Origin: Aquihabitans sp. G128 | GTDB taxonomy: Bacteria > Actinomycetota > Acidimicrobiia > Acidimicrobiales > Iamiaceae | Length of the DNA: 64,000 nt | Direction: 5' to 3' | Assembly: GCF_019048865.1 (NCBI RefSeq) | Contig: NZ_CP077604.1 | Span: 3,038,001-3,102,000 of the forward strand | Part shown: in pieces, positions 1 to 64,000 of the stretch | Layout of the letters: every line of letters starts with the position of its first letter | Position numbering within the stretch: position 1 is the first letter of the stretch | Notes under the pieces: model-generated | Database searches by the model: none | Told to the model about the DNA's origin: nothing | What the model saw: only the letters and a program-made list of their open reading frames with translations | Program-made: the position numbers and the translations under genes

Positions 1-2
1 AC

Positions 3-326
3 CTGTCGGTGCCGTTCCTGCCCACGGCCGGGTCGATGGTGGCGATCGTGGTGGCCGGCGTGGCCCTGGCCGTCATGCTGCCGACGCTGGTCGTCACCAC
101 GGCCGAGCGGGTGGGGGTGGCCGCCACCGGCCGGGTGACCGGCTGGCAGATCCTGGCCGCCAACGTCGGCGGCACGGTGTTCTCGGGCGGCATGGGGTTC
201 CTCGTGTCGCGGACGAACGACGGCGCGCCGATCTGGGTGCTGATCGGCCTCGCCCTCGTCGGCCTCCCCGTCCTCAACCGGGCCCTGGCCGCCCACCCGC
301 CCGACGTCGAGCCCGCCACGCCCTGA
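3..326 (+). CDS. Polytopic membrane transporter, C-terminal end (5' cut by window)
   Basis: The frame is already open at base 3 and ends at TGA 324-326, so only the last 107 residues are present. They form at least two hydrophobic helices: a first rich in Val, Ala and Leu, and a second around a GGTVFSGGMGF stretch. A loop containing GRVTGWQ separates them, and a short polar tail with PPDVEPATP follows. Such loops occur in major facilitator superfamily proteins, which move small solutes across the inner membrane, so an MFS permease is the best guess. Substrate and family cannot be settled from this fragment. Confidence 0.45.
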   Translation: MSVPFLPTAGSMVAIVVAGVALAVMLPTLVVTTAERVGVAATGRVTGWQILAANVGGTVFSGGMGFLVSRTNDGAPIWVLIGLALVGLPVLNRALAAHPPDVEPATP

Positions 327-339
327 CGCCGCCTCGGCT

Positions 340-434
340 GTGCGACCAGGACGGCGGGCATCGGCGCTGGTCGCACGAGCCAGCCGCGCACCGCCACCCA
401 TGCGACCGGAACGCCCGGCTGCGCTCTGGTCGCA
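340..434. repeat. Two tandem intergenic dyads (GTGCGACCAG type)
   Basis: GTGCGACCAG at 340-349 pairs perfectly with CTGGTCGCAC at 367-376 (17-base loop). A second dyad follows, TGCGACC at 401-407 with GGTCGCA at 428-434. The pair lies between the converging ends of the transporter gene and the SnoaL-like gene. It may act as a two-way terminator, but no T-run follows either stem. Confidence 0.6.
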
Positions 435-468
435 GAGCGGCGGCCGAACCCTGCCGGGCAGGCTCAGG

Positions 469-945
469 TCAGGTCAGGTCGGGTGGGAGGGGGAAGACCT
501 CGCCGCTGGGGAAGCGGGCCATGGAGCGGTAGCGCCGGGCGGTGATCCACCAGCGGCCGTCGATGCGCCGGTAGGTGTCGCGGTAGAGGCCGTGGGCGTC
601 GTCGCGACCGTCGACCGAGTTCACCTGGCGCAGCTCGGCCATGAAGACCCGGGCCGTGGCCACGTTCCGGTCCCCGTCGGGCCACAGCTCGATGTGGCTG
701 TTGAGGATGACGAACTGGAAGTGCTCGAAGCGCTCGATGGCCTGGCCCACGAACGTGCCCAGCTCGCCCGGCCCGTCCATGTGCAGTGCGGGCCGGGTGA
801 CCAGGTCCAGGTCGACGGTGGCATCCCGGGTGAACAGGTCGTAGAGGCCGGGCCAGTCCCGGCGGGTGACGACGTCGGCGTAGGCCTGCTGGAGCCGGCT
901 GATGGCCACGTGGTCGACGGTCTGCTGCAGGTCGTCCTCGGTCAC
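469..945 (-). CDS. SnoaL-like / nuclear transport factor 2 family protein
   Basis: This 158-residue protein has the size and composition of the SnoaL_4/NTF2-like cone fold: an N-terminal helix (DHVAISRLQQAYADVVTRRDW), a YDLFTRDATVDLD strand and a C-terminal sheet ending in DGRWWITARRYRS. Family members are small cytoplasmic enzymes (isomerases, dehydratases, ring-hydroxylating subunits) or ligand-binding proteins, and the substrate cannot be deduced here. The start is GTG at 943-945. A TAGGGT box ends six bases upstream, so the mRNA is probably leaderless. The gene converges with the transporter gene and is divergent from the solenoid pair. Confidence 0.75.
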   Translation of the reverse strand: MTEDDLQQTVDHVAISRLQQAYADVVTRRDWPGLYDLFTRDATVDLDLVTRPALHMDGPGELGTFVGQAIERFEHFQFVILNSHIELWPDGDRNVATARVFMAELRQVNSVDGRDDAHGLYRDTYRRIDGRWWITARRYRSMARFPSGEVFPLPPDLT

Positions 946-951
946 CGCCGG

Positions 952-957
952 ACCCTA
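952..957 (-). promoter_or_regulatory. -10 box TAGGGT of the SnoaL-like gene
   Basis: Six bases separate the box from the GTG start at 945, as expected for leaderless transcription. Confidence 0.55.
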
Positions 958-1110
958 CGTCGACCCGCCTCCCGCCGCGCCGGGCGCGACCGGCCACGAG
1001 TGGGATCAGCGATGCGGCCGCGAGCGGTCGGTAGGTTGCGGGCGTCGGCGGTGGGGGCCGCCGGCACGGGGGGGATCGGACGACGACCGAGGCACGGGAG
1101 CCCGCGAGCC

Positions 1111-1335
1111 ATGACGACCACCACCGCCGGCCGGGATGCCCTGGCCACCGAGCTCGAGGGCCCCGTGCCCGAGGCGCTCGACCCGCTCGCCGACGAGCGG
1201 CTGGCCGAGCTGGCTGACCTGCTGGCTGCGGCCAAGGCCCGCCAGGCCGAGGACCTGGCCGCCGGCGCCGAGGAGGCGCTGCGCTTCGTGCCCCGACTGC
1301 TGCGCGGGCCGTTCCGCAGGGCGCTCGGCGCGTGA
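1111..1335 (+). CDS. Small helical protein, partner of the solenoid gene
   Basis: A 74-residue acidic-to-basic protein, MTTTTAGRDALATELEG followed by amphipathic helices rich in Ala, Glu and Leu and an RFVPRLLRGPFRR tail. I do not recognise a family. Its stop TGA overlaps the GTG of the next gene by four bases, so the two are very likely co-translated and may act together. An in-frame GTG at 1051 could lengthen it by 20 residues. ATG at 1111 is preferred because the extra stretch is low in predicted structure and a GGGAG sits upstream of the ATG. Confidence 0.6.
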   Translation: MTTTTAGRDALATELEGPVPEALDPLADERLAELADLLAAAKARQAEDLAAGAEEALRFVPRLLRGPFRRALGA

Positions 1336-2747
1336 GCACCACGCTGCGGGCCCGCGCCGAGGTGGTGCGCCTCGCCCGCCTGCTCGGCACCGAGCCCGCC
1401 GAGCTCGACCACCTGGCCGACGCCCTACCGCCCGAGGCCATCCGCGAGCTGCGCGACCGCTGCGTCGAGGTGCTGTTCGACGCCGGCAGCGAGCGCCTCC
1501 GAGGTGCAGCGTCCGCCGCCGCCCTGCTGCCCACCCCCGTGGCCGCCTCGCTGGCGCAGAAGGCCATGGGGCCGGTGCTGTGCGCGCTGCTCGCCGGTTC
1601 GGTCGACCGGCGCCGCACCGTCGACATCGCCGACCGCCTGCCTCCTGCGTTCCTGGCCGAGGTGGCCATCCACCTCGACCCGCGCCGGGTGCCCGACGTG
1701 GTGGCGGCGATGGCCCCGGCCCGCGTGGCGGCGGTGACCGAGGAGCTGACCGCCCGGAGCGAGCACGTCACCATGGCCCAGTTCGTGGACCACCTCACGC
1801 CCGAGGCCCTCGACGCCGCCCTCGCCGTGGTCGACGACGATGCCCTGCTGCGCACCGCCTTCCTCGTGGACGACCCGGCGCGCATCGACCGGATCGTCAC
1901 CGAGCTGCCCGACGAGCGGGTCGTCGGCCTCCTCGCCGCCGCGAGGACCTCGGCGCTGTGGTTCGAGGTGCTGGCGGTGATCGACGAGCTCGGCCCACGG
2001 GCGAAGGGCCGCCTGGCCGACCTCGCCGTCGACGCCGACCGCCAGGTCATCGAGGAGCTGGCGGCCTACGCCCAGGCCGAGGGCCTGTGGGCGTCGGTGC
2101 TGCCGCTGGTGGGATCGATCAGCCCGGACCGTCGGGGCCGGGTGGCCAAGCTGCCCACGTTCCACAAGGCGGCGGTGATCGACGCCATCGTCCTGGCTGC
2201 GGCCGAGAGCGACCGGTGGGCTGACCTCCTGCCATTGGTGGCCGAGCTGCCGGCGAAGGCGCAGCGGCGGGTGGCCGCCAGCGTGGCCCGCCTCGACGCC
2301 GACCTGGTCCAGGACGCGGTGGCGGCCGCCACCCGGGCCGGGCTGATCGACGACCTCGCCCTCGTGCTCGGCGCCATGGAAGAGCCCGACCACGACGAGG
2401 TGGTGGGCGCCGCCGTCCGCCGCACCGCTCGGGACCGGACCTGGGCCGACCTGCTGCCGCTGCTCGCCGTGCTCCCGCCCCGCACCCGCCGGCGGGTGGC
2501 CGAGCAGGCCGCGGCGCTCACCGACGGCGACCTCGTGGCGCTGGTCCGCTCGGTCGACGCCGCCGGCCTGTGGGAACCGTGGCTCGAGGTCATCGCCGAG
2601 CTCGGCCACCCCACCCAGGAGCGCCTCCGCGGCCCCATGGCCAAGCTCTCGAAGCGGGCTCTGCGCACCCTCGACCACCAGGTCGACGGCCTCGGCCTCC
2701 GGGGCCGCCTCGGCCCCCTGCACGACCTCCTCGACGGCGACCGCTGA
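1332..2747 (+). CDS. Alpha-solenoid repeat protein with MgtE-N-like region
   Basis: A 471-residue all-helical protein, apparently cytoplasmic (no signal peptide or membrane helix). From about residue 215 onward units of roughly 45 residues recur, each starting with an aromatic-led LW/RWADLLPLVAEL-like helix and continuing with a basic Pro-x-x-x-x-R-R-V helix. At least five such units are visible (LWFEVLAVIDEL, LWASVLPLVGSI, RWADLLPLVAEL, TWADLLPLLAVL, LWEPWLEVIAEL). The first half (residues 95-210) resembles the MgtE N-terminal helical superhelix, but the magnesium channel itself is absent. The fold suggests a scaffold for protein contacts, and no catalytic motif is visible. The GTG start overlaps the stop of the 74-residue partner. 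Confidence 0.7.
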   Translation: MSTTLRARAEVVRLARLLGTEPAELDHLADALPPEAIRELRDRCVEVLFDAGSERLRGAASAAALLPTPVAASLAQKAMGPVLCALLAGSVDRRRTVDIADRLPPAFLAEVAIHLDPRRVPDVVAAMAPARVAAVTEELTARSEHVTMAQFVDHLTPEALDAALAVVDDDALLRTAFLVDDPARIDRIVTELPDERVVGLLAAARTSALWFEVLAVIDELGPRAKGRLADLAVDADRQVIEELAAYAQAEGLWASVLPLVGSISPDRRGRVAKLPTFHKAAVIDAIVLAAAESDRWADLLPLVAELPAKAQRRVAASVARLDADLVQDAVAAATRAGLIDDLALVLGAMEEPDHDEVVGAAVRRTARDRTWADLLPLLAVLPPRTRRRVAEQAAALTDGDLVALVRSVDAAGLWEPWLEVIAELGHPTQERLRGPMAKLSKRALRTLDHQVDGLGLRGRLGPLHDLLDGDR

Positions 2748-2772
2748 CGCGCCGCCGCCGGCAGCGGTGGGG

Positions 2773-3390
2773 TCAGCCGGCCTTGGCGATGAAGGTGAAC
2801 TCGCCGCCGCACACCGAGCCGTCGTCCTCGCCGGAGAGGTAGAGGCCGCCGGCGAAGGAGCCGTCGGGGGTGAACGAGCCGGACAGGTCGGGGTGGTACT
2901 TGGACCCCTCTTCGGTGTGCTCGACGCTGCCGTCGGCCTTCACCTCGGCGAGGGGGATGGCGACCTTGGTGGCCCGGGTGGACGAGTCGCCGTTGTCGAG
3001 CGGCTGGCAGGCGATCTCGAGGCCGGAGACCACGAAGTCCTTGATGTCGCCGTCTCGGGTGAAGGTGACCTGGACCTTGGCGTCCTGCCCGTCGACCGGG
3101 CCCGAGTAGGCCTGCGGGCCGCCGCTCGGATCGACCGGCTTGGCCGTGGTGGTGGTCGCCTTGGCGGCCGTGGTGCTGGTGGTGCTGGGTGCCTCGGTGG
3201 TGCTGGTGGTGGTGGCCTTCGACGGCTTGGCGGCGGACGTCGTGGTGGTCGTCTTCTTCGAGCCGGCGCTGTCGCTGTCGCTGCTGCAGCCGGCGGCGGC
3301 CACGGCCAGGGCGCCGACGAGGGCGAGGCCCAGGAGGCGGGTGCGCCCGGGACGGGTCCGGATCGGGGACGGGAGCTGCAGGCTGGCCAT
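2773..3390 (-). CDS. Secreted lipoprotein of unknown function
   Basis: The 205-residue product begins with a basic n-region (RTRPGRTR), a hydrophobic core (LLGLALVGALAVAAA) and a lipobox ending at Cys35, so it should be lipid-anchored on the outer face of the membrane. Residues 40-80 are a Thr/Ser/Lys-rich linker (TTTTTSAAKPSKATTTSTTEAPS). The C-terminal 120 residues form a probable beta domain with two Cys that could pair (LEIACQPL and SVCGGEF). No family is recognised. ATG at 3388-3390 is chosen because a TACCCT box ends six bases upstream and the lipoprotein signal starts just after it. Confidence 0.75.
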   Translation of the reverse strand: MASLQLPSPIRTRPGRTRLLGLALVGALAVAAAGCSSDSDSAGSKKTTTTTSAAKPSKATTTSTTEAPSTTSTTAAKATTTTAKPVDPSGGPQAYSGPVDGQDAKVQVTFTRDGDIKDFVVSGLEIACQPLDNGDSSTRATKVAIPLAEVKADGSVEHTEEGSKYHPDLSGSFTPDGSFAGGLYLSGEDDGSVCGGEFTFIAKAG

Positions 3391-3396
3391 CGCCGC

Positions 3397-3402
3397 AGGG
3401 TA
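3397..3402 (-). promoter_or_regulatory. -10 box TACCCT of the lipoprotein gene
   Basis: The spacer to the ATG at 3390 is six bases. Confidence 0.55.
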
Positions 3403-3538
3403 GTGCCGAGCCGTGACCGGATCGCCGCGTCCGGCCGCCGCCGGAGGCGCCGCCGGCGGGGGCCCGATCGACGAACGCCACCGTTCGCCCGACACCCCGA
3501 CCGCGTGGTCAGATGCTCGCTCGACACGTGGAGGATGC

Positions 3539-5896
3539 ATGAGCGGGCACGGTGACCACCGGTACGAGGCGGACATCCGCTGGACCACGCACGGCGTGGC
3601 CCACGTGCGCGCCGCCGACTGGGGCGGCCTCGGCTTCGGCCAGGGCTGGGCCTGCGGACGCGACCACCTGCCCACCATCGCCGACCAGATCGTGAAGGTG
3701 CGGGGCGAGCGGGCCCGGTTCCACGGGGCCGGGCCGGAGGGCGGCCACCTGGCGTCGGACTTCGGCTACCTCGCCCTCGGCGTGCGGCGCCGGGCCGAGG
3801 CGCTGCGCGACGCCCAGGTGCCGTGGCTGCGCGACCTGGTCTCGGGCTACGTGGCCGGCCTCAACGCCCAGCTGACCGAGTCCCGCGCCGAGGGATCGCT
3901 GCCGGCGTGGTGCGCCGACGCGCTCTGGATCCGCCCGATCGACGAGCTCGACTTCTACGCCTACCTCGGCGACGTCGCCCTCATGGGCAGCGGCCGCAAC
4001 CTGGTGGGCATCATCGGCCGGGCCGAGGCGCCCGGGCCCGACGGCCCCGCCGAGCCGTCACCCCTCTCCGCCCTGGGCGGCGGCGGGGCCAGCGAGGCCT
4101 CGCCCGGCGCGCCGAACGGCTGGGCGCTCGGCGGCGACGCCACCGCGTCGGGCCACGGCCTGGTGATGGCGAACCCGCACTTCCCGTGGGGCGGCGAGGC
4201 CCGCTTCTGGGAGTGCCACCTCACCATCCCCGGCGAGCTCGACGTCTACGGCGTGTCGCTCATGGGAACGCCCGGCGTGCAGATGGGCTTCAACGCGGAG
4301 GTGGCCTGGGCCCACACGTTCTCCCGCGGCAGCCGGTTCACGCTCGCCCGCCTGGACCTCGTGCCCGGCGCGCCCACCACCTACCGCTACGGCGACGAGC
4401 AGCGCGACCTGGTGCCCACCACCTACGCCGCCGAGGTCCTCCAGGCCGACGGCACGCTCCAGGCGGTGGAGCGCACCCTCTGGGAGAGCCACCACGGCCC
4501 CATGGTGAACCTGCCCCTGCTGGGCTGGGGCCTCGAGACGGCGTACACGTACCGCGACGCCAACCTCGACAACACCGTGGTGGCCCAGCAGTTCCTGGAG
4601 ATGGACCGGGCCCGCTCGCTCGACGACCTGCAGGACGTGTTCGCCCGCGTGCAGGGCCTGCCGTGGGTCAACACCCTGGCCGCCGACCGCACCGGCCGCG
4701 CCTGGTACATCGACGCCTCGGCCACGCCCAACCTCTCGCCGGAGGCCCAGGCCCGGTTCACCGAGCGGGTGGCCACCGACTTCGTGGCCGGGCTGCTCTA
4801 CGAGGCTCGCGTGGCGCTGCTCGACGGCAGCGACCCGGGCGACGAGTGGGTCGACGTGCCGGGCGCCCGCAGCCCCGGCCTGGTCCCCTACGACGCCCTG
4901 CCCCAGCTGGAGCGGCGCGACCGGCTGGTCAACGCCAACGACCCGCACTGGCTCACCCACCCCGACGAGCGGCTCGAGGGCTACTCCGTCCTCCACGGCT
5001 TCGAACGGACCGCCCCCAGCCTGCGCACCCGACAGAACCTGCGGGTGGCCGGACGGCTGGCCGCCACCGGGCAGGCCACCGTGCACTCGGTGATCGACGC
5101 CGTGCTCGACAACGCCAGCCTCAGCGCCGAGCTGGTGAAGGACGACGTGGTGGCCCGCTGCCGGGCCGCCGGATCGGTCGAGGTGGCCGGGACGACCGTC
5201 GACGTCGGCGCGGCCGCCGACGTGCTGGCGGCGTGGAACGGTCGCAGCGAGCTGGACGCCCCCGGCGCCGCGCTGTGGCGCGAGGCCATGGCCGGCTTCA
5301 CGCCGGCGGAGCTGCGCGACGCCGGCTCCCTCTTCGCCCAGCCGTTCGACGCCGACGACCCGGTGGCCACGCCCCACGGGTTGGCCGCTGCTCCGCCGGG
5401 CGACGCACCCGACCCGGTGACCGTGGCCGTGGCCGGCGCGGTCCTCGGCCTGCAGGCCGCCGGGCTGGCCATCGACGTCACCCTGGCCGAGTGCCAGTGG
5501 GCCCAGCGGGGCGAGCACCGGGTGCCCGTCCACGGCGGCGGCGAGGGCGAGGGGCTGCTCAACATCCTCGCCCCCATCGGCGCCCTGTCGACCACCAGCA
5601 TCGAGCCCTCGGCCCCCGTCACCACCGCGGTCCCCGGCCGCACCGACCGCACCGGCCTGCGCGAAGGCGGGTACCAGGTCACCTACGGCACCAGCTTCCT
5701 GATGGCCGTGGAGCTCACCGACGACGGCCCGGTCGGCGTCGGCCTGCTGGCCTACGGCGAGTCGGGCGACGACCGCTCGCCCCACCACGTCGACGGCACC
5801 GAGGCCTACGCCGCCAAGGCCGTGCGCCCCCTGCTGTTCCACGACGCCGACATCGACGCCGACCCCAACCTCGTCACCCGCACCGTCCGCGGCTGA
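3539..5896 (+). CDS. Penicillin/AHL acylase-family Ntn protein with altered nucleophile
   Basis: At 785 residues it has the full length of the penicillin G / acyl-homoserine-lactone acylase family, whose precursors self-cleave and use a new N-terminal Ser to hydrolyse amides. Family marks are clear: an N-terminal HGVAHVRAADWGGLGFGQG block, NPHFPWGG (residues 212-219), LTIPGELDVYGVSL and GFNAEVAWAHT. At the expected cleavage site, however, the G-S-N-x-(W/Y) motif reads G-A-P-N-G-W, with Pro192 (CCG) where the catalytic Ser should be. The protein may be inactive, or the base may be miscalled (TCG would be Ser). No convincing signal peptide is seen at the ATG, although family members are usually exported. 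GGAGG at 3530-3534 supports this start. Confidence 0.8.
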   Translation: MSGHGDHRYEADIRWTTHGVAHVRAADWGGLGFGQGWACGRDHLPTIADQIVKVRGERARFHGAGPEGGHLASDFGYLALGVRRRAEALRDAQVPWLRDLVSGYVAGLNAQLTESRAEGSLPAWCADALWIRPIDELDFYAYLGDVALMGSGRNLVGIIGRAEAPGPDGPAEPSPLSALGGGGASEASPGAPNGWALGGDATASGHGLVMANPHFPWGGEARFWECHLTIPGELDVYGVSLMGTPGVQMGFNAEVAWAHTFSRGSRFTLARLDLVPGAPTTYRYGDEQRDLVPTTYAAEVLQADGTLQAVERTLWESHHGPMVNLPLLGWGLETAYTYRDANLDNTVVAQQFLEMDRARSLDDLQDVFARVQGLPWVNTLAADRTGRAWYIDASATPNLSPEAQARFTERVATDFVAGLLYEARVALLDGSDPGDEWVDVPGARSPGLVPYDALPQLERRDRLVNANDPHWLTHPDERLEGYSVLHGFERTAPSLRTRQNLRVAGRLAATGQATVHSVIDAVLDNASLSAELVKDDVVARCRAAGSVEVAGTTVDVGAAADVLAAWNGRSELDAPGAALWREAMAGFTPAELRDAGSLFAQPFDADDPVATPHGLAAAPPGDAPDPVTVAVAGAVLGLQAAGLAIDVTLAECQWAQRGEHRVPVHGGGEGEGLLNILAPIGALSTTSIEPSAPVTTAVPGRTDRTGLREGGYQVTYGTSFLMAVELTDDGPVGVGLLAYGESGDDRSPHHVDGTEAYAAKAVRPLLFHDADIDADPNLVTRTVRG

Positions 5897-6022
5897 CCGC
5901 CCGCCACCGGATCGCTCGCCGCCGCCGATCGGCAGGGCGAGCCCGCCATCGCCCAACGCGGTCGGCGGTCCCGCTGCCGCGACGAGGTCCGAAAGGATGA
6001 TCGGGCGGGCAGGAGCGGTCCC

Positions 6023-6856
6023 ATGACCGACCGAAGCAGCCAGACCGTGCTCACCACCGGCGCCAACTCCGGCATCGGGCTGGCCACCGTGGTGGAGCTG
6101 GCCCGCCAGGGGTTCCGGTCGGTGGGCTCGGTCCGCTCCGACGCCAAGGCCGAGGTCGTGCACGCCGCGGCGGCCGATGCCGGGGTCGAGGTCCACACCG
6201 TCCTGCTCGACGTGACCGACGCCGAGCAGTGCGAGCGGGTGATCCAGGGCCTGCCCCCGCTCTTCGGCCTCGTGAACAACGCCGGCTACGCGGTCACCGG
6301 GGCCATCGAGGACGTGGGCGACGACGAGGCCCACCGCCTGTTCGAGACGATGGTCCACGCCCCCATGCGCCTGGCCCGCCTCGCCCTCCCGGGTCTGCGG
6401 GACGGCGGCGGCCGCATCGTCAACATCTCGTCGATCGCCGGGTTGGCCACCGCCCCGTTCGCCGGCCACTACACCGGGGCCAAGCACGCCCTCGAGGCCC
6501 TGTCCGACGCGCTGCGCATGGAGGTCGCCGGCGACGGCGTGAAGGTGGTGCTGGTGGAGCCGGGCGGGTTCAAGACCGGCATCTGGGAGGAGTTCGAGCG
6601 CGACATCGCCACCCGCGAGCAGGACGGCACCCGCCACGCCGACGCCTATCGGCGCTCGCTCCAGCTCCAGCGGCTCATGGAGCCGATCATGGGCAGCCCC
6701 GACGGCTGCGCCCGCGTGGTGGCCACCGCGCTCACGACGTCGTTCCCGCGCAACCGCTACCTCGTGGGCATCGACGCCCAGGCCATGCTCCTTGCCCAGC
6801 GCTTCACGCCCACGTTCCTCAAGGACCGCGTCATCCGGCTGGGCCTCGGGCTCTGA
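6023..6856 (+). CDS. Short-chain dehydrogenase/reductase (SDR)
   Basis: A 277-residue classical SDR, an NAD(P)-dependent oxidoreductase of the cytoplasm. TGANSGIG at residues 12-19 binds the cofactor, NNAG is the structural motif near residue 90, and the catalytic set is Ser in ISSIAG with YTGAK (Tyr-x3-Lys). An Arg and an Asp or Ser after the first beta strand (VGSVRSD) would favour NADP, but this is weak. The substrate is unknown; the C-terminus (TALTTSFPRNRYLVG) resembles steroid/retinol-type SDRs. AGGAG eight bases before ATG is the ribosome site. Confidence 0.9.
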   Translation: MTDRSSQTVLTTGANSGIGLATVVELARQGFRSVGSVRSDAKAEVVHAAAADAGVEVHTVLLDVTDAEQCERVIQGLPPLFGLVNNAGYAVTGAIEDVGDDEAHRLFETMVHAPMRLARLALPGLRDGGGRIVNISSIAGLATAPFAGHYTGAKHALEALSDALRMEVAGDGVKVVLVEPGGFKTGIWEEFERDIATREQDGTRHADAYRRSLQLQRLMEPIMGSPDGCARVVATALTTSFPRNRYLVGIDAQAMLLAQRFTPTFLKDRVIRLGLGL

Positions 6857-6892
6857 CGGCCGGTCCTACGGCGGAGCTGGGCCCTCGGTGGA

Positions 6893-7087
6893 TCAGCCCA
6901 TCGGGAGGCGGCCGCTGCGCCGGACGAGGTCCTCGAGCTTCTCGTCGTCGATGGCCACGCCGTTGAGCGTGCCGGCGGTGCGGTGGCGACCGGCCATGGC
7001 CCGATCGTCGTCCGGGCCCCACTCCTCCCAGTGCAACATCCCACGCATCGTCATGCACTCGTCGGTGCGGAGCAGCTCTTCGTCCAT
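6893..7087 (-). CDS. Small hypothetical protein
   Basis: A 64-residue acidic protein (MDEELLRTDECMTMRG, then HWEEWGPDDDRAMAG and a helix IDDEKLEDLVRRSG). I do not recognise it. AGGTGG just upstream of the ATG at 7085-7087 favours this start over a GTG at 7126. It lies downstream of the deaminase on the same strand, 49 bases away, and converges with the SDR gene. Confidence 0.5.
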   Translation of the reverse strand: MDEELLRTDECMTMRGMLHWEEWGPDDDRAMAGRHRTAGTLNGVAIDDEKLEDLVRRSGRLPMG

Positions 7088-7136
7088 GGACCACCTGAGC
7101 ACGGAACCGGCGCGATAGCGAACCACGGCCGGGTGA

Positions 7137-7703
7137 TCAGTAGGGGTGGCGGTCCGCCTTGGCCGCCCAGGCGGCGAACGACGGCCGGCCCAGGTCGGGT
7201 CGGAGCTGCTGGATGGGGAGGCGGCGCTGGTCGAGCGGGAGGGCGAAGTCCTCGTACTGGAAGGCGTCGTCGAAGCCGATGGCGCGAGCGTCCTCCCAGT
7301 CGTTCGAGAAGTGCACGGCGTCGAGCCGGGCCCAGTAGATGGCGCTCAGGCACATGGGGCACGGGGCGCCGCTGGCGTAGATCTCCATGCCCATGAGCAT
7401 CCGGGCCCGGGCCGGCACCGGGTCGGCCGACCCGGGCGGTCGCGGCGCCAGGGCCAGCGTGGTGCTCGGGCGCTCGGCCACCGCGATGTCCGGCGCGGTG
7501 GGGTTCAGGGTCGCCACCGCGTTGCGGATGGCGTCGACCTCGGCGTGGCAGGTGATGTCGCCGGTGAGCAGCACCCGGTTCTGGCCCCGGGCCACGATCT
7601 CGCCGTCCCGGGCGATGACGGCGCCGAACGGGCCGCCCCAGTCGTTGGCCACCGACTCGGCGGCCAGGCGGCAGGCTTCGGCCATCAGCTCGTCGGGCGT
7701 CAC
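7137..7703 (-). CDS. Nucleoside/guanine deaminase (CDA fold)
   Basis: A 188-residue zinc deaminase of the cytidine-deaminase fold. HAEVDAIR supplies the His ligand and the catalytic Glu, and PCPMC supplies two Cys ligands. The C-terminal stretch GFDDAFQYEDFALPLDQRR closely follows the bacterial guanine deaminase pattern (GFDD-x-F-x-Y), so conversion of guanine to xanthine is the likely reaction. A GGPFGAVI segment near the N-terminus also matches. An insertion of about 30 residues between HAE and PCPMC is unusual. The start is GTG at 7701-7703. Confidence 0.82.
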   Translation of the reverse strand: MTPDELMAEACRLAAESVANDWGGPFGAVIARDGEIVARGQNRVLLTGDITCHAEVDAIRNAVATLNPTAPDIAVAERPSTTLALAPRPPGSADPVPARARMLMGMEIYASGAPCPMCLSAIYWARLDAVHFSNDWEDARAIGFDDAFQYEDFALPLDQRRLPIQQLRPDLGRPSFAAWAAKADRHPY

Positions 7704-7756
7704 GGCTGCGAGCCTGCCAGAGCGTCGGGGCCAGACCGGGCACCGGAGGCGTTGGG

Positions 7757-7762
7757 TAGGTT
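7757..7762 (+). promoter_or_regulatory. -10 box TAGGTT of ung
   Basis: Six bases before the GTG start at 7769, which would make the ung transcript leaderless. Confidence 0.55.
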
Positions 7763-7768
7763 CGGCTC

Positions 7769-8440
7769 GTGGCCGCCAAGACCGACTGGAACCCGCTGCT
7801 GCGAGCCGAGTTCGAGAAGCCCTACTGGGGGGAGCTCCAGCGGTTCGTGGCCGAGGAGCGGGCGCACCACCAGGTCTTCCCGCCGCCGGAGGACGTGTTC
7901 GCCGCCCTGCACCAGACGCCCTTCGCCGAGGTCGAGGTGCTGATCCTGGGCCAGGACCCCTACCACGGGCCCGGCCAGGCCCACGGGCTGTGCTTCTCGG
8001 TGCGGCCCGGCGTGCCGGTGCCGCCGTCGCTGCGCAACATCTTCATCGAGCTCGAGGCCGACCTCGGGGTGACGGCACCGAACCACGGTTGCCTCGACGC
8101 CTGGACCCGCCAGGGGGTGCTGCTGCTGAACACCAGCCTGACGGTGCGGGCTCACCAAGCCGCGTCGCACCAGCGCCGCGGCTGGGAGACGTTCACCGAC
8201 GAGGTGATCAAGGCCGTCGACGCCAAGCCCGAGCGGGTGGTGTTCATCCTCTGGGGTGCGGCGGCCCGCAAGAAGAAGGCGCTCATCGACACGAGCCGCC
8301 ACGTCATCATCGAGTCGGCCCACCCCTCGCCGCTCTCCGCCCACAACGGCTTCTTCGGCAGCCGGCCGTTCTCGCGCACGAACGAGGCGCTGGTGGCGGC
8401 AGGGCGCGACCCCATCGACTGGACCATCCCGCCCCGCTGA
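7769..8440 (+). CDS. ung: Uracil-DNA glycosylase
   Basis: A family 1 uracil-DNA glycosylase of 223 residues, the usual length. It removes uracil from DNA at the start of base-excision repair. The water-activating loop GQDPYHG is at residues 61-67 (Asp63), followed by GLCFSV, and the minor-groove loop HPSPLSAH is near residue 188. GTG at 7769 gives a normal N-terminus. It is divergent from the deaminase gene. Confidence 0.97.
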   Translation: MAAKTDWNPLLRAEFEKPYWGELQRFVAEERAHHQVFPPPEDVFAALHQTPFAEVEVLILGQDPYHGPGQAHGLCFSVRPGVPVPPSLRNIFIELEADLGVTAPNHGCLDAWTRQGVLLLNTSLTVRAHQAASHQRRGWETFTDEVIKAVDAKPERVVFILWGAAARKKKALIDTSRHVIIESAHPSPLSAHNGFFGSRPFSRTNEALVAAGRDPIDWTIPPR

Positions 8441-8472
8441 ACAGCCCGCCGAGCGGTTCGCGCCGCCGGCAG

Positions 8473-8478
8473 TACGGT
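8473..8478 (+). promoter_or_regulatory. -10 box TACGGT of the dienelactone hydrolase gene
   Basis: The spacer to ATG 8487 is eight bases. Confidence 0.45.
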
Positions 8479-8486
8479 GCGCCCCC

Positions 8487-9311
8487 ATGACCGATGCGGG
8501 CCTCAGCAACTTCGAGCACACCACGTTCGCCCACGGTGGCACCGAGCGGGACGTGTTCCGCCTCGGCACCGGCCCAGCGGTGATCGTGATCGCCGAGATG
8601 CCCGGCATCACGCCCAAGGTCATCGAGTTCGCCCGCCGGGTGACGGCCATCGGGTGCACCGCGGTGCTCCCCCACCTGTTCGGCGAGCCCGGCCGGGTGG
8701 CCACCCACGGGTCCAAGCCCGACCGTGGCGACATGGTCCACATGCTCAAGACCATCGTCCCCGCGTGCGTCAGCCGCGAGTTCACGGTGCTGGCCACCGG
8801 CAAGACCTCGCCGGTGGTGACCTGGCTGCGGGCCCTGGCGAAGGACGAGCACGAGCGCTGCGGCGGCCCCGGCGTCGGTGCGGTCGGCATGTGCTTCACC
8901 GGTGGCTACGCGCTGGCCATGGCCGCCGACGACCGCCTGCTCGCCCCCGTGCTCTCGCAGCCGTCGATGCCCGTCGGCCTGACCAAGAAGCAGAAGCACA
9001 ACATCGACATCTCCGCCGCCGACCTGGCCAAGGTCAAGGACCGCTGCGCCAACGCCGGCCTCGAGGTCCTCGGCCTCCGGTTCAAGAGCGACCGCCTGGT
9101 CCCCGCCGAGCGCTTCGCCTTCCTGCGCGAGGAGTTGGGTGACGCCTTCACCGGCGTCGAGCTCGACGACGACGACGCCAACCCCGACGCCGCCATGGAC
9201 CCCCACTCCGTGCTCACCGAGCACCTCATCGACGAGCCCGGCTCCGCCACCCGCGCCGCCCTCGACCAGGTCCTCGACCTCTTCCGCTCCCGCCTCCTCA
9301 CCTCCGCCTGA
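8487..9311 (+). CDS. Dienelactone hydrolase family protein
   Basis: A 274-residue alpha/beta hydrolase. The nucleophile elbow GMCFTGGYAL (G-x-C-x-G-G, Cys about residue 135) is the dienelactone-hydrolase signature, which uses Cys instead of Ser. The N-terminal VIVIAEMPGITPKVIEFAR and PHLFGEPG segments match the family. An Asp/Glu-rich insert (ELDDDDANPDAAMDP) before the last helix is unusual. Substrate is unknown: enol-lactones from aromatic degradation or other esters are possible. A TACGGT box ends eight bases before the ATG. Confidence 0.85.
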   Translation: MTDAGLSNFEHTTFAHGGTERDVFRLGTGPAVIVIAEMPGITPKVIEFARRVTAIGCTAVLPHLFGEPGRVATHGSKPDRGDMVHMLKTIVPACVSREFTVLATGKTSPVVTWLRALAKDEHERCGGPGVGAVGMCFTGGYALAMAADDRLLAPVLSQPSMPVGLTKKQKHNIDISAADLAKVKDRCANAGLEVLGLRFKSDRLVPAERFAFLREELGDAFTGVELDDDDANPDAAMDPHSVLTEHLIDEPGSATRAALDQVLDLFRSRLLTSA

Positions 9312-9366
9312 GCCAGACCTCGAGCCACGGAACCGTCCTACGACCGAGCCGGTTCGGCCGCTCGGG

Positions 9367-10584
9367 TCAGGTCGGGGTGAGGGTGACGTCGAGGCGCTTG
9401 ATGCCGTTGATGAAGTTGGAGCGGAGGCGGCGGGCGGGCTCGCGCTGCTCCCACTTCGCTTGCTTGAGCAGTTCGGCGAAGACGACCTTCATCTCGGCGC
9501 GGGCCAGGTTGGCGCCGAGGCAGAAGTGGGGGCCGCCGCCGCCGAAGGCCACGTGGTTGGTGTGCAGGTTCGGCGAGCGCTCGACCTGGAACGAGTAGGG
9601 GTCGTCGAAGACCGTCTCGTCGCGGTTGGCGGAGATGTGCCAGAAGACGATGCCCTCGTCCTCGGGGATGTCGACCCCGGCGATGGTGACCGGCTTGGTG
9701 GTCTGACGGCGGAACTGCATGACCGGCGTGCCCCAGCGGAGGATCTCCTCGATGCCGGCGTCGAGCTTGCTCGGGTCGTCCCGCAGGATCTGCTGCTGGT
9801 CGGGGTTCTCGAGCAGGGCGAGCATCCCGTGGCTGATGGCGTTGCGGGTGGTCTCGTTGCCGGCCACGGCGAGCAGCATGAAGAAGAGGTTGAACTCGAG
9901 CTCGTCCAGGCGCTCGCCGTCGACCTCGGCCTGCAGCAGCGTGGTCACGATGTCGTTGCGGGGGTTGGCCCGGCGGTCGTCGGCCAGCTGTTGGGCGTAG
10001 GCGTACATCTCGCCAGCGGCCTCCTGGGCCACGCCCTCGTCGAGCTGGTAGTCCGGGTCCTCCGAGCCGATCATGCGGTTCGACAGGTCGAAGATGATCT
10101 TGCGGTCCTCACGCGGGACGCCCAGGAACTCGGCGATGGCGATCAGCGGCAGCTCGCTGGCGATCTCCTCGACGAACTCGACGTCGCCCTTCTCGAGGCC
10201 GTCGGCCACGATCTGGCGGGCCTCGTCGGCCAGGTGCTCCTGCAGCTCGCGGATCATGCGCGGGGTGAAGCCCTTGTTCACGATCTTCCGGAGCTTCGAG
10301 TGGTCCGGCGGATCCATGTTCAGCATCATCATGCGCTGCTGCTCGAGGGCGTCGGTGTCGTGGTCGCCGAGGGTCAGGGCGGTGCGCCGCCACGACGAGT
10401 AGGACGCAGCGTCCCGGTTGACCGTCACCAGGTCCTCGTGGCGGGTGATGCACCAGAAGTGGCCCCCGTCGGCCACCTCGTGGCGGAACACCGGGTGCTC
10501 CTTGCGGAGGTACGCGAACTGCTCGTGGGGCAGCTCGTCGACGTAGGTGTCCGGATCGAACAGGTTGATGTCGCCGAGGTCCAT
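9367..10584 (-). CDS. Cytochrome P450, CYP125-like
   Basis: A 405-residue soluble bacterial P450. The I-helix shows AGNETTRN with the acid-alcohol pair, the K-helix has E-x-x-R (EEILRWG), and the haem loop is FGGGGPHFCLGANLAR with the Cys ligand. The N-terminal part (LFDPDTYVDELPHEQFAYLRKEHPVF, LNMDPPDHSKLRKIVNKGFTPRMI) resembles CYP125, the steroid C26/C27 monooxygenase that starts cholesterol side-chain degradation; this assignment is inference. ATG at 10584 gives the usual N-terminus, though an in-frame GTG at 10629 exists. It lies after the SRPBCC gene, with a KstR-like palindrome between them. Confidence 0.85.
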   Translation of the reverse strand: MDLGDINLFDPDTYVDELPHEQFAYLRKEHPVFRHEVADGGHFWCITRHEDLVTVNRDAASYSSWRRTALTLGDHDTDALEQQRMMMLNMDPPDHSKLRKIVNKGFTPRMIRELQEHLADEARQIVADGLEKGDVEFVEEIASELPLIAIAEFLGVPREDRKIIFDLSNRMIGSEDPDYQLDEGVAQEAAGEMYAYAQQLADDRRANPRNDIVTTLLQAEVDGERLDELEFNLFFMLLAVAGNETTRNAISHGMLALLENPDQQQILRDDPSKLDAGIEEILRWGTPVMQFRRQTTKPVTIAGVDIPEDEGIVFWHISANRDETVFDDPYSFQVERSPNLHTNHVAFGGGGPHFCLGANLARAEMKVVFAELLKQAKWEQREPARRLRSNFINGIKRLDVTLTPT

Positions 10585-10632
10585 GCGTGCAATCCCCTTT
10601 GCCCGTGCGCTGCGGTGGCCGGTGCTCACCGC

Positions 10633-10646
10633 GAGAACGCGTTCTA
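10633..10646. promoter_or_regulatory. KstR-like operator before the CYP125-like gene
   Basis: AGAACGCGTTCT at 10634-10645 is a perfect 12-base palindrome. On the minus strand the 14-mer TAGAACGCGTTCTC matches the KstR motif TNNAACNNGTTNNA at all but the last defined base. It sits 50 bases upstream of the P450 ATG. Confidence 0.6.
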
Positions 10647-10671
10647 CTTGGGGACCCTACTTCCGAGCGGC

Positions 10672-11154
10672 TCAGCCTGCTTCGGCGATCGCCTTCAGCC
10701 GTTCGAGGGTGGCGCGCATGCCGTCGCGCAGCTCGTCCTCGTGGCCGTCGACCCCGCCCAGCACGGCGCCGGCGAACAACTTGGCCACCAGCGGCCGGGC
10801 CTTGAACTCGGCCCGGGACTCGGTGACGAGGGTGCCATCGCCCTCGGGGAGCAGGTCGTAGCGCCAGCGCACGCCGCTCTGCTTGGTCTCCCAGGCGAAG
10901 GCCGACGCGGGCTCGGCGACCACCACGGTGTTGGTGGTGGACCAACGGGCGATGCCGCGCTTGTTGCTGCCCTTGAACCGGGCGCCCACCACCGGGCCGG
11001 TGGCGCCGTCGAGCCAGCGCCCGCCCGTGCACTCCGGGCTGAGGCGGCCCATGGCGCCCACGTCGGTGATCAGCTCCCACACCCGCTCCGGCGGGGCCGC
11101 TACGTGCAGCGACACCTGGTCGGCGGGCTCGGCTCCAGCGGGGCGCTCGGTCAT
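10672..11154 (-). CDS. SRPBCC-family (polyketide cyclase-like) protein
   Basis: A 160-residue START/SRPBCC fold: the N-terminal strand VSLHVAAPPERVWELITDVGAMGRLSPECTGG is the standard opening, followed by a beta sheet and a long C-terminal helix (MRATLERLKAIAEAG). These proteins bind lipids or polyketides in a deep pocket, and some are cyclases. The gene precedes the CYP125-like gene on the same strand, so it may bind a sterol or its product (inference). A TACCTT box ends seven bases before the ATG at 11154. Confidence 0.8.
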   Translation of the reverse strand: MTERPAGAEPADQVSLHVAAPPERVWELITDVGAMGRLSPECTGGRWLDGATGPVVGARFKGSNKRGIARWSTTNTVVVAEPASAFAWETKQSGVRWRYDLLPEGDGTLVTESRAEFKARPLVAKLFAGAVLGGVDGHEDELRDGMRATLERLKAIAEAG

Positions 11155-11161
11155 GGCCGGC

Positions 11162-11167
11162 AAGGTA
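11162..11167 (-). promoter_or_regulatory. -10 box TACCTT of the SRPBCC gene
   Basis: Seven bases separate it from the ATG at 11154. Confidence 0.5.
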
Positions 11168-11218
11168 CCGGAGGTGCCGAACCGCCGCCCGCCCAGTGTG
11201 CGGCCGACCCACCCCGGT

Positions 11219-11341
11219 GAACTTGTGGGCCCTCGCTGCTGTTTTCGGCGCCCTCGGCCCACAAGTTCGAGAGGGACCGACCCGACCCGGTGAACTTGTG
11301 GGCCCACGCTGCTGTTTTCGGCGCCCTCGGCCCACAAGTTC
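11219..11341. repeat. Intergenic hairpin repeat, copies 1 and 2
   Basis: Copy 1 has 13-base perfect arms GAACTTGTGGGCC (11219-11231) and GGCCCACAAGTTC (11256-11268). Copy 2 repeats them at 11292-11304 and 11329-11341, a 73-base period. Both enclose the conserved core GCTGCTGTTTTCGGCG. They lie in the 216-base gap between the PAS-GGDEF gene end and the SRPBCC gene. Confidence 0.9.
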
Positions 11342-11370
11342 GAGGGAGGGGGTTGCCCGACCCGGGGCGG

Positions 11371-12771
11371 TCAGTCGCGGGCGAGGTCGTCGGTGGGTGA
11401 CGGGGTGCGCTCGACGGACTTGTGGGCGTACATGGCCTGGTCGGCCCGGTGCACCAGGACCTCGGGGCGCTCGCCGCTGCGGGCCGTGGCGGCGCCGAAC
11501 GACGCCGAGACCGAGACCAGGGCCGGGCCGGCGTCGAACTCGAGCTCCATGGCCTGGCGGACCCGGGCGAGGACCTCGTCCAGCTCGCTCGGGTCGTCGA
11601 CCACGACGCAGAACTCGTCACCGGCGTAGCGGGCCACCATGACGTCGCCCGGGCCGGCGGCTCGGGCCAGGCGGTCGGCGATCTCGCGGAGCACGCGGTC
11701 GCCGGCCACGTGGCCGTGCTCGTCGTTCACGGCCTTGAACCGGTCGAGGTCGACGAAGATCAGGCCGGGGAGCCGGCCGATGGCGAACAGCTCGTTGAGC
11801 CGGGCGACCATGGCGTCGCGGTTGCACAGCCCGGTGAGCCCGTCGTGGTCCACCCGGTGGCGAAGCTCGGACTCGGCGCGCCGGCGGTCGCTGACGTCTC
11901 GCCCGATCGCTCGGATGACCCCGGCCTCGAGGTCGGGCAGGAGGTCGACCTCCAGCCACACCTGGTGCCCGTCCCGGTGCACGAGGCGCAGCTCGACGAG
12001 CTGGTTGCCCTCGCGCCGGTACAGGTCCACGTCGACGTCGCCGAAGATCGGCTCGCCCGGCGCCAGCTTCGAGGTGCGGTCCAGGCCGACGAGCTCCTCC
12101 GGCGCATACCCGAGGATCGCCTGCGACGCCGGGTTCACCGCCCGGACGCGCCCGTCGAGCCCGAAGGTCACCACCAGGTCCCGGGACGCGGTGAACACCG
12201 CCTCGGCGGCTCGACGCTGCTCGTTGGCCTCACGGACGAGCATGCCGGCGAAGGAGCCGACCAGCAGGAAGACGACCACGCGGAAGCCGGCGGCGACGGC
12301 GGGCAGGTCGATCCCCAACCGGTGGTGCACGTCGATGGACCACGCCGCCGAGGCTGCGCCCGCCACCGCGCCGCCGATGATCCCGCCCAGCCGGTCCCAG
12401 CGGGCGGCGGCCTGGACCATCATCAGCAGCGGGAGGAACTGCACGGCGTCGCCCGGGTTGCTGCGGTGGCTGACCATGATCAGCGCTGCGGTGGCCACGT
12501 CGCCCACGATGCTCGTCCACACCACGGGGGTGGCGAACCGGCCGGCGTCCTCCGCCCTCGTGGCCAGCTCCACCCACGCACAGGTCAGCGCCAGCACCAC
12601 CACCGCCGCCGCGCTCAGGGCCCGCGAGCTCCCCGGGTACAGGAAGACCTGGGCGGCCGCCGGCACCAGGCTGACCAGGCGGAGGTGCTGGATGGTGCGC
12701 TCGGCGTGGCGGGAGGCGCGGTGCTCGAGCAAGCGTCGACGCCGCTCAACCCCACCCACGTCGCGCGCCAT
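11371..12771 (-). CDS. Membrane PAS-GGDEF diguanylate cyclase
   Basis: A 466-residue protein with about five to six hydrophobic helices in residues 28-190, a PAS domain (ASRDLVVTFGLDGRVRAVNPASQAILGY, roughly 205-320) and a C-terminal GGDEF domain. The active-site loop reads YAGDEF (near residue 384), a variant with Ala for the first Gly that is usually active. DLDRFKAVND carries the metal-binding Asp. It should make cyclic di-GMP from GTP in response to a membrane or cytosolic signal. ATG at 12771 is preceded by GAGGGG. It is divergent from the DapB-like gene. Confidence 0.9.
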   Translation of the reverse strand: MARDVGGVERRRRLLEHRASRHAERTIQHLRLVSLVPAAAQVFLYPGSSRALSAAAVVVLALTCAWVELATRAEDAGRFATPVVWTSIVGDVATAALIMVSHRSNPGDAVQFLPLLMMVQAAARWDRLGGIIGGAVAGAASAAWSIDVHHRLGIDLPAVAAGFRVVVFLLVGSFAGMLVREANEQRRAAEAVFTASRDLVVTFGLDGRVRAVNPASQAILGYAPEELVGLDRTSKLAPGEPIFGDVDVDLYRREGNQLVELRLVHRDGHQVWLEVDLLPDLEAGVIRAIGRDVSDRRRAESELRHRVDHDGLTGLCNRDAMVARLNELFAIGRLPGLIFVDLDRFKAVNDEHGHVAGDRVLREIADRLARAAGPGDVMVARYAGDEFCVVVDDPSELDEVLARVRQAMELEFDAGPALVSVSASFGAATARSGERPEVLVHRADQAMYAHKSVERTPSPTDDLARD

Positions 12772-12981
12772 CGCGCACCCCTCTTCCCGCGGCCCGCGGC
12801 GACCGCCACCCCGAACCGCTGTTGTTGTAGCCGAAAACACCTGCGTCGGACATGAGCCGAACGGCCCTCGTCCATCTGGGCGACCGCTGGCTCGGCGTGG
12901 CTGCGGGCCGGTGTTGGAGCGCCAAGACCGGTCGCTCACCCGTGGCCGAGCGGGGCCTCAGCGCCGAGCGGCTCCTGCCGG

Positions 12982-12995
12982 TAGAACACGTTCCA
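12982..12995. promoter_or_regulatory. KstR-like operator overlapping the DapB-like start
   Basis: TAGAACACGTTCCA matches TNNAACNNGTTNNA at every defined position. Its last base is the A of the ATG at 12995, so a bound repressor would block initiation directly. Confidence 0.6.
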
Positions 12996-14053
12996 TGACC
13001 TACCGCGTGATCCAGTGGGCGACCGGCGGCGTCGGCCGCGCCGCCATCGAGGGCATCCTCGCCCACCCCGAGCTCGAGCTGGCCGGGGCATGGGTGCACG
13101 GTGAGGCCAAGGACGGCCTCGACGTCGGCGAGCTGATCGGCATCGACCCCATCGGCGTGCTGGCCACCCGCGACGTCGACGCGCTGCTCGCCCTCGGCGC
13201 CGACTGCGTGCTCTACAGCCCGCTGATGGCCGACCCCGCCGAACTGCGCCGCATCCTCGCTGCGGGTGTCGACGTGGTGACGCCCCTGGGTTGGTTCTTC
13301 CCGCCCAGCCCCGAGCGCGAGGAGCTCGACGCCCTGTGCAAGGAGTCCGGCAGCACGCTGCACGGCACGGGCATCCACCCCGGCGGCATCACGGAGCGCT
13401 TCCCGCTCATGGTCTCGGCGCTCAGCGGGTCGATCACCCACGTGCGCTCCGAGGAGTTCTCCGACATCCGCACCTACGGCGCGCCCGACGTCATCAGCGA
13501 CTGGATGCTGTTCGGCAAGACGCCCGAGGAGGGGCGGGCCAGCATCATGCCGGCCATGCTCGCCGGCGGGTTCGGCCAGTCGATCTGGATGATCGCCCAC
13601 GAGCTGGGCCTCACCCTCGACGCCGAGCTGCGCACCACCCACGAGATGGCGGTGGCCACCGAGCCGATCGACTCCCCGATCGGGCCCATCCAGCCCGGCA
13701 CCGTCGCCGCCCAGAGGTTCCGCTGGGAGGGGCTGGTCGACGGCGAGCCCGTCATCACCGCGGCGGTCAACTGGTTCATGGGCGACGAGCACCTGGACCC
13801 GCCGTGGACCTTCGGACCTGAGGGAGAGCGCTTCGAGGTGGAGGTCACCGGCGACCCCGGCACCCACGTGACCTTCCACGGCCTGCACCCCGAGAGCATC
13901 GCCGCCGGCCTGGCCCGCAACCCCGGCATCGTCGCCACCGCCCTGCACGCCGTGAATGCCATCCCCTACGTCTGCGCCGCCGAGCCCGGCGTGCAGACGT
14001 ACCTCGACCTTCCCCTGGTGGCCGGTCGGGCGGCGCCGCACCTGCTGCGGTAG
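12995..14053 (+). CDS. DapB-like NAD(P)-dependent oxidoreductase
   Basis: A 352-residue protein of the dihydrodipicolinate reductase/amine dehydrogenase-like family. VIQWATGGVGRAAIEGILAHPELEL is the Rossmann nucleotide site at the N-terminus, and HGTGIHPGGITERFP marks the substrate region. It is longer than true DapB (about 270), so lysine synthesis is not implied. The closest functional group is the actinobacterial NAD(P)H-dependent oxidoreductases often found in lipid or sterol catabolism clusters. A KstR-like site overlaps the ATG, and the start is fixed by the Rossmann strand at residue 3. Confidence 0.8.
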   Translation: MTYRVIQWATGGVGRAAIEGILAHPELELAGAWVHGEAKDGLDVGELIGIDPIGVLATRDVDALLALGADCVLYSPLMADPAELRRILAAGVDVVTPLGWFFPPSPEREELDALCKESGSTLHGTGIHPGGITERFPLMVSALSGSITHVRSEEFSDIRTYGAPDVISDWMLFGKTPEEGRASIMPAMLAGGFGQSIWMIAHELGLTLDAELRTTHEMAVATEPIDSPIGPIQPGTVAAQRFRWEGLVDGEPVITAAVNWFMGDEHLDPPWTFGPEGERFEVEVTGDPGTHVTFHGLHPESIAAGLARNPGIVATALHAVNAIPYVCAAEPGVQTYLDLPLVAGRAAPHLLR

Positions 14054-14098
14054 GGGCAGGCCCTCGGGCCGATGCGGGGTGAACCGGTGTGGCGGCGG

Positions 14099-14104
14099 TA
14101 GCCT
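14099..14104 (+). promoter_or_regulatory. Possible -10 box TAGCCT of infA
   Basis: It would give a leader of about 105 bases before ATG 14218. No -35 box is evident. Confidence 0.35.
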
Positions 14105-14217
14105 TGACCTTCGCTGCTCGTGCCTCCAAGGGGTGCGGCCACCGGACCGCTTCGAGTGGGGAGACCCGCTGCCGGCCGGAGATCGATGCGGCGCAGACGA
14201 GAACCTGAGGACACGCG

Positions 14218-14442
14218 ATGACGAAAGCCAAAGACGACGTACTGGTCATGGAAGGCACGGCCGAGGAAGCCCTCAAAGGCGGCCACTTCCGGATCTCCCT
14301 CGACAACGGGCACGTGGTGCTCGGCCACCTCGGCGGTCGCCTCCGCCGGAACCGCATCCGCATCCTCCCGGGTGACCGGGTGCAGGTGGAGCTCTCCACC
14401 TACGACCTCAAGCGCGGCCGCATCACCTACCGCTACAAGTGA
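14218..14442 (+). CDS. infA: Translation initiation factor IF-1 (isolated copy)
   Basis: A 74-residue OB-fold protein with the IF-1 pattern: [10 protein letters not shown] at the start, [17 protein letters not shown] in the middle, and [28 protein letters not shown]-type ending. IF-1 binds the ribosomal A site during initiation. The usual actinobacterial infA sits with map, rpmJ and rpsM, but here it stands alone between a DapB-like gene and a DUF2071 gene. Some conserved positions are changed ([10 protein letters not shown] instead of the common AHISGKMRKN), so this may be a second, specialised copy. Two hairpins follow the stop. Confidence 0.92.
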
Positions 14443-14445
14443 CCC

Positions 14446-14505
14446 CTCGGCCTCACGGCCGAGCCACGAAGACCTGACGAGACCCCGGGCTGGTACCGGG
14501 GTCTC
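14446..14505 (+). terminator. Double hairpin terminator of infA
   Basis: CTCGGCC/GGCCGAG (14446-14452 and 14457-14463, 4-base loop) lies three bases after the stop. It is followed by a ten-pair stem GAGACCCCGG/CCGGGGTCTC (14479-14488 and 14496-14505, 7-base loop). There is no T-run, as is common in GC-rich actinobacteria. Confidence 0.75.
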
Positions 14506-14532
14506 TGCGCGTCTGCGGGCGGGCGCCCGGGC

Positions 14533-15321
14533 CTACGGGGCCGGCCGGGCCGGGCCCGGCGGGACGACCACCCGCTTCGGCAGGCCGATGCGCACGTCGA
14601 CGCCGGGCGACCAGAGGACCACGGGGTCGGCGTCCGGCGCCGGGAGGCCGGCGGCGGCGAGCAGGGTCTCGTCGCACTCGAGCAACTCGGCGCGGTGCAC
14701 GGCCCAGGGCGGGTGGTCCACCGCCGCCCACATGAGGCGGGAGCCGAACCGGGTGCCGAGCGCCCAGCGGGCGGTGAGGAAGTGCTCGAAGGCGCTGACC
14801 TCGCCGTCGTCGACCAGCTCACCGATGCGCACCCGCACCCGGCTGGACGCCTCGCCCCGGGGCCAGCGCCGCTTCGAGGTGTAGGTCATCACGTCGCCGT
14901 CGCGCTCGATGGCCATCTTCGCCCAGCAGTACGGCAACCGGTACGAGACCCGAGCCACCAGCGCCGGCACCAGCCGGTTGATGTCGAGGCTGCAGAACCA
15001 CACCCCGCGCCGGCCCTGCGGGTCGACCAGGTAGGTGCGGACGTTGGTCTCGGGGAACGTCGAGAGCGGGCCGAAGGGCGGCACGTGGGGCAGGCGGATG
15101 CGCCGCATGTGGAACGGCAGGACGCCCACCCACGCGCTGCCCTCGAACGTGTCGACCCGGTAGCCGGCGGGCAGCAGGGCCTGCACGACCTCGGGGTCGT
15201 AGCGCCAGTGGATGGACGTGAGGTCGTGCCAGCCCTGGAGCATGATCGGCCGGCGGACGGCGGTGGGGCACCACGCGGTGACCGCTTCGGGCTGCACCTC
15301 GCCACCTGCTCGTTGGGCCAT
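14533..15321 (-). CDS. DUF2071 (YqjF-like) protein
   Basis: A 262-residue protein of the DUF2071/YqjF group, related to the acetoacetate decarboxylase fold. Diagnostic pieces are QGWHDLTSIHWRYDPEVVQALLPAGYRVDTFEG, WVGVLPFHMRRIRLP and GPLSTFPETNVRTYLVD. The function of the family is not established. ATG at 15321 follows a TACCGT box by six bases. The gene is divergent from the epimerase, and a KstR-like palindrome lies between them. Confidence 0.82.
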   Translation of the reverse strand: MAQRAGGEVQPEAVTAWCPTAVRRPIMLQGWHDLTSIHWRYDPEVVQALLPAGYRVDTFEGSAWVGVLPFHMRRIRLPHVPPFGPLSTFPETNVRTYLVDPQGRRGVWFCSLDINRLVPALVARVSYRLPYCWAKMAIERDGDVMTYTSKRRWPRGEASSRVRVRIGELVDDGEVSAFEHFLTARWALGTRFGSRLMWAAVDHPPWAVHRAELLECDETLLAAAGLPAPDADPVVLWSPGVDVRIGLPKRVVVPPGPARPAP

Positions 15322-15327
15322 GGGTCG

Positions 15328-15333
15328 ACGGTA
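15328..15333 (-). promoter_or_regulatory. -10 box TACCGT of the DUF2071 gene
   Basis: Six bases before ATG 15321. Confidence 0.55.
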
Positions 15334-15369
15334 CCGGCGCCCGGACCGGCACGGCGGTGTCCACCGAAC

Positions 15370-15383
15370 TAGAACGTGTTCTC
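15370..15383. promoter_or_regulatory. KstR-like operator before the epimerase gene
   Basis: TAGAACGTGTTCTC, containing the 12-base dyad AGAACGTGTTCT, matches the KstR motif except at the last base. It lies 31 bases before the GTG start at 15414 and 49 bases from the start of the divergent DUF2071 gene, so it could control both. Confidence 0.6.
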
Positions 15384-15413
15384 GTTCTGGGTTTCGACGA
15401 GAGGCAGATCCAA

Positions 15414-16328
15414 GTGACGCTCGAGGGCAAGCGCATCGTGGTGACCGGAGCGACCGGGCAGGTGGCCGGGCCGCTGGCCGAGTCGCTCGCCGCCGCCGGC
15501 AACGAGGTCATCGCCGCGGCGCGGTTCTCCGATGCGGCCGCCAAGGAGCGGCTCGAGTCAGCCGGGGTCACCTGCGCCACCGTCGACCTCCAGAACGGCG
15601 ACCTCTCCGCGCTGCCCCGCGAGGGCGTCGACGCCGTCCTCAACTTCGCCGTCTCCAAGACCCAGCGCTGGGACATCGACCTGCGCGTCACCGCCGAGGC
15701 CCCCGGCGACCTCATGGCCTGGTGCCGTCCCGAGCGGTTCCTGCACTGCTCAACCACCGGCGTCTACAAGCCCAAGGGCCACGAGCCCATCACCGAGAAG
15801 GACGCGTTGGGCGACAACCACGCCGTCCTCATGCCCACGTACTCGATCGCCAAGATCGCCGCCGAGACCGTGGTGCGCTTCGCGTCCCGGCAGTTCGGCG
15901 TGCCCACCACCATCGCCCGGCTCAACGTGCCCTACGGCGGCCCGGCCGGCGGCTGGCCGCTGTTCCACCTGCTGATGATGCAGGGCGGCATGGCCATCCC
16001 CGTCCACGCCGACGCCCCCAGCACCTACTGCCCCATCCACCAGGACGACATCGACGCCTCGGTCCCCGCCCTGCTCGACGCCGCCTCGCTCGACCCCACC
16101 GTCGTGAACTGGGGCGGCTCCGAGGCGGTCAGCGTCGAGGAGTGGTGCACCTACCTCGGCGACCTCACCGGCATCGAGCCGACCTTCGAGACCAGCGCCG
16201 ACACCCTGGAGAGCGTCATCGTCGACACCACCAAGATGGCGTCGATCACCGGCCCCACCACCGTCGGCTGGCAGGACGGCTTCCGCCGCCTCGTCGAGGC
16301 CCACGACCCGTCCCTCCTCGTCGGCTGA
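15414..16328 (+). CDS. NAD-dependent epimerase/dehydratase (extended SDR)
   Basis: A 304-residue extended SDR. The nucleotide site is VTGATGQVAGP near residue 10, and CSTTGVYKP and MPTYSIAKIAAE provide the Ser-Tyr-Lys active site (YSIAK). The C-terminal half (PIHQDDIDASVPALLDAASLDPTVVNWGG) is the usual substrate domain. The substrate is unknown: sugars, or the 3-beta-hydroxysteroids handled by related SDRs. GTG at 15414 is chosen because GAGAGG stands at the right distance and the Rossmann strand follows directly. An in-frame GTG at 15357 lies upstream of the KstR-like site. Confidence 0.82.
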   Translation: MTLEGKRIVVTGATGQVAGPLAESLAAAGNEVIAAARFSDAAAKERLESAGVTCATVDLQNGDLSALPREGVDAVLNFAVSKTQRWDIDLRVTAEAPGDLMAWCRPERFLHCSTTGVYKPKGHEPITEKDALGDNHAVLMPTYSIAKIAAETVVRFASRQFGVPTTIARLNVPYGGPAGGWPLFHLLMMQGGMAIPVHADAPSTYCPIHQDDIDASVPALLDAASLDPTVVNWGGSEAVSVEEWCTYLGDLTGIEPTFETSADTLESVIVDTTKMASITGPTTVGWQDGFRRLVEAHDPSLLVG

Positions 16329-16359
16329 CCCCAGGAGCGCCCCACCCCCGACCCCAGGA

Positions 16360-16406
16360 ACTTGTCGCAGTTGGCCGACGCATCGGTCGACAAGTGCAAC
16401 AAGTTG
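16360..16406. repeat. Intergenic hairpin (AACTTGTCGCA type)
   Basis: AACTTGTCGCA at 16360-16370 pairs with TGCAACAAGTT at 16396-16406, one mismatch in eleven, 25-base loop. It lies between converging genes and shares its arm with the hairpin at 46294-46342. Confidence 0.7.
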
Positions 16407-16434
16407 GTGGTCTGGGTGGAGGGCGAGCCGAGGT

Positions 16435-17847
16435 CTAGGAGTCGAAGCCGAGGCCGAGGCGGTCGAGGGTGCGGAGCCAGAGGTTGCGGCGGCCCTGGCG
16501 CTCGTCGGCGCGGGCGAGGGACCAGCGGGTGGCCTGGATGCCGACGCTGGCCAGGGGCTCGGGCGGGAACGGCACCGGCTTGGTGCGGACCATCTCCAGC
16601 TCGGTGCGCTCGGTGGGCCGGCCGGCCAGCAGGTCGAGCATGACCTGGGCGCCGAAGCGGGTGGCGCCGACGCCGAGGCCGGTGAAGCCGGCGGCGTAGG
16701 CCACGTCCCCGCCGTGCGCGGTGCCGAAGAAGGCGCAGAAGCGGGTGCTGGCGTCGATGGGACCGCCCCAGGCGTGGGTGAACCGCAGGCCCTCCAGCTG
16801 GGGGAAGGTGTCGAAGAACTGGCGGGCGAGCAGGTCGGACGTGGCGGGGCGGTGGTCGTAGGCAGCGCGGACGCGGCCGCCGAAGTGGTAGATCGCGTCG
16901 TAGCCGCCCCACAGGATCCGGTCGTCGTCGGTGAGCCGGTAGTAGTGGAACCGGTTGGCGGAGTCGCCGATGCCCTGGCGGTTGGCCCACCCGATGGCCC
17001 GCCGCTGCTCGGCCGACAGGGGCTCGGTCATGAGGGCGTGGTCGTAGACCGGGATGGTGTGGAGCCGGGTCCGCTTCACCAGCGACGGGAACACGTTGGT
17101 GCCCAGCGCCACCTGCCGGGCCCGGACCGCGCCGCGCTCGGCGCGCAGCACCAGCCCACGGTCGGCCCGGGTGCCGTGGTCGCGCGACAGGCCGTCGACC
17201 CGGGTGTGCTCGAACACCCGCACGCCCACGCGCTCGCACGCCTCGGCCAGCCCCCAGGCCAGCCGGGCCGGGTCGACCAGGGCGGTGCCGCCTCGCTCCC
17301 ACACGCCGGCCCGGTAGGTAGGCGACGCCACCTCGGCCTGCACGGCCTCCCGGTCGAGGAACTGGAGGTCGTCGCGGCCGTCGGCCCAGTCCCGCAGCTC
17401 GGCCACCTGGTGGTCCTCGGTGGCGACGGTGAGCTCGCCGGTGCGCTCGAAGGAGCAGTCGATCTCGTACCGGTCGAGCGTGGCACCGATCTGGTCGAGG
17501 TTGTCGTGGCCGAGGCGATCGAGCGTGGGGTACTCGTCCGGCCACCGCTCCAAGCCGTTGGCCTCGCCGTGGGTGAGGCTGGCGGCGCAGAAGCCGCCGT
17601 TGCGACCCGAGGCCGCCCACCCGATCCGGTCACCCTCGACCAGCACCACCGTGCGGTCGGGGTCGCGCTCCTTGGCGAGCAGCGCGGTCCACAGGCCGCT
17701 GTAGCCGCCGCCCACCACCGCGAGGTCGGCCGTGACCTCGCCCACCAGCGGCGGTCGGGCGGGTGGGCGGCCGGGCGAGTCGAGCCAGTACGACGTGGGC
17801 CGAGCGCCGCGCAGGGCCTCGTGCACCTCCCCACCCGGGCGTCGCAT
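16435..17847 (-). CDS. FAD-dependent oxidoreductase (D-amino-acid-oxidase fold)
   Basis: A 470-residue DAO-family flavoprotein. DLAVVGGGYSGLWTALLAKERDP is the FAD-binding GxGxxG region near residue 40, GRNGGF is the second conserved block, and GFTGLGVGATRFGAQVMLDLL is the C-terminal FAD contact. These match gamma-glutamylputrescine oxidase and other amine oxidases. The substrate is probably a secondary amine or amino acid. Pyrimidines precede the ATG at 17847, so no Shine-Dalgarno site exists. A TACCCT box six bases upstream indicates a leaderless mRNA, which fixes the start. Confidence 0.85.
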   Translation of the reverse strand: MRRPGGEVHEALRGARPTSYWLDSPGRPPARPPLVGEVTADLAVVGGGYSGLWTALLAKERDPDRTVVLVEGDRIGWAASGRNGGFCAASLTHGEANGLERWPDEYPTLDRLGHDNLDQIGATLDRYEIDCSFERTGELTVATEDHQVAELRDWADGRDDLQFLDREAVQAEVASPTYRAGVWERGGTALVDPARLAWGLAEACERVGVRVFEHTRVDGLSRDHGTRADRGLVLRAERGAVRARQVALGTNVFPSLVKRTRLHTIPVYDHALMTEPLSAEQRRAIGWANRQGIGDSANRFHYYRLTDDDRILWGGYDAIYHFGGRVRAAYDHRPATSDLLARQFFDTFPQLEGLRFTHAWGGPIDASTRFCAFFGTAHGGDVAYAAGFTGLGVGATRFGAQVMLDLLAGRPTERTELEMVRTKPVPFPPEPLASVGIQATRWSLARADERQGRRNLWLRTLDRLGLGFDS

Positions 17848-17853
17848 GGGGGG

Positions 17854-17859
17854 AGGGTA
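17854..17859 (-). promoter_or_regulatory. -10 box TACCCT of the FAD oxidoreductase gene
   Basis: It is separated from the ATG by six cytosines, and no ribosome site is possible. Confidence 0.6.
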
Positions 17860-18017
17860 CTGCCGACCTCGGAGCCCGATCGGCGACGGACGACCCGCCG
17901 AACCGGGCGGCGCACGAGGCGCCACCAGGGGTCGGGCCATCCGGTCACCCGTCCGGCGCCGTACGCTTCCCAGCACTGGGGCCAGCTCCTCGGCCTCGAC
18001 ACGAAAGCGAGCACGCC

Positions 18018-18500
18018 GTGACCAACCTCTCCGACTTCTCCGCCAAGGCCATCGACGGCACGGAGAAGGACCTCTCCGAGTACGCCGGCAAGGCCGTGCT
18101 GGTGGTGAACACCGCGTCCAAGTGCGGCTTCACGCCGCAGTACAAGGGCCTCGAGGAGATCTACAAGAAGTACGAGGACCAGGGCCTCGTCGTCCTCGGC
18201 TTCCCGTGCGACCAGTTCGGCCACCAGGAGCCGGGCACCGAGGACGAGATCCAGGAGTTCTGCGAGGTCAACTTCGGCGTGACCTTCCCCCTCTTCGCCA
18301 AGGTCGACGTGAACGGCGACGACGCCCACCCGCTCTACAAGTGGCTCAAGGAGGAGAAGGGCGGGGCCATCGGGTCGAAGATCAAGTGGAACTTCACCAA
18401 GTTCCTGGTGGGCAAGGACGGCGTCCCGATCAAGCGCTACGCCTCCACCACCAAGCCGGAGAAGATCACCTCCGACATCGAGAAGGCCCTCGAGGCCTGA
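18018..18500 (+). CDS. Glutathione peroxidase family (thiol peroxidase)
   Basis: A 160-residue GPx-fold peroxidase. The peroxidatic Cys36 is in NTASKCGFTPQY, Gln is in GFPCDQFGHQEPG, and Trp-Asn in IKWNFTKFLV completes the tetrad. It has Cys, not selenocysteine. A further Cys (EFCEVNFG) is where the resolving Cys of thioredoxin-dependent members lies, so it probably reduces peroxides with thioredoxin in the cytoplasm. The start is GTG 18018. Confidence 0.93.
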   Translation: MTNLSDFSAKAIDGTEKDLSEYAGKAVLVVNTASKCGFTPQYKGLEEIYKKYEDQGLVVLGFPCDQFGHQEPGTEDEIQEFCEVNFGVTFPLFAKVDVNGDDAHPLYKWLKEEKGGAIGSKIKWNFTKFLVGKDGVPIKRYASTTKPEKITSDIEKALEA

Positions 18501-18552
18501 CCTTCGCCTCGCGCGGCAGCTGACCGGCTGATCGCTTCGGCGGACCGGAGCC

Positions 18553-20004
<1,452 letters not shown>

Positions 20005-20143
20005 CTCGCTCCTCGATCCTGGAGGGCGACCGGCGGACCGACGCCCGTCGAACGGCCGGAAGCTACCCGCCGGTGCCGACGGCCAGTCAGCGCTGCTGGT
20101 CGGGGCCCCCACGCGGGGCCGGGACCGGTTCGGCGCCGTGCGC

Positions 20144-20896
20144 TCAGGCCGAGCCGGCGGAAGGAGGGCCGGCCGGCTCGGTGGTGGCGGCCAGCGCCTG
20201 GTTCACGGCGGCGACGCCGGCGCCCAGCAGGGCCCGGGCGCTGGTCTCGGCGCGGTCGCCGTCGCCGGCGGCCACGGCCTGGGCGACGGTGCGGTACTCG
20301 TCGAGCCGCTGCCACTCGGTGGACATCACCGCCGGGAGCACGTGGCTCACGGCGTCCGACACCGCCCGCATGGTGTTGAAGGCCAGGCGGTAGGCGATGT
20401 TGTCGGCGCCCACGACGATGGCGGACCAGAACCGGAACCCGACATCGCCCCACCGCTCCGGCTCACCGCCGGTGGCGTCCATCTCGGCCACCAGGGCCAG
20501 GAGCTGCTCGCCGGTGCCGGTGGGCGACCGCTCGGCGCACCAGCGGGCGGCGTCGGCGCCGATGATGGCGCGCAGCTCCATGATCGAGCGGGCGACCGCA
20601 GGGTCGATGCCCCGCCCTTCGCGCAGCAGGAGGATCGGGAGCAGGGCGAGGCCGGCCGAGGCCTGCCACTGCTGCACGTGGACGCCGCCCCCGTGGACGA
20701 TCTCCACCAGGTCCATCTGGCGCAGGCGCTGCAGCGCCTCGCGCACGGCTTGGCGGTTCACGCCGGCCTGGGCGGCGAGCTCCCGCTCGGCCGGGAGCTG
20801 CGAACCGGCCGGCTGCTCGCCGGAGAGGATGGCATCGAGCAGCTGGTCGAACAGCTGGTCGGCCACCGACTGCCGGGCGACGCGCGTGATGGCCAT
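20144..20896 (-). CDS. GntR-family regulator with FCD domain
   Basis: A 250-residue FadR-subfamily regulator. Residues 8-75 form the winged helix (VADQLFDQLLDAILSGEQPAGSQLPAERELA, then VNRQAVREALQRL), and the rest is an all-helical FCD ligand domain. The FCD metal site is not obvious: the expected Asp-x4-Arg and paired His are only partly present. It is divergent from the wall-protein gene with two FadR-type operators between them, so it probably represses that gene and itself. Confidence 0.9.
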   Translation of the reverse strand: MAITRVARQSVADQLFDQLLDAILSGEQPAGSQLPAERELAAQAGVNRQAVREALQRLRQMDLVEIVHGGGVHVQQWQASAGLALLPILLLREGRGIDPAVARSIMELRAIIGADAARWCAERSPTGTGEQLLALVAEMDATGGEPERWGDVGFRFWSAIVVGADNIAYRLAFNTMRAVSDAVSHVLPAVMSTEWQRLDEYRTVAQAVAAGDGDRAETSARALLGAGVAAVNQALAATTEPAGPPSAGSA

Positions 20897-20904
20897 GGCG
20901 GCCC

Positions 20905-20910
20905 ACGCTA
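20905..20910 (-). promoter_or_regulatory. -10 box TAGCGT of the GntR gene
   Basis: It stands eight bases before ATG 20896. Confidence 0.45.
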
Positions 20911-20973
20911 CCGGCCCTCCGTCGAGCGCCCCAGGTCAGCGCCCGTGGGCCCGGGCGGAACGGACCGCTCGCC

Positions 20974-21007
20974 TGGTATGACCATTAGTGGACAGTTGGT
21001 CAGACCA
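20974..21007. promoter_or_regulatory. Two FadR-type operators
   Basis: TGGTATGACCA (20974-20984) and TGGTCAGACCA (20997-21007) both fit the FadR-subfamily consensus TNGTNNNACNA. Their centres are 23 bases apart, about two helical turns. The second ends five bases before the TAGAGT box of the wall-protein gene. Confidence 0.8.
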
Positions 21008-21011
21008 CACG

Positions 21012-21017
21012 TAGAGT
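21012..21017 (+). promoter_or_regulatory. -10 box TAGAGT of the wall-protein gene
   Basis: Eight bases before ATG 21026, immediately after the second FadR-type operator. Confidence 0.55.
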
Positions 21018-21025
21018 GACCGGCC

Positions 21026-23807
21026 ATGTACAAGCGGGCATCGGTACGGCACACCTTCCTCCTCGGCGCGCTCGGCCTGGTGGCCGCCGCGCTGGTGGCG
21101 ATCGCCGGTGGTGCGACGCCGGCCGGCGCCGACGGCGACGAGCCGGACGGCTACGCCTCCTTCGTGTTCGAGCAGTACAACGGCGGCTCCGACACCGGCG
21201 AGCTGAGCGCGTGCAGGGCCCATCAACATCAACGGCCACAAGAACTTCGCCAAGTGGTCGGTGGGCTCGTCGGTGGCCGACGGCGCCGAGATCGAGGTGG
21301 GCGACACCATCAGCCTCACCGCCACCGTCTACAGCCGCAGCCCCGGCTCGTCACCCAACGACGGCCCCGATCCGCTCAAGCTCGACCTCCCGGTCACCGG
21401 CCCGGTGACCTCGGCCGCGCTCACCACCACCTACGTCAACCCGCTCGCCTACAACGGCAAGGGCTCGGTGGGCCCGATCGCCCCGGTGGGCCCCTTCGCC
21501 TACAAGTTCGACTCGAACTCCAGCCCCAAGGGCCTGTTCCAGCCCGGCGACGGCGCCTACGTGGCCATGACCATCAAGGTCAGGGCCACCGCCCCCGGCG
21601 AGATCACCGTGCCCCGGTTCAAGGTCAGCGGCTACGACGCCACGCCCACCGGCTCCAGCTTCGACTGCGGGATCGACGTCGGCTTCCACTGGACCGTCGA
21701 CGACGTCGACGCGCCCACCAGCGGGGCCGACACCGCCACCACCGACGCGACCTACGGCCTCGACACGCTCGACGACGCCAACGGCGGCGCCCACGCGGTG
21801 CGCATCGACGTGCTGGCCAACGACGACGACCCCGAGGTCGCCGGCGGGCCCGGCGACCCCGCCCAGGTGCGGGTGAAGGACTGGCAGCCCGGCTCGGCCA
21901 AGGGCGGCACCGTGAGCTGCGGCACCGGCCCCCAGAAGGGCGAGACGACCTTCGCCGAGATGTCCGTCGGCCCGTGCACCTACACGCCGCCCACCGGGGG
22001 CCAGACCGGCGTCGACTCCTTCGGCTACGTGCTGCGCTCCAAGAGCGGGCTCGAGGTGTTCACCAAGGTCTACGTGACGCTGCGCCCGAACACCGCACCC
22101 CAGGGCGGCCCGGTGCAGTTCGCCGCCAACGACGAGGCGGTGGGCGTGGTGTTCGACCTGAAGCCCTCGGCCAACAGCGTCGACGGCGACCCGGTGACCT
22201 GCATCCAGGACGTGCCGTCGGTGTCGAACGGCGCCGGCTCGGCCCAGGTCCAGAGCAACTGCACCGTCACGTGGAGCTCGAACGACACCGCCACCCAGAA
22301 GAGCGGCACCTTCGCCTACCGGATCTGCGACACGCACCCGCTGCTCGGCGTCGGGGCCCACGGTGCCCTCGCCACGCCGGTGGCCGGCTACGACCAGGGC
22401 TCGCCCGACGACCTCTCGGCCACCACGAGCCGCCGCTGCAGCGATGCCGAGGCGTCGGTGCTCGTGACCCCGGTGAACGACACGTTCATCGCCCCGGTGG
22501 TGGGCGTGACCGACGTCGACACCCTCGACGCCGGCTACGCCGGTGAGGGCATCGGCGCCTACTCCGTCGACATCCCCGTGTTCGCCAACGACCTCGACCC
22601 CAACGGCCCCGCGCCGTCTGACCCGACCTCGGGCGTGGTCATCCCCACGGTGAACGGCATCCAGGGCGTCGACCCGGCGGCCGGCACCGCCGTGCGCCTC
22701 GACGCCCGCACCATCCGCTTCACGGCCGCCAGCGGTTTCAGCGGCCCGACCTCGTTCGACTACGTCGCTTGCGAGGACCCGGCCCAGCAGACGCCGGACT
22801 ACCCGGCCGAGGACGACCCGAACACGCCGCAGCTCGAGGGCCTGCCCTTCTGCGGCAAGGGCAAGGTCGCCCTCTTCGTGGTGCCCAACGCCGCCCCCGA
22901 GGCGGTCGACGACGCCGTGGTCACCGACTCCTCGACGCCGGTGGTCGACCTCGACGTGAAGGCCAACGACTTCGACGCCCAGGGCGAGACCCTCGAGTGC
23001 ACACCCGGCGCCCTGGTGGCGACCCCCGCGGGCCTGGTGGCGTCGGCCTCCGTCGACGCCCAGTGCCGGGTGGACCTGGTGCCGGTGGCCGGCGCCGAGG
23101 GCGTAGCGGACCTCGACTACGCGGTGTGCGACGTGCACGCCCTGGTCCACCCCACCAACCCGGCGCCCGCCTACGGCGCCGACGGCCGCCAGCCCGGCGA
23201 CCTCGCCAACCGCTGCGCCACCGCCACCGTCCACGCCACCATCACCAGCCCGCCCGTCGCTGCGCCCGACCCGGACGACGACGACCCGGCACCCGTCTGC
23301 GTCGACGACGAGATCACCGTCGGCCAGGACGAGGCGGCCACCGTCGACGTGCTGGCCAACGACACCGACCTCGACCTGGGCGGCGACCCGAGCCCGCTGG
23401 AGGCGGCGGCCGCAGGCATCGACGGCCAGCAGGGCGTGACCACCGAGGGCGGCGTGGCCGAGCCGAACGACGACCAGTCGGCCGTCTCCTACACGCCGGC
23501 CGCCGGCTTCGCCGGGACCGACACCTTCCTCTACAGCGCGGTCGACACCGCCGGGAAGGGCTGCACCGCCGAGGTGACCGTGCACGTCACGTTCGACGAC
23601 GAGGCGGCGCCGACCACGCCCACCGTCCCCGGTTCGGGCGTCGGCGGAGCGGGGGACGGAGCGGGGACCGGTAGCAGCAACGGCACGGGCACCTTGCCCC
23701 GCACCGGCACCGAGCCCGCCCCGCTGGTCCAGCTCGCCCTCGCCTTCGCCGCCTGCGGCACCGGCCTCGTCCTCGCCGCCCGTCGCAACCGCCGCCGCCT
23801 CGCCTGA
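21026..23807 (+). CDS. Sortase-anchored cadherin-like repeat protein (one frameshift)
   Basis: The product has a signal peptide (TFLLGALGLVAAALVAIAGG, cleavage after PAGA). Several beta-sandwich repeats follow, each with the (V/I)DVxANDxD opening of tandem cadherin/VCBS-like domains (IDVLANDDDPE, IPVFANDLDPN, DLDVKANDFDA, VDVLANDTDLD). The protein ends in LPRTG (codons 23694-23708), a hydrophobic helix and RRNRRR, a sortase signal. It should be wall-bound and Ca-binding or adhesive. The frame breaks near GGG 21216-21218; removing one base joins signal peptide to body and leaves 927 codons. A sortase gene is not in the window. Regulation by the neighbouring GntR protein is likely. Confidence 0.8.
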
Positions 23808-23878
23808 CGCTGCGCCCCCGGCCGGCTCCGTCCGGGTGGGGCGGGGAACGGGCTGGGGGTGGTGCTGGGAGGCGGTAG

Positions 23879-23884
23879 TACCCT
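23879..23884 (+). promoter_or_regulatory. Possible -10 box TACCCT of glyQS
   Basis: It would give a leader of about 85 bases. I see no T-box consensus in that leader. Confidence 0.35.
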
Positions 23885-23976
23885 GACGGGTTCCCGCGAG
23901 GGGTCGGCGCCCGTCGACGCTCGTCGGGACCAGCGCCGGGCCACGGCGCCGCCGCACGTACCGAGGAGTCCTTCCG

Positions 23977-26979
<3,003 letters not shown>

Positions 26980-26981
26980 CG

Positions 26982-27587
26982 ATGGCCGACGCGGGCGTGG
27001 CTGCCGCCGCCGGTGCGACCGGGCTGGGCGACCGTGGTCGCGAGCCTGACGAGCGCCCGGCCGTCGGCCCGGGGGACGAGCCTGCTCGCCGCTCCCGGAG
27101 CGGTCCCGACCCCGGCTCGGTCGCCGACGAGCGTCCGCCCCGCCTGCTGGTGGTGCACCACACCCCGTCGCCCGCGCTCGACGCCGTGCTGCGCTCCGTG
27201 GTCGACGGCGCCTCGGCCCCGGAGCTGGCCGCCGTCGAGGTCGTGGTCCGCCCGGCGCTGTCGGCATCGGTGAGCGACGTGCTCGCCGCCGACGCCTACG
27301 TGCTGGGCACCCCGGCCAACCTCGGCTACCTGTCGGGCGCCCTCAAGCACTTCTTCGACACGATCTACTACCCGTGCCTCCAGGCCACCCAGCGCCGCCC
27401 GTACGCGCTCTACGTCCACGGCAACGACGACGTCGAGGGCGCGGTGCGCGGCACCGAGCGCATCGTGACCGGCCTCGGCTGGCGTGCGGTGCGCGACCCG
27501 CTCCGCCTCACCGGCGCCCCGTCCCCCGCCGACCTCGAGTCCGCCTGGGACCTCGGCGCCACCGTCGCCGCCACCCTCCTCCCCTGA
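26982..27587 (+). CDS. Flavodoxin-like / NAD(P)H-dependent FMN reductase fold protein
   Basis: A 201-residue protein. After a disordered Arg/Pro/Asp-rich N-terminus of about 52 residues comes a flavodoxin fold: LLVVHHTPSPALDAVL is the phosphate-binding strand-loop, and AYVLGTPANLGYLSGALKHFFDTIYYPC is the flavin-contact loop typical of WrbA/FMN-reductase relatives. Electron donor and acceptor are unknown. It starts two bases after the glyQS stop, so it is in that operon. The first ATG may be too far upstream: the conserved fold begins at about residue 53. Confidence 0.72.
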   Translation: MADAGVAAAAGATGLGDRGREPDERPAVGPGDEPARRSRSGPDPGSVADERPPRLLVVHHTPSPALDAVLRSVVDGASAPELAAVEVVVRPALSASVSDVLAADAYVLGTPANLGYLSGALKHFFDTIYYPCLQATQRRPYALYVHGNDDVEGAVRGTERIVTGLGWRAVRDPLRLTGAPSPADLESAWDLGATVAATLLP

Positions 27588-27650
27588 CCTGCCGCGCCCG
27601 GCCCCGACGACACCCCCGCAGCCTCGACCTGCGGGCCCCAGACCACCCTC

Positions 27651-27772
27651 GAACTTGTGGGCGCAGACCGCCGAAAACAGCAGCCTCGGCCCACAAGTTC
27701 GATCGAGGGGGTCGACTCCTCCACAACTTGTGGGCCCAGAGCGCCGAAGACGGCGGTGTCAGCCCACAAGTT
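27651..27772. repeat. Intergenic hairpin repeat, copies 3 and 4
   Basis: Copy 3: arms GAACTTGTGGGC (27651-27662) and GCCCACAAGTTC (27689-27700). Its core CGCCGAAAACAGCAGC is the reverse complement of the core in copies 1 and 2, so it is inverted. Copy 4: AACTTGTGGGC (27725-27735) and GCCCACAAGTT (27762-27772), core GCGCCGAAGACGGCGG. The period is 74 bases. The pair occupies most of the 279-base gap after the flavodoxin-like gene. Confidence 0.88.
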
Positions 27773-27853
27773 CCGCCGGGGGGATGCGCCCCGGCGGTGG
27801 AGCGGGTTGGGCGAGGCGAGGTAGAGGCGGGTCGCCGGGGGGTGGGGCGGCCG

Positions 27854-27859
27854 TAGCCT
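27854..27859 (+). promoter_or_regulatory. -10 box TAGCCT of the DAC-domain gene
   Basis: Spacer of seven bases to ATG 27867. Confidence 0.55.
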
Positions 27860-27866
27860 GCGGGGC

Positions 27867-28859
27867 ATGGGGATGCGCCGGCCGTCGACCGAGAACCAGC
27901 TGCGGCGGCTGGTCGAGGAGCTGAGCGAGGTCGGGCTGCACCTGGACGGCTCGGCGCCGTGGCACGAGGTCGCCATCGCCGAGCTGGACTACGCCCTGCG
28001 GCCCGCCGTGCACGAGCGGCGGGTGCCGAGCTACGGCGCCGTGGTGGGGCCGACCACGCCGTCGGCCACGTGGAGCGACCGGACGGAGCTGGGCATGAGC
28101 CTGCGACCGGTCGACGGGACGCCGGTGGAGCGAGCCCGGCCCTACGCCGACGGCATCGTGAGCTGGCTGCTGCGCCGCACCGACGGCTGCGACGACTGGG
28201 CCGTCTTCGACCGACCGGCCGGCTCCGAGCGGGACCTGGTGGTGCTGGCCGAGGCGTTCGGCGCGTGCATCGTGCAGCGCCACCCCTCCGGCGTGGTGCG
28301 GCTGGCCGGCGATTTCGGCGTGTACCGCTGGGACGGCCTGGCCTGGCACCACGAGCCGCTGGTCTCGGCCTGGCTCGACGCGGTGAGCGCCTGCTCGGTC
28401 GCTGGCGACCGCGACGTGCTCGAGACCCTGCTGGAGTTCGCCGTGCACGACCTGGGCGCCCGGGGCATCGGCGCCACGCTCGTCTACCGGCCCGACGATG
28501 CGCTGCCCACCAGCTTCGAGGACCGCCTGCCGATCCCGCCCCCGCTGAACATCCGCAAGGCCGCCGACCTGGCGCCGCTGCGCCACGTCCTGGCCCAGGT
28601 CGACGGCGCCACCCTGTTCGACGAGGGCGGCGTCCTGCGCCGCATCGGCGTACGGCTGGTGCCCACCCCCGAGGCCGAAGCCGAGGTCGACGGCTACCGC
28701 GGCACCCGACACACCGCCGGCCGCCGCTACAGCTACGACGACCCGTCGGCCACCGTCATCGTCGTGTCCGAGGACGGACCGGTCACCGTGCTGCGCAAGG
28801 GCTCGCTGCTCGGCGCCTCGGCCATGATCGACGAAGAGGGCGACGAGCCCGACGACTGA
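27867..28859 (+). CDS. Diadenylate-cyclase (DisA_N) domain protein
   Basis: A 330-residue protein. Residues 1-205 show no family I recognise. The C-terminal part has the DAC-domain marks: DGA at 246-248 (AQVDGATLFDEGG), the GTRH motif at 279-282 followed by Thr (GTRHTAGRR), and a closing beta strand VIVVSEDGPVTVLRKG. DAC domains join two ATP into cyclic di-AMP, a potassium and osmotic second messenger. In characterised enzymes the second motif is RHR, so RHT here could weaken or alter activity. No membrane helix is present, unlike CdaA. The mRNA is probably leaderless. Confidence 0.75.
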   Translation: MGMRRPSTENQLRRLVEELSEVGLHLDGSAPWHEVAIAELDYALRPAVHERRVPSYGAVVGPTTPSATWSDRTELGMSLRPVDGTPVERARPYADGIVSWLLRRTDGCDDWAVFDRPAGSERDLVVLAEAFGACIVQRHPSGVVRLAGDFGVYRWDGLAWHHEPLVSAWLDAVSACSVAGDRDVLETLLEFAVHDLGARGIGATLVYRPDDALPTSFEDRLPIPPPLNIRKAADLAPLRHVLAQVDGATLFDEGGVLRRIGVRLVPTPEAEAEVDGYRGTRHTAGRRYSYDDPSATVIVVSEDGPVTVLRKGSLLGASAMIDEEGDEPDD

Positions 28860-28908
28860 GCCGTCCGGTCGTCGCCCGCGCATCGGGCGCTCGGCCTTCC
28901 CATCGCCT

Positions 28909-29040
28909 GATCCGTTCTGTACGGAGATCTCCCTGTCTCACGACACCGATCCCCGACAGAACCGGCGATCCCACCGCCCGATCCGTTCTGTACGGAGAAC
29001 TCGCTCTCCCACGACACGGATCCCCGACAGAACCGGCGGG
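28909..29040. repeat. 71-base tandem repeat with weak dyad
   Basis: Unit 1 starts GATCCGTTCTGTACGGAGA at 28909 and unit 2 repeats it at 28980. Both end in GATCCCCGACAGAACCGGCG. Within each, CCGTTCTGT can pair with ACAGAACCGG (one bulge). The array lies between the converging ends of the DAC-domain and P450 genes. Confidence 0.88.
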
Positions 29041-29067
29041 AGGGCGGGCTGAGGCGAGAGCGCTCGC

Positions 29068-30250
29068 TCAGAAGGCGAGCGGGAGGGTGCGGGGACCGCG
29101 GACCTGGCCGGTGGACCAGCGGACGGCGTCGGGGTCAGCGAGCGTGAAGGTGGGGACCCGGGCGAGGAAGCGCTCGACGGCAACGGTGACCTCCATGCGA
29201 GCCAGGTTCGACCCCAGGCAGCGGTGGATGCCGAGGCCGAAGGCGACGTGGCGGTTGGGCTGGCGGTCGAGGATCACCCGGTCCGGCTCGGCGAACGCCT
29301 CGGGGTCGCGGTTCGCCGCCGGGAACGGGAGCAGCAGCGGGTCGCCGCGGTGCACGGGGCACCCGGCCAGCTCGGCGTCGCGGGTGACCTCGCGGGCCAT
29401 GGTGACCGGCGCGTAGGCCCGCAGCAGCTCCTCGATGGCGGTGGGCAGCAGCTCGGGCTCGGCCCGGAGCCGGGCCTGGTCCTCGGGGTGCCCGGCGAGG
29501 TGCCAGAGGCTGGCGCCGATGGCGCTCCACGTGGTGTCGATGCCGGCCACCAGCAGCAGGAGCGACCCTCCGAACACCTCGGCCTCGTCCAGAGGTCGGC
29601 CGTCGAGCTCGGCGGTGAGCAGGAACGAGATGAGGTCGTCGCCCATGCCGTCGTGCGTCCGGCGCTCGATCTGCGCCACCAGCCACTCGCGGAAGCCGAA
29701 CAGGCCGGCGGCGGCCGACTCGATGCTGGTGGGGCCGAGCTCGAGCGTGTCGCGGATCCAGCCGCGGAACAGGTCGCCGTCGCCCTGCTCGACGCCGAGC
29801 ATGGTGCCGATGACGTCGACGGGGATGTGCTGGGCGTAGGCCACTGCGGCGTCGACCGAGCCGGTCCCCTCGAAGCCGTCGATCAGCTCCTCGGCGTGGG
29901 CCACCACCTGGGCGCGCAGGGCCTCGATGCGCCGGGGCGAGAAGAACGGCAGCAGCAACTTGCGGAACCCGGTGTGGTGCGGCGGGTCCGACGAGATGGG
30001 CGGCACGATGATGCTGAAGTCGCTCATGGCGCCGAACTCGGCCACCAGGGGGGCTGCGCGACGAGTACGTCTCGGTGTCGCGGGCCACGGCCTCGATCTC
30101 GGCCATCCGGGTGGGGACCAGCATCCCCCGCAACCGCTCGGAGCGGGCCACGGGGCACGACTCCCGGAGCTCGGCCCAGATGGGGAACGGGTCCTGGGCG
30201 TAGGCGGGGTCGAAGTGGTCGAACCCGGTGGCCCAGTCGGTCTCCTCCAT
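29068..30250 (-). CDS. Cytochrome P450 (one frameshift)
   Basis: A full bacterial P450 once one base is removed: 1182 bases, 393 residues. LVAGIDTTWSA is a canonical I-helix, EELLRAY has the E-x-x-R pair, and the haem loop is FGLGIHRCLGSNLAR. The N-terminus WATGFDHFDPAYAQDPFPIWAELRES is in another frame. The break is in the six-G run 30048-30053, where five would keep the frame. The P450 should hydroxylate a small lipid or aromatic, substrate unknown. A strong dyad at 30318-30350 lies upstream. It follows the orphan MgsA-C gene on the same strand. Confidence 0.82.
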
Positions 30251-30308
30251 CTCGGCGCCTTCCCCTCGAACCGTGCACCGTCGTGCCCCGACGGCACGGC
30301 GAGCGGCC

Positions 30309-30314
30309 AACCTA
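30309..30314 (-). promoter_or_regulatory. -10 box TAGGTT of the second P450
   Basis: About 59 bases before ATG 30250, so this mRNA has a leader. The dyad at 30318-30350 abuts it. Confidence 0.45.
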
Positions 30315-30317
30315 CGG

Positions 30318-30350
30318 TTGCACCGATCCATGGGTCAACGATCGGTGCAA
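30318..30350. promoter_or_regulatory. 11-base perfect operator-like dyad
   Basis: TTGCACCGATC (30318-30328) and GATCGGTGCAA (30340-30350) are perfect inverted repeats with an 11-base spacer. They lie directly upstream of the TAGGTT box, over the expected -35 area, as for a repressor of the TetR type (inference). Confidence 0.7.
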
Positions 30351-30434
30351 CACCGGGCGCCGGGCAGGCGAGCGGGGCGGCCGAGCCGGCGGCCCCGGCT
30401 CCGGGCAGCGACCGCGCTCGGCTGCGCCGGTGCC

Positions 30435-31046
30435 TCAGCGCTGGCCGTCGGCCGGGGGGTCGAGCTCGAAGTAGAGGTCGTCGAGCCGGTGGTGCCAGGT
30501 GCGGTCTCGGCCTGCCACCTCGGGGTGCACCGCGGTGCCGGTGGTGAACCAGTCGTACATGGTGCGGCCTTCGACCTGACCCCGCTCGGTGTGGATGTCG
30601 ACGGCCTCGGCGGGGATGTCGACCACCCGGTCCTCGTGCAGGACCACCTGCATGATCTCGCCCACCGTGGGGTCCTTGGGCACCGTCGCCAGGTAGCCGG
30701 CCGCCTGGGCGGCCATCTCCAGGCGCTCGTAGGTGGCGTGGCCGAACAGCTCGGCGCTGCCGTGCAGGGCGGCCACCACGGCGATGGCCTCGGGCGTGCC
30801 CAGGCCGATGTCCTCGGCGGCGATCACCCGCAGCCGCTGCCAGAGCATGTGCTCGTGGGCCTCGTCGGTGCGGGCCAGCTCCATGGCGGCGCGGACCGAC
30901 TGCTCCACCCGGCCCATGCGGACGTGCTTGTGCAGGGCCGAGCGGACCAGGTCCGAGGCCAGCCCGTTGACGGTCTGGCACCCGGCGAAGGGGTCGAGGG
31001 AGAAGTGCGGGATGGGGCGCTCCCACCCGTCGGCGTCAGCGGTCAC
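30435..31046 (-). CDS. Stand-alone MgsA/RarA C-terminal-domain protein
   Basis: A 203-residue protein resembling only the C-terminal part of the replication-recombination ATPase MgsA/RarA: VRSALHKHVRMGRVEQSVRAAMELART, then RLRVIAAEDIGLGTPEA and AAGYLATVPKD. The AAA+ ATPase portion is missing, with no Walker motifs. In MgsA this region forms the tetramer and contacts SSB and DNA. The role of the free domain is unknown. Its GTG start overlaps the stop of the preceding P450 by four bases, so it is in the P450 operon, which is odd for a DNA-repair-derived domain. Confidence 0.7.
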   Translation of the reverse strand: MTADADGWERPIPHFSLDPFAGCQTVNGLASDLVRSALHKHVRMGRVEQSVRAAMELARTDEAHEHMLWQRLRVIAAEDIGLGTPEAIAVVAALHGSAELFGHATYERLEMAAQAAGYLATVPKDPTVGEIMQVVLHEDRVVDIPAEAVDIHTERGQVEGRTMYDWFTTGTAVHPEVAGRDRTWHHRLDDLYFELDPPADGQR

Positions 31047-32236
31047 GAGACCTCCAGGTCGAGCGGCAGGCGGTGGACCAGGCCCGCGGCGTTGATCGAC
31101 AACGATGCCCCGTCGGCCACCGATGCGCCCGGCCAGCGGCGGGTCACGCCGCCCACCATCTCCTGCAGCTCCATCTTCCCGAGGGCGGCGCCGAGGCAGT
31201 AGTGCCGGCCGGCGCCGAAGGCGAGCTGGGGCTTGGCCAGCGGACGGCGCACGTCCAGGGCGTGGGGGTCGTCGTACACGTCGGGGTCGCAGTGCGCGGC
31301 CGCGATGCGGACGGTGACGAACTCGCCGGCCGCCACCGCGGTGCCGTCGATGGTGGTGGGCGCCACCGCGTACTTGATGGTGTGGCGGATGGCGGGCTGG
31401 AAGCGGCCGCACTCCTCCACGGCCTGGGCCACCGCGCCGGGGTCGTCGTACACGTGCGTCCACGCATCGGGGTGCTCGGCCAGGGTGTGCAGCGCCAGCC
31501 CGGCGGTGTTGGCGGTGTTGTCGACCGAGGCGCTGAGCAGCTCCTCGAGCAGGCAGAAGGCGTCGAGCTCGTCGATGGTGCCGGCCGCCGAGGCCTCGGC
31601 CAGCACGGTGGCCAGGTCATCGGCGGGGTGGGCCCGCTTGTGGGCCAGCAGGGCGTGGGTGTACTCGGCCAGCTCGGCCTTGGCGGTGCGCACCGGTTCG
31701 ACCATGGCCTCCGTGGCGGTGAAGACGAGCAGCAGGTCCTTGGACCAGTCGGCCAGCTGGCCGTCGTCGCCCTCGCCGGCGCCCACCATCCAGCAGAAGA
31801 GGCGGGCGGGCACCACGTCGACGAGCTCGCCCACCAGCTCGAGCGGCGCGGCCGGGTCGTGGGCGGCGAGCTGCTGGTCAACGAGGTCACGGGTGCGATC
31901 ACGCAGGGCGGCGATGCGCCGAGCGGTGAACCAGGGGCTGACCACCCGTCGCAGCCGCGAGTGTTCCGTGCCCTCGGAGTCGGTGAGCGTGCGGCCCGGC
32001 GTGCCCCACAGCGGACCGAAGCCGAGCTGCTCGAGCAGCGGGTCGATGCCGGGGATCAGGGCTTGGTCGTGGAACGCCGCGTCGCAGCCGGCGTAGGTGA
32101 TGGCCGACCAGCCGATGGGGTCGACCACCAGGCGCTGCTCCGGGCGGAGGGCGTCGTAGACCGCGTGCGGGTCGGCCAGGAACGCAGGGTCACGGGGGTC
32201 GAGCTCGAAGGTGCCGTCGACGGCCAGGGCGCTCAC
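31043..32236 (-). CDS. Cytochrome P450 with atypical I-helix
   Basis: A 397-residue P450. The haem loop FGAGRHYCLGAALGK and the K-helix E-C-G-R pair are present. The I-helix reads ELLSASVDNTANT, so the usual A-G-x-(D/E)-T-T has Ser for Gly and Asn for the first Thr. Oxygen activation may differ, as in P450s that rearrange or decarboxylate. The substrate is unknown. GTG 32236 is the only start in this frame near the N-terminus. It overlaps the stop of a 17-codon ORF upstream. Confidence 0.85.
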   Translation of the reverse strand: MSALAVDGTFELDPRDPAFLADPHAVYDALRPEQRLVVDPIGWSAITYAGCDAAFHDQALIPGIDPLLEQLGFGPLWGTPGRTLTDSEGTEHSRLRRVVSPWFTARRIAALRDRTRDLVDQQLAAHDPAAPLELVGELVDVVPARLFCWMVGAGEGDDGQLADWSKDLLLVFTATEAMVEPVRTAKAELAEYTHALLAHKRAHPADDLATVLAEASAAGTIDELDAFCLLEELLSASVDNTANTAGLALHTLAEHPDAWTHVYDDPGAVAQAVEECGRFQPAIRHTIKYAVAPTTIDGTAVAAGEFVTVRIAAAHCDPDVYDDPHALDVRRPLAKPQLAFGAGRHYCLGAALGKMELQEMVGGVTRRWPGASVADGASLSINAAGLVHRLPLDLEVS

Positions 32237-32286
32237 GGGGCACCGAGCCGGCCGCCCGGCACGGCGGTGGGGTGGTTCCGGATCAT
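32233..32286 (-). CDS. Leader mini-ORF coupled to the P450 (17 aa)
   Basis: ATG at 32284-32286 begins MIRNHPTAVPGGRLGAP, and its TGA overlaps the P450 GTG by four bases (GTGA). A TACGAT box ends six bases before the ATG, so ribosomes probably load on this leaderless peptide and restart at the P450. Confidence 0.55.
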   Translation of the reverse strand: MIRNHPTAVPGGRLGAP

Positions 32287-32292
32287 GCGGCG

Positions 32293-32298
32293 ATCGTA
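32293..32298 (-). promoter_or_regulatory. -10 box TACGAT of the mini-ORF/P450/MgsA-C operon
   Basis: Six bases before ATG 32286. Confidence 0.5.
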
Positions 32299-32366
32299 AG
32301 AACCGCAGGTGCCGGGCGGACCGGCGCCGCCGTGAACGCCGCGTGAACCGCCCGACCGCGCTCGGG

Positions 32367-32699
32367 TCAGGCAGCGGCGGTGAGCGCCGGGCGGGGGCGG
32401 GCCGCCTCCACCAGGGCCGCCACCCGGGTGTGCAGCCAGAGCAGGTCGTGCGTGGGGGCCTCGTGGGCCTCGGCCTCGAACAGGTCGGCCTCGAGCGCCA
32501 CCAGCGCCTGGGCGCCGAAGCGCACCTGGGTGGCCAGCCACCGGCGCCGTCCGCTGGACAGGTTGGCGCCCAGCGGGGCGAGGGCCTTGACGAGCGGCCC
32601 GACCTCGTAGAACCAGGCCTCGATCTCGTCCGGCGAGAAGGCGACGGCCGCGGGGGCCGCCACGAGCGGGCGGGGGTGGTGGAGCGCTGCGGAGGTCAT
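32367..32699 (-). CDS. Hypothetical helical protein
   Basis: A 110-residue protein, mostly helix after an Ala/Pro-rich start. FSPDEIEAWFYEVGPLVKAL, FGAQALVALEADLFEAEAHEAPTHDLLW and VAALVEAARPRP are the main segments. I do not recognise a family. A TACGGT box ends six bases before the ATG at 32699, so it has its own promoter. It ends 80 bases before the P450 leader ORF. Confidence 0.6.
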   Translation of the reverse strand: MTSAALHHPRPLVAAPAAVAFSPDEIEAWFYEVGPLVKALAPLGANLSSGRRRWLATQVRFGAQALVALEADLFEAEAHEAPTHDLLWLHTRVAALVEAARPRPALTAAA

Positions 32700-32705
32700 G
32701 CCCGA

Positions 32706-32711
32706 ACCGTA
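32706..32711 (-). promoter_or_regulatory. -10 box TACGGT of the hypothetical gene
   Basis: Six-base spacer to ATG 32699. Confidence 0.5.
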
Positions 32712-32781
32712 CGGAGGGGGTCTGACAATTTTCCCGGGTGCGGCCGCCTGCCGCCGGGCCGGGGGCCCGGCGACCCTGGGC

Positions 32782-33018
32782 TCAGTCGGTGGCGGGGTCG
32801 GGGGCCTTGAAGGTGTCGACGAAGGCGGTGGCGCCGTTGATGACGGCCTTGCCGGCGGTCTTCCCCAGCTCGCTGCCGAGCAGGCCGCCCAGGACGGCGC
32901 CGGCGAACGGGCCCACCACGGGGATGGGCACCACGACGGCGCCGATCTTGGCCCCGGTGAACAGGCCGCTGCCCAACCCCGCCACCTGGCCGATGGCTTC
33001 CTTCTCGCGATCTTCCAC
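32782..33018 (-). CDS. Small glycine-zipper membrane protein
   Basis: A 78-residue protein with a charged start (MEDREKEAIG), then a long Gly/Ala/Val stretch in which Gly recurs every four residues (GLGSGLFTGAKIGAVVVPIPVVGPFAGAVLGGLLG). This is a glycine zipper able to pack in membranes. A polar tail follows. Its function is unknown, and such proteins are often stress-related. GTG at 33018 has AAGGAG eight bases upstream. Confidence 0.65.
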   Translation of the reverse strand: MEDREKEAIGQVAGLGSGLFTGAKIGAVVVPIPVVGPFAGAVLGGLLGSELGKTAGKAVINGATAFVDTFKAPDPATD

Positions 33019-33190
33019 GTCCCGCTCCTTCGTGTCGCCGTTCCGAGGGCCAAGTCTGGCCCACCGGCGGCGGCGAGGCCACGGCGGGATCGGGAAAGAT
33101 CCGGCGCCGGTGTCGATCGGGCCACGCCCCGTTCGTGGTCATGGTGCGAGGGCGCAAGGGGCACCCCGCACCCCGACCCGAGGAGCTCCC

Positions 33191-33628
33191 ATGACCGCCA
33201 CCACGATCCCCACCACCACCGTCGACCAGGCACGACCCGCCCGACCCACCGTCGCCAAGGCCGGCCTGCTGGCCGGCGCGGCAGCCGCCATCGCCACCAC
33301 CGCCGTCGCCGCCGCGGCCCGGGCCCTCGACGTGCCGCTCACGGTGGGCGGCGAGGCCATCCCCGTCCTCGGGTTCGGCCAGGTGACCCTGGTCTGCACG
33401 CTGGTCGGCGCCCTGCTGGCTCGCAGCCTCGGGCGCCGGGCCCGCAGCCCTCGCCGCACCTTCGTGCGGACCACCGTCGTGCTGACCGCCCTGAGCCTGG
33501 TGCCCGACCTCACCGCCCAGGCCACCACCGCCACCCGGGCCACGCTGGTGCTGACCCACCTCGTCGCCGCCGCCCTCGTGATCCCCGCGCTGGCCCGCTG
33601 CCTCCCGCTCCAGCGGGTCGCCGCCTGA
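33191..33628 (+). CDS. DUF6069 four-helix membrane protein
   Basis: A 145-residue inner-membrane protein with four hydrophobic helices. The pattern GLLAGAAAAIATTAVAAAARALDVPL, then EAIPVLGFGQVTLVCTLVGALLA and RRTFVRTTVVLTALSLVPDL, matches the actinobacterial DUF6069 group. Function unknown. GAGGAG before the ATG is a clear ribosome site. It converges with the MMPL gene, and a hairpin repeat lies between them. Confidence 0.75.
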   Translation: MTATTIPTTTVDQARPARPTVAKAGLLAGAAAAIATTAVAAAARALDVPLTVGGEAIPVLGFGQVTLVCTLVGALLARSLGRRARSPRRTFVRTTVVLTALSLVPDLTAQATTATRATLVLTHLVAAALVIPALARCLPLQRVAA

Positions 33629-33686
33629 GACCCGATGGCGACCGCCTCGAAGTGGTCGCCCTCGGCCGCGCAGCCCCACCGCGGCG

Positions 33687-33734
33687 AACTTGTGGGCCCA
33701 GAGCGCCCAAAACGGCAGCGTGGGCCCACAAGTT
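33687..33734. repeat. Intergenic hairpin repeat, copy 5
   Basis: Arms AACTTGTGGGCCCA (33687-33700) and TGGGCCCACAAGTT (33721-33734) pair over 14 bases. The core GCGCCCAAAACGGCAGCG is a diverged form of the core in copies 1-3. It is a single copy between two converging genes. Confidence 0.88.
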
Positions 33735-33748
33735 GCGGGGTTGGGCGG

Positions 33749-36187
33749 TCAGGCCTGGCCGGCGCCGACCAGCTCGGGGTCGGGCTCGGGGTCGCCCTCG
33801 ACGTCGTCGGCGGCGCCCTCGACGTGGATGACCGGCAGGACCTTGTCGAGCCACTTGGGCAGCCACCAGTTGCGGTCGCCCAGCAGCTCCATGGTGGCGG
33901 GCACCGCCAGCATGCGGACGACGGTGGCGTCGAGCAGCACGGCCACGGCGAGGCCGGTGCCCATGAGCTTGATGACCCGGTTGTTCTCCAGCAGGAACGA
34001 GCCGAAGACCACCACCATGATCAGCGCCGCCGCGGTGATGACCCGGGCGGTGACGGCCAGGCCGTCGGCCACGGCCTCGGCGTTGTTGCCGGTGCGGTCG
34101 TACTCCTCCTTCATGCGGGAGAGGAGGAAGACCTCGTAGTCCATGGAGAGCCCGAAGACGATGGCGAAGAGCATCATCGGGATGAACGGCTCGATGGGCG
34201 CCGGCTGGATCCCGGTGAGGCCGGACATCCACCCCCACTGGAAGATGGCCACCACCACGCCGTAGGCGGCGCCGATGGAGAGCAGGTTCACGATGACGGC
34301 CTTGAGCGGCACCAGGACCGAGCGGAACACCGCCATCAGCAGGATGAACGACAGGCCCAGCACCGCCCCGAAGAACGCTGGGTAGCGCGACCCGAGGTAG
34401 CTGGAGAAGTCGATGCCCGTGGCGGTGAAGCTGGTCACCAGGACGTCGATGCCCGTGCCCTTGGTGACCGACGCCAGCGCCGGGCCCCGGAGGTCCTTCA
34501 CCAGCTCGTCGGTGGCCTCGTCCTGCGGGGCCGTCTCCGGGGTGGCGATCCAGCGGGCGACCGTGCGGTCCTCGCTGATGAACCCGGCCGTCGCCTCGGC
34601 GGGCAGGTCGGGGCTGAACCCGGCGACGTTGGCCACGCCGTCGGTCTCGGCGATGCGGGCGGTGATGGCCGACAGCTGGGCGTCGGTGGCGCCCTTCGGC
34701 AGCTCGGCCACCAGGATCAGCGGGCCGTTGAAGCCCGGCCCGAAGGCGTCGGCCAGCAGGTCGTAGGAGTCGCGGGTGTCGGAGCCCTTCGGGAAGTTGC
34801 CCTCGTCGGAGAAGCCGAGGCGGATGCTGAGCACCGGCACCGCGAGGATCACGAGCAGGGCGAGGCCGCCGATGGCGGTGAACCAGGCGTGGTGCTGGAT
34901 GAACCGGCTGTAGCGGTACCAGAACGTCTCACGGGACGGCTTCTGCTTGCGCGGGGCCAGCGGGACCTTCAGCGCCGGCAGGAAGAACCCGACCACCAGG
35001 ACCAGGATCGCCAGGATGAAGAGGGCGAAGGCGATCGGCGCCGGGGCCCCGAGGCCGAGGGAGACCATGCCCACGGCGACGAAGCCGGCGGCGATCAGGC
35101 CCCGGCGACGGGTGACCTCGAGCTTGCTGCCGGCCAGGCCGAGCAGCGCCGGGAGGAGCGTGATGGACGCGAGCAGGGTGAACACCACGGCGATGGCGCA
35201 GCCGATGCCGATGCCCTGGATGAACTCGAGGCCCATCACGAGCATGCCGAGGACCGAGATCACCACGGTGATGCCTGCGAAGATGACCGCTCGCCCGGCG
35301 GTGTCGAGCGCGTGGCCGGCGGCGGCCTCGCCCTCCATCCCCTTGTGCAGGTCCTCTCGGAACCGGGTGACGATGAACAGCGCGTAGTCGATGCCCACGC
35401 CCAGCCCGATCATCACCGCCACCGTGGTGGTGAACTCCGGCATGCCGACGTAGTTCGAGACGATGCCGACCGTGGAGATGCCCACCGCGATGCCGGCCAG
35501 GGCCATGCCGATGGGCAGGCCCATGGCGAGCACCGAGCCGAAGGCGATGATCAGGATGACGATGGCGAAGCCGATGCCGAGCACCTCCGAGGACGGGGCC
35601 TCGAACTCGGCGAAGTACTGGCCGCCGAGGTAGACGTGCTCGAGGCCCTCGGCCTTCGGCAGGTCCTCGCGGATCTTCTTGGACCACTTCTGGGCCTCGG
35701 CCTGCTGGGTGTCGTCGGGCAGGACCACGCTGGCGTAGGCCACCCGACCGGCGAGGGCGCCCTTGGTGGCGATCTGCTGCGGGTTGTCGTACGGGCTGGT
35801 GACGGCGATCGGTCGATCGCCGCCGGCCTTGGCCACCCGGGCGAAGAAGGCCGTCATCGCCTTCTTGATCGCCGGGTCGTTCACCCCGTCGGCCACCGAG
35901 GAGCTGACCTCGAAGCTGATGGTGGCCGTGGCGGCGCCGGTGGCCTTGTCGTCGTCGTCCGCAGCGGCCTTGGCCTCCTTCGGCGTGAAGCCCTTCTCGA
36001 TGAGGTCGAAGCCCGTGGTCGACTCGCTCTTGAAATCGCCGAAGCTGTCGGAGTAGCCGGTGCCGCGGGCGCCGCTGATGCCGCCGATCACGACGATGGC
36101 GACGATCCAGACGCCGATCACCAGCCAGTGGCGGCGGTAGGCGAACGTGCCCAGCCGGCGCAGGGCGGAGGGGTTGGAGACAGACAT
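33749..36187 (-). CDS. MMPL/RND-family lipid transporter
   Basis: An 812-residue membrane protein with two repeats, each of a helix, a large outside domain and five more helices. The duplicated Asp-Tyr pair of the proton relay is seen in GVGIDYALFIVTRFRED and GLSMDYEVFLLSRMKEEYD. MMPL proteins export lipids or siderophores using the proton gradient. The N-terminus RRLGTFAYRRHWLVIGVWIVAIVVIGG is normal. ATG 36187 has GAGGG upstream. It is divergent from the diiron gene. No partner acyltransferase is adjacent, so the cargo is unknown. Confidence 0.92.
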   Translation of the reverse strand: MSVSNPSALRRLGTFAYRRHWLVIGVWIVAIVVIGGISGARGTGYSDSFGDFKSESTTGFDLIEKGFTPKEAKAAADDDDKATGAATATISFEVSSSVADGVNDPAIKKAMTAFFARVAKAGGDRPIAVTSPYDNPQQIATKGALAGRVAYASVVLPDDTQQAEAQKWSKKIREDLPKAEGLEHVYLGGQYFAEFEAPSSEVLGIGFAIVILIIAFGSVLAMGLPIGMALAGIAVGISTVGIVSNYVGMPEFTTTVAVMIGLGVGIDYALFIVTRFREDLHKGMEGEAAAGHALDTAGRAVIFAGITVVISVLGMLVMGLEFIQGIGIGCAIAVVFTLLASITLLPALLGLAGSKLEVTRRRGLIAAGFVAVGMVSLGLGAPAPIAFALFILAILVLVVGFFLPALKVPLAPRKQKPSRETFWYRYSRFIQHHAWFTAIGGLALLVILAVPVLSIRLGFSDEGNFPKGSDTRDSYDLLADAFGPGFNGPLILVAELPKGATDAQLSAITARIAETDGVANVAGFSPDLPAEATAGFISEDRTVARWIATPETAPQDEATDELVKDLRGPALASVTKGTGIDVLVTSFTATGIDFSSYLGSRYPAFFGAVLGLSFILLMAVFRSVLVPLKAVIVNLLSIGAAYGVVVAIFQWGWMSGLTGIQPAPIEPFIPMMLFAIVFGLSMDYEVFLLSRMKEEYDRTGNNAEAVADGLAVTARVITAAALIMVVVFGSFLLENNRVIKLMGTGLAVAVLLDATVVRMLAVPATMELLGDRNWWLPKWLDKVLPVIHVEGAADDVEGDPEPDPELVGAGQA

Positions 36188-36372
36188 GGGTGGCCCTCGT
36201 TCGGGTCAGGGAGCAGGTGTGGCGAGCGGTCGGGGATCCACTCCTCGATCGGTCACGGATGGAACTGCGGCGGGGCGCGGAACTCATCGGTGGAGGCGAC
36301 AGTCTCCCGCACGACGACCCGCGCCGGGCGAGGTTTCGGTCACACCACCCGATCCGGCGGGGTCCTCCCGCT

Positions 36373-36378
36373 TACGTT
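36373..36378 (+). promoter_or_regulatory. -10 box TACGTT of the diiron oxygenase gene
   Basis: Six bases before ATG 36385. Confidence 0.55.
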
Positions 36379-36384
36379 GGCCCC

Positions 36385-37299
36385 ATGGGGAACGCAGTGG
36401 TGGCAGAGCGGGTCGAACGGCTGAACCGGATCTCGGTGAAGCGGGTGATCGAGCCCGACGCCGACCTGCCCGGCTCGGTGGGCGATGGCCAGCTCCTGCC
36501 CGACGAGCTCCTGTCGGTGCACGGCCTGGGCCTGCCGCTCACCGCCGAGCAGCGCCGCACGCTCAGCCGGGAGGAGGTGGCGTCCATCCTCGACAACGGC
36601 ATCCGCTTCGAGGCCACGCTCGAGGCCGGCTTCGGCCTCCAGGTCTGCCGGGCGGGCGACATCACCGACCCCCGCGTCACGTACCTCCTCCACGAGATGG
36701 GCGAGGAGACCCGCCACCAGCGCATGTTCCAGCGGGTCATCGGCCAGATCGAGCCGCAGGCCCGCAACCCCCTGGCCGGCCACTGGCTCATGGCCCGCAT
36801 CGAGCGGTTCGGCACGCTGTGGATCGTCGACCACGCCGCCCTGCTCTACGTCATGGTGCTGGCCGGCGAGGAGATCCCCGACCTGCTGCAGAAGCTGGCC
36901 TCGGAGCACCCCGACACCGACCCGTTCCTCGCCTCGGTGAACCGCTACCACCGCCAGGAGGAGGCTCGGCACCTGGCCTTCGCCCGGACCATGCTCCCCG
37001 AGGTGTGGGCCGCCGCCTCCAAGGTCGACCGCTTCCAGGTCCACCACGTGGCCCCCAAGCTCATCGCCCAGATGTACGCCTTCCTGGTTCACCCCGGCGT
37101 GTACGAGCAGGTCGGCCTCGACGGCTGGGCCACCTGGAAGGCCGCCAACAAGACGCCCGAGCGGCTCGGCCTCCTGCGCGACGCCACCCGCCCGGTGCTC
37201 GACGCGCTCCTGGAGGCCGGCGTCGTGCGCGCCGGCAGCGTGCCGAAGGCGTGGCGGGAGCTGTGCGCGGTGGACCGCCACGGCGTGCCGTCCGACTGA
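36385..37299 (+). CDS. AurF-like diiron oxygenase
   Basis: A 304-residue ferritin-like protein of the AurF (p-aminobenzoate N-oxygenase) family. Metal ligands are spread over helices: RFEATLEAGF (about residue 74), HEMGEETRHQRMF (E-x-x-x-H, near 107) and RQEEARHLAF (E-E-x-R-H, near 191). Further His residues are in VQVHHVAPKL-like sequence. AurF oxidises aryl amines to nitro compounds; members here may act on lipids or aromatics. The mRNA is probably leaderless. Confidence 0.82.
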   Translation: MGNAVVAERVERLNRISVKRVIEPDADLPGSVGDGQLLPDELLSVHGLGLPLTAEQRRTLSREEVASILDNGIRFEATLEAGFGLQVCRAGDITDPRVTYLLHEMGEETRHQRMFQRVIGQIEPQARNPLAGHWLMARIERFGTLWIVDHAALLYVMVLAGEEIPDLLQKLASEHPDTDPFLASVNRYHRQEEARHLAFARTMLPEVWAAASKVDRFQVHHVAPKLIAQMYAFLVHPGVYEQVGLDGWATWKAANKTPERLGLLRDATRPVLDALLEAGVVRAGSVPKAWRELCAVDRHGVPSD

Positions 37300-37391
37300 C
37301 GCTGTCGTCAGCCTGACCTGGGGGAATAGGTCGGTCGGCCCGTTCCGCCACCGCCGCTTCACCCGTGCGCCTTCCGGCCGACAGGTGGGCC

Positions 37392-38660
37392 ATGGGAGGG
37401 ACCGGGCAGCAGGGGGACGAGGCGCCCACGGGCGCGCCCGGCGCCGGCACCGACCAGGCCGCCGAGCAGACCGGCGTGACGCCGGAGCTCATGGATCGGC
37501 TGCGGCCGTTCCTGGCCGAGTCGCTGATGGTGCTCGACGCCGACTGGACGATCCTGGCCAACCTGGCCCCGCCCGGCGGGCTGATCGGCCGGGGCCTCGG
37601 GCTGGGCCTCCACACGCTGGAGGACATGCACCCCGACGACGCGCTGGTGATCCTCGAGCTCGGCATGGAGGCGTTCAGCACCCAGCACGGCTGGCAGGCC
37701 AGCCGGGTGGTGCGCATGCGCACCGGCGACGGCACGTGGGGCCGCTACGAGATCACCGCCTTCAACCAGTTCGGCGACCCGCTCATCAACGGCATGGTCG
37801 TGCGCACCCGCGAGCTGCCCGAGGACCTGGCCGAGGATTGGCAGGGGTCCCGGCCCACCTCGGCCATCGAGACCCTCTCGGAGCTGCTGCCCGTCGGGGT
37901 GCTGCTGCTCGACCAGAACGGCCGGGTGGTCTTCGCCAACGGCGCGGCCTGCGGGATGCTCAGCCGAGAGCCCGAGGAGCTCACGCGCGACGGCTTCGAG
38001 CCCGTGGTGGACCCCGTCGACGCGCCGCTGGTGGCCGACGTCCTGCGCCGCGTCACCCAGGCCGCCGGCCGCGAGGAGTGCACCATCCGGCTGGTCGGCG
38101 CCCGCGTCGAGCGGGTGGAGTGCCGGTTCACGTCCGAGGGCCGCAGCGACGTGGCCTCGATCGTGGTCACCCTGGAGGACGTCACCGCCCGTCACGCCAC
38201 CCAGCGCGACCTCGAGGCCCGAGCCAACCGCGACCCGCTGACGGGCCTGCGCAACCGGGCCTCGCTCCAGGACCTGCTCGAGGTGCGCCTCGCCGAGCGC
38301 ATCCCCACCGACGTCGCCTACCTCGACCTCGACGGCTTCAAGGCCGTCAACGACACCTGGGGCCACGAACGAGGCGACGAGGTGCTGGTCCTGGTGGCCG
38401 AAGCCCTGCGCGACGGCCTCGGCCCCGACGCCGACGTCGCCCGCATCGGCGGCGACGAGTTCGTGGTGGTCACCGACCCCGGCGATCGCGAGGCCCTGGC
38501 CGCCGAGGTCCGCGACCTGGTCGCCGCCGTCTCCAGGGCCGAGGGCCTGTCGGTCACCGGCAGCGTCGGCGTCGGCCGCGCCGTCCGCGGGGACTCGCCG
38601 CACGACGCCCTCCGGCGCGCCGACCAGGCCATGTACCGCGCCAAGGGCCACCGCCCCTGA
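37392..38660 (+). CDS. PAS-GGDEF diguanylate cyclase, cytoplasmic
   Basis: A 422-residue protein without membrane helices. Two PAS-like sensor units (about 28-140, LDADWTILANLAPP; and 160-265, LPVGVLLLDQNGRVVFANGAACGML) precede a GGDEF domain with DLDGFKAVND and IGGDEF, both intact. It should synthesise c-di-GMP. ATG 37392 follows AGGTGG. A strong hairpin terminator follows the stop, so it is separate from the EAL gene downstream. Confidence 0.92.
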   Translation: MGGTGQQGDEAPTGAPGAGTDQAAEQTGVTPELMDRLRPFLAESLMVLDADWTILANLAPPGGLIGRGLGLGLHTLEDMHPDDALVILELGMEAFSTQHGWQASRVVRMRTGDGTWGRYEITAFNQFGDPLINGMVVRTRELPEDLAEDWQGSRPTSAIETLSELLPVGVLLLDQNGRVVFANGAACGMLSREPEELTRDGFEPVVDPVDAPLVADVLRRVTQAAGREECTIRLVGARVERVECRFTSEGRSDVASIVVTLEDVTARHATQRDLEARANRDPLTGLRNRASLQDLLEVRLAERIPTDVAYLDLDGFKAVNDTWGHERGDEVLVLVAEALRDGLGPDADVARIGGDEFVVVTDPGDREALAAEVRDLVAAVSRAEGLSVTGSVGVGRAVRGDSPHDALRRADQAMYRAKGHRP

Positions 38661-38670
38661 GCGCCGGATC

Positions 38671-38729
38671 TCGAACGGGGTGAGCGGGCCGCCGAACCCC
38701 TAGGAGGCGCGCCCCGCTCCCCCGTTCGA
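38671..38729. terminator. Long GC-rich hairpin terminator
   Basis: TCGAACGGGGTGAGCGGG (38671-38688) pairs with CCCGCTCCCCCGTTCGA (38713-38729) over 17 pairs with one bulged T; the loop is 24 bases. It stands ten bases after the cyclase stop. There is no T-run. Confidence 0.78.
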
Positions 38730-38896
38730 CCGTCCCCCTCCTTCGATCGCTGGTCGGGCCGGCACGCGACAGCGACGATCGGCTCGTCCCGCAGCGGTGC
38801 ACCGCGGGCCGGCGGCGCCGCTGTCAGGTGGGCAACAGGTGGTGTTCACCCGGCGGTTCCTCAGGGAGCACGTCCCCGGGCCGATCCAGTACCGGC

Positions 38897-41110
38897 ATGG
38901 ATGGGATCGGGCGACGAACCACGAGCGAGCGCGATGCGGCGGCCACCCGGCTGCTGGATCGGTTGGTCGCGCCCGGTGGGCTGCGGGCCGTGTTCCAGCC
39001 GATCGTGCGCATGGCCGACGGCGAGGTGGTGGGCTACGAGGCGCTGTGCCGTTCCGTGGAGCCCGAGCCGGTGGCGCCGTCGGACTGGTTCGTGCTGGCG
39101 TCGCGCCTCGACCGCCGGGTCGAGCTCGAGCGGGCCTGCCTGCTGGCGGTGGCCGAGCACGGCGCCCCGCCCCGCGACGCGCTGCTGTTCGTCAACGTGA
39201 GCCCGGCGCTGCTCGCCCACCCCGACTCGGTGCAGCTCCGTGACCGCCTCCCCCGGCGGCTCGTGCTGGAGCTGACCGAGCGCGAGGAGATCGACGACGT
39301 GGTGGCCCTGCGCCAGTCGTGCGCCCCGTGGCTGCGGAGCGGCGCCCGCCTGGCCATCGACGACGCCGGCGCCGGCTACTCCAGCCTCAAGCAGGTGGTG
39401 GAGCTGCTGCCGGAGTTCGTGAAGATCGACCGGTCGCTCATCGTCGACATCCACCGCGACCGCCACCGCCAGGCCCTGGTGGCCGCCCTCGTCGGCTTCG
39501 CCTCGGAGATCGGCGCCAACGTGATCGCCGAGGGCGTCGAGTCCCGGGCCGAGCTGGCCTGGCTGCGCGACGCGGATGTCGCCCTGGCCCAGGGCTTCCT
39601 GCTCGGCCGTCCAGACGCGCCGTGGCCGTCGACCACCGACCACCTCGGCCCCCGCCAGGCTCGCGAGCCGCAGCTCGACAAGCTGGCCGCCCGCATCGAC
39701 GCCGCCCGCAGCCGGCGCGGCGCGTGCGAGGCCGTGGCCGCCCACCTCTTCCGCCAGGGCGGCCTCATGCCGTCGGCGTACCTGGAGGAGGGCGGGCGCC
39801 TCCGCTGCCAGGCCCAGCGCGGCCTCTGGCAGGTCCTCGACGGCATGGTGCCCACCGCCGGCATCACCGGTCGCACGTTCCGGACCGGCCTCGAGCACTA
39901 CGTCGACGACATCACCGCCGCCCCGGACTACCTGGAGGCCATCCCCGGCGTCGTGTCGGAGCTGTGCGTGCCGCTGCGCACCGACGACCTCACCGTCGGC
40001 GCCCTGAACGTCGAGTCCCTCGTGCCGCTCAGCGAGGCCGTCCGCGCCGAGGTGCGGGCCTGCGCCGAGCTCCTCGGTCACCGCCTGGGCGACCTGGCCC
40101 CCGAGCAGTCCCGCGTGCCGCTGCGCCGCCTGGCCCGCACCGCCGCCTCGCTCGCCGCCGTCGAGGACGCCGGCCGCACCATCGACGCCGTGCTCGCCGC
40201 CGCCCGGGAGCTCAGCAACATGGGCTCGGCGATGCTCGTCCTGGAGGACGAGTGGTCCGACGGCGAGCGCCGCCACACCGCCGGCCCCTTGTCGGCCGCG
40301 CTGGACGCCATGACCGTGGCCGAGCTGGCCCACCTCTCGAACGTCCTCGAGCCGCTCACGTCCTGCTACACCGCCGGCGAGGCCACCGGCCGCAGCGTGA
40401 CCGCCAGCGAGACGCTGCGCGACGTGGGCGCCCGGTCCTTGGTGGCGCTGCCCATCACCGCGCGCGGCCGCCGCACCGGGCTGCTCATCCTCACCGACTC
40501 CACGCCGGTGGCGCTGGGCCCCGAGCAGGTCGAGCCGCTGGAGCTGCTGGCCGTGCTGGCCGGGAGCTGCCTCGAGACGGCGGCGACGGTCGAGGAGCTG
40601 CGGCGCCAGGCCCGACGCGACGCGCTCACGGGCATCGGCAACCACTCGGCCTTCCACGAGCGCCTGCGCAGCATTCCAGCCGACGAGCCGGTCGCCCTCC
40701 TCATGCTCGACATCGATCGCTTCAAGCAGGTCAACGACACCGGCGGCCACCTGCTGGGCGACCAGGTGCTGCGCGAGGTCAGCGACGGCCTGCGCCGGGT
40801 GCTCGGCGACCCCGAGGCCGTCTACCGGATCGGCGGCGACGAGTTCGCCGTCCTGCTCTTCGCCCAGGGCGTGCCACCCGACGCCCACACCACCGCCGCC
40901 GCCATCCAGCGCCGGGTGGGCACCTTGCTGGCGGGCTACGGCTCGGCCCTGTCCATCGGCGTGGCCCACCGCCGCCACGGCGAAGCGCTGATCGACGCCC
41001 TCGAACGGGCCGACGCCCAGCTGTACCTCGCCAAGGCCACGGGTGCCGCAGGCGGCGCCTCGGTCCGCCACCGGCTCGACCGGCCGGCCGAGACCGCCTC
41101 CGCCCGCTGA
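38897..41110 (+). CDS. EAL-GAF-GAF-GGDEF cyclic-di-GMP protein
   Basis: A 737-residue protein. Domain order: an N-terminal EAL phosphodiesterase (residues 18-255: FQPIV, YEAL at 47-50, NVSP, DDAGAGYSS, EGVES), two GAF sensor domains (about 275-410 and 415-570), then GGDEF (DIDRFKQVND, RIGGDEF near 647). Both catalytic sites look intact, so it can make and break c-di-GMP. EAL before GGDEF is the reverse of the common order. ATG 38897 is used; an in-frame start at 38828 would add 23 residues of low complexity. It has no membrane helix. Confidence 0.9.
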   Translation: MDGIGRRTTSERDAAATRLLDRLVAPGGLRAVFQPIVRMADGEVVGYEALCRSVEPEPVAPSDWFVLASRLDRRVELERACLLAVAEHGAPPRDALLFVNVSPALLAHPDSVQLRDRLPRRLVLELTEREEIDDVVALRQSCAPWLRSGARLAIDDAGAGYSSLKQVVELLPEFVKIDRSLIVDIHRDRHRQALVAALVGFASEIGANVIAEGVESRAELAWLRDADVALAQGFLLGRPDAPWPSTTDHLGPRQAREPQLDKLAARIDAARSRRGACEAVAAHLFRQGGLMPSAYLEEGGRLRCQAQRGLWQVLDGMVPTAGITGRTFRTGLEHYVDDITAAPDYLEAIPGVVSELCVPLRTDDLTVGALNVESLVPLSEAVRAEVRACAELLGHRLGDLAPEQSRVPLRRLARTAASLAAVEDAGRTIDAVLAAARELSNMGSAMLVLEDEWSDGERRHTAGPLSAALDAMTVAELAHLSNVLEPLTSCYTAGEATGRSVTASETLRDVGARSLVALPITARGRRTGLLILTDSTPVALGPEQVEPLELLAVLAGSCLETAATVEELRRQARRDALTGIGNHSAFHERLRSIPADEPVALLMLDIDRFKQVNDTGGHLLGDQVLREVSDGLRRVLGDPEAVYRIGGDEFAVLLFAQGVPPDAHTTAAAIQRRVGTLLAGYGSALSIGVAHRRHGEALIDALERADAQLYLAKATGAAGGASVRHRLDRPAETASAR

Positions 41111-41133
41111 GCGCCCCCGGGACCCGGTCCCTG

Positions 41134-41148
41134 GCGACGTAACGTCGC
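41134..41148. promoter_or_regulatory. Palindrome over the SGNH-gene promoter
   Basis: GCGACGT (41134-41140) and ACGTCGC (41142-41148) form a 7+1+7 dyad. It contains TAACGT (41140-41145), a plausible -10 box, so a bound protein would block RNA polymerase. Confidence 0.5.
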
Positions 41149-41188
41149 ACGGCGCGGTGCACAGGGGCGCCGCCGGAACGGGGAGACC

Positions 41189-42130
41189 ATGGCGCGTCCA
41201 GCAGCACGCAGGGGTGCGGGGCGGAGGACCGCGGCAACGGCCGTGGCCGCCCTGGCCCTCCTGGCCCTCGCGTCCTTGTCCGGCTGCAGCTCCGACGGCG
41301 GCAGCGACGCCTCGGTGGCGGCACCGGACGACGGCACCTACGTCTCCATCGGCGACTCCTACGCCCAGGGGTACCAGCCCACCGTCGGCGGCACCACGCC
41401 CGACTACCGCAAGGGCTACGCCTACCTTCTCCCGGCCCTCGCCAAGCCCAAGGGCTACGCCCTGAAGACGGTGAACTTCGGCTGCGGCGGCGCCACCGTG
41501 GGCTCGCTCACCGAGCAGGACGGGTGCAAGGCCGGGGCCCGTTCGCCCGGCGGCCCCACCTACGACGACGACCAGCTCGACGCCGCCCTCGGCTACCTCG
41601 AGGACCACCCGGGGCAGGTCCAGGTGGTCACCATCTCCATCGGCGGCAACGACGTCACCGGTTGCGCCCAGGCGTCGGACGCCATCACCTGCGTCACCGG
41701 CGCGGTGAAGGACATCGAGGCGGGCCTGCGCACCATCCTCCCCAAGGTCCGCAAGGCGGCCGGTCCCGACGCCGTCATCGTCGGGCTCACGTACCCCGAC
41801 GTCATCCTGGGCGGCTACCTGGCGAGCGACGGGGCCGGCAAGCAGCTCGCCGAGCTCTCGGTCGTGGCCTTCCGGCAGTTCATCAACCCCATGCTGAAGG
41901 AGGCGTACGAGTCGGTCGACGGGGTCTTCGTCGACGTCACCGAGGCCACCGGCGCCTACACGCCGCTCACCGAGACCACCGACCTGGCGCCCTACGGGAC
42001 CATCCCCAAGGCCGTCGCCGAGGTCTGCCGGCTCACCTGGTTCTGCGAGGTGCAGGACATCCACCCCCGCGACGCCGGCTACGCCGAGATCGCCCGCCTC
42101 ATCGCCGCCGCCCTGCCCGACCGGGGCTGA
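41189..42130 (+). CDS. SGNH-hydrolase lipoprotein (GDSL lipase/esterase)
   Basis: A 313-residue secreted lipoprotein. A basic start, a hydrophobic core and the lipobox L-S-G-C (Cys33) direct it to the outer face of the membrane. The hydrolase domain has block I IGDSYAQGY (Ser nucleophile), block III GGNDVTGC and the Asp-x-x-His block DIHPRDAGY near the C-terminus. Several paired Cys suggest disulfides. It likely cleaves lipid or carbohydrate esters. ATG 41189 follows GGGGAG. Confidence 0.9.
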   Translation: MARPAARRGAGRRTAATAVAALALLALASLSGCSSDGGSDASVAAPDDGTYVSIGDSYAQGYQPTVGGTTPDYRKGYAYLLPALAKPKGYALKTVNFGCGGATVGSLTEQDGCKAGARSPGGPTYDDDQLDAALGYLEDHPGQVQVVTISIGGNDVTGCAQASDAITCVTGAVKDIEAGLRTILPKVRKAAGPDAVIVGLTYPDVILGGYLASDGAGKQLAELSVVAFRQFINPMLKEAYESVDGVFVDVTEATGAYTPLTETTDLAPYGTIPKAVAEVCRLTWFCEVQDIHPRDAGYAEIARLIAAALPDRG

Positions 42131-42133
42131 CGC

Positions 42134-42622
42134 TCAGCCGCCGCCGGGGTCGCCGTCGGTGCGCTGGGCCAGCCAGTCGGGCCACGGCACCGGTGGGTTG
42201 GGCAGCGCCTCGATGCCCCGCTCGGCCAGCAGCCGCTCGAAGCCCTCGTGGTCGGTGGGCACGGCGCGGGTCGCCGCACATGATCTCGTAGAGCAGCGCC
42301 CTCGGGCCCGGCCTCCAGCGGGCCGAACACCGCGCCCTGCTCCAGGGTGATGTGCGTGCCGGGCCCGCAGATCCGGTCGCCCACCGTGATCTCGCCGGAG
42401 AGGACGAACACGAAGTGGTCCGGACGCGTGGCCGTGGCGCTCGACCACCACGCCGGGGTCGTAGCGGGCGTAGATCACCAGGCGATCGGGCGACCACTCC
42501 AGGAACTTCTCCCAGATCGACACCCGTCGCCCGCCGTGGGACTGGGCCTTGACCTCCACCCACGGGTGCTCGTGGGCGGCGCTGATCAGCGGTCCGGGGG
42601 CGGCATCGTCGCTGGTGGCCAC
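42134..42622 (-). CDS. Cupin-domain protein with three frameshifts
   Basis: Removing one base at each of three places (42268-42270 GGG, 42299-42301 CCC, and 42420-42423) gives a clean 161-residue cupin. The segments are VEVKAQSHGGRRVSIWEKFLEWSPDRLVIYARYDPGVVVERHGHAS, FVFVLSGEITVGDRI, GTHITLEQGAVFGPLEAGPE, then LLYEIMCGD and DHEGFERLLAERGIEALP. The metal-binding H-x-H and the second cupin motif are visible. Bases beyond the three insertions fit codons throughout, so decay or sequencing error are both possible. GTG 42622 is two bases after the monooxygenase stop, so they form an operon. Confidence 0.68.
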   Translation of the reverse strand: MATSDDAAPGPLISAAHEHPWVEVKAQSHGGRRVSIWEKFLEWSPDRLVIYARYDPGVVVERHGHASGPLRVRPLRRDHGGRPDLRARHAHHPGAGRGVRPAGGRARGRCSTRSCAATRAVPTDHEGFERLLAERGIEALPNPPVPWPDWLAQRTDGDPGGG

Positions 42623-42624
42623 GA

Positions 42625-42933
42625 TCAGTCCCGGGGCACGATCGGCAGGAGCTCGAGGGTGGGCGGCGTGGTGGCCACCCGGCCGACGACCTCCACGAAC
42701 GCCGAGGACTCGGGCACGGCGAAGTGCGCGTCGAGCGCCGCACGGTCGGCCCACCGCTCCACGAAGACCAGCCGCAGCGGGTCCTCGACGTCTCGCGACA
42801 CCCCGTGGGCCAGGCACCCCGGCTCGGTGCGCGAGCGGCGGACGTGGGCCAGCGCCGCTTCGAGCAGCTCCGGCATGTCCGCCTCGGTGGTCGTCACCGA
42901 CCCGAGCACGATGATCTGCGGTTCTCCAGCCAT
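42625..42933 (-). CDS. Antibiotic biosynthesis monooxygenase (ABM) domain protein
   Basis: A 102-residue ferredoxin-like alpha/beta protein. IIVLGSVTTTEADMPELLEAALAHVRRSRTEPGCLAHGV and VFVERWADRAALDAHFAVPES are the standard ABM/YgiN opening and helix. These small enzymes oxidise quinols or polyketides without cofactor, or act as dimeric binding proteins. It lies two bases upstream of the cupin gene, and both may act on the same compound. Confidence 0.85.
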   Translation of the reverse strand: MAGEPQIIVLGSVTTTEADMPELLEAALAHVRRSRTEPGCLAHGVSRDVEDPLRLVFVERWADRAALDAHFAVPESSAFVEVVGRVATTPPTLELLPIVPRD

Positions 42934-43010
42934 CGCCGCATCCTGCTCCACCCCCGCCCCGGCCGCCGGGTGAACGAGGCGACCAGCGAGAGCGGTGAGC
43001 CGGCCGGCCG

Positions 43011-43820
43011 TCAGCTGTCGGCCTCGGTCAGGAGGGCGACGAGGCCGCGGGTGTCGGCGTCTTCGTCTCGGATGACCTCGATCTGGGCGTAGCCGAGGTC
43101 GGTGAGGGTGGGGGCGAGGAGGTCGGCCTCGTCGCCGCCGAGCTCGAGGAGGAGGGCCCCGCCGGGGCGCAGCAGGGTCCGCGCGTCCTGCAGGACGCGG
43201 CGGAGGATGGAGGTGCCGTCGGGGCCGCCGTCGTAGGAGCGGGGGCTCTCGAAGGCGAGGGTGTCGCGCTGGAGCAGGCCCAGGGCACCGGTCGGCACGT
43301 AGGGGACCGAGCCGACGACGACGTCGACCCGGCCGCGCAGCTCGGCCGGGAGCGGGGCGAAGAGGTCGCCGCAGCGGGCGTCGACGCCGTTGGCCCGGGC
43401 GCAGGCCACCGAGGCCTCGTCCACGTCGACGCCGATGACGGTGGCGCCGGGGTGGGCGGTGGCGAGCACCAGGGCGATGGCGCCGGTGCCGGTGCACACG
43501 TCGACCGCGGTGCCGTCGGCCGGGAGCAGCGCGGCCGCCCGCCGGGCCAGCACCTCGCTCTGCCAGCGGGGGACGTAGACGCCCGGGTCCACGCGCACGT
43601 TGAGACCGCAGAACTCGACGGTGCCCGTGATCCACGCCAGCGGCTCGCCGGTGAGGCGACGGGCCACCAGGGCGTCGAGCCGGGCGCGATCGCCGGCGGC
43701 CGCGGCGAGCAGCTCGTCGGCCTCCTCCTCGGCGGCCACGAACCCGGCGGCCCACAGCACCTCGGCCAGCGCCTCGGGGTCGGTGGGCACCGACCCTCCG
43801 CTCGCTGCTGGCTCGGCCAC
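43011..43820 (-). CDS. PrmC/HemK-related methyltransferase
   Basis: A 269-residue SAM-dependent methyltransferase of the PrmC-related actinobacterial group (unknown substrate). VDVCTGTGAIALVLATAHPGATVIGVDVDEASV is the SAM-binding region. The catalytic NPPY motif of PrmC, which methylates Gln of release factors, appears here as SVPY (VVGSVPYVPTGAL), so the Asn is missing. The N-terminal helical domain (EALAEVLWAAGFVAAEEEADELL) is shortened. GTG 43820 follows a TACCCT box by seven bases. Confidence 0.78.
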   Translation of the reverse strand: MAEPAASGGSVPTDPEALAEVLWAAGFVAAEEEADELLAAAAGDRARLDALVARRLTGEPLAWITGTVEFCGLNVRVDPGVYVPRWQSEVLARRAAALLPADGTAVDVCTGTGAIALVLATAHPGATVIGVDVDEASVACARANGVDARCGDLFAPLPAELRGRVDVVVGSVPYVPTGALGLLQRDTLAFESPRSYDGGPDGTSILRRVLQDARTLLRPGGALLLELGGDEADLLAPTLTDLGYAQIEVIRDEDADTRGLVALLTEADS

Positions 43821-43827
43821 GGCGGCC

Positions 43828-43833
43828 AGGGTA
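43828..43833 (-). promoter_or_regulatory. -10 box TACCCT of the PrmC-like gene
   Basis: Seven bases before GTG 43820. Confidence 0.5.
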
Positions 43834-43859
43834 CGACCCGGCTCGCCGGGGCGGCGCGG

Positions 43860-46124
43860 CTACTGGCGCGACATCTGGGCGCGCGCCTCGGCCTCGACCG
43901 TGGCGGCGTCGTCGCGGTTCACCAGCTGGATCACCAGCTCGTGGAGCGTCCCCTGGAACGGGAACGGCGCCTCGTAGCGCGGCGAGATGGGCGAGCCGTG
44001 GTCGAAGCCGATGCTGGAGCCGACCGACGAGATCACCCGCATCAAGAGCGGCAGGTCGGCGCGGCCGGCCGAGACCCCGTCGACCAGCACCTCCACCGAG
44101 CCACCCCGCCCGTCCTCGCGCCGGAACCGAGCGGTCAGCTCGACGTCGCCCTCGGGCACCACGACGCTCGACGCCACCAGCGTGTGGTCGTCGAACGCGT
44201 TGTAGTCGACCAGCAGCCGGTCAGCCTGGACGAAGACGGAGATGCCGGAGTTCTCGGTGCCGGTGGCCCACAGCACGCCCTCGTCGCCTGCCGCCCGCGT
44301 GACCCGGGCGGTCAGGTCGAAGGCCCGACCGCCGATGGCTGCGGAAGCCTGGGCGGGGATGGGCGACATCGGCGGGCGGTAGACGTAGCGGCGGTCGACG
44401 GGGTGCGGCGAGTGGTCGCGGAAGCGGGCGCCGAACAGCTCGATGAGCCGGTCGTCGAGCGGCAGCACGCCGTGGCGGTCGGCCTCGGCCCACCACAGGT
44501 CGATCAGCTCGGCCAGCTTCTCGGGCTGGGCGGCGGCCAGGTCGTCGCACTCCGACGGGTCGGCGGCGAGGTCGTAGAGCTCCCACGCCTCGTCGTCGTA
44601 GGGCACCCGCTGGGTGTGCTTCTGCACGGCCTTCCAGGTGCCGGCCACCAGGGCGCGGCTGCCGCCCATCTCGAAGTACTGGAGCTCGTTGGTGGCCGGA
44701 GCTGCGGGGTCGGCCAGCACGGAGGCGAACGAGTGCCCGGTCACGGGGAGCTGCTCGAGGCCGCGGTAGGTGGCCGGCGGAGTGACGCCGAGCAGCTCGT
44801 AGATGGTGGGCACGACGTCGGCCACGTAGGTGAACTGGGTGCGGGTGGTGCCCCGCTGGTCGGCGGCGATCCCGGCCGGCCAGTGCACGACCATGGGCAC
44901 GTGGACGCCACCCTCGTGGGTGTTCTGCTTGTACCAGCGGAACGGGGCGTTGCCGCACTGGGCCCAGCCCCACGGGTAGTTGGTGTGGCTGTGGGGGCCG
45001 CCGATGTCGTCGATGCGCTCGATGGCCTCGTCCGGCGTCTCGAGGATGCCGTTGAAGAACTTCATCTCGTGCATGACGCCGAACGGGCCGCCCTCCTGGG
45101 AGGCGCCGTTGTCGGCCATCACCACCAGGATCGTGTTCTCCAGCTGGCCCAGGTGGCGCAGGCCGTCGACCAACCTCCCGATCTGGTCGTCGGTGTGGTC
45201 GAGGAAGGCGGCGAAGGCCTCTTGCAGGCGGGCGGCCAGGCGCTGCTGCACCTCGGGCAGCTCGTCCCACGGCTCCACGCCCGGGTTGCGGGGGGCGAGC
45301 TGGGTGCCGGCGGGGACCACGCCGGCGGCCACCTGCCTGTCGAACCAGCGCTGGCGCACGACGTCCCAGCCCTCGTCGAACGCGCCCCGGTACTTGGCGA
45401 GGTACGGCGGCGGCGCCTGGTGGGGGGCGTGGGTGGCGCCCAGCGGCACGTAGGCGAAGAACGGCTTGTCGGGGCGGACGCCCTTGCTGTCGGACACCAT
45501 GCGCAGGAGCTGGTCGACCAGGTCCTCGGTGAGGTGGTAGCCGTCGTCGGGCCCGGCGGGCGGGTCGACCGGGTGGTTGTCGCAGACCAGGTCCGGGTGG
45601 AACTGGTCGGTCTCGCCGTCGAGGAAGCCGTAGAAGCGGTCGAAGCCGCGGCCCAGCGGCCACTGGTCGAACGGGCCGGCGGCCGAGCACTGCTCCATGG
45701 GGGCCAGGTGCCACTTGCCGACGCAGAACGTGGCGTAGCCCTCGTCGCGCAGCACCTCGGCCACGGTGGCGGCGTGGTTCGAGATGTGGCCCAGCTGGTT
45801 GGGGAACCCGGTGCGGAAGTTCGACAGCGCCCGCATGCCCACCGCGTGCTGCGACCGACCCGTGAGCAGCGAGGCACGGGTGGGCGAGCACAGCGGCGTC
45901 ACGTGGTGGTTGGTGAACTGCAGGCCGCCGGCGGCGAGGGCGTCGATGTTCGGCGTGTCGATGGTGGAGCCGTAGCAGCCGAGCTGGGCGAAGCCGGTGT
46001 CGTCGAGCAGCACGACCACGACGTTCGGGGCGTCGTCGGCCGGGTGCGGCGGCTCGTCGAACCACGGATCGGACTCGGGCACGGTGCGGGCGATGCGGCC
46101 CTCGAAGCGGCTGGCGCGGGCCAC
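43860..46124 (-). CDS. Arylsulfatase (alkaline-phosphatase fold)
   Basis: A 754-residue sulfatase. The signature C-S-P-T-R (Cys79), which is converted to formylglycine, follows VVVVLLDDTGFAQLGCYG, where Asp41 and Asp42 bind calcium. FCVGKWHLAP carries the next His, and MADNGASQEGG the later metal-binding Asp-Asn. The C-terminal 200 residues form a beta-sandwich. It hydrolyses sulfate esters. No signal peptide is visible, so cytoplasmic location or an unclear export route is possible. A formylglycine-generating enzyme is not in the window. GTG 46124 starts one base after a 19-codon leader ORF. Confidence 0.92.
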   Translation of the reverse strand: MARASRFEGRIARTVPESDPWFDEPPHPADDAPNVVVVLLDDTGFAQLGCYGSTIDTPNIDALAAGGLQFTNHHVTPLCSPTRASLLTGRSQHAVGMRALSNFRTGFPNQLGHISNHAATVAEVLRDEGYATFCVGKWHLAPMEQCSAAGPFDQWPLGRGFDRFYGFLDGETDQFHPDLVCDNHPVDPPAGPDDGYHLTEDLVDQLLRMVSDSKGVRPDKPFFAYVPLGATHAPHQAPPPYLAKYRGAFDEGWDVVRQRWFDRQVAAGVVPAGTQLAPRNPGVEPWDELPEVQQRLAARLQEAFAAFLDHTDDQIGRLVDGLRHLGQLENTILVVMADNGASQEGGPFGVMHEMKFFNGILETPDEAIERIDDIGGPHSHTNYPWGWAQCGNAPFRWYKQNTHEGGVHVPMVVHWPAGIAADQRGTTRTQFTYVADVVPTIYELLGVTPPATYRGLEQLPVTGHSFASVLADPAAPATNELQYFEMGGSRALVAGTWKAVQKHTQRVPYDDEAWELYDLAADPSECDDLAAAQPEKLAELIDLWWAEADRHGVLPLDDRLIELFGARFRDHSPHPVDRRYVYRPPMSPIPAQASAAIGGRAFDLTARVTRAAGDEGVLWATGTENSGISVFVQADRLLVDYNAFDDHTLVASSVVVPEGDVELTARFRREDGRGGSVEVLVDGVSAGRADLPLLMRVISSVGSSIGFDHGSPISPRYEAPFPFQGTLHELVIQLVNRDDAATVEAEARAQMSRQ

Positions 46125-46125
46125 G

Positions 46126-46185
46126 TCAGCGACCCCCTGCAGCGGTGCGCCCCACGAGCGCGGTGGCGGTGCGGCTGGTGGTCAT
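46126..46185 (-). CDS. Leader mini-ORF before the sulfatase gene (19 aa)
   Basis: ATG 46185 starts MTTSRTATALVGRTAAGGR, and its TGA (46128-46126) ends one base before the sulfatase GTG. GAGGAA stands five bases upstream of the ATG, a proper ribosome site. Translation of the peptide would deliver ribosomes to the sulfatase start. Confidence 0.5.
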   Translation of the reverse strand: MTTSRTATALVGRTAAGGR

Positions 46186-46243
46186 GGCGTTCCTCGCTGC
46201 GGTGGCGGCGCCGTCCCCTGACGGCCCCGACCATCCGACACTC

Positions 46244-46262
46244 TTGACACCCCAACTGTCAA
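46244..46262. promoter_or_regulatory. 19-base palindrome upstream of the sulfatase operon
   Basis: TTGACACCCCAACTGTCAA has perfect six-base arms with a seven-base centre. It contains TTGACA on both strands, so it may also overlap a -35 box. It lies 59 bases before the leader ORF. Confidence 0.5.
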
Positions 46263-46293
46263 TAGTTTGGGGTCGCTGGAACCAGCACCCCGG

Positions 46294-46342
46294 GAACTTG
46301 TCGCAGTTGTCGACCGGGGCGTCGTCCAACTGCGACGAGTTC
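46294..46342. repeat. Intergenic hairpin (GAACTTGTCGCAGTTG type)
   Basis: GAACTTGTCGCAGTTG (46294-46309) pairs with CAACTGCGACGAGTTC (46327-46342), one mismatch in sixteen, 17-base loop. It stands between the GH5 stop and the sulfatase promoter region and shares its arm with the hairpin at 16360-16406. Confidence 0.8.
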
Positions 46343-46374
46343 GTGGTGGTGGGTGGGCGCTTGGTCAGCCGGCG

Positions 46375-47970
46375 TCAGCCGGTGTAGGCGGCGCGGCCGG
46401 CGACCGGGGTGGCGGGGGCGGCGGTGCCGGGGCCGGTGGCGGCGGGGGCCGTCGTGGTGGGGGTGGGAGCGGGAGCGGGGTCGGGCAGGACGACGGGGCA
46501 CGGGGTGGCGTCGGCCTCGGGGACCAGGCACACGGCGTGGGCGCCACCGGTCTTGGCGGTGGTGACGTGGATGACGCCGGCCACCGGGTCGGGCTCGGCG
46601 GACCACGTGCCGTCGGCGTCGCTGGTAACGACCTTCCACCCGTCTGCGTAGGCCGGGGGCACCACCAGGTCGGTGGGGCCGGTGGCGTCGTCGTCGGCGA
46701 AGACCACCCGCAGGCGTCGGGTGGCGGTGTCGAACCCGGCCGACGTGGGGGCGCCGGCCACGGCCTGGGCCCACGGCTGGATGATCTGGTCGAAGCCCGG
46801 GTCGGGCAGCGAGGCGGGGTCGAAGTAGAAGGCGGTCCAGCCCGAACCGATCTCGTCCATGAGCGCCACGCTCCGGTCGATGAACGCCTCCATGCCGGGC
46901 TTGGAGGCGTCGGACACGCCCCACTCGCCGAAGATCATCGGCACGTGGTTGCGCTGCGGGTAGCCGACGATGGCGGCGCGGAAGCGGGTGAAGAACGCCT
47001 CGTTCAGGACCGGCGTCCCGCCGCCGTAGGTGGCCGTCTCGATGGCCGAGTCGTACATGTGCGGGTAGTAGGCGACCTTGGTGCCGTGGATCTTCCGCAG
47101 CGCCGGGGTCAGCCCGAGCGAGGCCTCGTTGGCCGGCTCCACGAAGATCCAGCGCTCGGTGTCGACGGTGCGGATGGCGTCGGTGAGGCGCTGGTACAGG
47201 TCGGAGAGCTGGCCGCCCTCGATGCGGTTCACCGCCTCCTGCAGGGTCTCGCCGGCGCGCAGCTCACCGAACGGCTCGTTGAGCAGGTCGTAGCCGAAGA
47301 CCGCCGGCTCGCTGCCGACCTGGTCGACCACCTCGAGCCAGGCGTCGACCTGGGCCTGGCGCAGGTCGGCGTCCTCGTAGAGGTGCTGCCAGGCCCGCAT
47401 GAGCGCCGGCTGCACGGCGTTGAGGAACCACACGTCCTGCGGCACGAAGGGCAGCCCGTCGCTGCGGGTGGCCCACACCGGGATGCCGTTCGAGCCGAAG
47501 GCGGCGCCGAAGTTGTCCTGGTGCATGTCGAGGATGACCTTCAGGCCGTGGGCCTCCGCCCGGGCCAGCACCGTGCGCACGCCGTCGAAGTAGGCCTGGT
47601 CGTAGGTGCCCTGGGTGGGCTCGAACTGGTCCCAGTAGACGCTGATCCGGATCAGGTCGAAGCCGGCCGCCGCGGTGGCGGCGAGCCGGGCGTCGGAGGC
47701 GTCGGCGGGCAGGTCCCGGCTCTTGATGTTGATGCCACGCACCTGGCGGGCCCGGCCCTGGGCGTCGGCGAACCACGTCCGCCCGTCGGTGCCGGTGGTG
47801 GTGGTCCACCCCGCCGTCGAGTGGGCGTCGGGAGCGGGCGCCACGCGGCCGACCCGAGCGGGCCCGTCCGGCGCGGCCTGGGCGACGGGGCCGCCCACGG
47901 CCAGCCCGGCGGCGAGCGCCGCCACCCCGATCGACCGCCACCGACGTGCCCCGCTGCGCTGCTCCCCCAT
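46375..47970 (-). CDS. Secreted GH5 glycosidase, endoglycoceramidase-like
   Basis: A 531-residue exported protein. The signal peptide is SIGVAALAAGLAVGGPVAQA. The GH5 barrel shows RGINIKSR, ILDMHQDNFG, GYDLLNEPFG (acid/base Glu) and MIFGEWGVSD (nucleophile Glu), in the arrangement of endoglycoceramidases and EGCase-like glycosidases. These cleave sugar from glycolipids. A C-terminal beta domain and a Pro/Thr-rich tail (PDPAPAPTPTTTAPAATG) follow. There is no LPXTG, so it is probably released. ATG 47970 follows a TAGGTT box by eight bases. Confidence 0.88.
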   Translation of the reverse strand: MGEQRSGARRWRSIGVAALAAGLAVGGPVAQAAPDGPARVGRVAPAPDAHSTAGWTTTTGTDGRTWFADAQGRARQVRGINIKSRDLPADASDARLAATAAAGFDLIRISVYWDQFEPTQGTYDQAYFDGVRTVLARAEAHGLKVILDMHQDNFGAAFGSNGIPVWATRSDGLPFVPQDVWFLNAVQPALMRAWQHLYEDADLRQAQVDAWLEVVDQVGSEPAVFGYDLLNEPFGELRAGETLQEAVNRIEGGQLSDLYQRLTDAIRTVDTERWIFVEPANEASLGLTPALRKIHGTKVAYYPHMYDSAIETATYGGGTPVLNEAFFTRFRAAIVGYPQRNHVPMIFGEWGVSDASKPGMEAFIDRSVALMDEIGSGWTAFYFDPASLPDPGFDQIIQPWAQAVAGAPTSAGFDTATRRLRVVFADDDATGPTDLVVPPAYADGWKVVTSDADGTWSAEPDPVAGVIHVTTAKTGGAHAVCLVPEADATPCPVVLPDPAPAPTPTTTAPAATGPGTAAPATPVAGRAAYTG

Positions 47971-47978
47971 GGCCCGCC

Positions 47979-47984
47979 AACCTA
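47979..47984 (-). promoter_or_regulatory. -10 box TAGGTT of the GH5 gene
   Basis: Eight bases before ATG 47970. Confidence 0.45.
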
Positions 47985-48124
47985 GCGAGCACCACCGGGG
48001 CCGAGCCGTCCGACCTCGACCGCTCGCCCAGCCTCCTGGAGCAGGCAAGCACCACCGTGACGCAGGACCTCCTCGGAACCCCGACGGCGTTCGACCGAGG
48101 CGGCAGGGCCCACGCCGACGCCGG

Positions 48125-48130
48125 TACGGT
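48125..48130 (+). promoter_or_regulatory. -10 box TACGGT of the DUF6817-like gene
   Basis: Seven bases before GTG 48138. Confidence 0.5.
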
Positions 48131-48137
48131 CCCGGGC

Positions 48138-48689
48138 GTGAGCGGACCGCGAGCGGGCACCCGGAACGCAGAGGCCGATGCGCTGCTCGTGGCCCGCGGG
48201 GCCGGCGACCTCGCCCACCCGGGCGGGAACCTGCTCCACCACCTGCAGCGCACGAGCGACCTGCTGCGCGGGTGGGAGGCGCCCGAGGCCACCGTCCTGG
48301 CCGGCCGGTGCCACGCCGCCTACGGCACCGCCGGCTTCCCGGCGGCCCTTCTCGCCCTCGACGAGCGCGACGTGCTGCGCTCGGCCATCGGCGACGAGGC
48401 CGAGGCGATCGTGCACCGCTACGGCTCCTGCGACCGGGCGGCCACCTACCCGACGCTCGCCACGGCCGAGCCGGCGTTCACCGACCGCTTCGCCGGCGCG
48501 GTCGTCGAGCTCGACGCCGATGGGTGGCGGTCCTTCGCCCTCGTGTCCCTCGCCAACGAGCTCGACATCGTGCGCCACGGCGACCTCGCACCCGAGGCGC
48601 TGCACGCCATCGCCACCTTCTTCGAGCGCCTCGCCCCGTTCGCGCTCGACGAGGCCGAGGCCGCCCTCGCCGAGGTCCTCTGGCGCTGA
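48138..48689 (+). CDS. DUF6817-like HD-type protein
   Basis: A 183-residue protein. HPGGNLLHHLQRTSDLLRGWEAPEATVLAGRCHAAYGTAGFP matches the DUF6817 pattern, which has the spaced His residues of an HD-like metal site. Other segments are EAIVHRYGSCDR and SLANELDIVRHG. The biochemical role is not known. GTG at 48138 is chosen because the TACGGT box ends seven bases upstream; a longer frame exists but overlaps the divergent GH5 promoter. Confidence 0.68.
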   Translation: MSGPRAGTRNAEADALLVARGAGDLAHPGGNLLHHLQRTSDLLRGWEAPEATVLAGRCHAAYGTAGFPAALLALDERDVLRSAIGDEAEAIVHRYGSCDRAATYPTLATAEPAFTDRFAGAVVELDADGWRSFALVSLANELDIVRHGDLAPEALHAIATFFERLAPFALDEAEAALAEVLWR

Positions 48690-48768
48690 GGCGCCGCGGT
48701 CGGATCCGGTAGACACGCAGGGCCGGCACCGACCTCGTGGTGCCGACCCACCGGAACAGGACGCTGCC

Positions 48769-48825
48769 ATGAGCTCCCCCACCGCCTCGCCCGCCCGACC
48801 CGCCCGTGCCGGAGCCCTCCGGTGA
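48769..48825 (+). CDS. Leader mini-ORF coupled to the LLM oxidoreductase (18 aa)
   Basis: ATG 48769 starts MSSPTASPARPARAGALR, and its TGA overlaps the next GTG by four bases (GTGA). AGGA lies seven bases before the ATG. It probably couples translation to the oxidoreductase. Confidence 0.5.
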   Translation: MSSPTASPARPARAGALR

Positions 48826-49772
48826 GGGTCTCGCTCGGCCTCCCCACCCACCGGGTCGACCAGGGCGCCGACCTGGTCTCCGGCTCGGCCATCGGTGAGC
48901 TGTCGGCGGCCGCCGAGGAAGCCGGCTTCGGCGCCGTGTACGTCACGGAGCACCCGTTCCCCACCACGGCCTGGCTCGACGGCGGCGGCCACCACGCCCT
49001 CGACCCCTTGGTGGCCCTCAGCTTCGCCGCCGCCGCCACCCGGACCATCCGGCTCCACACCAACCTGTTCGTGGCCGCCTACCGCAACCCGTTCCTGGCG
49101 GCGAAGGGCCTGTCGACGCTCGACGTGCTGAGCGGGGGCCGCCTCGTGGTGGGCGTCGGCGCCGGCTACCTGGAGGGCGAGTACGACGCGCTGGGCGGGG
49201 CGTTCGCCACCCGCAACGACGACACCGACGCCGCCCTCGCCGCCTGGCGCGCCGCGTGGACCGGCGAGTCGGTGGTGGCCGAGGGCGACGGGTGGCGCGC
49301 GCCCGGCAACACGATGCTCCCCCGGCCCGCGCAGCAGCCCGGCCCGCCCATCTGGATCGGCGGCAACAGCAAGCGCGCCATCCGCCGCGCCGTCGAGCTG
49401 GCCGACGGCTGGTCGCCGTTCCCCACCTCCCCCGCCGTGGCCACCGCCACCCGCACCGCCGCGCTGCGCACGCCCGAGGACCTCGCCGGTCGCCTCGACT
49501 ACGCCCGCGAGCACGCCGCGTCCATCGGCCGCACCGGGCCGTTCGACGTCGCGTTCATCCCGCGAGGGCTGCGCATGGGCGCCGGCGAGCCCGTCGACGC
49601 CGATGCCGTGGTCGCCAGCTGCGCGGCCCTGGCCGCCGTGGGGGTGAACTGGATCACCGTCGCCTTCGCCGAGGGAACCCGTGACGGCCAGCTCGCCCAG
49701 ATCGCCACCTGGGCCACCGACGTGCTGCCCGCCCTGGCCGAGCTCGAGGCCACCCCCGTCCTCCCCGCGTGA
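48822..49772 (+). CDS. LLM-class flavin/F420-dependent oxidoreductase
   Basis: A 316-residue TIM-barrel luciferase-like protein, group typical of F420-dependent actinobacterial enzymes. The N-terminus VSLGLPTHR, EEAGFGAVYVTEHPFP, TIRLHTNLFVAAYRNP and LDVLSGGRLVVGVGAG, and QPGPPIWIGGNSKRAIRRAVELADGW are the usual blocks. It would transfer hydride to or from an unknown substrate in the cytoplasm. The start is GTG 48822. Confidence 0.9.
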   Translation: MRVSLGLPTHRVDQGADLVSGSAIGELSAAAEEAGFGAVYVTEHPFPTTAWLDGGGHHALDPLVALSFAAAATRTIRLHTNLFVAAYRNPFLAAKGLSTLDVLSGGRLVVGVGAGYLEGEYDALGGAFATRNDDTDAALAAWRAAWTGESVVAEGDGWRAPGNTMLPRPAQQPGPPIWIGGNSKRAIRRAVELADGWSPFPTSPAVATATRTAALRTPEDLAGRLDYAREHAASIGRTGPFDVAFIPRGLRMGAGEPVDADAVVASCAALAAVGVNWITVAFAEGTRDGQLAQIATWATDVLPALAELEATPVLPA

Positions 49773-49805
49773 CGCCGCCGCCCACCGGCGACCCCGGAGC
49801 GGTCC

Positions 49806-50301
49806 TCAGGCCGGACGCGATCCTCGATCGAACCGAGGCCGGGCCCACAGCACCACGGCCGTGACCGCCGCCAGCCCCCAGACCACCGCCACCGCCGAGA
49901 CCAGGCCGGAGCCGTAGTCCCGGGGCCGGAGCGACGCGTTGTCGGGGCGGCCCCCGAGGTCGAGCACCAGCGGCGCGGCGAACGCCACCAGCACGGCGGT
50001 GGCCAGGAGCGCCGCGCGCCGGGAGCCACGCCCAGCGGGGCAGCCAGCGTCGACCGGCCAGCCCGACAGCAGCCACCAGCGGCACCACCACCAGGTCCAG
50101 GGCGAGGGCGCCGCCTGCGAAGAACGGGATGAACGACGAGAGCCCGTTGCCCTCGCCACCGAGCAGGCCCACCAGGCCGAACAGGGCGATGGCGGCGCCG
50201 ACGCCCATGCCCACCCAGAAGGCCCGCCCGGGCGACACCGATCCCTCGCTCGACCCCTCGCTCGGCTCGGGGGCGGGCTCGGTCGTCGTCGCCACGGTCA
50301 T
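49806..50301 (-). CDS. Membrane protein of the molybdenum operon (one frameshift)
   Basis: After removing one base in GGG 50021-50023 the product is 164 residues. An acidic start (TEPAPEPSEGSSEGS) is followed by four helices (VGMGVGAAIALFGLVGLLGG, FIPFFAGGALALDLVVVPLVAAVGL, ALLATAVLVAFAAPLVL and VSAVAVVWGLAAVTAVVLW). I do not recognise the family. ATG 50301 overlaps the stop of the molybdenum oxidoreductase gene by four bases. It may be a membrane partner of that enzyme. Confidence 0.65.
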
Positions 50302-51492
50302 CGGACGTCCAGCTCGTTGACCCACTTGGTCTGGAACACCCCGGGCCGGTTGGGGGCGATCAGCCGCAGCGGGTAGCCGTGGTCGAGCGCCAGCGCCTCG
50401 CCGTCGAGCCGCAGCGCGAGGAGCGTGTCCGGATCGGCCGCCACCTCGGCCGAGACCGTCGAGGCGCGGTACCGGCCGCCGCCCTGGAGCGACCCCACCA
50501 CCACCTCGGCCCCGTCGGCAGCGCCGGCCGCGGCGAGCAGGTCGCGCAGCGGCACGCCGGTCCACGACGCCGACGCGCTCCAGCCCTCGACGCAGGCGAT
50601 GGGCAGCGTGGCGGTGCGCTGGGGCATGGCCCGCAGCTGGGCCAGCGACAGCGAGGTCGGCTGCTCCACCCGCCCCTTCACCTCGAGGCGCCAGGAGTCG
50701 TCGACCTTGGAGGCCTTGATCCCGGCGCTGCGGGCCGACTTGTTGACGGGCAGCCCCTGCGGCCCGATCTGCGGGTCCCGCGGGGCGAGCACCGACCACC
50801 GGCGCAGCGGCCCCCAGGTCTGGCCGGCGGTGGCCACCGTGACGGCCCCGGCCCCCACCGCCACGCTGCCGAGGAACCAGCGCCGCTCCGATGGGCGGGC
50901 CCGACCGGGCAGCTCGCCGCCGGTGCGCTCGCCTCGCCGCACGACGGCTGCGGTGGTGGCGGCCTTGGCGCCGATGTGGGCCACCAGGCCGCCGATGGTG
51001 ATCCACGCCGCCCAGTAGTGCGCGGTCGGGAAGAAGAAGCCCCACGGGTACCACTGGAACGTGTTCAACGTGCCGGTCACCAACAGGAACGCGCTGCCGC
51101 CCACCAGGGGGGAACAGCATCGCCCGCTCGACGCCCTTGGCCACGGTGGCCGCCACCGGCTTGGCCCAGAACCGCGGCGCCACCACCCAGAGCTTGGCGA
51201 CGAGGAGCGGGATGGTGGCGATGCCGGTCGCCACGTGCAGGCCTTGGGTGACCCGGTAGGCGCCGGCGGGGCGCGCCGGCCACGAGAACCACGAGTAGGG
51301 GTGCTGGATGAGGTGGGAGAGCAGCCCGGTGGCGAAGCACACCGTGAACGACATGCCGAGCGCCAAGCCCAGCCAGGCCGCCACCTTGGTGTCGTGCAGC
51401 GGTGAGGCGTAGCGCCCGGCGATGCCGTGCGGCGGGTCGTTCGGGGCCTCGGGCCCGGACGGAGCCGGGCCGGCGACCTCGGTCGCGGTCAC
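50298..51492 (-). CDS. Membrane-anchored molybdopterin oxidoreductase (one frameshift)
   Basis: Corrected length 397 residues. Residues 1-180 form four or more helices with paired His (LLSHLIQHPYSW, TQGLHVATG, HYWAAWITIGGLVAHIGAK), suggesting a haem-b or quinone-facing domain. The rest is a sulfite-oxidase-fold molybdenum domain with the Cys ligand in IACVEGWSASASWTGVPL. It could oxidise or reduce a periplasmic substrate and pass electrons to quinone. The break is in the six-G run 51107-51112, where removing one C of the coding strand restores the frame (AMLFPPLVGGSAF). GTG 51492 overlaps the methyltransferase stop. Confidence 0.8.
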
Positions 51493-52107
51493 GCCGCCGC
51501 CTCGCCGCGGCCGAGCTCCACGAACCAGCGGCCGCAGTCCTCGGTGGCCGCCATCCGGTGGAGGCCGACCTCGGCGGCCAGGCCGTCGATGGCGTCGAGG
51601 CCCACCTGGGCCCAGGGGAACCACGCCGACGCGGCGTCGCCGCGCTCCACGCGCCGCGAACCGGTGCACGCCGGTCCCCGGCGCGCCGACCTCCACCAGC
51701 AGGCGGCCCTCGGGGTCGAGCAGCTGCGCGACGCGGCGCAGGAGCCGAACCGGGTCGCCGCCGATGCCGATGTTCCCGTCGAAGAGCAGGGCGGTGCGCC
51801 AGCGGCCCACCCCGGGCATCGGGTCGAAGACCGAACGGACCAGGGCCGCAGCGTGGCGCTCGACGGCCTGGCCGACCGCCACCGGGCTGGCGTCGACGCC
51901 CATGGCCGGGATGCCCCGCTCGGAGAGGGCGACGACCAGCCGACCGGGCCCGCAGCCGATGTCGAGCACCGGACCGTGCACGTGGGCCAGCCGCCGCTGC
52001 TCGAGCGCATCGGCGGGGGCGCTCCACTGGTCGACGTCGAGGTCGATGACCGTGCCGTCCTCGCCGCAGAGGCGGGTGGCCGGCGCCGGCAGCACCGCGA
52101 CGCTCAT
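51489..52107 (-). CDS. Class I SAM methyltransferase (one frameshift)
   Basis: Removing one base near 51656 gives 205 residues. The SAM site is VLDIGCGPGRLVVALSERGIPAMGVDAS, followed by DGNIGIGGDPVRLLRRVAQLLDPEGRLLVEV. After the break the frame continues GDAASAWFPWAQVGLDAIDGLA to the stop. The substrate is unknown. It sits between a TIGR04282-type glycosyltransferase and the molybdenum enzyme, overlapping both by four bases, as in other actinobacterial clusters of this make-up. Confidence 0.75.
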
Positions 52108-52736
52108 CGGTCTGCCCCCACCCGGCCGTGGGCCCGCACCGCAGCGGCGAACCGCGTGCCCGGCGCAGCGGCCGCCACGGTCACGGCATCGGCCGGCTCG
52201 TCCACGTCGGTGACCGTCGGCAGGAGCGTGGTCGTGAGCCCGAGCGACCGGAGGCGAGCGAGCTGGCGGGGGCCGGTGTCGGACCGGCTCGTGGGGATGC
52301 CGGCGAACACGCCGGGCGGGCAGCGGTGGAAGCCGATGGCCCACCAGCCACCGTCGGCCGCCGGCCCGAGCACGGCGTCGGTCCCCGGCACCTCGAGGGC
52401 GTCGAAGGCCCCGTCGAGATCGGCCGCGGTGAGCTGCGGCGTGTCCATCCCGATCTGGAGGCCGGGCCCGGCGGCGTCGGCCCAGGCGCCGGCCAGCCGC
52501 ACTGCCAGGTCGCCGTGCACCTGGGGCACCACCTCGAAGGCGGCGGGGACGATGCCCGTGGGATCGCCGTCGAAGGACACGACCACCCGATCGGCCCGGC
52601 AGGCTGCTGCCGCGGCGAAGGTGTCGGCCAGGGCGGCGGCGGCCAGCGCGGCGGCGCCGTCGGCGCCGTAGGCCGGGATCAGCCGGGTCTTGGCCCGGCC
52701 CGGCAGGGGCTGCTTGGCGACGATGAGGAGGTCCAC
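52104..52736 (-). CDS. TIGR04282/DUF2064 glycosyltransferase-like protein
   Basis: A 210-residue nucleotide-diphospho-sugar transferase-like protein. LLIVAKQPLPGRAKTRLIP is the nucleotide loop, and QIGMDTPQLTAADLDGAF and DAVLGPAADGGWWAIG are the metal and sugar contact blocks of the family. Related proteins occur with glycan genes. GTG 52736 has GGGAGGG seven bases upstream. It is the first gene of a four-gene operon running left, and is divergent from the response-regulator gene. Confidence 0.82.
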   Translation of the reverse strand: MDLLIVAKQPLPGRAKTRLIPAYGADGAAALAAAALADTFAAAAACRADRVVVSFDGDPTGIVPAAFEVVPQVHGDLAVRLAGAWADAAGPGLQIGMDTPQLTAADLDGAFDALEVPGTDAVLGPAADGGWWAIGFHRCPPGVFAGIPTSRSDTGPRQLARLRSLGLTTTLLPTVTDVDEPADAVTVAAAAPGTRFAAAVRAHGRVGADR

Positions 52737-52836
52737 CCCTGCACCCTCCCCGACGAGTCCTTGCGGACGAACCCCTAGGTGCTTACGAAGCGGGGAACAG
52801 CGCACGGACCACCCGGCCAGGGCCGGGATCGGTCCG

Positions 52837-52842
52837 TAGGGT
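52837..52842 (+). promoter_or_regulatory. -10 box TAGGGT of the two-component operon
   Basis: Six bases before GTG 52849. Confidence 0.55.
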
Positions 52843-52848
52843 GCGGTC

Positions 52849-53550
52849 GTGGCCTCCCTCCAACGCCAGCGCGTGCTGGTGATCGACGACGACCCCAACG
52901 TCAGCGAGGTCGTCGCCGCGTACCTGGAGCGCGAGGGGGCCATCGTCGAGGTCCGGTCCGACGGGCTGTCCGGGCTGGAGGCTGCGCTGGCCGATCCGCC
53001 CGACCTCGTGGTGCTCGACCTCATGCTCCCGGGCCTCGACGGGCTCGAGGTGTGCCGCCGCCTGCAGGCCCTCGCTCCCGTGCCGGTCGTGATGCTGACC
53101 GCCAAGGGTGACGAGACCGATCGCATCATCGGGTTGGAGCTCGGCGCCGACGACTACGTGAGCAAGCCGTTCTCGCCACGTGAGCTCGTCGCCCGGATCA
53201 AGGCCGTGCTCCGCCGAGCCAACGCCCCGCTCGCCCCGGTGGGCGCCGGCGCCGCCCAGCTCTCCTCCGGCCCGCTCGAGATCGACGTGACCGCCCACGA
53301 GGCGCACCGCGACGGCGACCTGCTGGCCCTCACCGCCCGCGAGTTCGAGCTGCTCGTCCACCTGGTGCGCCACCCCCGGCGGGCCTTCCGGCGCGAGGAG
53401 CTGCTGGAGCGGGTCTGGGGCACGCGCTTCGGCGACACGTCGACCATCACCGTCCACGTGCGCCGCCTGCGCGAGAAGATCGAGGTCGATCCCTCGGCCC
53501 CGCAGCACCTCGTCACGGTGTGGGGCATCGGCTACCGGTGGGAACCGTGA
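52849..53550 (+). CDS. OmpR-family response regulator
   Basis: A 233-residue regulator. The receiver has the acidic pocket IDDD, the phosphate site Asp57 (VVLDLMLP) and Lys106 (VSKPF). The winged helix ends in TVHVRRLREKIE and VWGIGYRW, an OmpR pattern. Its GTG is probably leaderless. Its stop overlaps the kinase start by four bases (GTGA). It may control the adjacent divergent operon (inference). Confidence 0.95.
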   Translation: MASLQRQRVLVIDDDPNVSEVVAAYLEREGAIVEVRSDGLSGLEAALADPPDLVVLDLMLPGLDGLEVCRRLQALAPVPVVMLTAKGDETDRIIGLELGADDYVSKPFSPRELVARIKAVLRRANAPLAPVGAGAAQLSSGPLEIDVTAHEAHRDGDLLALTAREFELLVHLVRHPRRAFRREELLERVWGTRFGDTSTITVHVRRLREKIEVDPSAPQHLVTVWGIGYRWEP

Positions 53551-54754
53551 CCGCCCGCGTCGCCCGCTACGGGCCTGCCCTCGCCGTCGGCGTCGTCCTG
53601 ACCCTCGCCGCTGCGGCGTTCCTCGACGCTCCCCTCGGCGACGCGCTCACGCTGGTGGGCCTGGCCGTGACCGGGGCCGCCATCGCCGCCCTCCTCGGTT
53701 CCGCCCTTGGTGCGACGGTGCGGGGCCGGCCGCTCGCCGTGCAGGTCACCGTCATCGCCGTGACGGCGATCGCCGCCTCTCTGGCCGGTGCGGTGCTGGC
53801 CGCCAACGCCATGTTCGTGTCCACCCACGACCTCCGTGCCCTCCTGGTGGTGCTGGCCGCTGGTGGCACCGCCGCCGCAGTCGCCGCGCTGCTGCTGGGC
53901 GGGCGCCTGGGCCGGGCCAGCGAGGACCTGCGCGACCTGTCCGACCAGCTCGCCAACGGCACCCTCGTCGAGCGGCCCCGGCCCCTGCCGGCGGAGCTGG
54001 CCCAGGTGGCCGACCAGCTGACCGCCACCTGGGGCCGGCTGGAGGAGGCCCGCACGAAGGAGCGGGCGATGGAGGCGTCCCGCCGCGAGCTGGTGGCCTG
54101 GGTCTCCCACGACCTGCGCACCCCGCTCTCGGGCATCCGGGCCATGGTCGAGGCGCTCGAAGACGGCGTGGTCACCGACCCGGCCACCGTCGACCGCTAC
54201 CACGCCACCATCCGCCAGGAGGCCGAGCGGCTGACCCAGCTGGTCGACGACCTCTTCGAGCTGAGCCGCATCCAGGCCGGCGCCCTCGACCTCGACCTCC
54301 AGCGGGTCGGGCTGGCCGACCTCGTCTCCGACGCCCTCGCCGCCACCGGTCTGGCGGCCGACGCTCGGGGGGTCGTGCTCCAAGGCGAGCTCCACGAGCC
54401 CGCTCCAGAGGTGGCCGCCTCGGTGCCGGACCTCTCGCGCGTCATCCGCAACCTCCTCGACAACGCCATCCGCCACACCCCCGCGGCGGCGAGGTGCGCG
54501 TCGAGGCGGCGACCGTGGGGCAGCACGCCGTCCTGTCGGTGAGCGACAGCTGCGGCGGCATCCCCGACCACGAGCTGGATCGCGTCTTCGACCTCGCCTT
54601 CCGTGGCGACGCCGCCCGCACGCCGGGCCAGGGCGGGGGCGGCTTCGGCCTCGCCATCGCCCGCGGCCTGGTGGAGGCCCACCAGGGCGACATCGCGGTG
54701 GCCAACGAGCCCGGCGGCTGCCGGTTCACGGTCCGCCTGCCCCTGGGGCCCTGA
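53547..54754 (+). CDS. Sensor histidine kinase (one frameshift)
   Basis: About 402 residues once corrected. Four hydrophobic helices (residues 8-125), a HAMP-like linker, the phosphoacceptor His188 in SHDLRTPLSGIR, then the ATPase domain: NLLDNAIRH (N box) and, in the next frame, DSCGGIPDHEL and GGGFGLAIARGLVEAH. The frame breaks around 54481-54486 (one base missing or two extra). The joined text is a normal HTP-G-G-E-V-type strand, so the gene is otherwise intact. It phosphorylates the regulator before it. Confidence 0.85.
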
Positions 54755-54789
54755 TGCCCCGCTCCCACCCGACCGCAGCCGGTCGAGGC

Positions 54790-55437
54790 TCAGGTGGTGC
54801 GGAGGATCCGGGACATGTCCCGCACGGTCCGGACGGTGCCCTTCACGGTGCCGGTCACCTTGGAGCGCCCCTCGCGCGGCCGGTACGGGACGGGCACCTC
54901 GGCCACCCGCCAGCCGGCGCGGTCCGCGCGGAGGACCATCTCGAGCGGCCAACCGAACCGGCGGTCGACCATGCCCAGGTCGAGCAGCGCCTGCCGTCGA
55001 ACGGCGCGCAGCGGACCGAGGTCGCGAAGGGCGAGGTCGGTGCGGCGGCGGACCTCGAAGGCCAGGAAGCGGTTGGCGACGCGAGCGTGGGCCGGCCAGG
55101 CCCCCGCCGTGGCGATGCGCTCGCCGAGCACCAGGTCGGCGACGCCGGCCAGGACGGGGTCGGCCACCAGCGGGAGGTCGGCGGGGTCGAGCGAGCCGTC
55201 GGCGTCCATGAAGCAGACGACGTCGTCGGTGGCGGCGAGCAGACCGGCCCAGCACGCGCTGCCGAAGCCCCGCTCGGGCTCGTGCACCACGAGGGCCCCG
55301 GCCGCTCGGGCCAGGTCGGGCGAGCCGTCGGTGGACCCGTTGTCGACGACGATGGGCCGGTAGCCGGCGGGCATGGCGGCCAGGACCGCCTCGATGGCGG
55401 CGGCCTCGTCGAGCATGGGCAGCACGACGTCGGGCAC
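54790..55437 (-). CDS. GT2-family glycosyltransferase
   Basis: A 215-residue GT-A enzyme. LPMLDEAAAIEAVLAAMP and PIVVDNGSTDGSPDLAR bind the nucleotide, and DDVVCFMDADGSLDPADL carries the D-x-D metal site. GRSKVTGTVKGTVRTVRDM at the end matches dolichyl/polyprenyl-phosphate glycosyltransferases, but no membrane helix follows. It would load sugar onto a lipid carrier. GTG 55437 has a TACGGT box eight bases upstream. It converges with the kinase gene and is divergent from the GT-C gene. Confidence 0.88.
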   Translation of the reverse strand: MPDVVLPMLDEAAAIEAVLAAMPAGYRPIVVDNGSTDGSPDLARAAGALVVHEPERGFGSACWAGLLAATDDVVCFMDADGSLDPADLPLVADPVLAGVADLVLGERIATAGAWPAHARVANRFLAFEVRRRTDLALRDLGPLRAVRRQALLDLGMVDRRFGWPLEMVLRADRAGWRVAEVPVPYRPREGRSKVTGTVKGTVRTVRDMSRILRTT

Positions 55438-55445
55438 GGCGCGGG

Positions 55446-55451
55446 ACCGTA
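55446..55451 (-). promoter_or_regulatory. -10 box TACGGT of the GT2 gene
   Basis: Eight bases before GTG 55437. Confidence 0.45.
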
Positions 55452-55476
55452 CCAGCGCCTGGCCCGGTCCCGGCCG

Positions 55477-56823
55477 GTGCTCGCCTGGGTCGCGCTGGTC
55501 ACGGTGGCATCCCTGGTGGGGATCCCGTTCCGCATCGACTGGAAGCTCAAGGCACCACCGTTCGCCGGTGCGGTCGACCTCCCCTTCCTGCCGGCCGTGC
55601 CGGTGGTGCTCGGCCTCGGCCTGGTGCTGGCCGCCCGCCTGCCCGGCTGGTGCGTCCGCCTCGGCTGGCGTCGCCTGCTCCTCACCGCCGCCCTCGTCGG
55701 CCTGGCGTGGGGTGGTGCGCTGGCGCTGGTGCGGGGGCCGTCCGGCCTCGACCGTGGGCTCGACGGGCGCTTCGAGTACCCGGCCGTGGTGGCCCAGGTC
55801 GACGACATCGGCCTCGGGCGCTTCGTCGACACCTTCACCGAGCCGACCGTCCTCGAGCGCTACCCCATCCACGTGCAGGGCCACCCGCTGGGGGCCGCCC
55901 TGCTCTTCGTCGGCCTCGACCGGGTCGGCCTCGGCGGTGCCGCGGGTGCCGCCGCGTTCCTTCTGGTGGCCGGCGCCGCCGCCACCCCGGCCGTGCTCCT
56001 CGCCGTGCGCGACGTGGCCGGCGAGCGTCGCGCCCGCCAGGCGGCGCCGTTCCTGGTGCTCGCCCCTGCGGTCCTCTGGACGGTCACCTCGGCCGACGCG
56101 CTCTACGCCTCGGTCGGTGCCTGGGCCGTGGCCCTGCTCGTCCTGGCCTCGTCGCCAGGGCGCGCCCTGGGCCGCCGAGCCGTCCTGGCCGTCGCCGGCG
56201 GCGTGCTCTTCGGCCTCGGCGTGAACCTGAGCTACGGCTTGGCGCCGCTGGTGCTGGTGCCGATCGTGGTGATCGCCGTGCGGCGGCGCTGGTCCGTGCT
56301 GGCCGGTGCCGCGCTCGGCGGGGCGGCGGTGCTCGCTGCCTTCGCCGCCGCCGGCTTCTGGTGGTTCGACGGGTTGGCCGCCACCCACGTCCGCTACCTG
56401 GCCGGCGTGGGCGCCCGCCGGTCCTTCGCCTACTTCGCGCCCCTCGGCAACCCGGCCGCGCTGGCCGTGGCAGCGGGCCCGGCGATGGCGCTGGGCCTGG
56501 CTCGCGTCCGCGACCGGAAGCTGTGGCTCCTGGCCGGCGGCGCCCTCGCCGCCGTCGTGGTCGCCGACCTCACCGGCCTGTCCAAGGCCGAGGTCGAGCG
56601 CATCTGGCTGCCGTTCGTGCCGTGGCTGCTGGTGCTCGCCGCCGGCCTGGCCGACCGTTCCGACCGTCCTGGTCGTGGGTCCGACGCGAGCCACGATCCG
56701 ACGGCCGTCACTGCCGCAGAGCCGACCACCGTCGCGGCCTGGTCGCCGCTCGCCTCGCAGGCGCTGGTCCTGCAGGTCGTGGTGGCCGTGCTGGCCGAAT
56801 CCGTCGTCAAGACCCTCTGGTAG
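55477..56823 (+). CDS. GT-C-like polytopic glycosyltransferase
   Basis: About 448 residues with ten or so hydrophobic helices. The first extracytoplasmic loop holds QVDDIGLGRFVD (Asp pair) and YPIHVQGHPLG, the layout of lipid-linked sugar transferases of the GT-C fold. It likely moves a sugar from the carrier made by the GT2 enzyme to an acceptor outside the membrane (inference). The start is unsure: GTG 55477 begins the first helix, but no ribosome site is visible and a few more N-terminal residues are possible. The epimerase follows within eight bases. Confidence 0.68.
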   Translation: MLAWVALVTVASLVGIPFRIDWKLKAPPFAGAVDLPFLPAVPVVLGLGLVLAARLPGWCVRLGWRRLLLTAALVGLAWGGALALVRGPSGLDRGLDGRFEYPAVVAQVDDIGLGRFVDTFTEPTVLERYPIHVQGHPLGAALLFVGLDRVGLGGAAGAAAFLLVAGAAATPAVLLAVRDVAGERRARQAAPFLVLAPAVLWTVTSADALYASVGAWAVALLVLASSPGRALGRRAVLAVAGGVLFGLGVNLSYGLAPLVLVPIVVIAVRRRWSVLAGAALGGAAVLAAFAAAGFWWFDGLAATHVRYLAGVGARRSFAYFAPLGNPAALAVAAGPAMALGLARVRDRKLWLLAGGALAAVVVADLTGLSKAEVERIWLPFVPWLLVLAAGLADRSDRPGRGSDASHDPTAVTAAEPTTVAAWSPLASQALVLQVVVAVLAESVVKTLW

Positions 56824-56830
56824 GAGCAAC

Positions 56831-57877
56831 GTGCGCATCCTCGTCACCGGTGGCCTCGGCTTCATCGGCTCCCACCTCGTCGACCGCTTGGTCGCCGACG
56901 GCCACGACGTCGCGGTCCTCGACTCGCTCGCCCCCCACGTCCACGCCACCGCGCCCGCCTACGCCAACCCCGCCGCCACCTACGTCGAGGGCGACGTGCG
57001 CGACCCCGACGCGTGGCGGCAGGTGCTGCCCGGCGTCGACGCGGTGTCGCACCAGGCGGCCCGCGTGGGCCTGGGCGTGAGCCCGGCCGACGTGCGCGGC
57101 TACGTGGAGGACAACGACGTGGGCACCGCCGTGGGCCTGTGGTGCCTCCACGAGGCCGGCTTCGCCGGGCGACTGGTGCTCGCCTCGAGCATGGTCGTCT
57201 ACGGCGAAGGCGCCTACCGCTGTGCCGAGCACGGCCCGGTGCGGCCCGGCCCACGCCGGCGCGAGGCCCTCGACGCCGGCGACTTCGAGCCGCCGTGCCC
57301 CACCTGCGGCCGCCGCCTCGAGCCGGCCCTGGTCGACGAGGACGCTCCCCTCGATCCCCGCAACACCTACGCCGCCACCAAGCTCCACCAGGAGCACCTG
57401 GCCGCGGTGTTCGGGCGGGAGACCGGCGTGCCCGTCATCGCGCTCCGCTACCACAACGTCTACGGGCCCCGGATGCCCCGCGACACGCCGTACGCGGGCG
57501 TGGCCGCCATCTTCCGCTCGGCGCTCGAGCGCGGCGAAGCGCCCCAAGTGTTCGAGGACGGCGGCCAGCGCCGCGACTTCGTCCACGTGGCCGACGTGGC
57601 GGCGGCGAACGTCGCCGCCCTCACCCAGGCCGAGCCGCTGGTCGGCGCCTGCAACGTGGCCAGCGGCCACCCCCACACCGTGGGGGACCTGGCCCACGCC
57701 CTCGCCGCGGCCATGGGCGGCCCGACGCCGGTCACCACCGGCGCCTACCGCCTGGGCGACGTGCGCCACGTCACCGCCTCCCCGGCCCGAGCCGCCGAGC
57801 AGCTCGGCTTCCGGGCGGCGATCCCCTTCGCCGACGGCGTCACCGAGTTCGCCACCGCTGCGCTGCGCGACGCCTGA
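56831..57877 (+). CDS. NAD-dependent nucleotide-sugar epimerase/dehydratase
   Basis: A 348-residue extended SDR. VRILVTGGLGFIGSHLVDRL is the NAD site, SSMVVYGEGAY carries the Ser, and NTYAATKLHQEHLA has Tyr-x3-Lys. RYHNVYGPRMPRD is the usual UDP-sugar epimerase block. An insert with CPTCGRR, and another Cys, may bind zinc; it is found in this actinobacterial subgroup. GGAG five bases before GTG 56831 is the ribosome site. It closes the three-gene glycan set. Confidence 0.92.
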   Translation: MRILVTGGLGFIGSHLVDRLVADGHDVAVLDSLAPHVHATAPAYANPAATYVEGDVRDPDAWRQVLPGVDAVSHQAARVGLGVSPADVRGYVEDNDVGTAVGLWCLHEAGFAGRLVLASSMVVYGEGAYRCAEHGPVRPGPRRREALDAGDFEPPCPTCGRRLEPALVDEDAPLDPRNTYAATKLHQEHLAAVFGRETGVPVIALRYHNVYGPRMPRDTPYAGVAAIFRSALERGEAPQVFEDGGQRRDFVHVADVAAANVAALTQAEPLVGACNVASGHPHTVGDLAHALAAAMGGPTPVTTGAYRLGDVRHVTASPARAAEQLGFRAAIPFADGVTEFATAALRDA

Positions 57878-57902
57878 GTCGGAGGCCGCGCGCCTCCCCA
57901 GG

Positions 57903-58370
57903 TCAGGGCTCGGTCCTCGCCCCCGACCCGCAGCGGACCAGCACGGTGGAGCCGACGGCCGCAGCCAAGACCGACGCGAGGAGGATGCCGACCTTCGCAT
58001 CGCCCTGGAGCGGACCGGGCTCGAAGGCGAGGCCGGCCACGAACAGCGAGACGGTGAAGCCGATCCCGGCCAGCACGGCCGCGCCGACCAGCTGCGCCCA
58101 GCTGACCCCCTCGGGCAGGCTGGCCAGCCCGATCCGGGTGGCGAGCCACGCGGCACCCGTGATGCCGACGGTCTTGCCCAGGACGAGGCCGACGACCACA
58201 CCGGTCATCACCGGCCCGGCGGTGCTGAGGCTGTCGCCCCGCAGCTCGATGCCCGCGTCGGCCAGCGCGAACAGCGGGACGACGAGGTAGCTCCTCCACG
58301 GGTGGAGGAGGGCGAGGAGGCGATCGGTCAGCGGGACGGAGGTCCGGATCAGGAACGAGACGCGCTGCAC
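57903..58370 (-). pseudogene. NhaA-type antiporter, C-terminal half only
   Basis: A 155-residue remnant of the NhaA sodium/proton antiporter. ALLHPWRSYLVVPLFALADAGIELRG and AAVLAGIGFTVSLFVAGLAFEPG are the last helices of the family, normally about 400 residues long. The N-terminal half, with the essential Asp pair in helix V, is absent. In-frame similarity continues upstream (residues like LENQPELDAQEVQR) until it runs into the end of the CLC gene. The fragment cannot transport alone. GTG 58370 is the only in-frame start found. Confidence 0.75.
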
Positions 58371-58470
58371 CTCCTGCGCGTCGAGCTCCGGCTGGTTCTC
58401 GAGGGAGTCGACGATGGCCTCTGTCTCGAGGCGATCCTGGAGGGCGACCGCCGGCGTGAGGTCGACGTGC

Positions 58471-60183
58471 TCAGGTGGTCGTCTCGGTTCGATCGAGGAT
58501 GGCGTCGAGCTTCAGGATCTCGCCGGTGGTGACCAGCCCGACGTAGCGGCCGTCGTCGAGGATGGGCAGCCGATCGGTGTCGGCCTCCTCCATCGCCCGC
58601 ACGGCGGTGCCCAGCGACCACCCCACGTCGCCCACGGGGCCCTCGGTCCGGGCGATGTCGGAGACGGGCGTCGTGGGCCAGGCCTCACGAGCGATCGTGC
58701 CGATGTCGTGCAGCAGGACCATCCCCAGGTAGGTGGCCCCGTCGACGACCGGGACGGCGCGCATGTGCAGCTGGCTCACGTGGTGGTCGAACAGCTCGGC
58801 GATCGTCGCATCCGGAGGCACCGTGCTGGCGTCGGTGCGCACGGCGGCGGTGACCGGTAGCCGGAGCCGACGTTCGAGCAGGCTGGACCGGGTGCCCTCC
58901 TGGTACGGCGTCACCGACGCACTCCCCATCAGGAGCTGGCTCGTGGCGGCGGCGATCAGGGCCGGCACCACGAACCCCGGTCGCCCCGACGTCTCGGCCA
59001 CGAAGACCACCGCGGCCAGCGGCACCCGGTAACCGGCGCCGAGGAACGCCGCCACGCCGAGGAGCGGGAAGAACGTCGGGTCCGGAGGGTGCACCAGGGC
59101 GCTGACCCCGGCTCCCAGCAGCGCGCCCTGCACGACGAGCGGCACGAACAGGCCGCCGACCCCGCCGCCGCCGACCGCCAGCGTGGTCGCCGCCGCCCGG
59201 AGGAGGAACAGCACGACGATCGCGCCGATCGCGTGGCCAGGGTCGATCGCCCAGGCCAGCGTGCGATAGCCCGACCCCGTCGAGAGGGCGTCGTCGGTGA
59301 CGGCATGGGTGGCCAGGAACACCGCCACCAGACCGCCGGCGACGATGGGCAACCTCGTGGCCGGAGACACGTCGGCGGCGAGCCCCTTGGCGAAGCGGAG
59401 GATCCACGCGAAGCCTCGGGCCCCGAGCCCGGCGAGCAGGCCGAGCACGGCGGCGCCCCCGAGGTCTCGGAGGTCGAAGGGTGGTGCGCCACCGATGGGG
59501 AAGAGCGGCTCCACCCCGTTGATGGCCACGTAGACCACGTAGCTGGACGCCGACGCGAACATCGCCGGCAGCAGCATCCGCCGGGCCAGGTCCTCCCGAT
59601 ACGGGACCTCCAGGGCGAAGACCAGACCGGTCGCCGGCGCCTTGAAGATGGCCGCCACCCCGGCGGCGGCTCCGCACACCATCAAGAGCTTGGCGTCCTC
59701 GCGGCTGAACACCCGGCCCCAGCGCCGCTGCAGGCGCGCCCCGATCGCCGTGCCGATGTAGATGGCCGGGCCCTCGAAGCCCATCGCCGCTCCGGACCCG
59801 AGGGTTGCGGCGCTGGCGAGCAGGCGGCCCGGCACGGGCCGCTGGTCGAACTCGCCGTCACGGTCGTGGAACGCCTTGATGTACTCGTCGGCCGTCGAGG
59901 GCGATGCGCCACCCGCAAGCCACCGGAGGACGAGGTAGGCGACCAGGAGGCCGACCCCCGGGAGCACCGCTTGCGCCCAGAGCGGGAGCTCGAGGACCCG
60001 CTCGAAGGCCCCTTCGGCCACGAGCCGGTCGAACCCCGCCACGCCGAGGCCCGTGCAGATGCCCGTGACGATGGCCAACGCTCCCGCCTGGCGGGTGCGA
60101 CGGCCGACGGCGCCGAGCTGGCGCAGCCGCACGCCCGAGAGCGAAGCCCCTTGCGGCCCACGGATCGGCAGAGGGGCGCTCAC
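58471..60183 (-). CDS. CLC chloride channel/antiporter with two CBS domains
   Basis: A 570-residue CLC protein. ATLGSGAAMGFEGPAIYIG holds the gating Glu in GFEGP, GGGGVGGLFVPLVVQG corresponds to the GxFxP block, and ten or more helices are visible. The last 130 residues form a CBS pair (AAVRTDASTVPPDATIAELFDHH, MEEADTDRLPILDDGRYVGLV) that may sense nucleotides. It exchanges Cl- for H+ across the membrane. GTG 60183 overlaps the MarR stop by four bases, so it is controlled with that gene. Confidence 0.93.
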   Translation of the reverse strand: MSAPLPIRGPQGASLSGVRLRQLGAVGRRTRQAGALAIVTGICTGLGVAGFDRLVAEGAFERVLELPLWAQAVLPGVGLLVAYLVLRWLAGGASPSTADEYIKAFHDRDGEFDQRPVPGRLLASAATLGSGAAMGFEGPAIYIGTAIGARLQRRWGRVFSREDAKLLMVCGAAAGVAAIFKAPATGLVFALEVPYREDLARRMLLPAMFASASSYVVYVAINGVEPLFPIGGAPPFDLRDLGGAAVLGLLAGLGARGFAWILRFAKGLAADVSPATRLPIVAGGLVAVFLATHAVTDDALSTGSGYRTLAWAIDPGHAIGAIVVLFLLRAAATTLAVGGGGVGGLFVPLVVQGALLGAGVSALVHPPDPTFFPLLGVAAFLGAGYRVPLAAVVFVAETSGRPGFVVPALIAAATSQLLMGSASVTPYQEGTRSSLLERRLRLPVTAAVRTDASTVPPDATIAELFDHHVSQLHMRAVPVVDGATYLGMVLLHDIGTIAREAWPTTPVSDIARTEGPVGDVGWSLGTAVRAMEEADTDRLPILDDGRYVGLVTTGEILKLDAILDRTETTT

Positions 60184-60650
60184 AGGTCCCACCCCGTCGC
60201 CCACGCCTCGTCGGGAGCCTCGCCCGCCGCGGCTCCGAAGGTCCGCATGGCCCGGACCACCGCGCTCCGCTCCCGAGGCGAGATGTTGGCCACGATCCGC
60301 TCGATCTCCACCCGTCGCAGACCGGTGACCTCGTCGACCAGGCGGCGGCCCGGCGCCGCGACGGCCACCTCGACCTCGCGCCGGTTCTCGGCGCGGACCT
60401 GGCGCTCGATCAGGCCCTTCGCCACGAGGCGATCGCACAGGCGGGTCGCCGTCGATGGCGACGACCCCAGCTCACCAGCCAGCTCACCCATGGTCATCGC
60501 CCCCTTGGCGCAGAGGACGACGACCGCTCGGTACTCCGGCAGCGTGACCTCTTCGTCCACCCCGGCGAGGGACCGGGCGGCGATGGCCACCAATGCCCGC
60601 GACGCGCTCAACACGACATCGATGATCTCGTCGACCCGGGACTCTTTCAT
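60180..60650 (-). CDS. MarR-family transcription regulator
   Basis: A 156-residue MarR/SlyA winged helix. LPEYRAVVVLCAKGAMTMGELAGELGSSPSTATRLCDRLVAKGLIERQ is the DNA-binding part, with long helices at each end for dimerisation. It is the first gene of the CLC operon and probably represses it. A TATCCT box ends six bases before ATG 60650. It is divergent from the ammonium transporter. Confidence 0.9.
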   Translation of the reverse strand: MKESRVDEIIDVVLSASRALVAIAARSLAGVDEEVTLPEYRAVVVLCAKGAMTMGELAGELGSSPSTATRLCDRLVAKGLIERQVRAENRREVEVAVAAPGRRLVDEVTGLRRVEIERIVANISPRERSAVVRAMRTFGAAAGEAPDEAWATGWDL

Positions 60651-60656
60651 GATGCA

Positions 60657-60662
60657 AGGATA
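60657..60662 (-). promoter_or_regulatory. -10 box TATCCT of the MarR gene
   Basis: Six bases before ATG 60650. It is the most A/T-rich such box here. Confidence 0.6.
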
Positions 60663-60705
60663 GCGGGGCGGAAGGTTTCCCGGGTCGCCGGCGGCTCGCG
60701 CACTT

Positions 60706-60751
60706 CGGTCAGGTTCTGCACCCAGGGGAGGTGGTGAATGGAACCTGACCG
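60706..60751. promoter_or_regulatory. 11-base perfect dyad in the amt/MarR intergenic region
   Basis: CGGTCAGGTTC (60706-60716) and GAACCTGACCG (60741-60751) are perfect inverted repeats with a 24-base spacer. Their centre is about 72 bases from the amt start point inferred from TAGGTT, a usual activator distance, and about 79 bases from the MarR ATG. Confidence 0.6.
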
Positions 60752-60788
60752 TTCACCGCTCGGACATTGGCGGGAGACGGCCCCTTCT

Positions 60789-60794
60789 TAGGTT
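60789..60794 (+). promoter_or_regulatory. Likely -10 box TAGGTT of the amt operon
   Basis: It would give a 58-base leader before the 14-codon ORF at 60859. Confidence 0.45.
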
Positions 60795-60858
60795 GCGCCC
60801 CGACCGGAGAAGGACGCACGCGGACGTGTGCGGGGATACGGGAACAAAGGAGCGCTCC

Positions 60859-60903
60859 ATGGCTGCACGGATCGAACGACACCGGACCGGAGGGACCCCA
60901 TGA
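60859..60903 (+). CDS. Leader mini-ORF coupled to amt (14 aa)
   Basis: ATG 60859 begins MAARIERHRTGGTP, and its TGA overlaps the amt ATG by four bases (ATGA). AAGGAG lies seven bases before the ATG, and GGAGGG inside the mini-ORF serves the amt start. Confidence 0.6.
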   Translation: MAARIERHRTGGTP

Positions 60904-62432
60904 GGCCCGCCGTCAAGCGCACGATCGTGGGCCTGGCCGCCACGGTCGGGGCGACCGCCCTCGGCGCGATCGCCTTCGCCGGCCCAGCCGGAGCCCAAGC
61001 CGACTCCGAGGTCGTCGTCCTCGGCAAGCAGGTCAACCTGCTGTGGGTGGTGCTCGGTGCCGTCCTGGTGGTGTTCATGCAGGCGGGCTTCGCCTTGGTC
61101 GAGACCGGCTTCTGTCGGGCCAAGCACGCCGCCCACGTCATGAGCACCAACTTCGCCATCTTCGGGATCGGCTTCGTGGCCTTCTTCCTCATCGGCTGGC
61201 CGCTGATGTTCGGCGGGTTCACCGTCCCGGCCGTCGGCTTCGACGTGCCCACCGGCACCAACCTGATCGGGTCCGGGAACTGGACGTTCCTGTGGCAGGG
61301 CGGCTGGGCCGGCTCCGGCAAGGCCTTCTACACCGCCGGCGGCATGGGGATCTTCTTCTACATGGTGGCCTTCATGGACACCGTGGCGACCATCCCCACG
61401 GGGGCCATGGCCGAACGGTGGAAGTGGAACGCCTTCGTCGGCTGGGGCTTCTTCTGCGGCGCCTTCTACTACCCGCTGTTCGGCGCGTGGACGTGGGGCG
61501 GCGGCTGGCTGGCCAAGGCCGGCAACTCGATGCACCTCGGCCACGGCTACGTGGACTTCGCCGGCTCCGGCGTGGTGCACGCAGTCGGTGGCGTGGCGGG
61601 CCTGGCCGGAGCGATCGTGCTCGGGCCCCGCCTCGGCAAGTTCAACAAGGACGGTTCGGCCAACACCCTCGCCGGCCACCACATCCCCATGGCCATGCTC
61701 GGGACGTTCATCCTCCTGTTCGGCTGGTTCGGCTTCAACGCCGCCTCGACGTTCGCGGTGACCGACATCCGGTTCGCCGTCGTCGCCCTCAACACCGCCC
61801 TCGCCGGCGCCTTCGGTGCGGTGGCGTCGATGTTCTTCATGCAGCTGCGGACGGGCAAGCCCGATCCGGGGATGATGGTGAACGGCATGCTCGGTGGGCT
61901 CGTGGCCATCACCGCCCCGTGCGCCTTCGTCCAGCCGTGGGCTGCAGCGGTCATCGGCATCATCGCAGGCGTGCTCATCCCTCTCGCCGCCGAGTTCATC
62001 GAGTCTCGGGGCATCGACGACCCGGTGGGCGCCGTCGCGGTGCACGGCGTCGGCGGCTCGTTCGGCGTGCTGTGCGTCGGCATCTTCTCCGACGGCCAGT
62101 ACGGCTTCGGCTGGAACGCCACCGAGGGGCTCGACGCCCGAGGGGTCACGGGCGTCCTCTACGGCGGCGAGGGCTGGGGCCAGCTGGGCGTCCAGGCGCT
62201 CTCGGTCGTGGTCATCTGGACCGTCATCTTCGGGTTCGCCTTCGGGTTCTTCAAGCTGCAGAACAAGCTGATGAAGGGCGGCATCCGTCCCACCGAGGAG
62301 ATGGAGCTCGAGGGCATGGACATGCCCGAGATGGGAGCGCTCGCCTACCCCGAGTTCCCGCTCATCGAGGACGCCGTCACCGGCCACGGCGGTGGATCCC
62401 CCACCGAGGAGGAGCTCACCACGGTCGACTGA
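60900..62432 (+). CDS. amt: Ammonium transporter (Amt/MEP/Rh family)
   Basis: A 510-residue, eleven- to twelve-helix transporter with an N-terminal signal-like helix (AVKRTIVGLAATVGATALGAIAFAGPAGAQA). The twin-His pore is in VDFAGSGVVHAVGG and GAVAVHGVGGSFG. AFALVETGFCRAKHA-type and SMFFMQLRTGKPDPGMMVNGMLGGLVAI segments are typical. It brings ammonium into the cell. GGAGGG six bases before ATG 60900 is the ribosome site. No glnK/PII gene follows; instead the next genes code for the possible receiver-like proteins. A dyad upstream may be the nitrogen-control site. Confidence 0.97.
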   Translation: MRPAVKRTIVGLAATVGATALGAIAFAGPAGAQADSEVVVLGKQVNLLWVVLGAVLVVFMQAGFALVETGFCRAKHAAHVMSTNFAIFGIGFVAFFLIGWPLMFGGFTVPAVGFDVPTGTNLIGSGNWTFLWQGGWAGSGKAFYTAGGMGIFFYMVAFMDTVATIPTGAMAERWKWNAFVGWGFFCGAFYYPLFGAWTWGGGWLAKAGNSMHLGHGYVDFAGSGVVHAVGGVAGLAGAIVLGPRLGKFNKDGSANTLAGHHIPMAMLGTFILLFGWFGFNAASTFAVTDIRFAVVALNTALAGAFGAVASMFFMQLRTGKPDPGMMVNGMLGGLVAITAPCAFVQPWAAAVIGIIAGVLIPLAAEFIESRGIDDPVGAVAVHGVGGSFGVLCVGIFSDGQYGFGWNATEGLDARGVTGVLYGGEGWGQLGVQALSVVVIWTVIFGFAFGFFKLQNKLMKGGIRPTEEMELEGMDMPEMGALAYPEFPLIEDAVTGHGGGSPTEEELTTVD

Positions 62433-62673
62433 GCCTGCCGCCGACGATTCGTCGGACGAGCCCCCTGCCCGACGCCGCTGGCCCCTGCCCCTGCAGGACC
62501 GCCAGCGGCGTCGGCCGTTCCGAGGACGAGCCTCGTTCGGAGCGGAGGCGCCCCACGCGTCCCGCCGCCCTTCGCTCGCCGCGCGGCGAAAGGTCAGGGA
62601 CAGGACGGCGCACCCGAAGCGCACGGGCACCGACACGCTCACGAAACAGCCGTTCCGTACCGTCCGACCCGTC

Positions 62674-63220
62674 ATGGAAGCCCTGGACGCCGAACGCACC
62701 GCTGCCCCGCCGGCAAAAGCCGAGACGCGAGCGGCGATCGTGGCCTGGCCGGCGAGCGCCGGGCGTCGATGCGAGCTGGCCCGGCAAGGGATCCCGTGCC
62801 TCCTGGTGCTCGAACCAGGCGACGCCCCCCCCTCCGCTGCTCTCCGGCGAGGACTGGGTGCGAAGCGACGCTGACGAGCAAGACGTCGCGGCCCGCCTGG
62901 CTCACCTCGCTGCCGGGCCACCTCCGAGGCCCACCGGGCTCCGACTGGCGCTCGCCTCGGCGCTCGACGGCGAGCGCGATGCCGACGACGGGCTGCGCGC
63001 CCTGGCCCGCCTCGCTGCCACCCCAGGTCGCCTGGTGACCCTTGGAGACCTGGCGGCGGCCATCGCCCCGGGCTCCGCCGTCGGCCGGACGCGGGTCCGC
63101 GCGGCGATCCAGGCTGCGCAGGTCCTGCTCGGCGAGCTGGTGCCGCCCGATGACCCCAGCGAGATCGTGACGGTCGGCCGGGCGGGGCACCTGCTCGACA
63201 GAGGGGCTCGGCGGTCGTGA
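62674..63220 (+). CDS. Possible receiver-like plus winged-helix protein (one frameshift)
   Basis: Removing one C in the eight-C run 62825-62832 gives 181 residues. The first half (AIVAWPASAGRRCELARQGIPCLLVLEPGD, then LLSGEDWVRSDADEQDVAARLAHLA) resembles a receiver fold without the phosphorylatable Asp. The second half (ARLAATPGRLVTLGDLAAAIAPGSAVGRTRVRAAIQAAQVLL) looks like a winged helix. It may control amt, which it follows, or other nitrogen genes; this is inference. A related copy starts at 63792. Confidence 0.6.
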
Positions 63221-63906
63221 TGGTCCCTCGCCACCACCGTCCGATCCGACGCCGGTCGTCCGCCTCGGAGCCCGGTCGGCTGCGGTCCGTGGCCTCCCGT
63301 GCGGCGGCTGTCGCGTGCTCCATCGCCTTGCTCGCCATCGTCGCGACGCCATCGTCGTGCGATGCGACGGAGTCGGTGGTCGCGAACGGGCCGGCGGCTG
63401 CGGGCGCCCCGCCTGCGGCCGCCAGCCGACCATCGACCAGCGCACGAACCGCTTCCGCGCTGGCGAGCGCGAGCGTCCGCGCGACCCGCCTGTTCACGGG
63501 AGCGATACCGCCCACAGCACGCGTGAGCCGGATCGCCTCGGCGACGTCGCTGAAGGTCCAGCGCCACGAGCTGCTCACCATCGTCAGCGCCGTCACCGTC
63601 ATCACTGCAGCGTTCGCCGCCCTCCGTCGCCGCCGGCGGCCGCAACCGGCGTCCTCCCCGTTGCCCCCTCGACCACGCGGACCGGACGACCCGCGTGGCC
63701 CACCCGCCGCTCCGAGCACCCATGCCTGCCGCCGCCCGGCGCCAGGTTCGGTTGCCGGCCGCCCCTGCGGCCGTGGACTCGGAGGTGAACCTTGCTCACG
63801 AAAGCTCGTCCGACGAGCGACCCCATCGCTCACGCCATCTCGTGGATCTCGACGAGGGGCATCCAGGTGGAGCGGCGCACCAGCAGCCACCTGGACCTCG
63901 ACCTGA
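63217..63906 (+). CDS. Hypothetical secreted or membrane protein
   Basis: GTG 63217 overlaps the stop of the gene before. The first 110 residues look coding: a hydrophobic helix (AAAVACSIALLAIVATPSS), then an Ala/Ser-rich stretch, and a second helix (LLTIVSAVTVITAAFAALRRRRR). After about residue 140 the product turns into Pro/Arg-rich text of doubtful meaning, and the frame overlaps the next gene. The true end may be near 63788 in another frame, which would need a further indel. No family is recognised. Confidence 0.4.
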   Translation: MMVPRHHRPIRRRSSASEPGRLRSVASRAAAVACSIALLAIVATPSSCDATESVVANGPAAAGAPPAAASRPSTSARTASALASASVRATRLFTGAIPPTARVSRIASATSLKVQRHELLTIVSAVTVITAAFAALRRRRRPQPASSPLPPRPRGPDDPRGPPAAPSTHACRRPAPGSVAGRPCGRGLGGEPCSRKLVRRATPSLTPSRGSRRGASRWSGAPAATWTST

Positions 63907-64000
63907 CGCCGCCCGCACACCCCACCCTCTACCTGCTCGATCCGGGCGTGATGCCCCCGATGAACTGGTCAGCGCTCGAAGACTGGGTCCGCCTGCCGGC
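63792..64000 (+). CDS. Second possible receiver-like protein (3' cut by window)
   Basis: TTG 63792 has GGAGGTG at 63781-63787, a strong ribosome site. The 69 visible codons read AISWISTRGIQVERRTSS, then LYLLDPGVMPPMNWSALEDWVRLPA. This matches the segment LLVLEPGDAPPPLLSGEDWVRSDA of the gene at 62674, so the two are paralogues. The probable winged helix would lie beyond the window. Confidence 0.55.
   Translation, partial: MLTKARPTSDPIAHAISWISTRGIQVERRTSSHLDLDLTPPAHPTLYLLDPGVMPPMNWSALEDWVRLP

What the first reader, a model, noticed from the sequence alone, without database searches (positions are those of the whole stretch)
11219..33734. Five copies of a new intergenic hairpin family
An element with arms (GA)ACTTGTGGGC / GCCCACAAGTT(C), 11-14 bases long, around a core like GCTGCTGTTTTCGGCG occurs at 11219-11268, 11292-11341, 27651-27700, 27725-27772 and 33687-33734. 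All lie after gene ends. Two pairs are in tandem with 73- and 74-base periods. Copy 3 has its core inverted, so the whole unit can flip. Arms are conserved better than needed for a stem, which suggests a repeat with a DNA- or RNA-binding partner, or a mobile non-coding element like REP/BIME units.
Basis: seen in the sequence. Interest (0 to 1): 0.75.

Follow-up and report, generated by a model that had tools for sequence, protein, structure and literature searches.

The report
Genome-specific palindrome repeats between genes
Short DNA hairpins with near-identical ends and variable middles are scattered between the genes of this bacterium, and related species carry look-alike hairpins with different ends, which suggests an unidentified protein that recognises and perhaps spreads them.

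Summary
The five hairpins are real. They belong to a dispersed family (F1) of 85 distinct copies in 45 clusters: 48 bp, 11-bp arms AACTTGTGGGC/GCCCACAAGTT, 26-bp core. With up to three mismatches allowed, 83 of 86 places have perfect arms, while cores vary. None of 60 relatives has the exact arms, and five of five syntenic gaps read in relatives lack them. The same genome holds a sister family (AACTTYGGGTC, 23 places) and a third (GTTCTGTCGGG, 12 places); four relatives have families of the same build with their own arms. Tandem copies mostly step by 71-74 bp in three genera. The two core halves pair far less than chance because C.C mismatches are conserved, so the element has polarity; neighbouring copies agree in 30 of 30 clear pairs. 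Clusters favour gene 3' ends but some lie between divergent genes; no T-run follows. No Y1 (RAYT) transposase was found in five carrier genomes. Best reading: REPIN-like hairpins without a RAYT, recognised in trans, probably as a folded single strand, by an unknown protein. Rivals: a two-way RNA-end element, a duplex protein-binding site, a minimal MITE. The partner and any movement are inferred, not shown.

The parts
11220..11267 (+). F1 hairpin copy 1 (11-bp arms, 26-bp core)
   Evidence: polarity + by mismatch rule
11293..11340 (+). F1 hairpin copy 2, 73 bp after copy 1
27652..27699 (.). F1 hairpin copy 3 (AAAA loop; polarity weakly determined)
27725..27772 (.). F1 hairpin copy 4, 73 bp after copy 3 (polarity undetermined)
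33687..33734 (-). F1 hairpin copy 5, single, between convergent genes
28914..28962 (.). F2 hairpin (GTTCTGTACGG...CCCGACAGAAC, 49 bp), first of a tandem pair
28985..29033 (.). F2 hairpin, 71 bp after the first
10672..11154 (-). flanking gene, Polyketide_cyc2 (its start faces the element)
11371..12732 (-). flanking gene, PAS and GGDEF domains (its end faces the element)
26982..27587 (+). flanking gene, weak FMN_red (its end faces the element)
27873..28859 (+). flanking gene, DACNK and DAC (DisA-like) domains
33191..33628 (+). flanking gene, DUF6069 (its end faces the element)
33749..36187 (-). flanking gene, MMPL (its end faces the element)

Best explanation
F1 is a genome-specific population of REPIN-like hairpin repeats. 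A trans-acting protein that is not a Y1/RAYT transposase and is not yet identified recognises the 11-bp arms, which consist of an outer tag shared between families (AACTT or GTTCT) and six family-specific bases. It probably reads the element as a folded single strand, because conserved internal mismatches give the hairpin a polarity. Recognition keeps the arms intact and leads to new copies in intergenic DNA and to same-direction local arrays with a step of about 73 bp. Shown: the family, the arm constraint, the polarity, the preferred period, arms that differ from species to species, empty sites in relatives. Inferred: a protein partner, single-strand recognition, and movement.
For: 82 of 85 copies with perfect arms against variable cores; arm differences 3 of 880 against core differences 97 of 1040 in 40 adjacent pairs. 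Core halves under-pair: 400 pairs against 490.7 +- 11.6; the sister family F3 repeats it (89 against 101.8 +- 5.7, p 0.012). Adjacent copies share polarity in 30 of 30 clear pairs, 10 ambiguous. F3 copies stand in array with F1 copies with the same polarity at two places. Relatives have families of the same build with other arms; 10 of 10 tandem GTTCT pairs in four species step by 71-72 bp though 67-77 was allowed. F1 absent at 5 of 5 syntenic gaps read. REPINs likewise have invariant ends and a less conserved spacer (PMC3116915, passages), and E. coli REP needs conserved stem mismatches for its transposase (PMC8266576, passages).
Against: No candidate protein: no Y1_Tnp and no recurrent neighbour gene. 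No movement seen. Nearly all F1 copies are intact and only one orphan exact arm was found in 701 kb, whereas REP singlets are usually decaying remnants of REPINs (PMC8049555, passages); flanks of tandem pairs have decayed while arms have not, which suggests selection in place rather than recent movement. Polarity against replication direction shows only a trend (p 0.07 for F1, 0.06 with F3). The C-left/G-right flank bias is not explained.
Confidence: 0.45

Rival explanations
1. A two-way RNA-end element kept by the host: RNA arriving from either side crosses a C-rich, G-poor stretch (Rho-loading-like; recalled model) and then the hairpin, which stops or protects the 3' end and insulates neighbouring genes.
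For: C-rich left and G-rich right flanks in 42 of 44 and 43 of 43 cluster sides, against 30 of 55 and 30 of 55 for other hairpins of the same genome. Preference for convergent gaps (15 of 43 clusters against 12.5% of intergenic bases, p 0.0001) and for the gene-end side of co-directional gaps (13 of 15, p 0.007). Stable RNA folds on both strands (8 of 8 sequences, z -3.8 to -8.0). Arms constrained in place.
Against: No T-run: 0 of 170 unit ends, 0 terminator-like sites at the first locus. The same skew occurs between divergent genes (9 of 45 clusters). One copy lies downstream of a tRNA-Lys gene that already has a terminator-like hairpin, also present in a relative without F1 (read by eye). 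A terminator does not need exact arm letters or conserved mismatches.
Confidence: 0.25
2. A duplex protein-binding site: a species-specific DNA-binding protein sits on both arms as an organiser or insulator, and neighbouring sites are spaced by about seven helical turns.
For: Exact arms in 82 of 85 copies; period of 73 in 26 of 40 adjacent pairs, about 7 turns, with further spacings near 84.
Against: Phasing of the other spacings is not significant once the five-copy array is counted once (p 0.11; 0.013 when all are counted). Conserved core mismatches and hairpin apex are not needed for duplex binding. Two sister families with different arms in one genome would need two proteins or a loose one.
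Confidence: 0.15
3. A minimal MITE: the arms are the ends of a classical transposon whose long, autonomous copy lies elsewhere.
For: Constant outer pentamer with variable inner bases resembles the two-part ends of insertion sequences (recalled). Dispersed and species-specific.
Against: No target-site duplication: the dinucleotides left and right of the arms tend to differ (CG/GC table 19, 18, 15, 1; Fisher p 0.004, units not independent). One orphan exact arm in 701 kb, in a gene; the rest of the genome was not searched for single arms. Neither the 71-74 bp step nor the conserved mismatches are explained.
Confidence: 0.1

Closest known systems
REPIN (REP doublets forming hairpins, e.g. Pseudomonas fluorescens SBW25)
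   Same: Two invariant inverted ends around a less conserved spacer, dispersed in intergenic DNA, genome-specific ends (PMC3116915, passages).
   Different: No Y1/RAYT gene in five carriers; arms are not themselves REP palindromes (complementary CCCAC in the flanks is no commoner than its permutations); core halves under-pair instead of showing compensatory changes; ends 11 bp instead of 16; same-direction arrays.
E. coli type REP with conserved stem mismatches
   Same: Imperfect palindrome with conserved mismatches, which for REP give strand-specific recognition (PMC8266576, passages); mostly after genes.
   Different: No GTAG next to the unit (0 of 85 copies within 8 nt of either end); 48 bp instead of 29-37; no TnpAREP.
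CGTC-tagged REPs
   Same: Dispersed palindromes without a dedicated transposase (PMC3733652, abstract and passages).
   Different: No unpaired CGTC tag (CGTC or GACG near 14 of 170 unit ends at most); units longer than the 20-40 bp given there; arrays in the same direction, whereas many REP families have units in opposite orientation.
MITE
   Same: Short, terminal inverted repeats, no coding capacity.
   Different: No target duplication seen, 48 bp, no autonomous parent known.
Intrinsic terminator
   Same: Stable GC-rich hairpin, often near gene ends.
   Different: No T-run, exact arm letters, also between divergent genes.

Membership tests
REP/REPIN | Y1 (RAYT/TnpAREP) transposase in the genome | tested here: not met
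   PF01797: 0 of 1, 0 of 5 carriers at E <= 1. Some genomes keep REPINs without a RAYT, so this alone does not exclude a relic.
REP/REPIN | GTAG (or CGTC) tag at one end | tested here: not met
   GTAG/CTAC in none of 85 copies within 8 nt of the ends; CGTC/GACG at 14 of 170 ends at most
REP/REPIN | invariant inverted ends around a variable spacer of fixed length | tested here: met
   (3 changes in 1440 arm positions of 72 distinct units); all 86 listed units have the same length (a fixed-length scan); allowed other lengths and the places listed were all 46 bp
REP/REPIN | each end is itself a REP palindrome | tested here: not met
   CCCAC in 54 of 164 distinct flanks, its permutations in 57-68; a small excess in longest match (3.98 against 3.84) is the only hint for it
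REP/REPIN | compensatory changes in the spacer stem | tested here: not met
   core under-pairs
REP/REPIN | active transposition | not testable with these tools
   no strain series held
MITE | target-site duplication | tested here: not met
   only the two bases next to the arms were compared
MITE | autonomous relative with the same ends | not tested
   single arms were scanned in 0.70 of 4.94 Mb only
Intrinsic terminator | T-run after the stem | tested here: not met
   0 of 170 ends with at least 5 T in 10 nt
Rho-dependent terminator | C-rich, G-poor stretch upstream in the RNA | tested here: met
   42 of 44 and 43 of 43 cluster sides; Rho action itself not testable
Rfam RNA families | match at the gathering score | tested here: not met
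   0 matches in the window

The most novel reading that the evidence does not exclude
A superfamily of tagged palindromes in one bacterial family, in which each genome has its own arm sequence, kept and spread by an unknown non-Y1 protein that reads a mismatch-bearing folded strand and lays down copies in one direction at a step of 71-74 bp.
Probability: 0.35. Interest if true: 0.8.

Novelty: new variant of a known kind. Interest (0 to 1): 0.6.

Why it matters
If the reading holds, REPIN-like populations exist without the enzyme family known to move them, and a comparison of arm letters with proteins across a handful of sequenced species could reveal the partner. Arms that are constant within a genome but different between genomes make the question of what keeps palindrome populations uniform directly testable. 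It also warns that a hairpin after a gene need not be a terminator.

Tried and rejected
Y1/RAYT partner: none found. Recurrent neighbour gene: all-against-all blastp of 334 neighbouring proteins (some loci counted twice) gave only broad paralogous families; the largest holds a short-chain dehydrogenase, names of the others are recalled. Phage origin: exact F1 pattern 0 in viral contigs; the tandem GTTCT pattern 1 viral match that reads like a coding repeat. The shorter pattern CTTGTGGGC-N{26,30}-GCCCACAAG in the named species genomes: 32 stretches, one place each (by rough mental arithmetic about 18 would be expected from equal base frequencies). Of 13 stretches read, the five from Frateuria and Rhodanobacter carry TGTAGGAGCC next to the match, so look like GTAG-tagged REPs (a shared motif, not F1), and the six from Oscillochloris and a Prevotellaceae MAG have other symmetric flanks, most with GTAGGGGC or alike; the other 19 were not read. 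Half-swap mosaicism between adjacent cores: not significant (p 0.20). Pairing of the outer flanks with each other: none beyond composition. Flank pairing with the arms (a REP in each arm): not supported. Helical phasing: p 0.013 with all spacings, 0.11 with the five-copy array counted once. Polarity against replication half: trend only. Integron attC sites were considered from memory and set aside because I do not see the recalled end boxes; not formally tested. Literature: listings showed no paper on such repeats in this group of bacteria, as far as titles and abstract starts tell; that is no proof that none is in print. Read as passages: PMC3733652 (with its abstract), PMC8266576, PMC3116915, PMC8049555.

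Full report
Observation. The five copies are present at the stated places. The arm with at most one mismatch occurs 16 times in the window against 3.4 +- 1.9 in shuffles. The window is G000:C1:3038001-3102000 of a 4.94 Mb single-contig genome. Exact ACTTGTGGGC-N{10,40}-GCCCACAAGT occurs 83 times, reversed control 0. With up to three mismatches (20 arm bases and one two-fold core position, fixed length) the number rises only to 86. Places 6627 and 4893979 share at least 100 nt to the left and 50 to the right, and the printed stretch goes on alike with single-base shifts; I take them as one place seen at overlapping contig ends, though a true duplication is not excluded. That leaves 85 copies, 82 with perfect arms, in 45 clusters: 14 single, 24 double, 6 triple, one of five.

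Anatomy. The next pair outside the 46-bp unit is A/T in 85 of 85 copies, so the arm is AACTTGTGGGC and the unit 48 bp. In 72 distinct units the ten inner arm positions hold 3 changes in 1440. Halves of the core pair less than chance: 400 Watson-Crick pairs in ten core positions against 490.7 +- 11.6 when halves are dealt anew. After orienting units, C.C stands at 12/35 in 53 of 72 and at 14/33 in 55 of 72; the orienting rule favours such counts, so the shuffle is the test, not the count. The element therefore has a polarity. Of 40 adjacent pairs, 30 have a clear polarity on both sides and all 30 agree; 10 are ambiguous. Eight of eight folded sequences give stable RNA hairpins (z -3.8 to -8.0). 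Rfam has no match in the window.

Spacing and constraint. Of 40 adjacent spacings 26 are exactly 73 bp, the others 72-116. In these 40 pairs arms differ at 3 of 880 positions and cores at 97 of 1040. In the 26 pairs at 73 bp the flanks (12+12 nt) share 14.0 of 24 bases against 10.5 between clusters; for the 15 pairs with at least three core differences 12.3 against 9.9. This fits tandem duplication followed by decay of the flanks, partial decay of the cores and almost none of the arms, that is, selection in place; similar local composition could contribute. One orphan exact arm exists in 701 kb, inside a gene (shuffled control 10-mers gave 0-17).

Context. With a home-made gene caller convergent gaps hold 15 of 43 clusters though they are 12.5% of intergenic bases (p 0.0001); in gaps of at most 350 bp 14 of 33 against 19.2% (p 0.0027). 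In co-directional gaps of at most 350 bp 13 of 15 clusters are nearer the gene end (p 0.007). Divergent gaps hold 8 of 43 against 30.5% of bases (p 0.10; 9 of 45). Pfam confirms one divergent pair of neighbours (L041) and names the six neighbours in the window. Flanks are C-rich on the left and G-rich on the right in 42 of 44 and 43 of 43 sides of at least 15 nt, in every gene context, against 30 of 55 and 30 of 55 for other hairpins of the same genome; the bias fades over about 100 nt. Its cause is unexplained.

Sister families. F3 (AACTTYGGGTC arms) has 23 places with up to three mismatches in 22 arm bases, 10 of them perfect. It has C.C at the same positions (14 and 13 of 23 oriented units), its middle also under-pairs (89 against 101.8 +- 5.7, p 0.012), while its arms pair slightly more than dealt (236 against 233.3 +- 1.8, p 0.09). 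Of 12 F3 loci examined, 11 have the skew on each side. Two F3 copies stand in array with F1 copies (about 84 and 80 bp apart in matched register) with the same polarity. F2 (GTTCTGTCGGG arms, 49 bp) has 12 places as the union, two of them in the window. F2's flank skew is weaker: left negative in 6 and right positive in 7 of 9 distinct units.

Relatives. The exact arms of F1 and F2 are in none of 60 relatives, 11 of the same genus. Families of the same build exist there. G008: GTTTCTGAGC arms, 3 copies, one tandem pair at 91 bp. G014: TGGCACGCG arms, 42 bp, 5 units in 420 kb; GTTCT[CG]GGTAC arms, 49 bp, at least 6 units. G003: GTTCTTCGGGG arms, 8 units in 380 kb with 1 mismatch in 176 arm bases and variable cores (three further weak hits with 5 mismatches were dropped as likely coding). 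G012: GTTCTGAGCAC arms, one pair. A search of 397 genomes of the order for tandem GTTCT-N39-AGAAC found ten pairs in G000, G003, G012 and G014, all of one family and three genera, 10 of 10 with a period of 71-72 though 67-77 was allowed; one further hit in G205 (period 77) looks like chance; 392 genomes have none. AACTT-type tandems occur only in G000 among 24 genomes of the family. Partial samples of G004, G009, G010, G011 and G020 showed no recurrent arm family, but they are small (52-141 kb). Five F1 clusters with neighbours found in a relative were read, and no arm of F1 is in the five relatives' stretches.

Mechanism. The picture is a trans-recognised hairpin population: ends constant inside a genome and different between genomes, an outer tag shared, a middle mismatch conserved between two families that differ in arms and loop. 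REPINs have invariant ends and a variable spacer, and E. coli REP recognition needs a mismatch bulge. But the Y1 transposase is missing in the five carriers tested (one of them only 79% complete), GTAG is missing, the arms are not REPs themselves, and arrays run in one direction. I therefore say that it works like REPINs and do not file it as one. The arm constraint in place and the flank skew are not explained by movement alone and keep the host-function rivals alive. Confidence in the best explanation is 0.45.

Noticed in passing
window 28914-29033: A second palindrome family (F2, GTTCT...AGAAC) sits in tandem 1.1 kb from F1 copies 3 and 4; 12 places in the genome.
   Followed up: yes
window 11418-11427: A lone exact F1 arm inside the PAS/GGDEF gene, 78 bp after copy 2; the only orphan arm in 701 kb.
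   Followed up: partly
L044:8312-8390: An F1 copy is followed at once by what looks like the 3' part of a tRNA (T-arm and CCA), downstream of an intact tRNA-Lys gene.
   Followed up: partly
G000:C1:5127-8172 and L073: The two contig ends seem to overlap by about 50 kb with single-base shifts, so copies near the ends are counted twice in raw searches.
   Followed up: partly
L016, L025, L033, L005, L026: Frateuria and Rhodanobacter repeats that look GTAG-tagged contain the same nine bases CTTGTGGGC as the F1 arm, apparently by convergence.
   Followed up: partly
L103, L127, L129, L144 (G014): A longer repeated block (CTCGTCCCTCGCAGCC ... GGGGGAGACCCCCGGACC) recurs in 4 of 21 sampled stretches, once beside a TGGCACGCG hairpin.
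   Followed up: no
L181:8002, L181:8398, L189:15339 (G003): A further palindrome family with arms CGTTCTGGCGTAG in 380 kb of G003.
   Followed up: no
L040:7469-7849: Five nearly identical F1 copies at a period of 83-84 bp with conserved spacers, a recent local amplification.
   Followed up: partly
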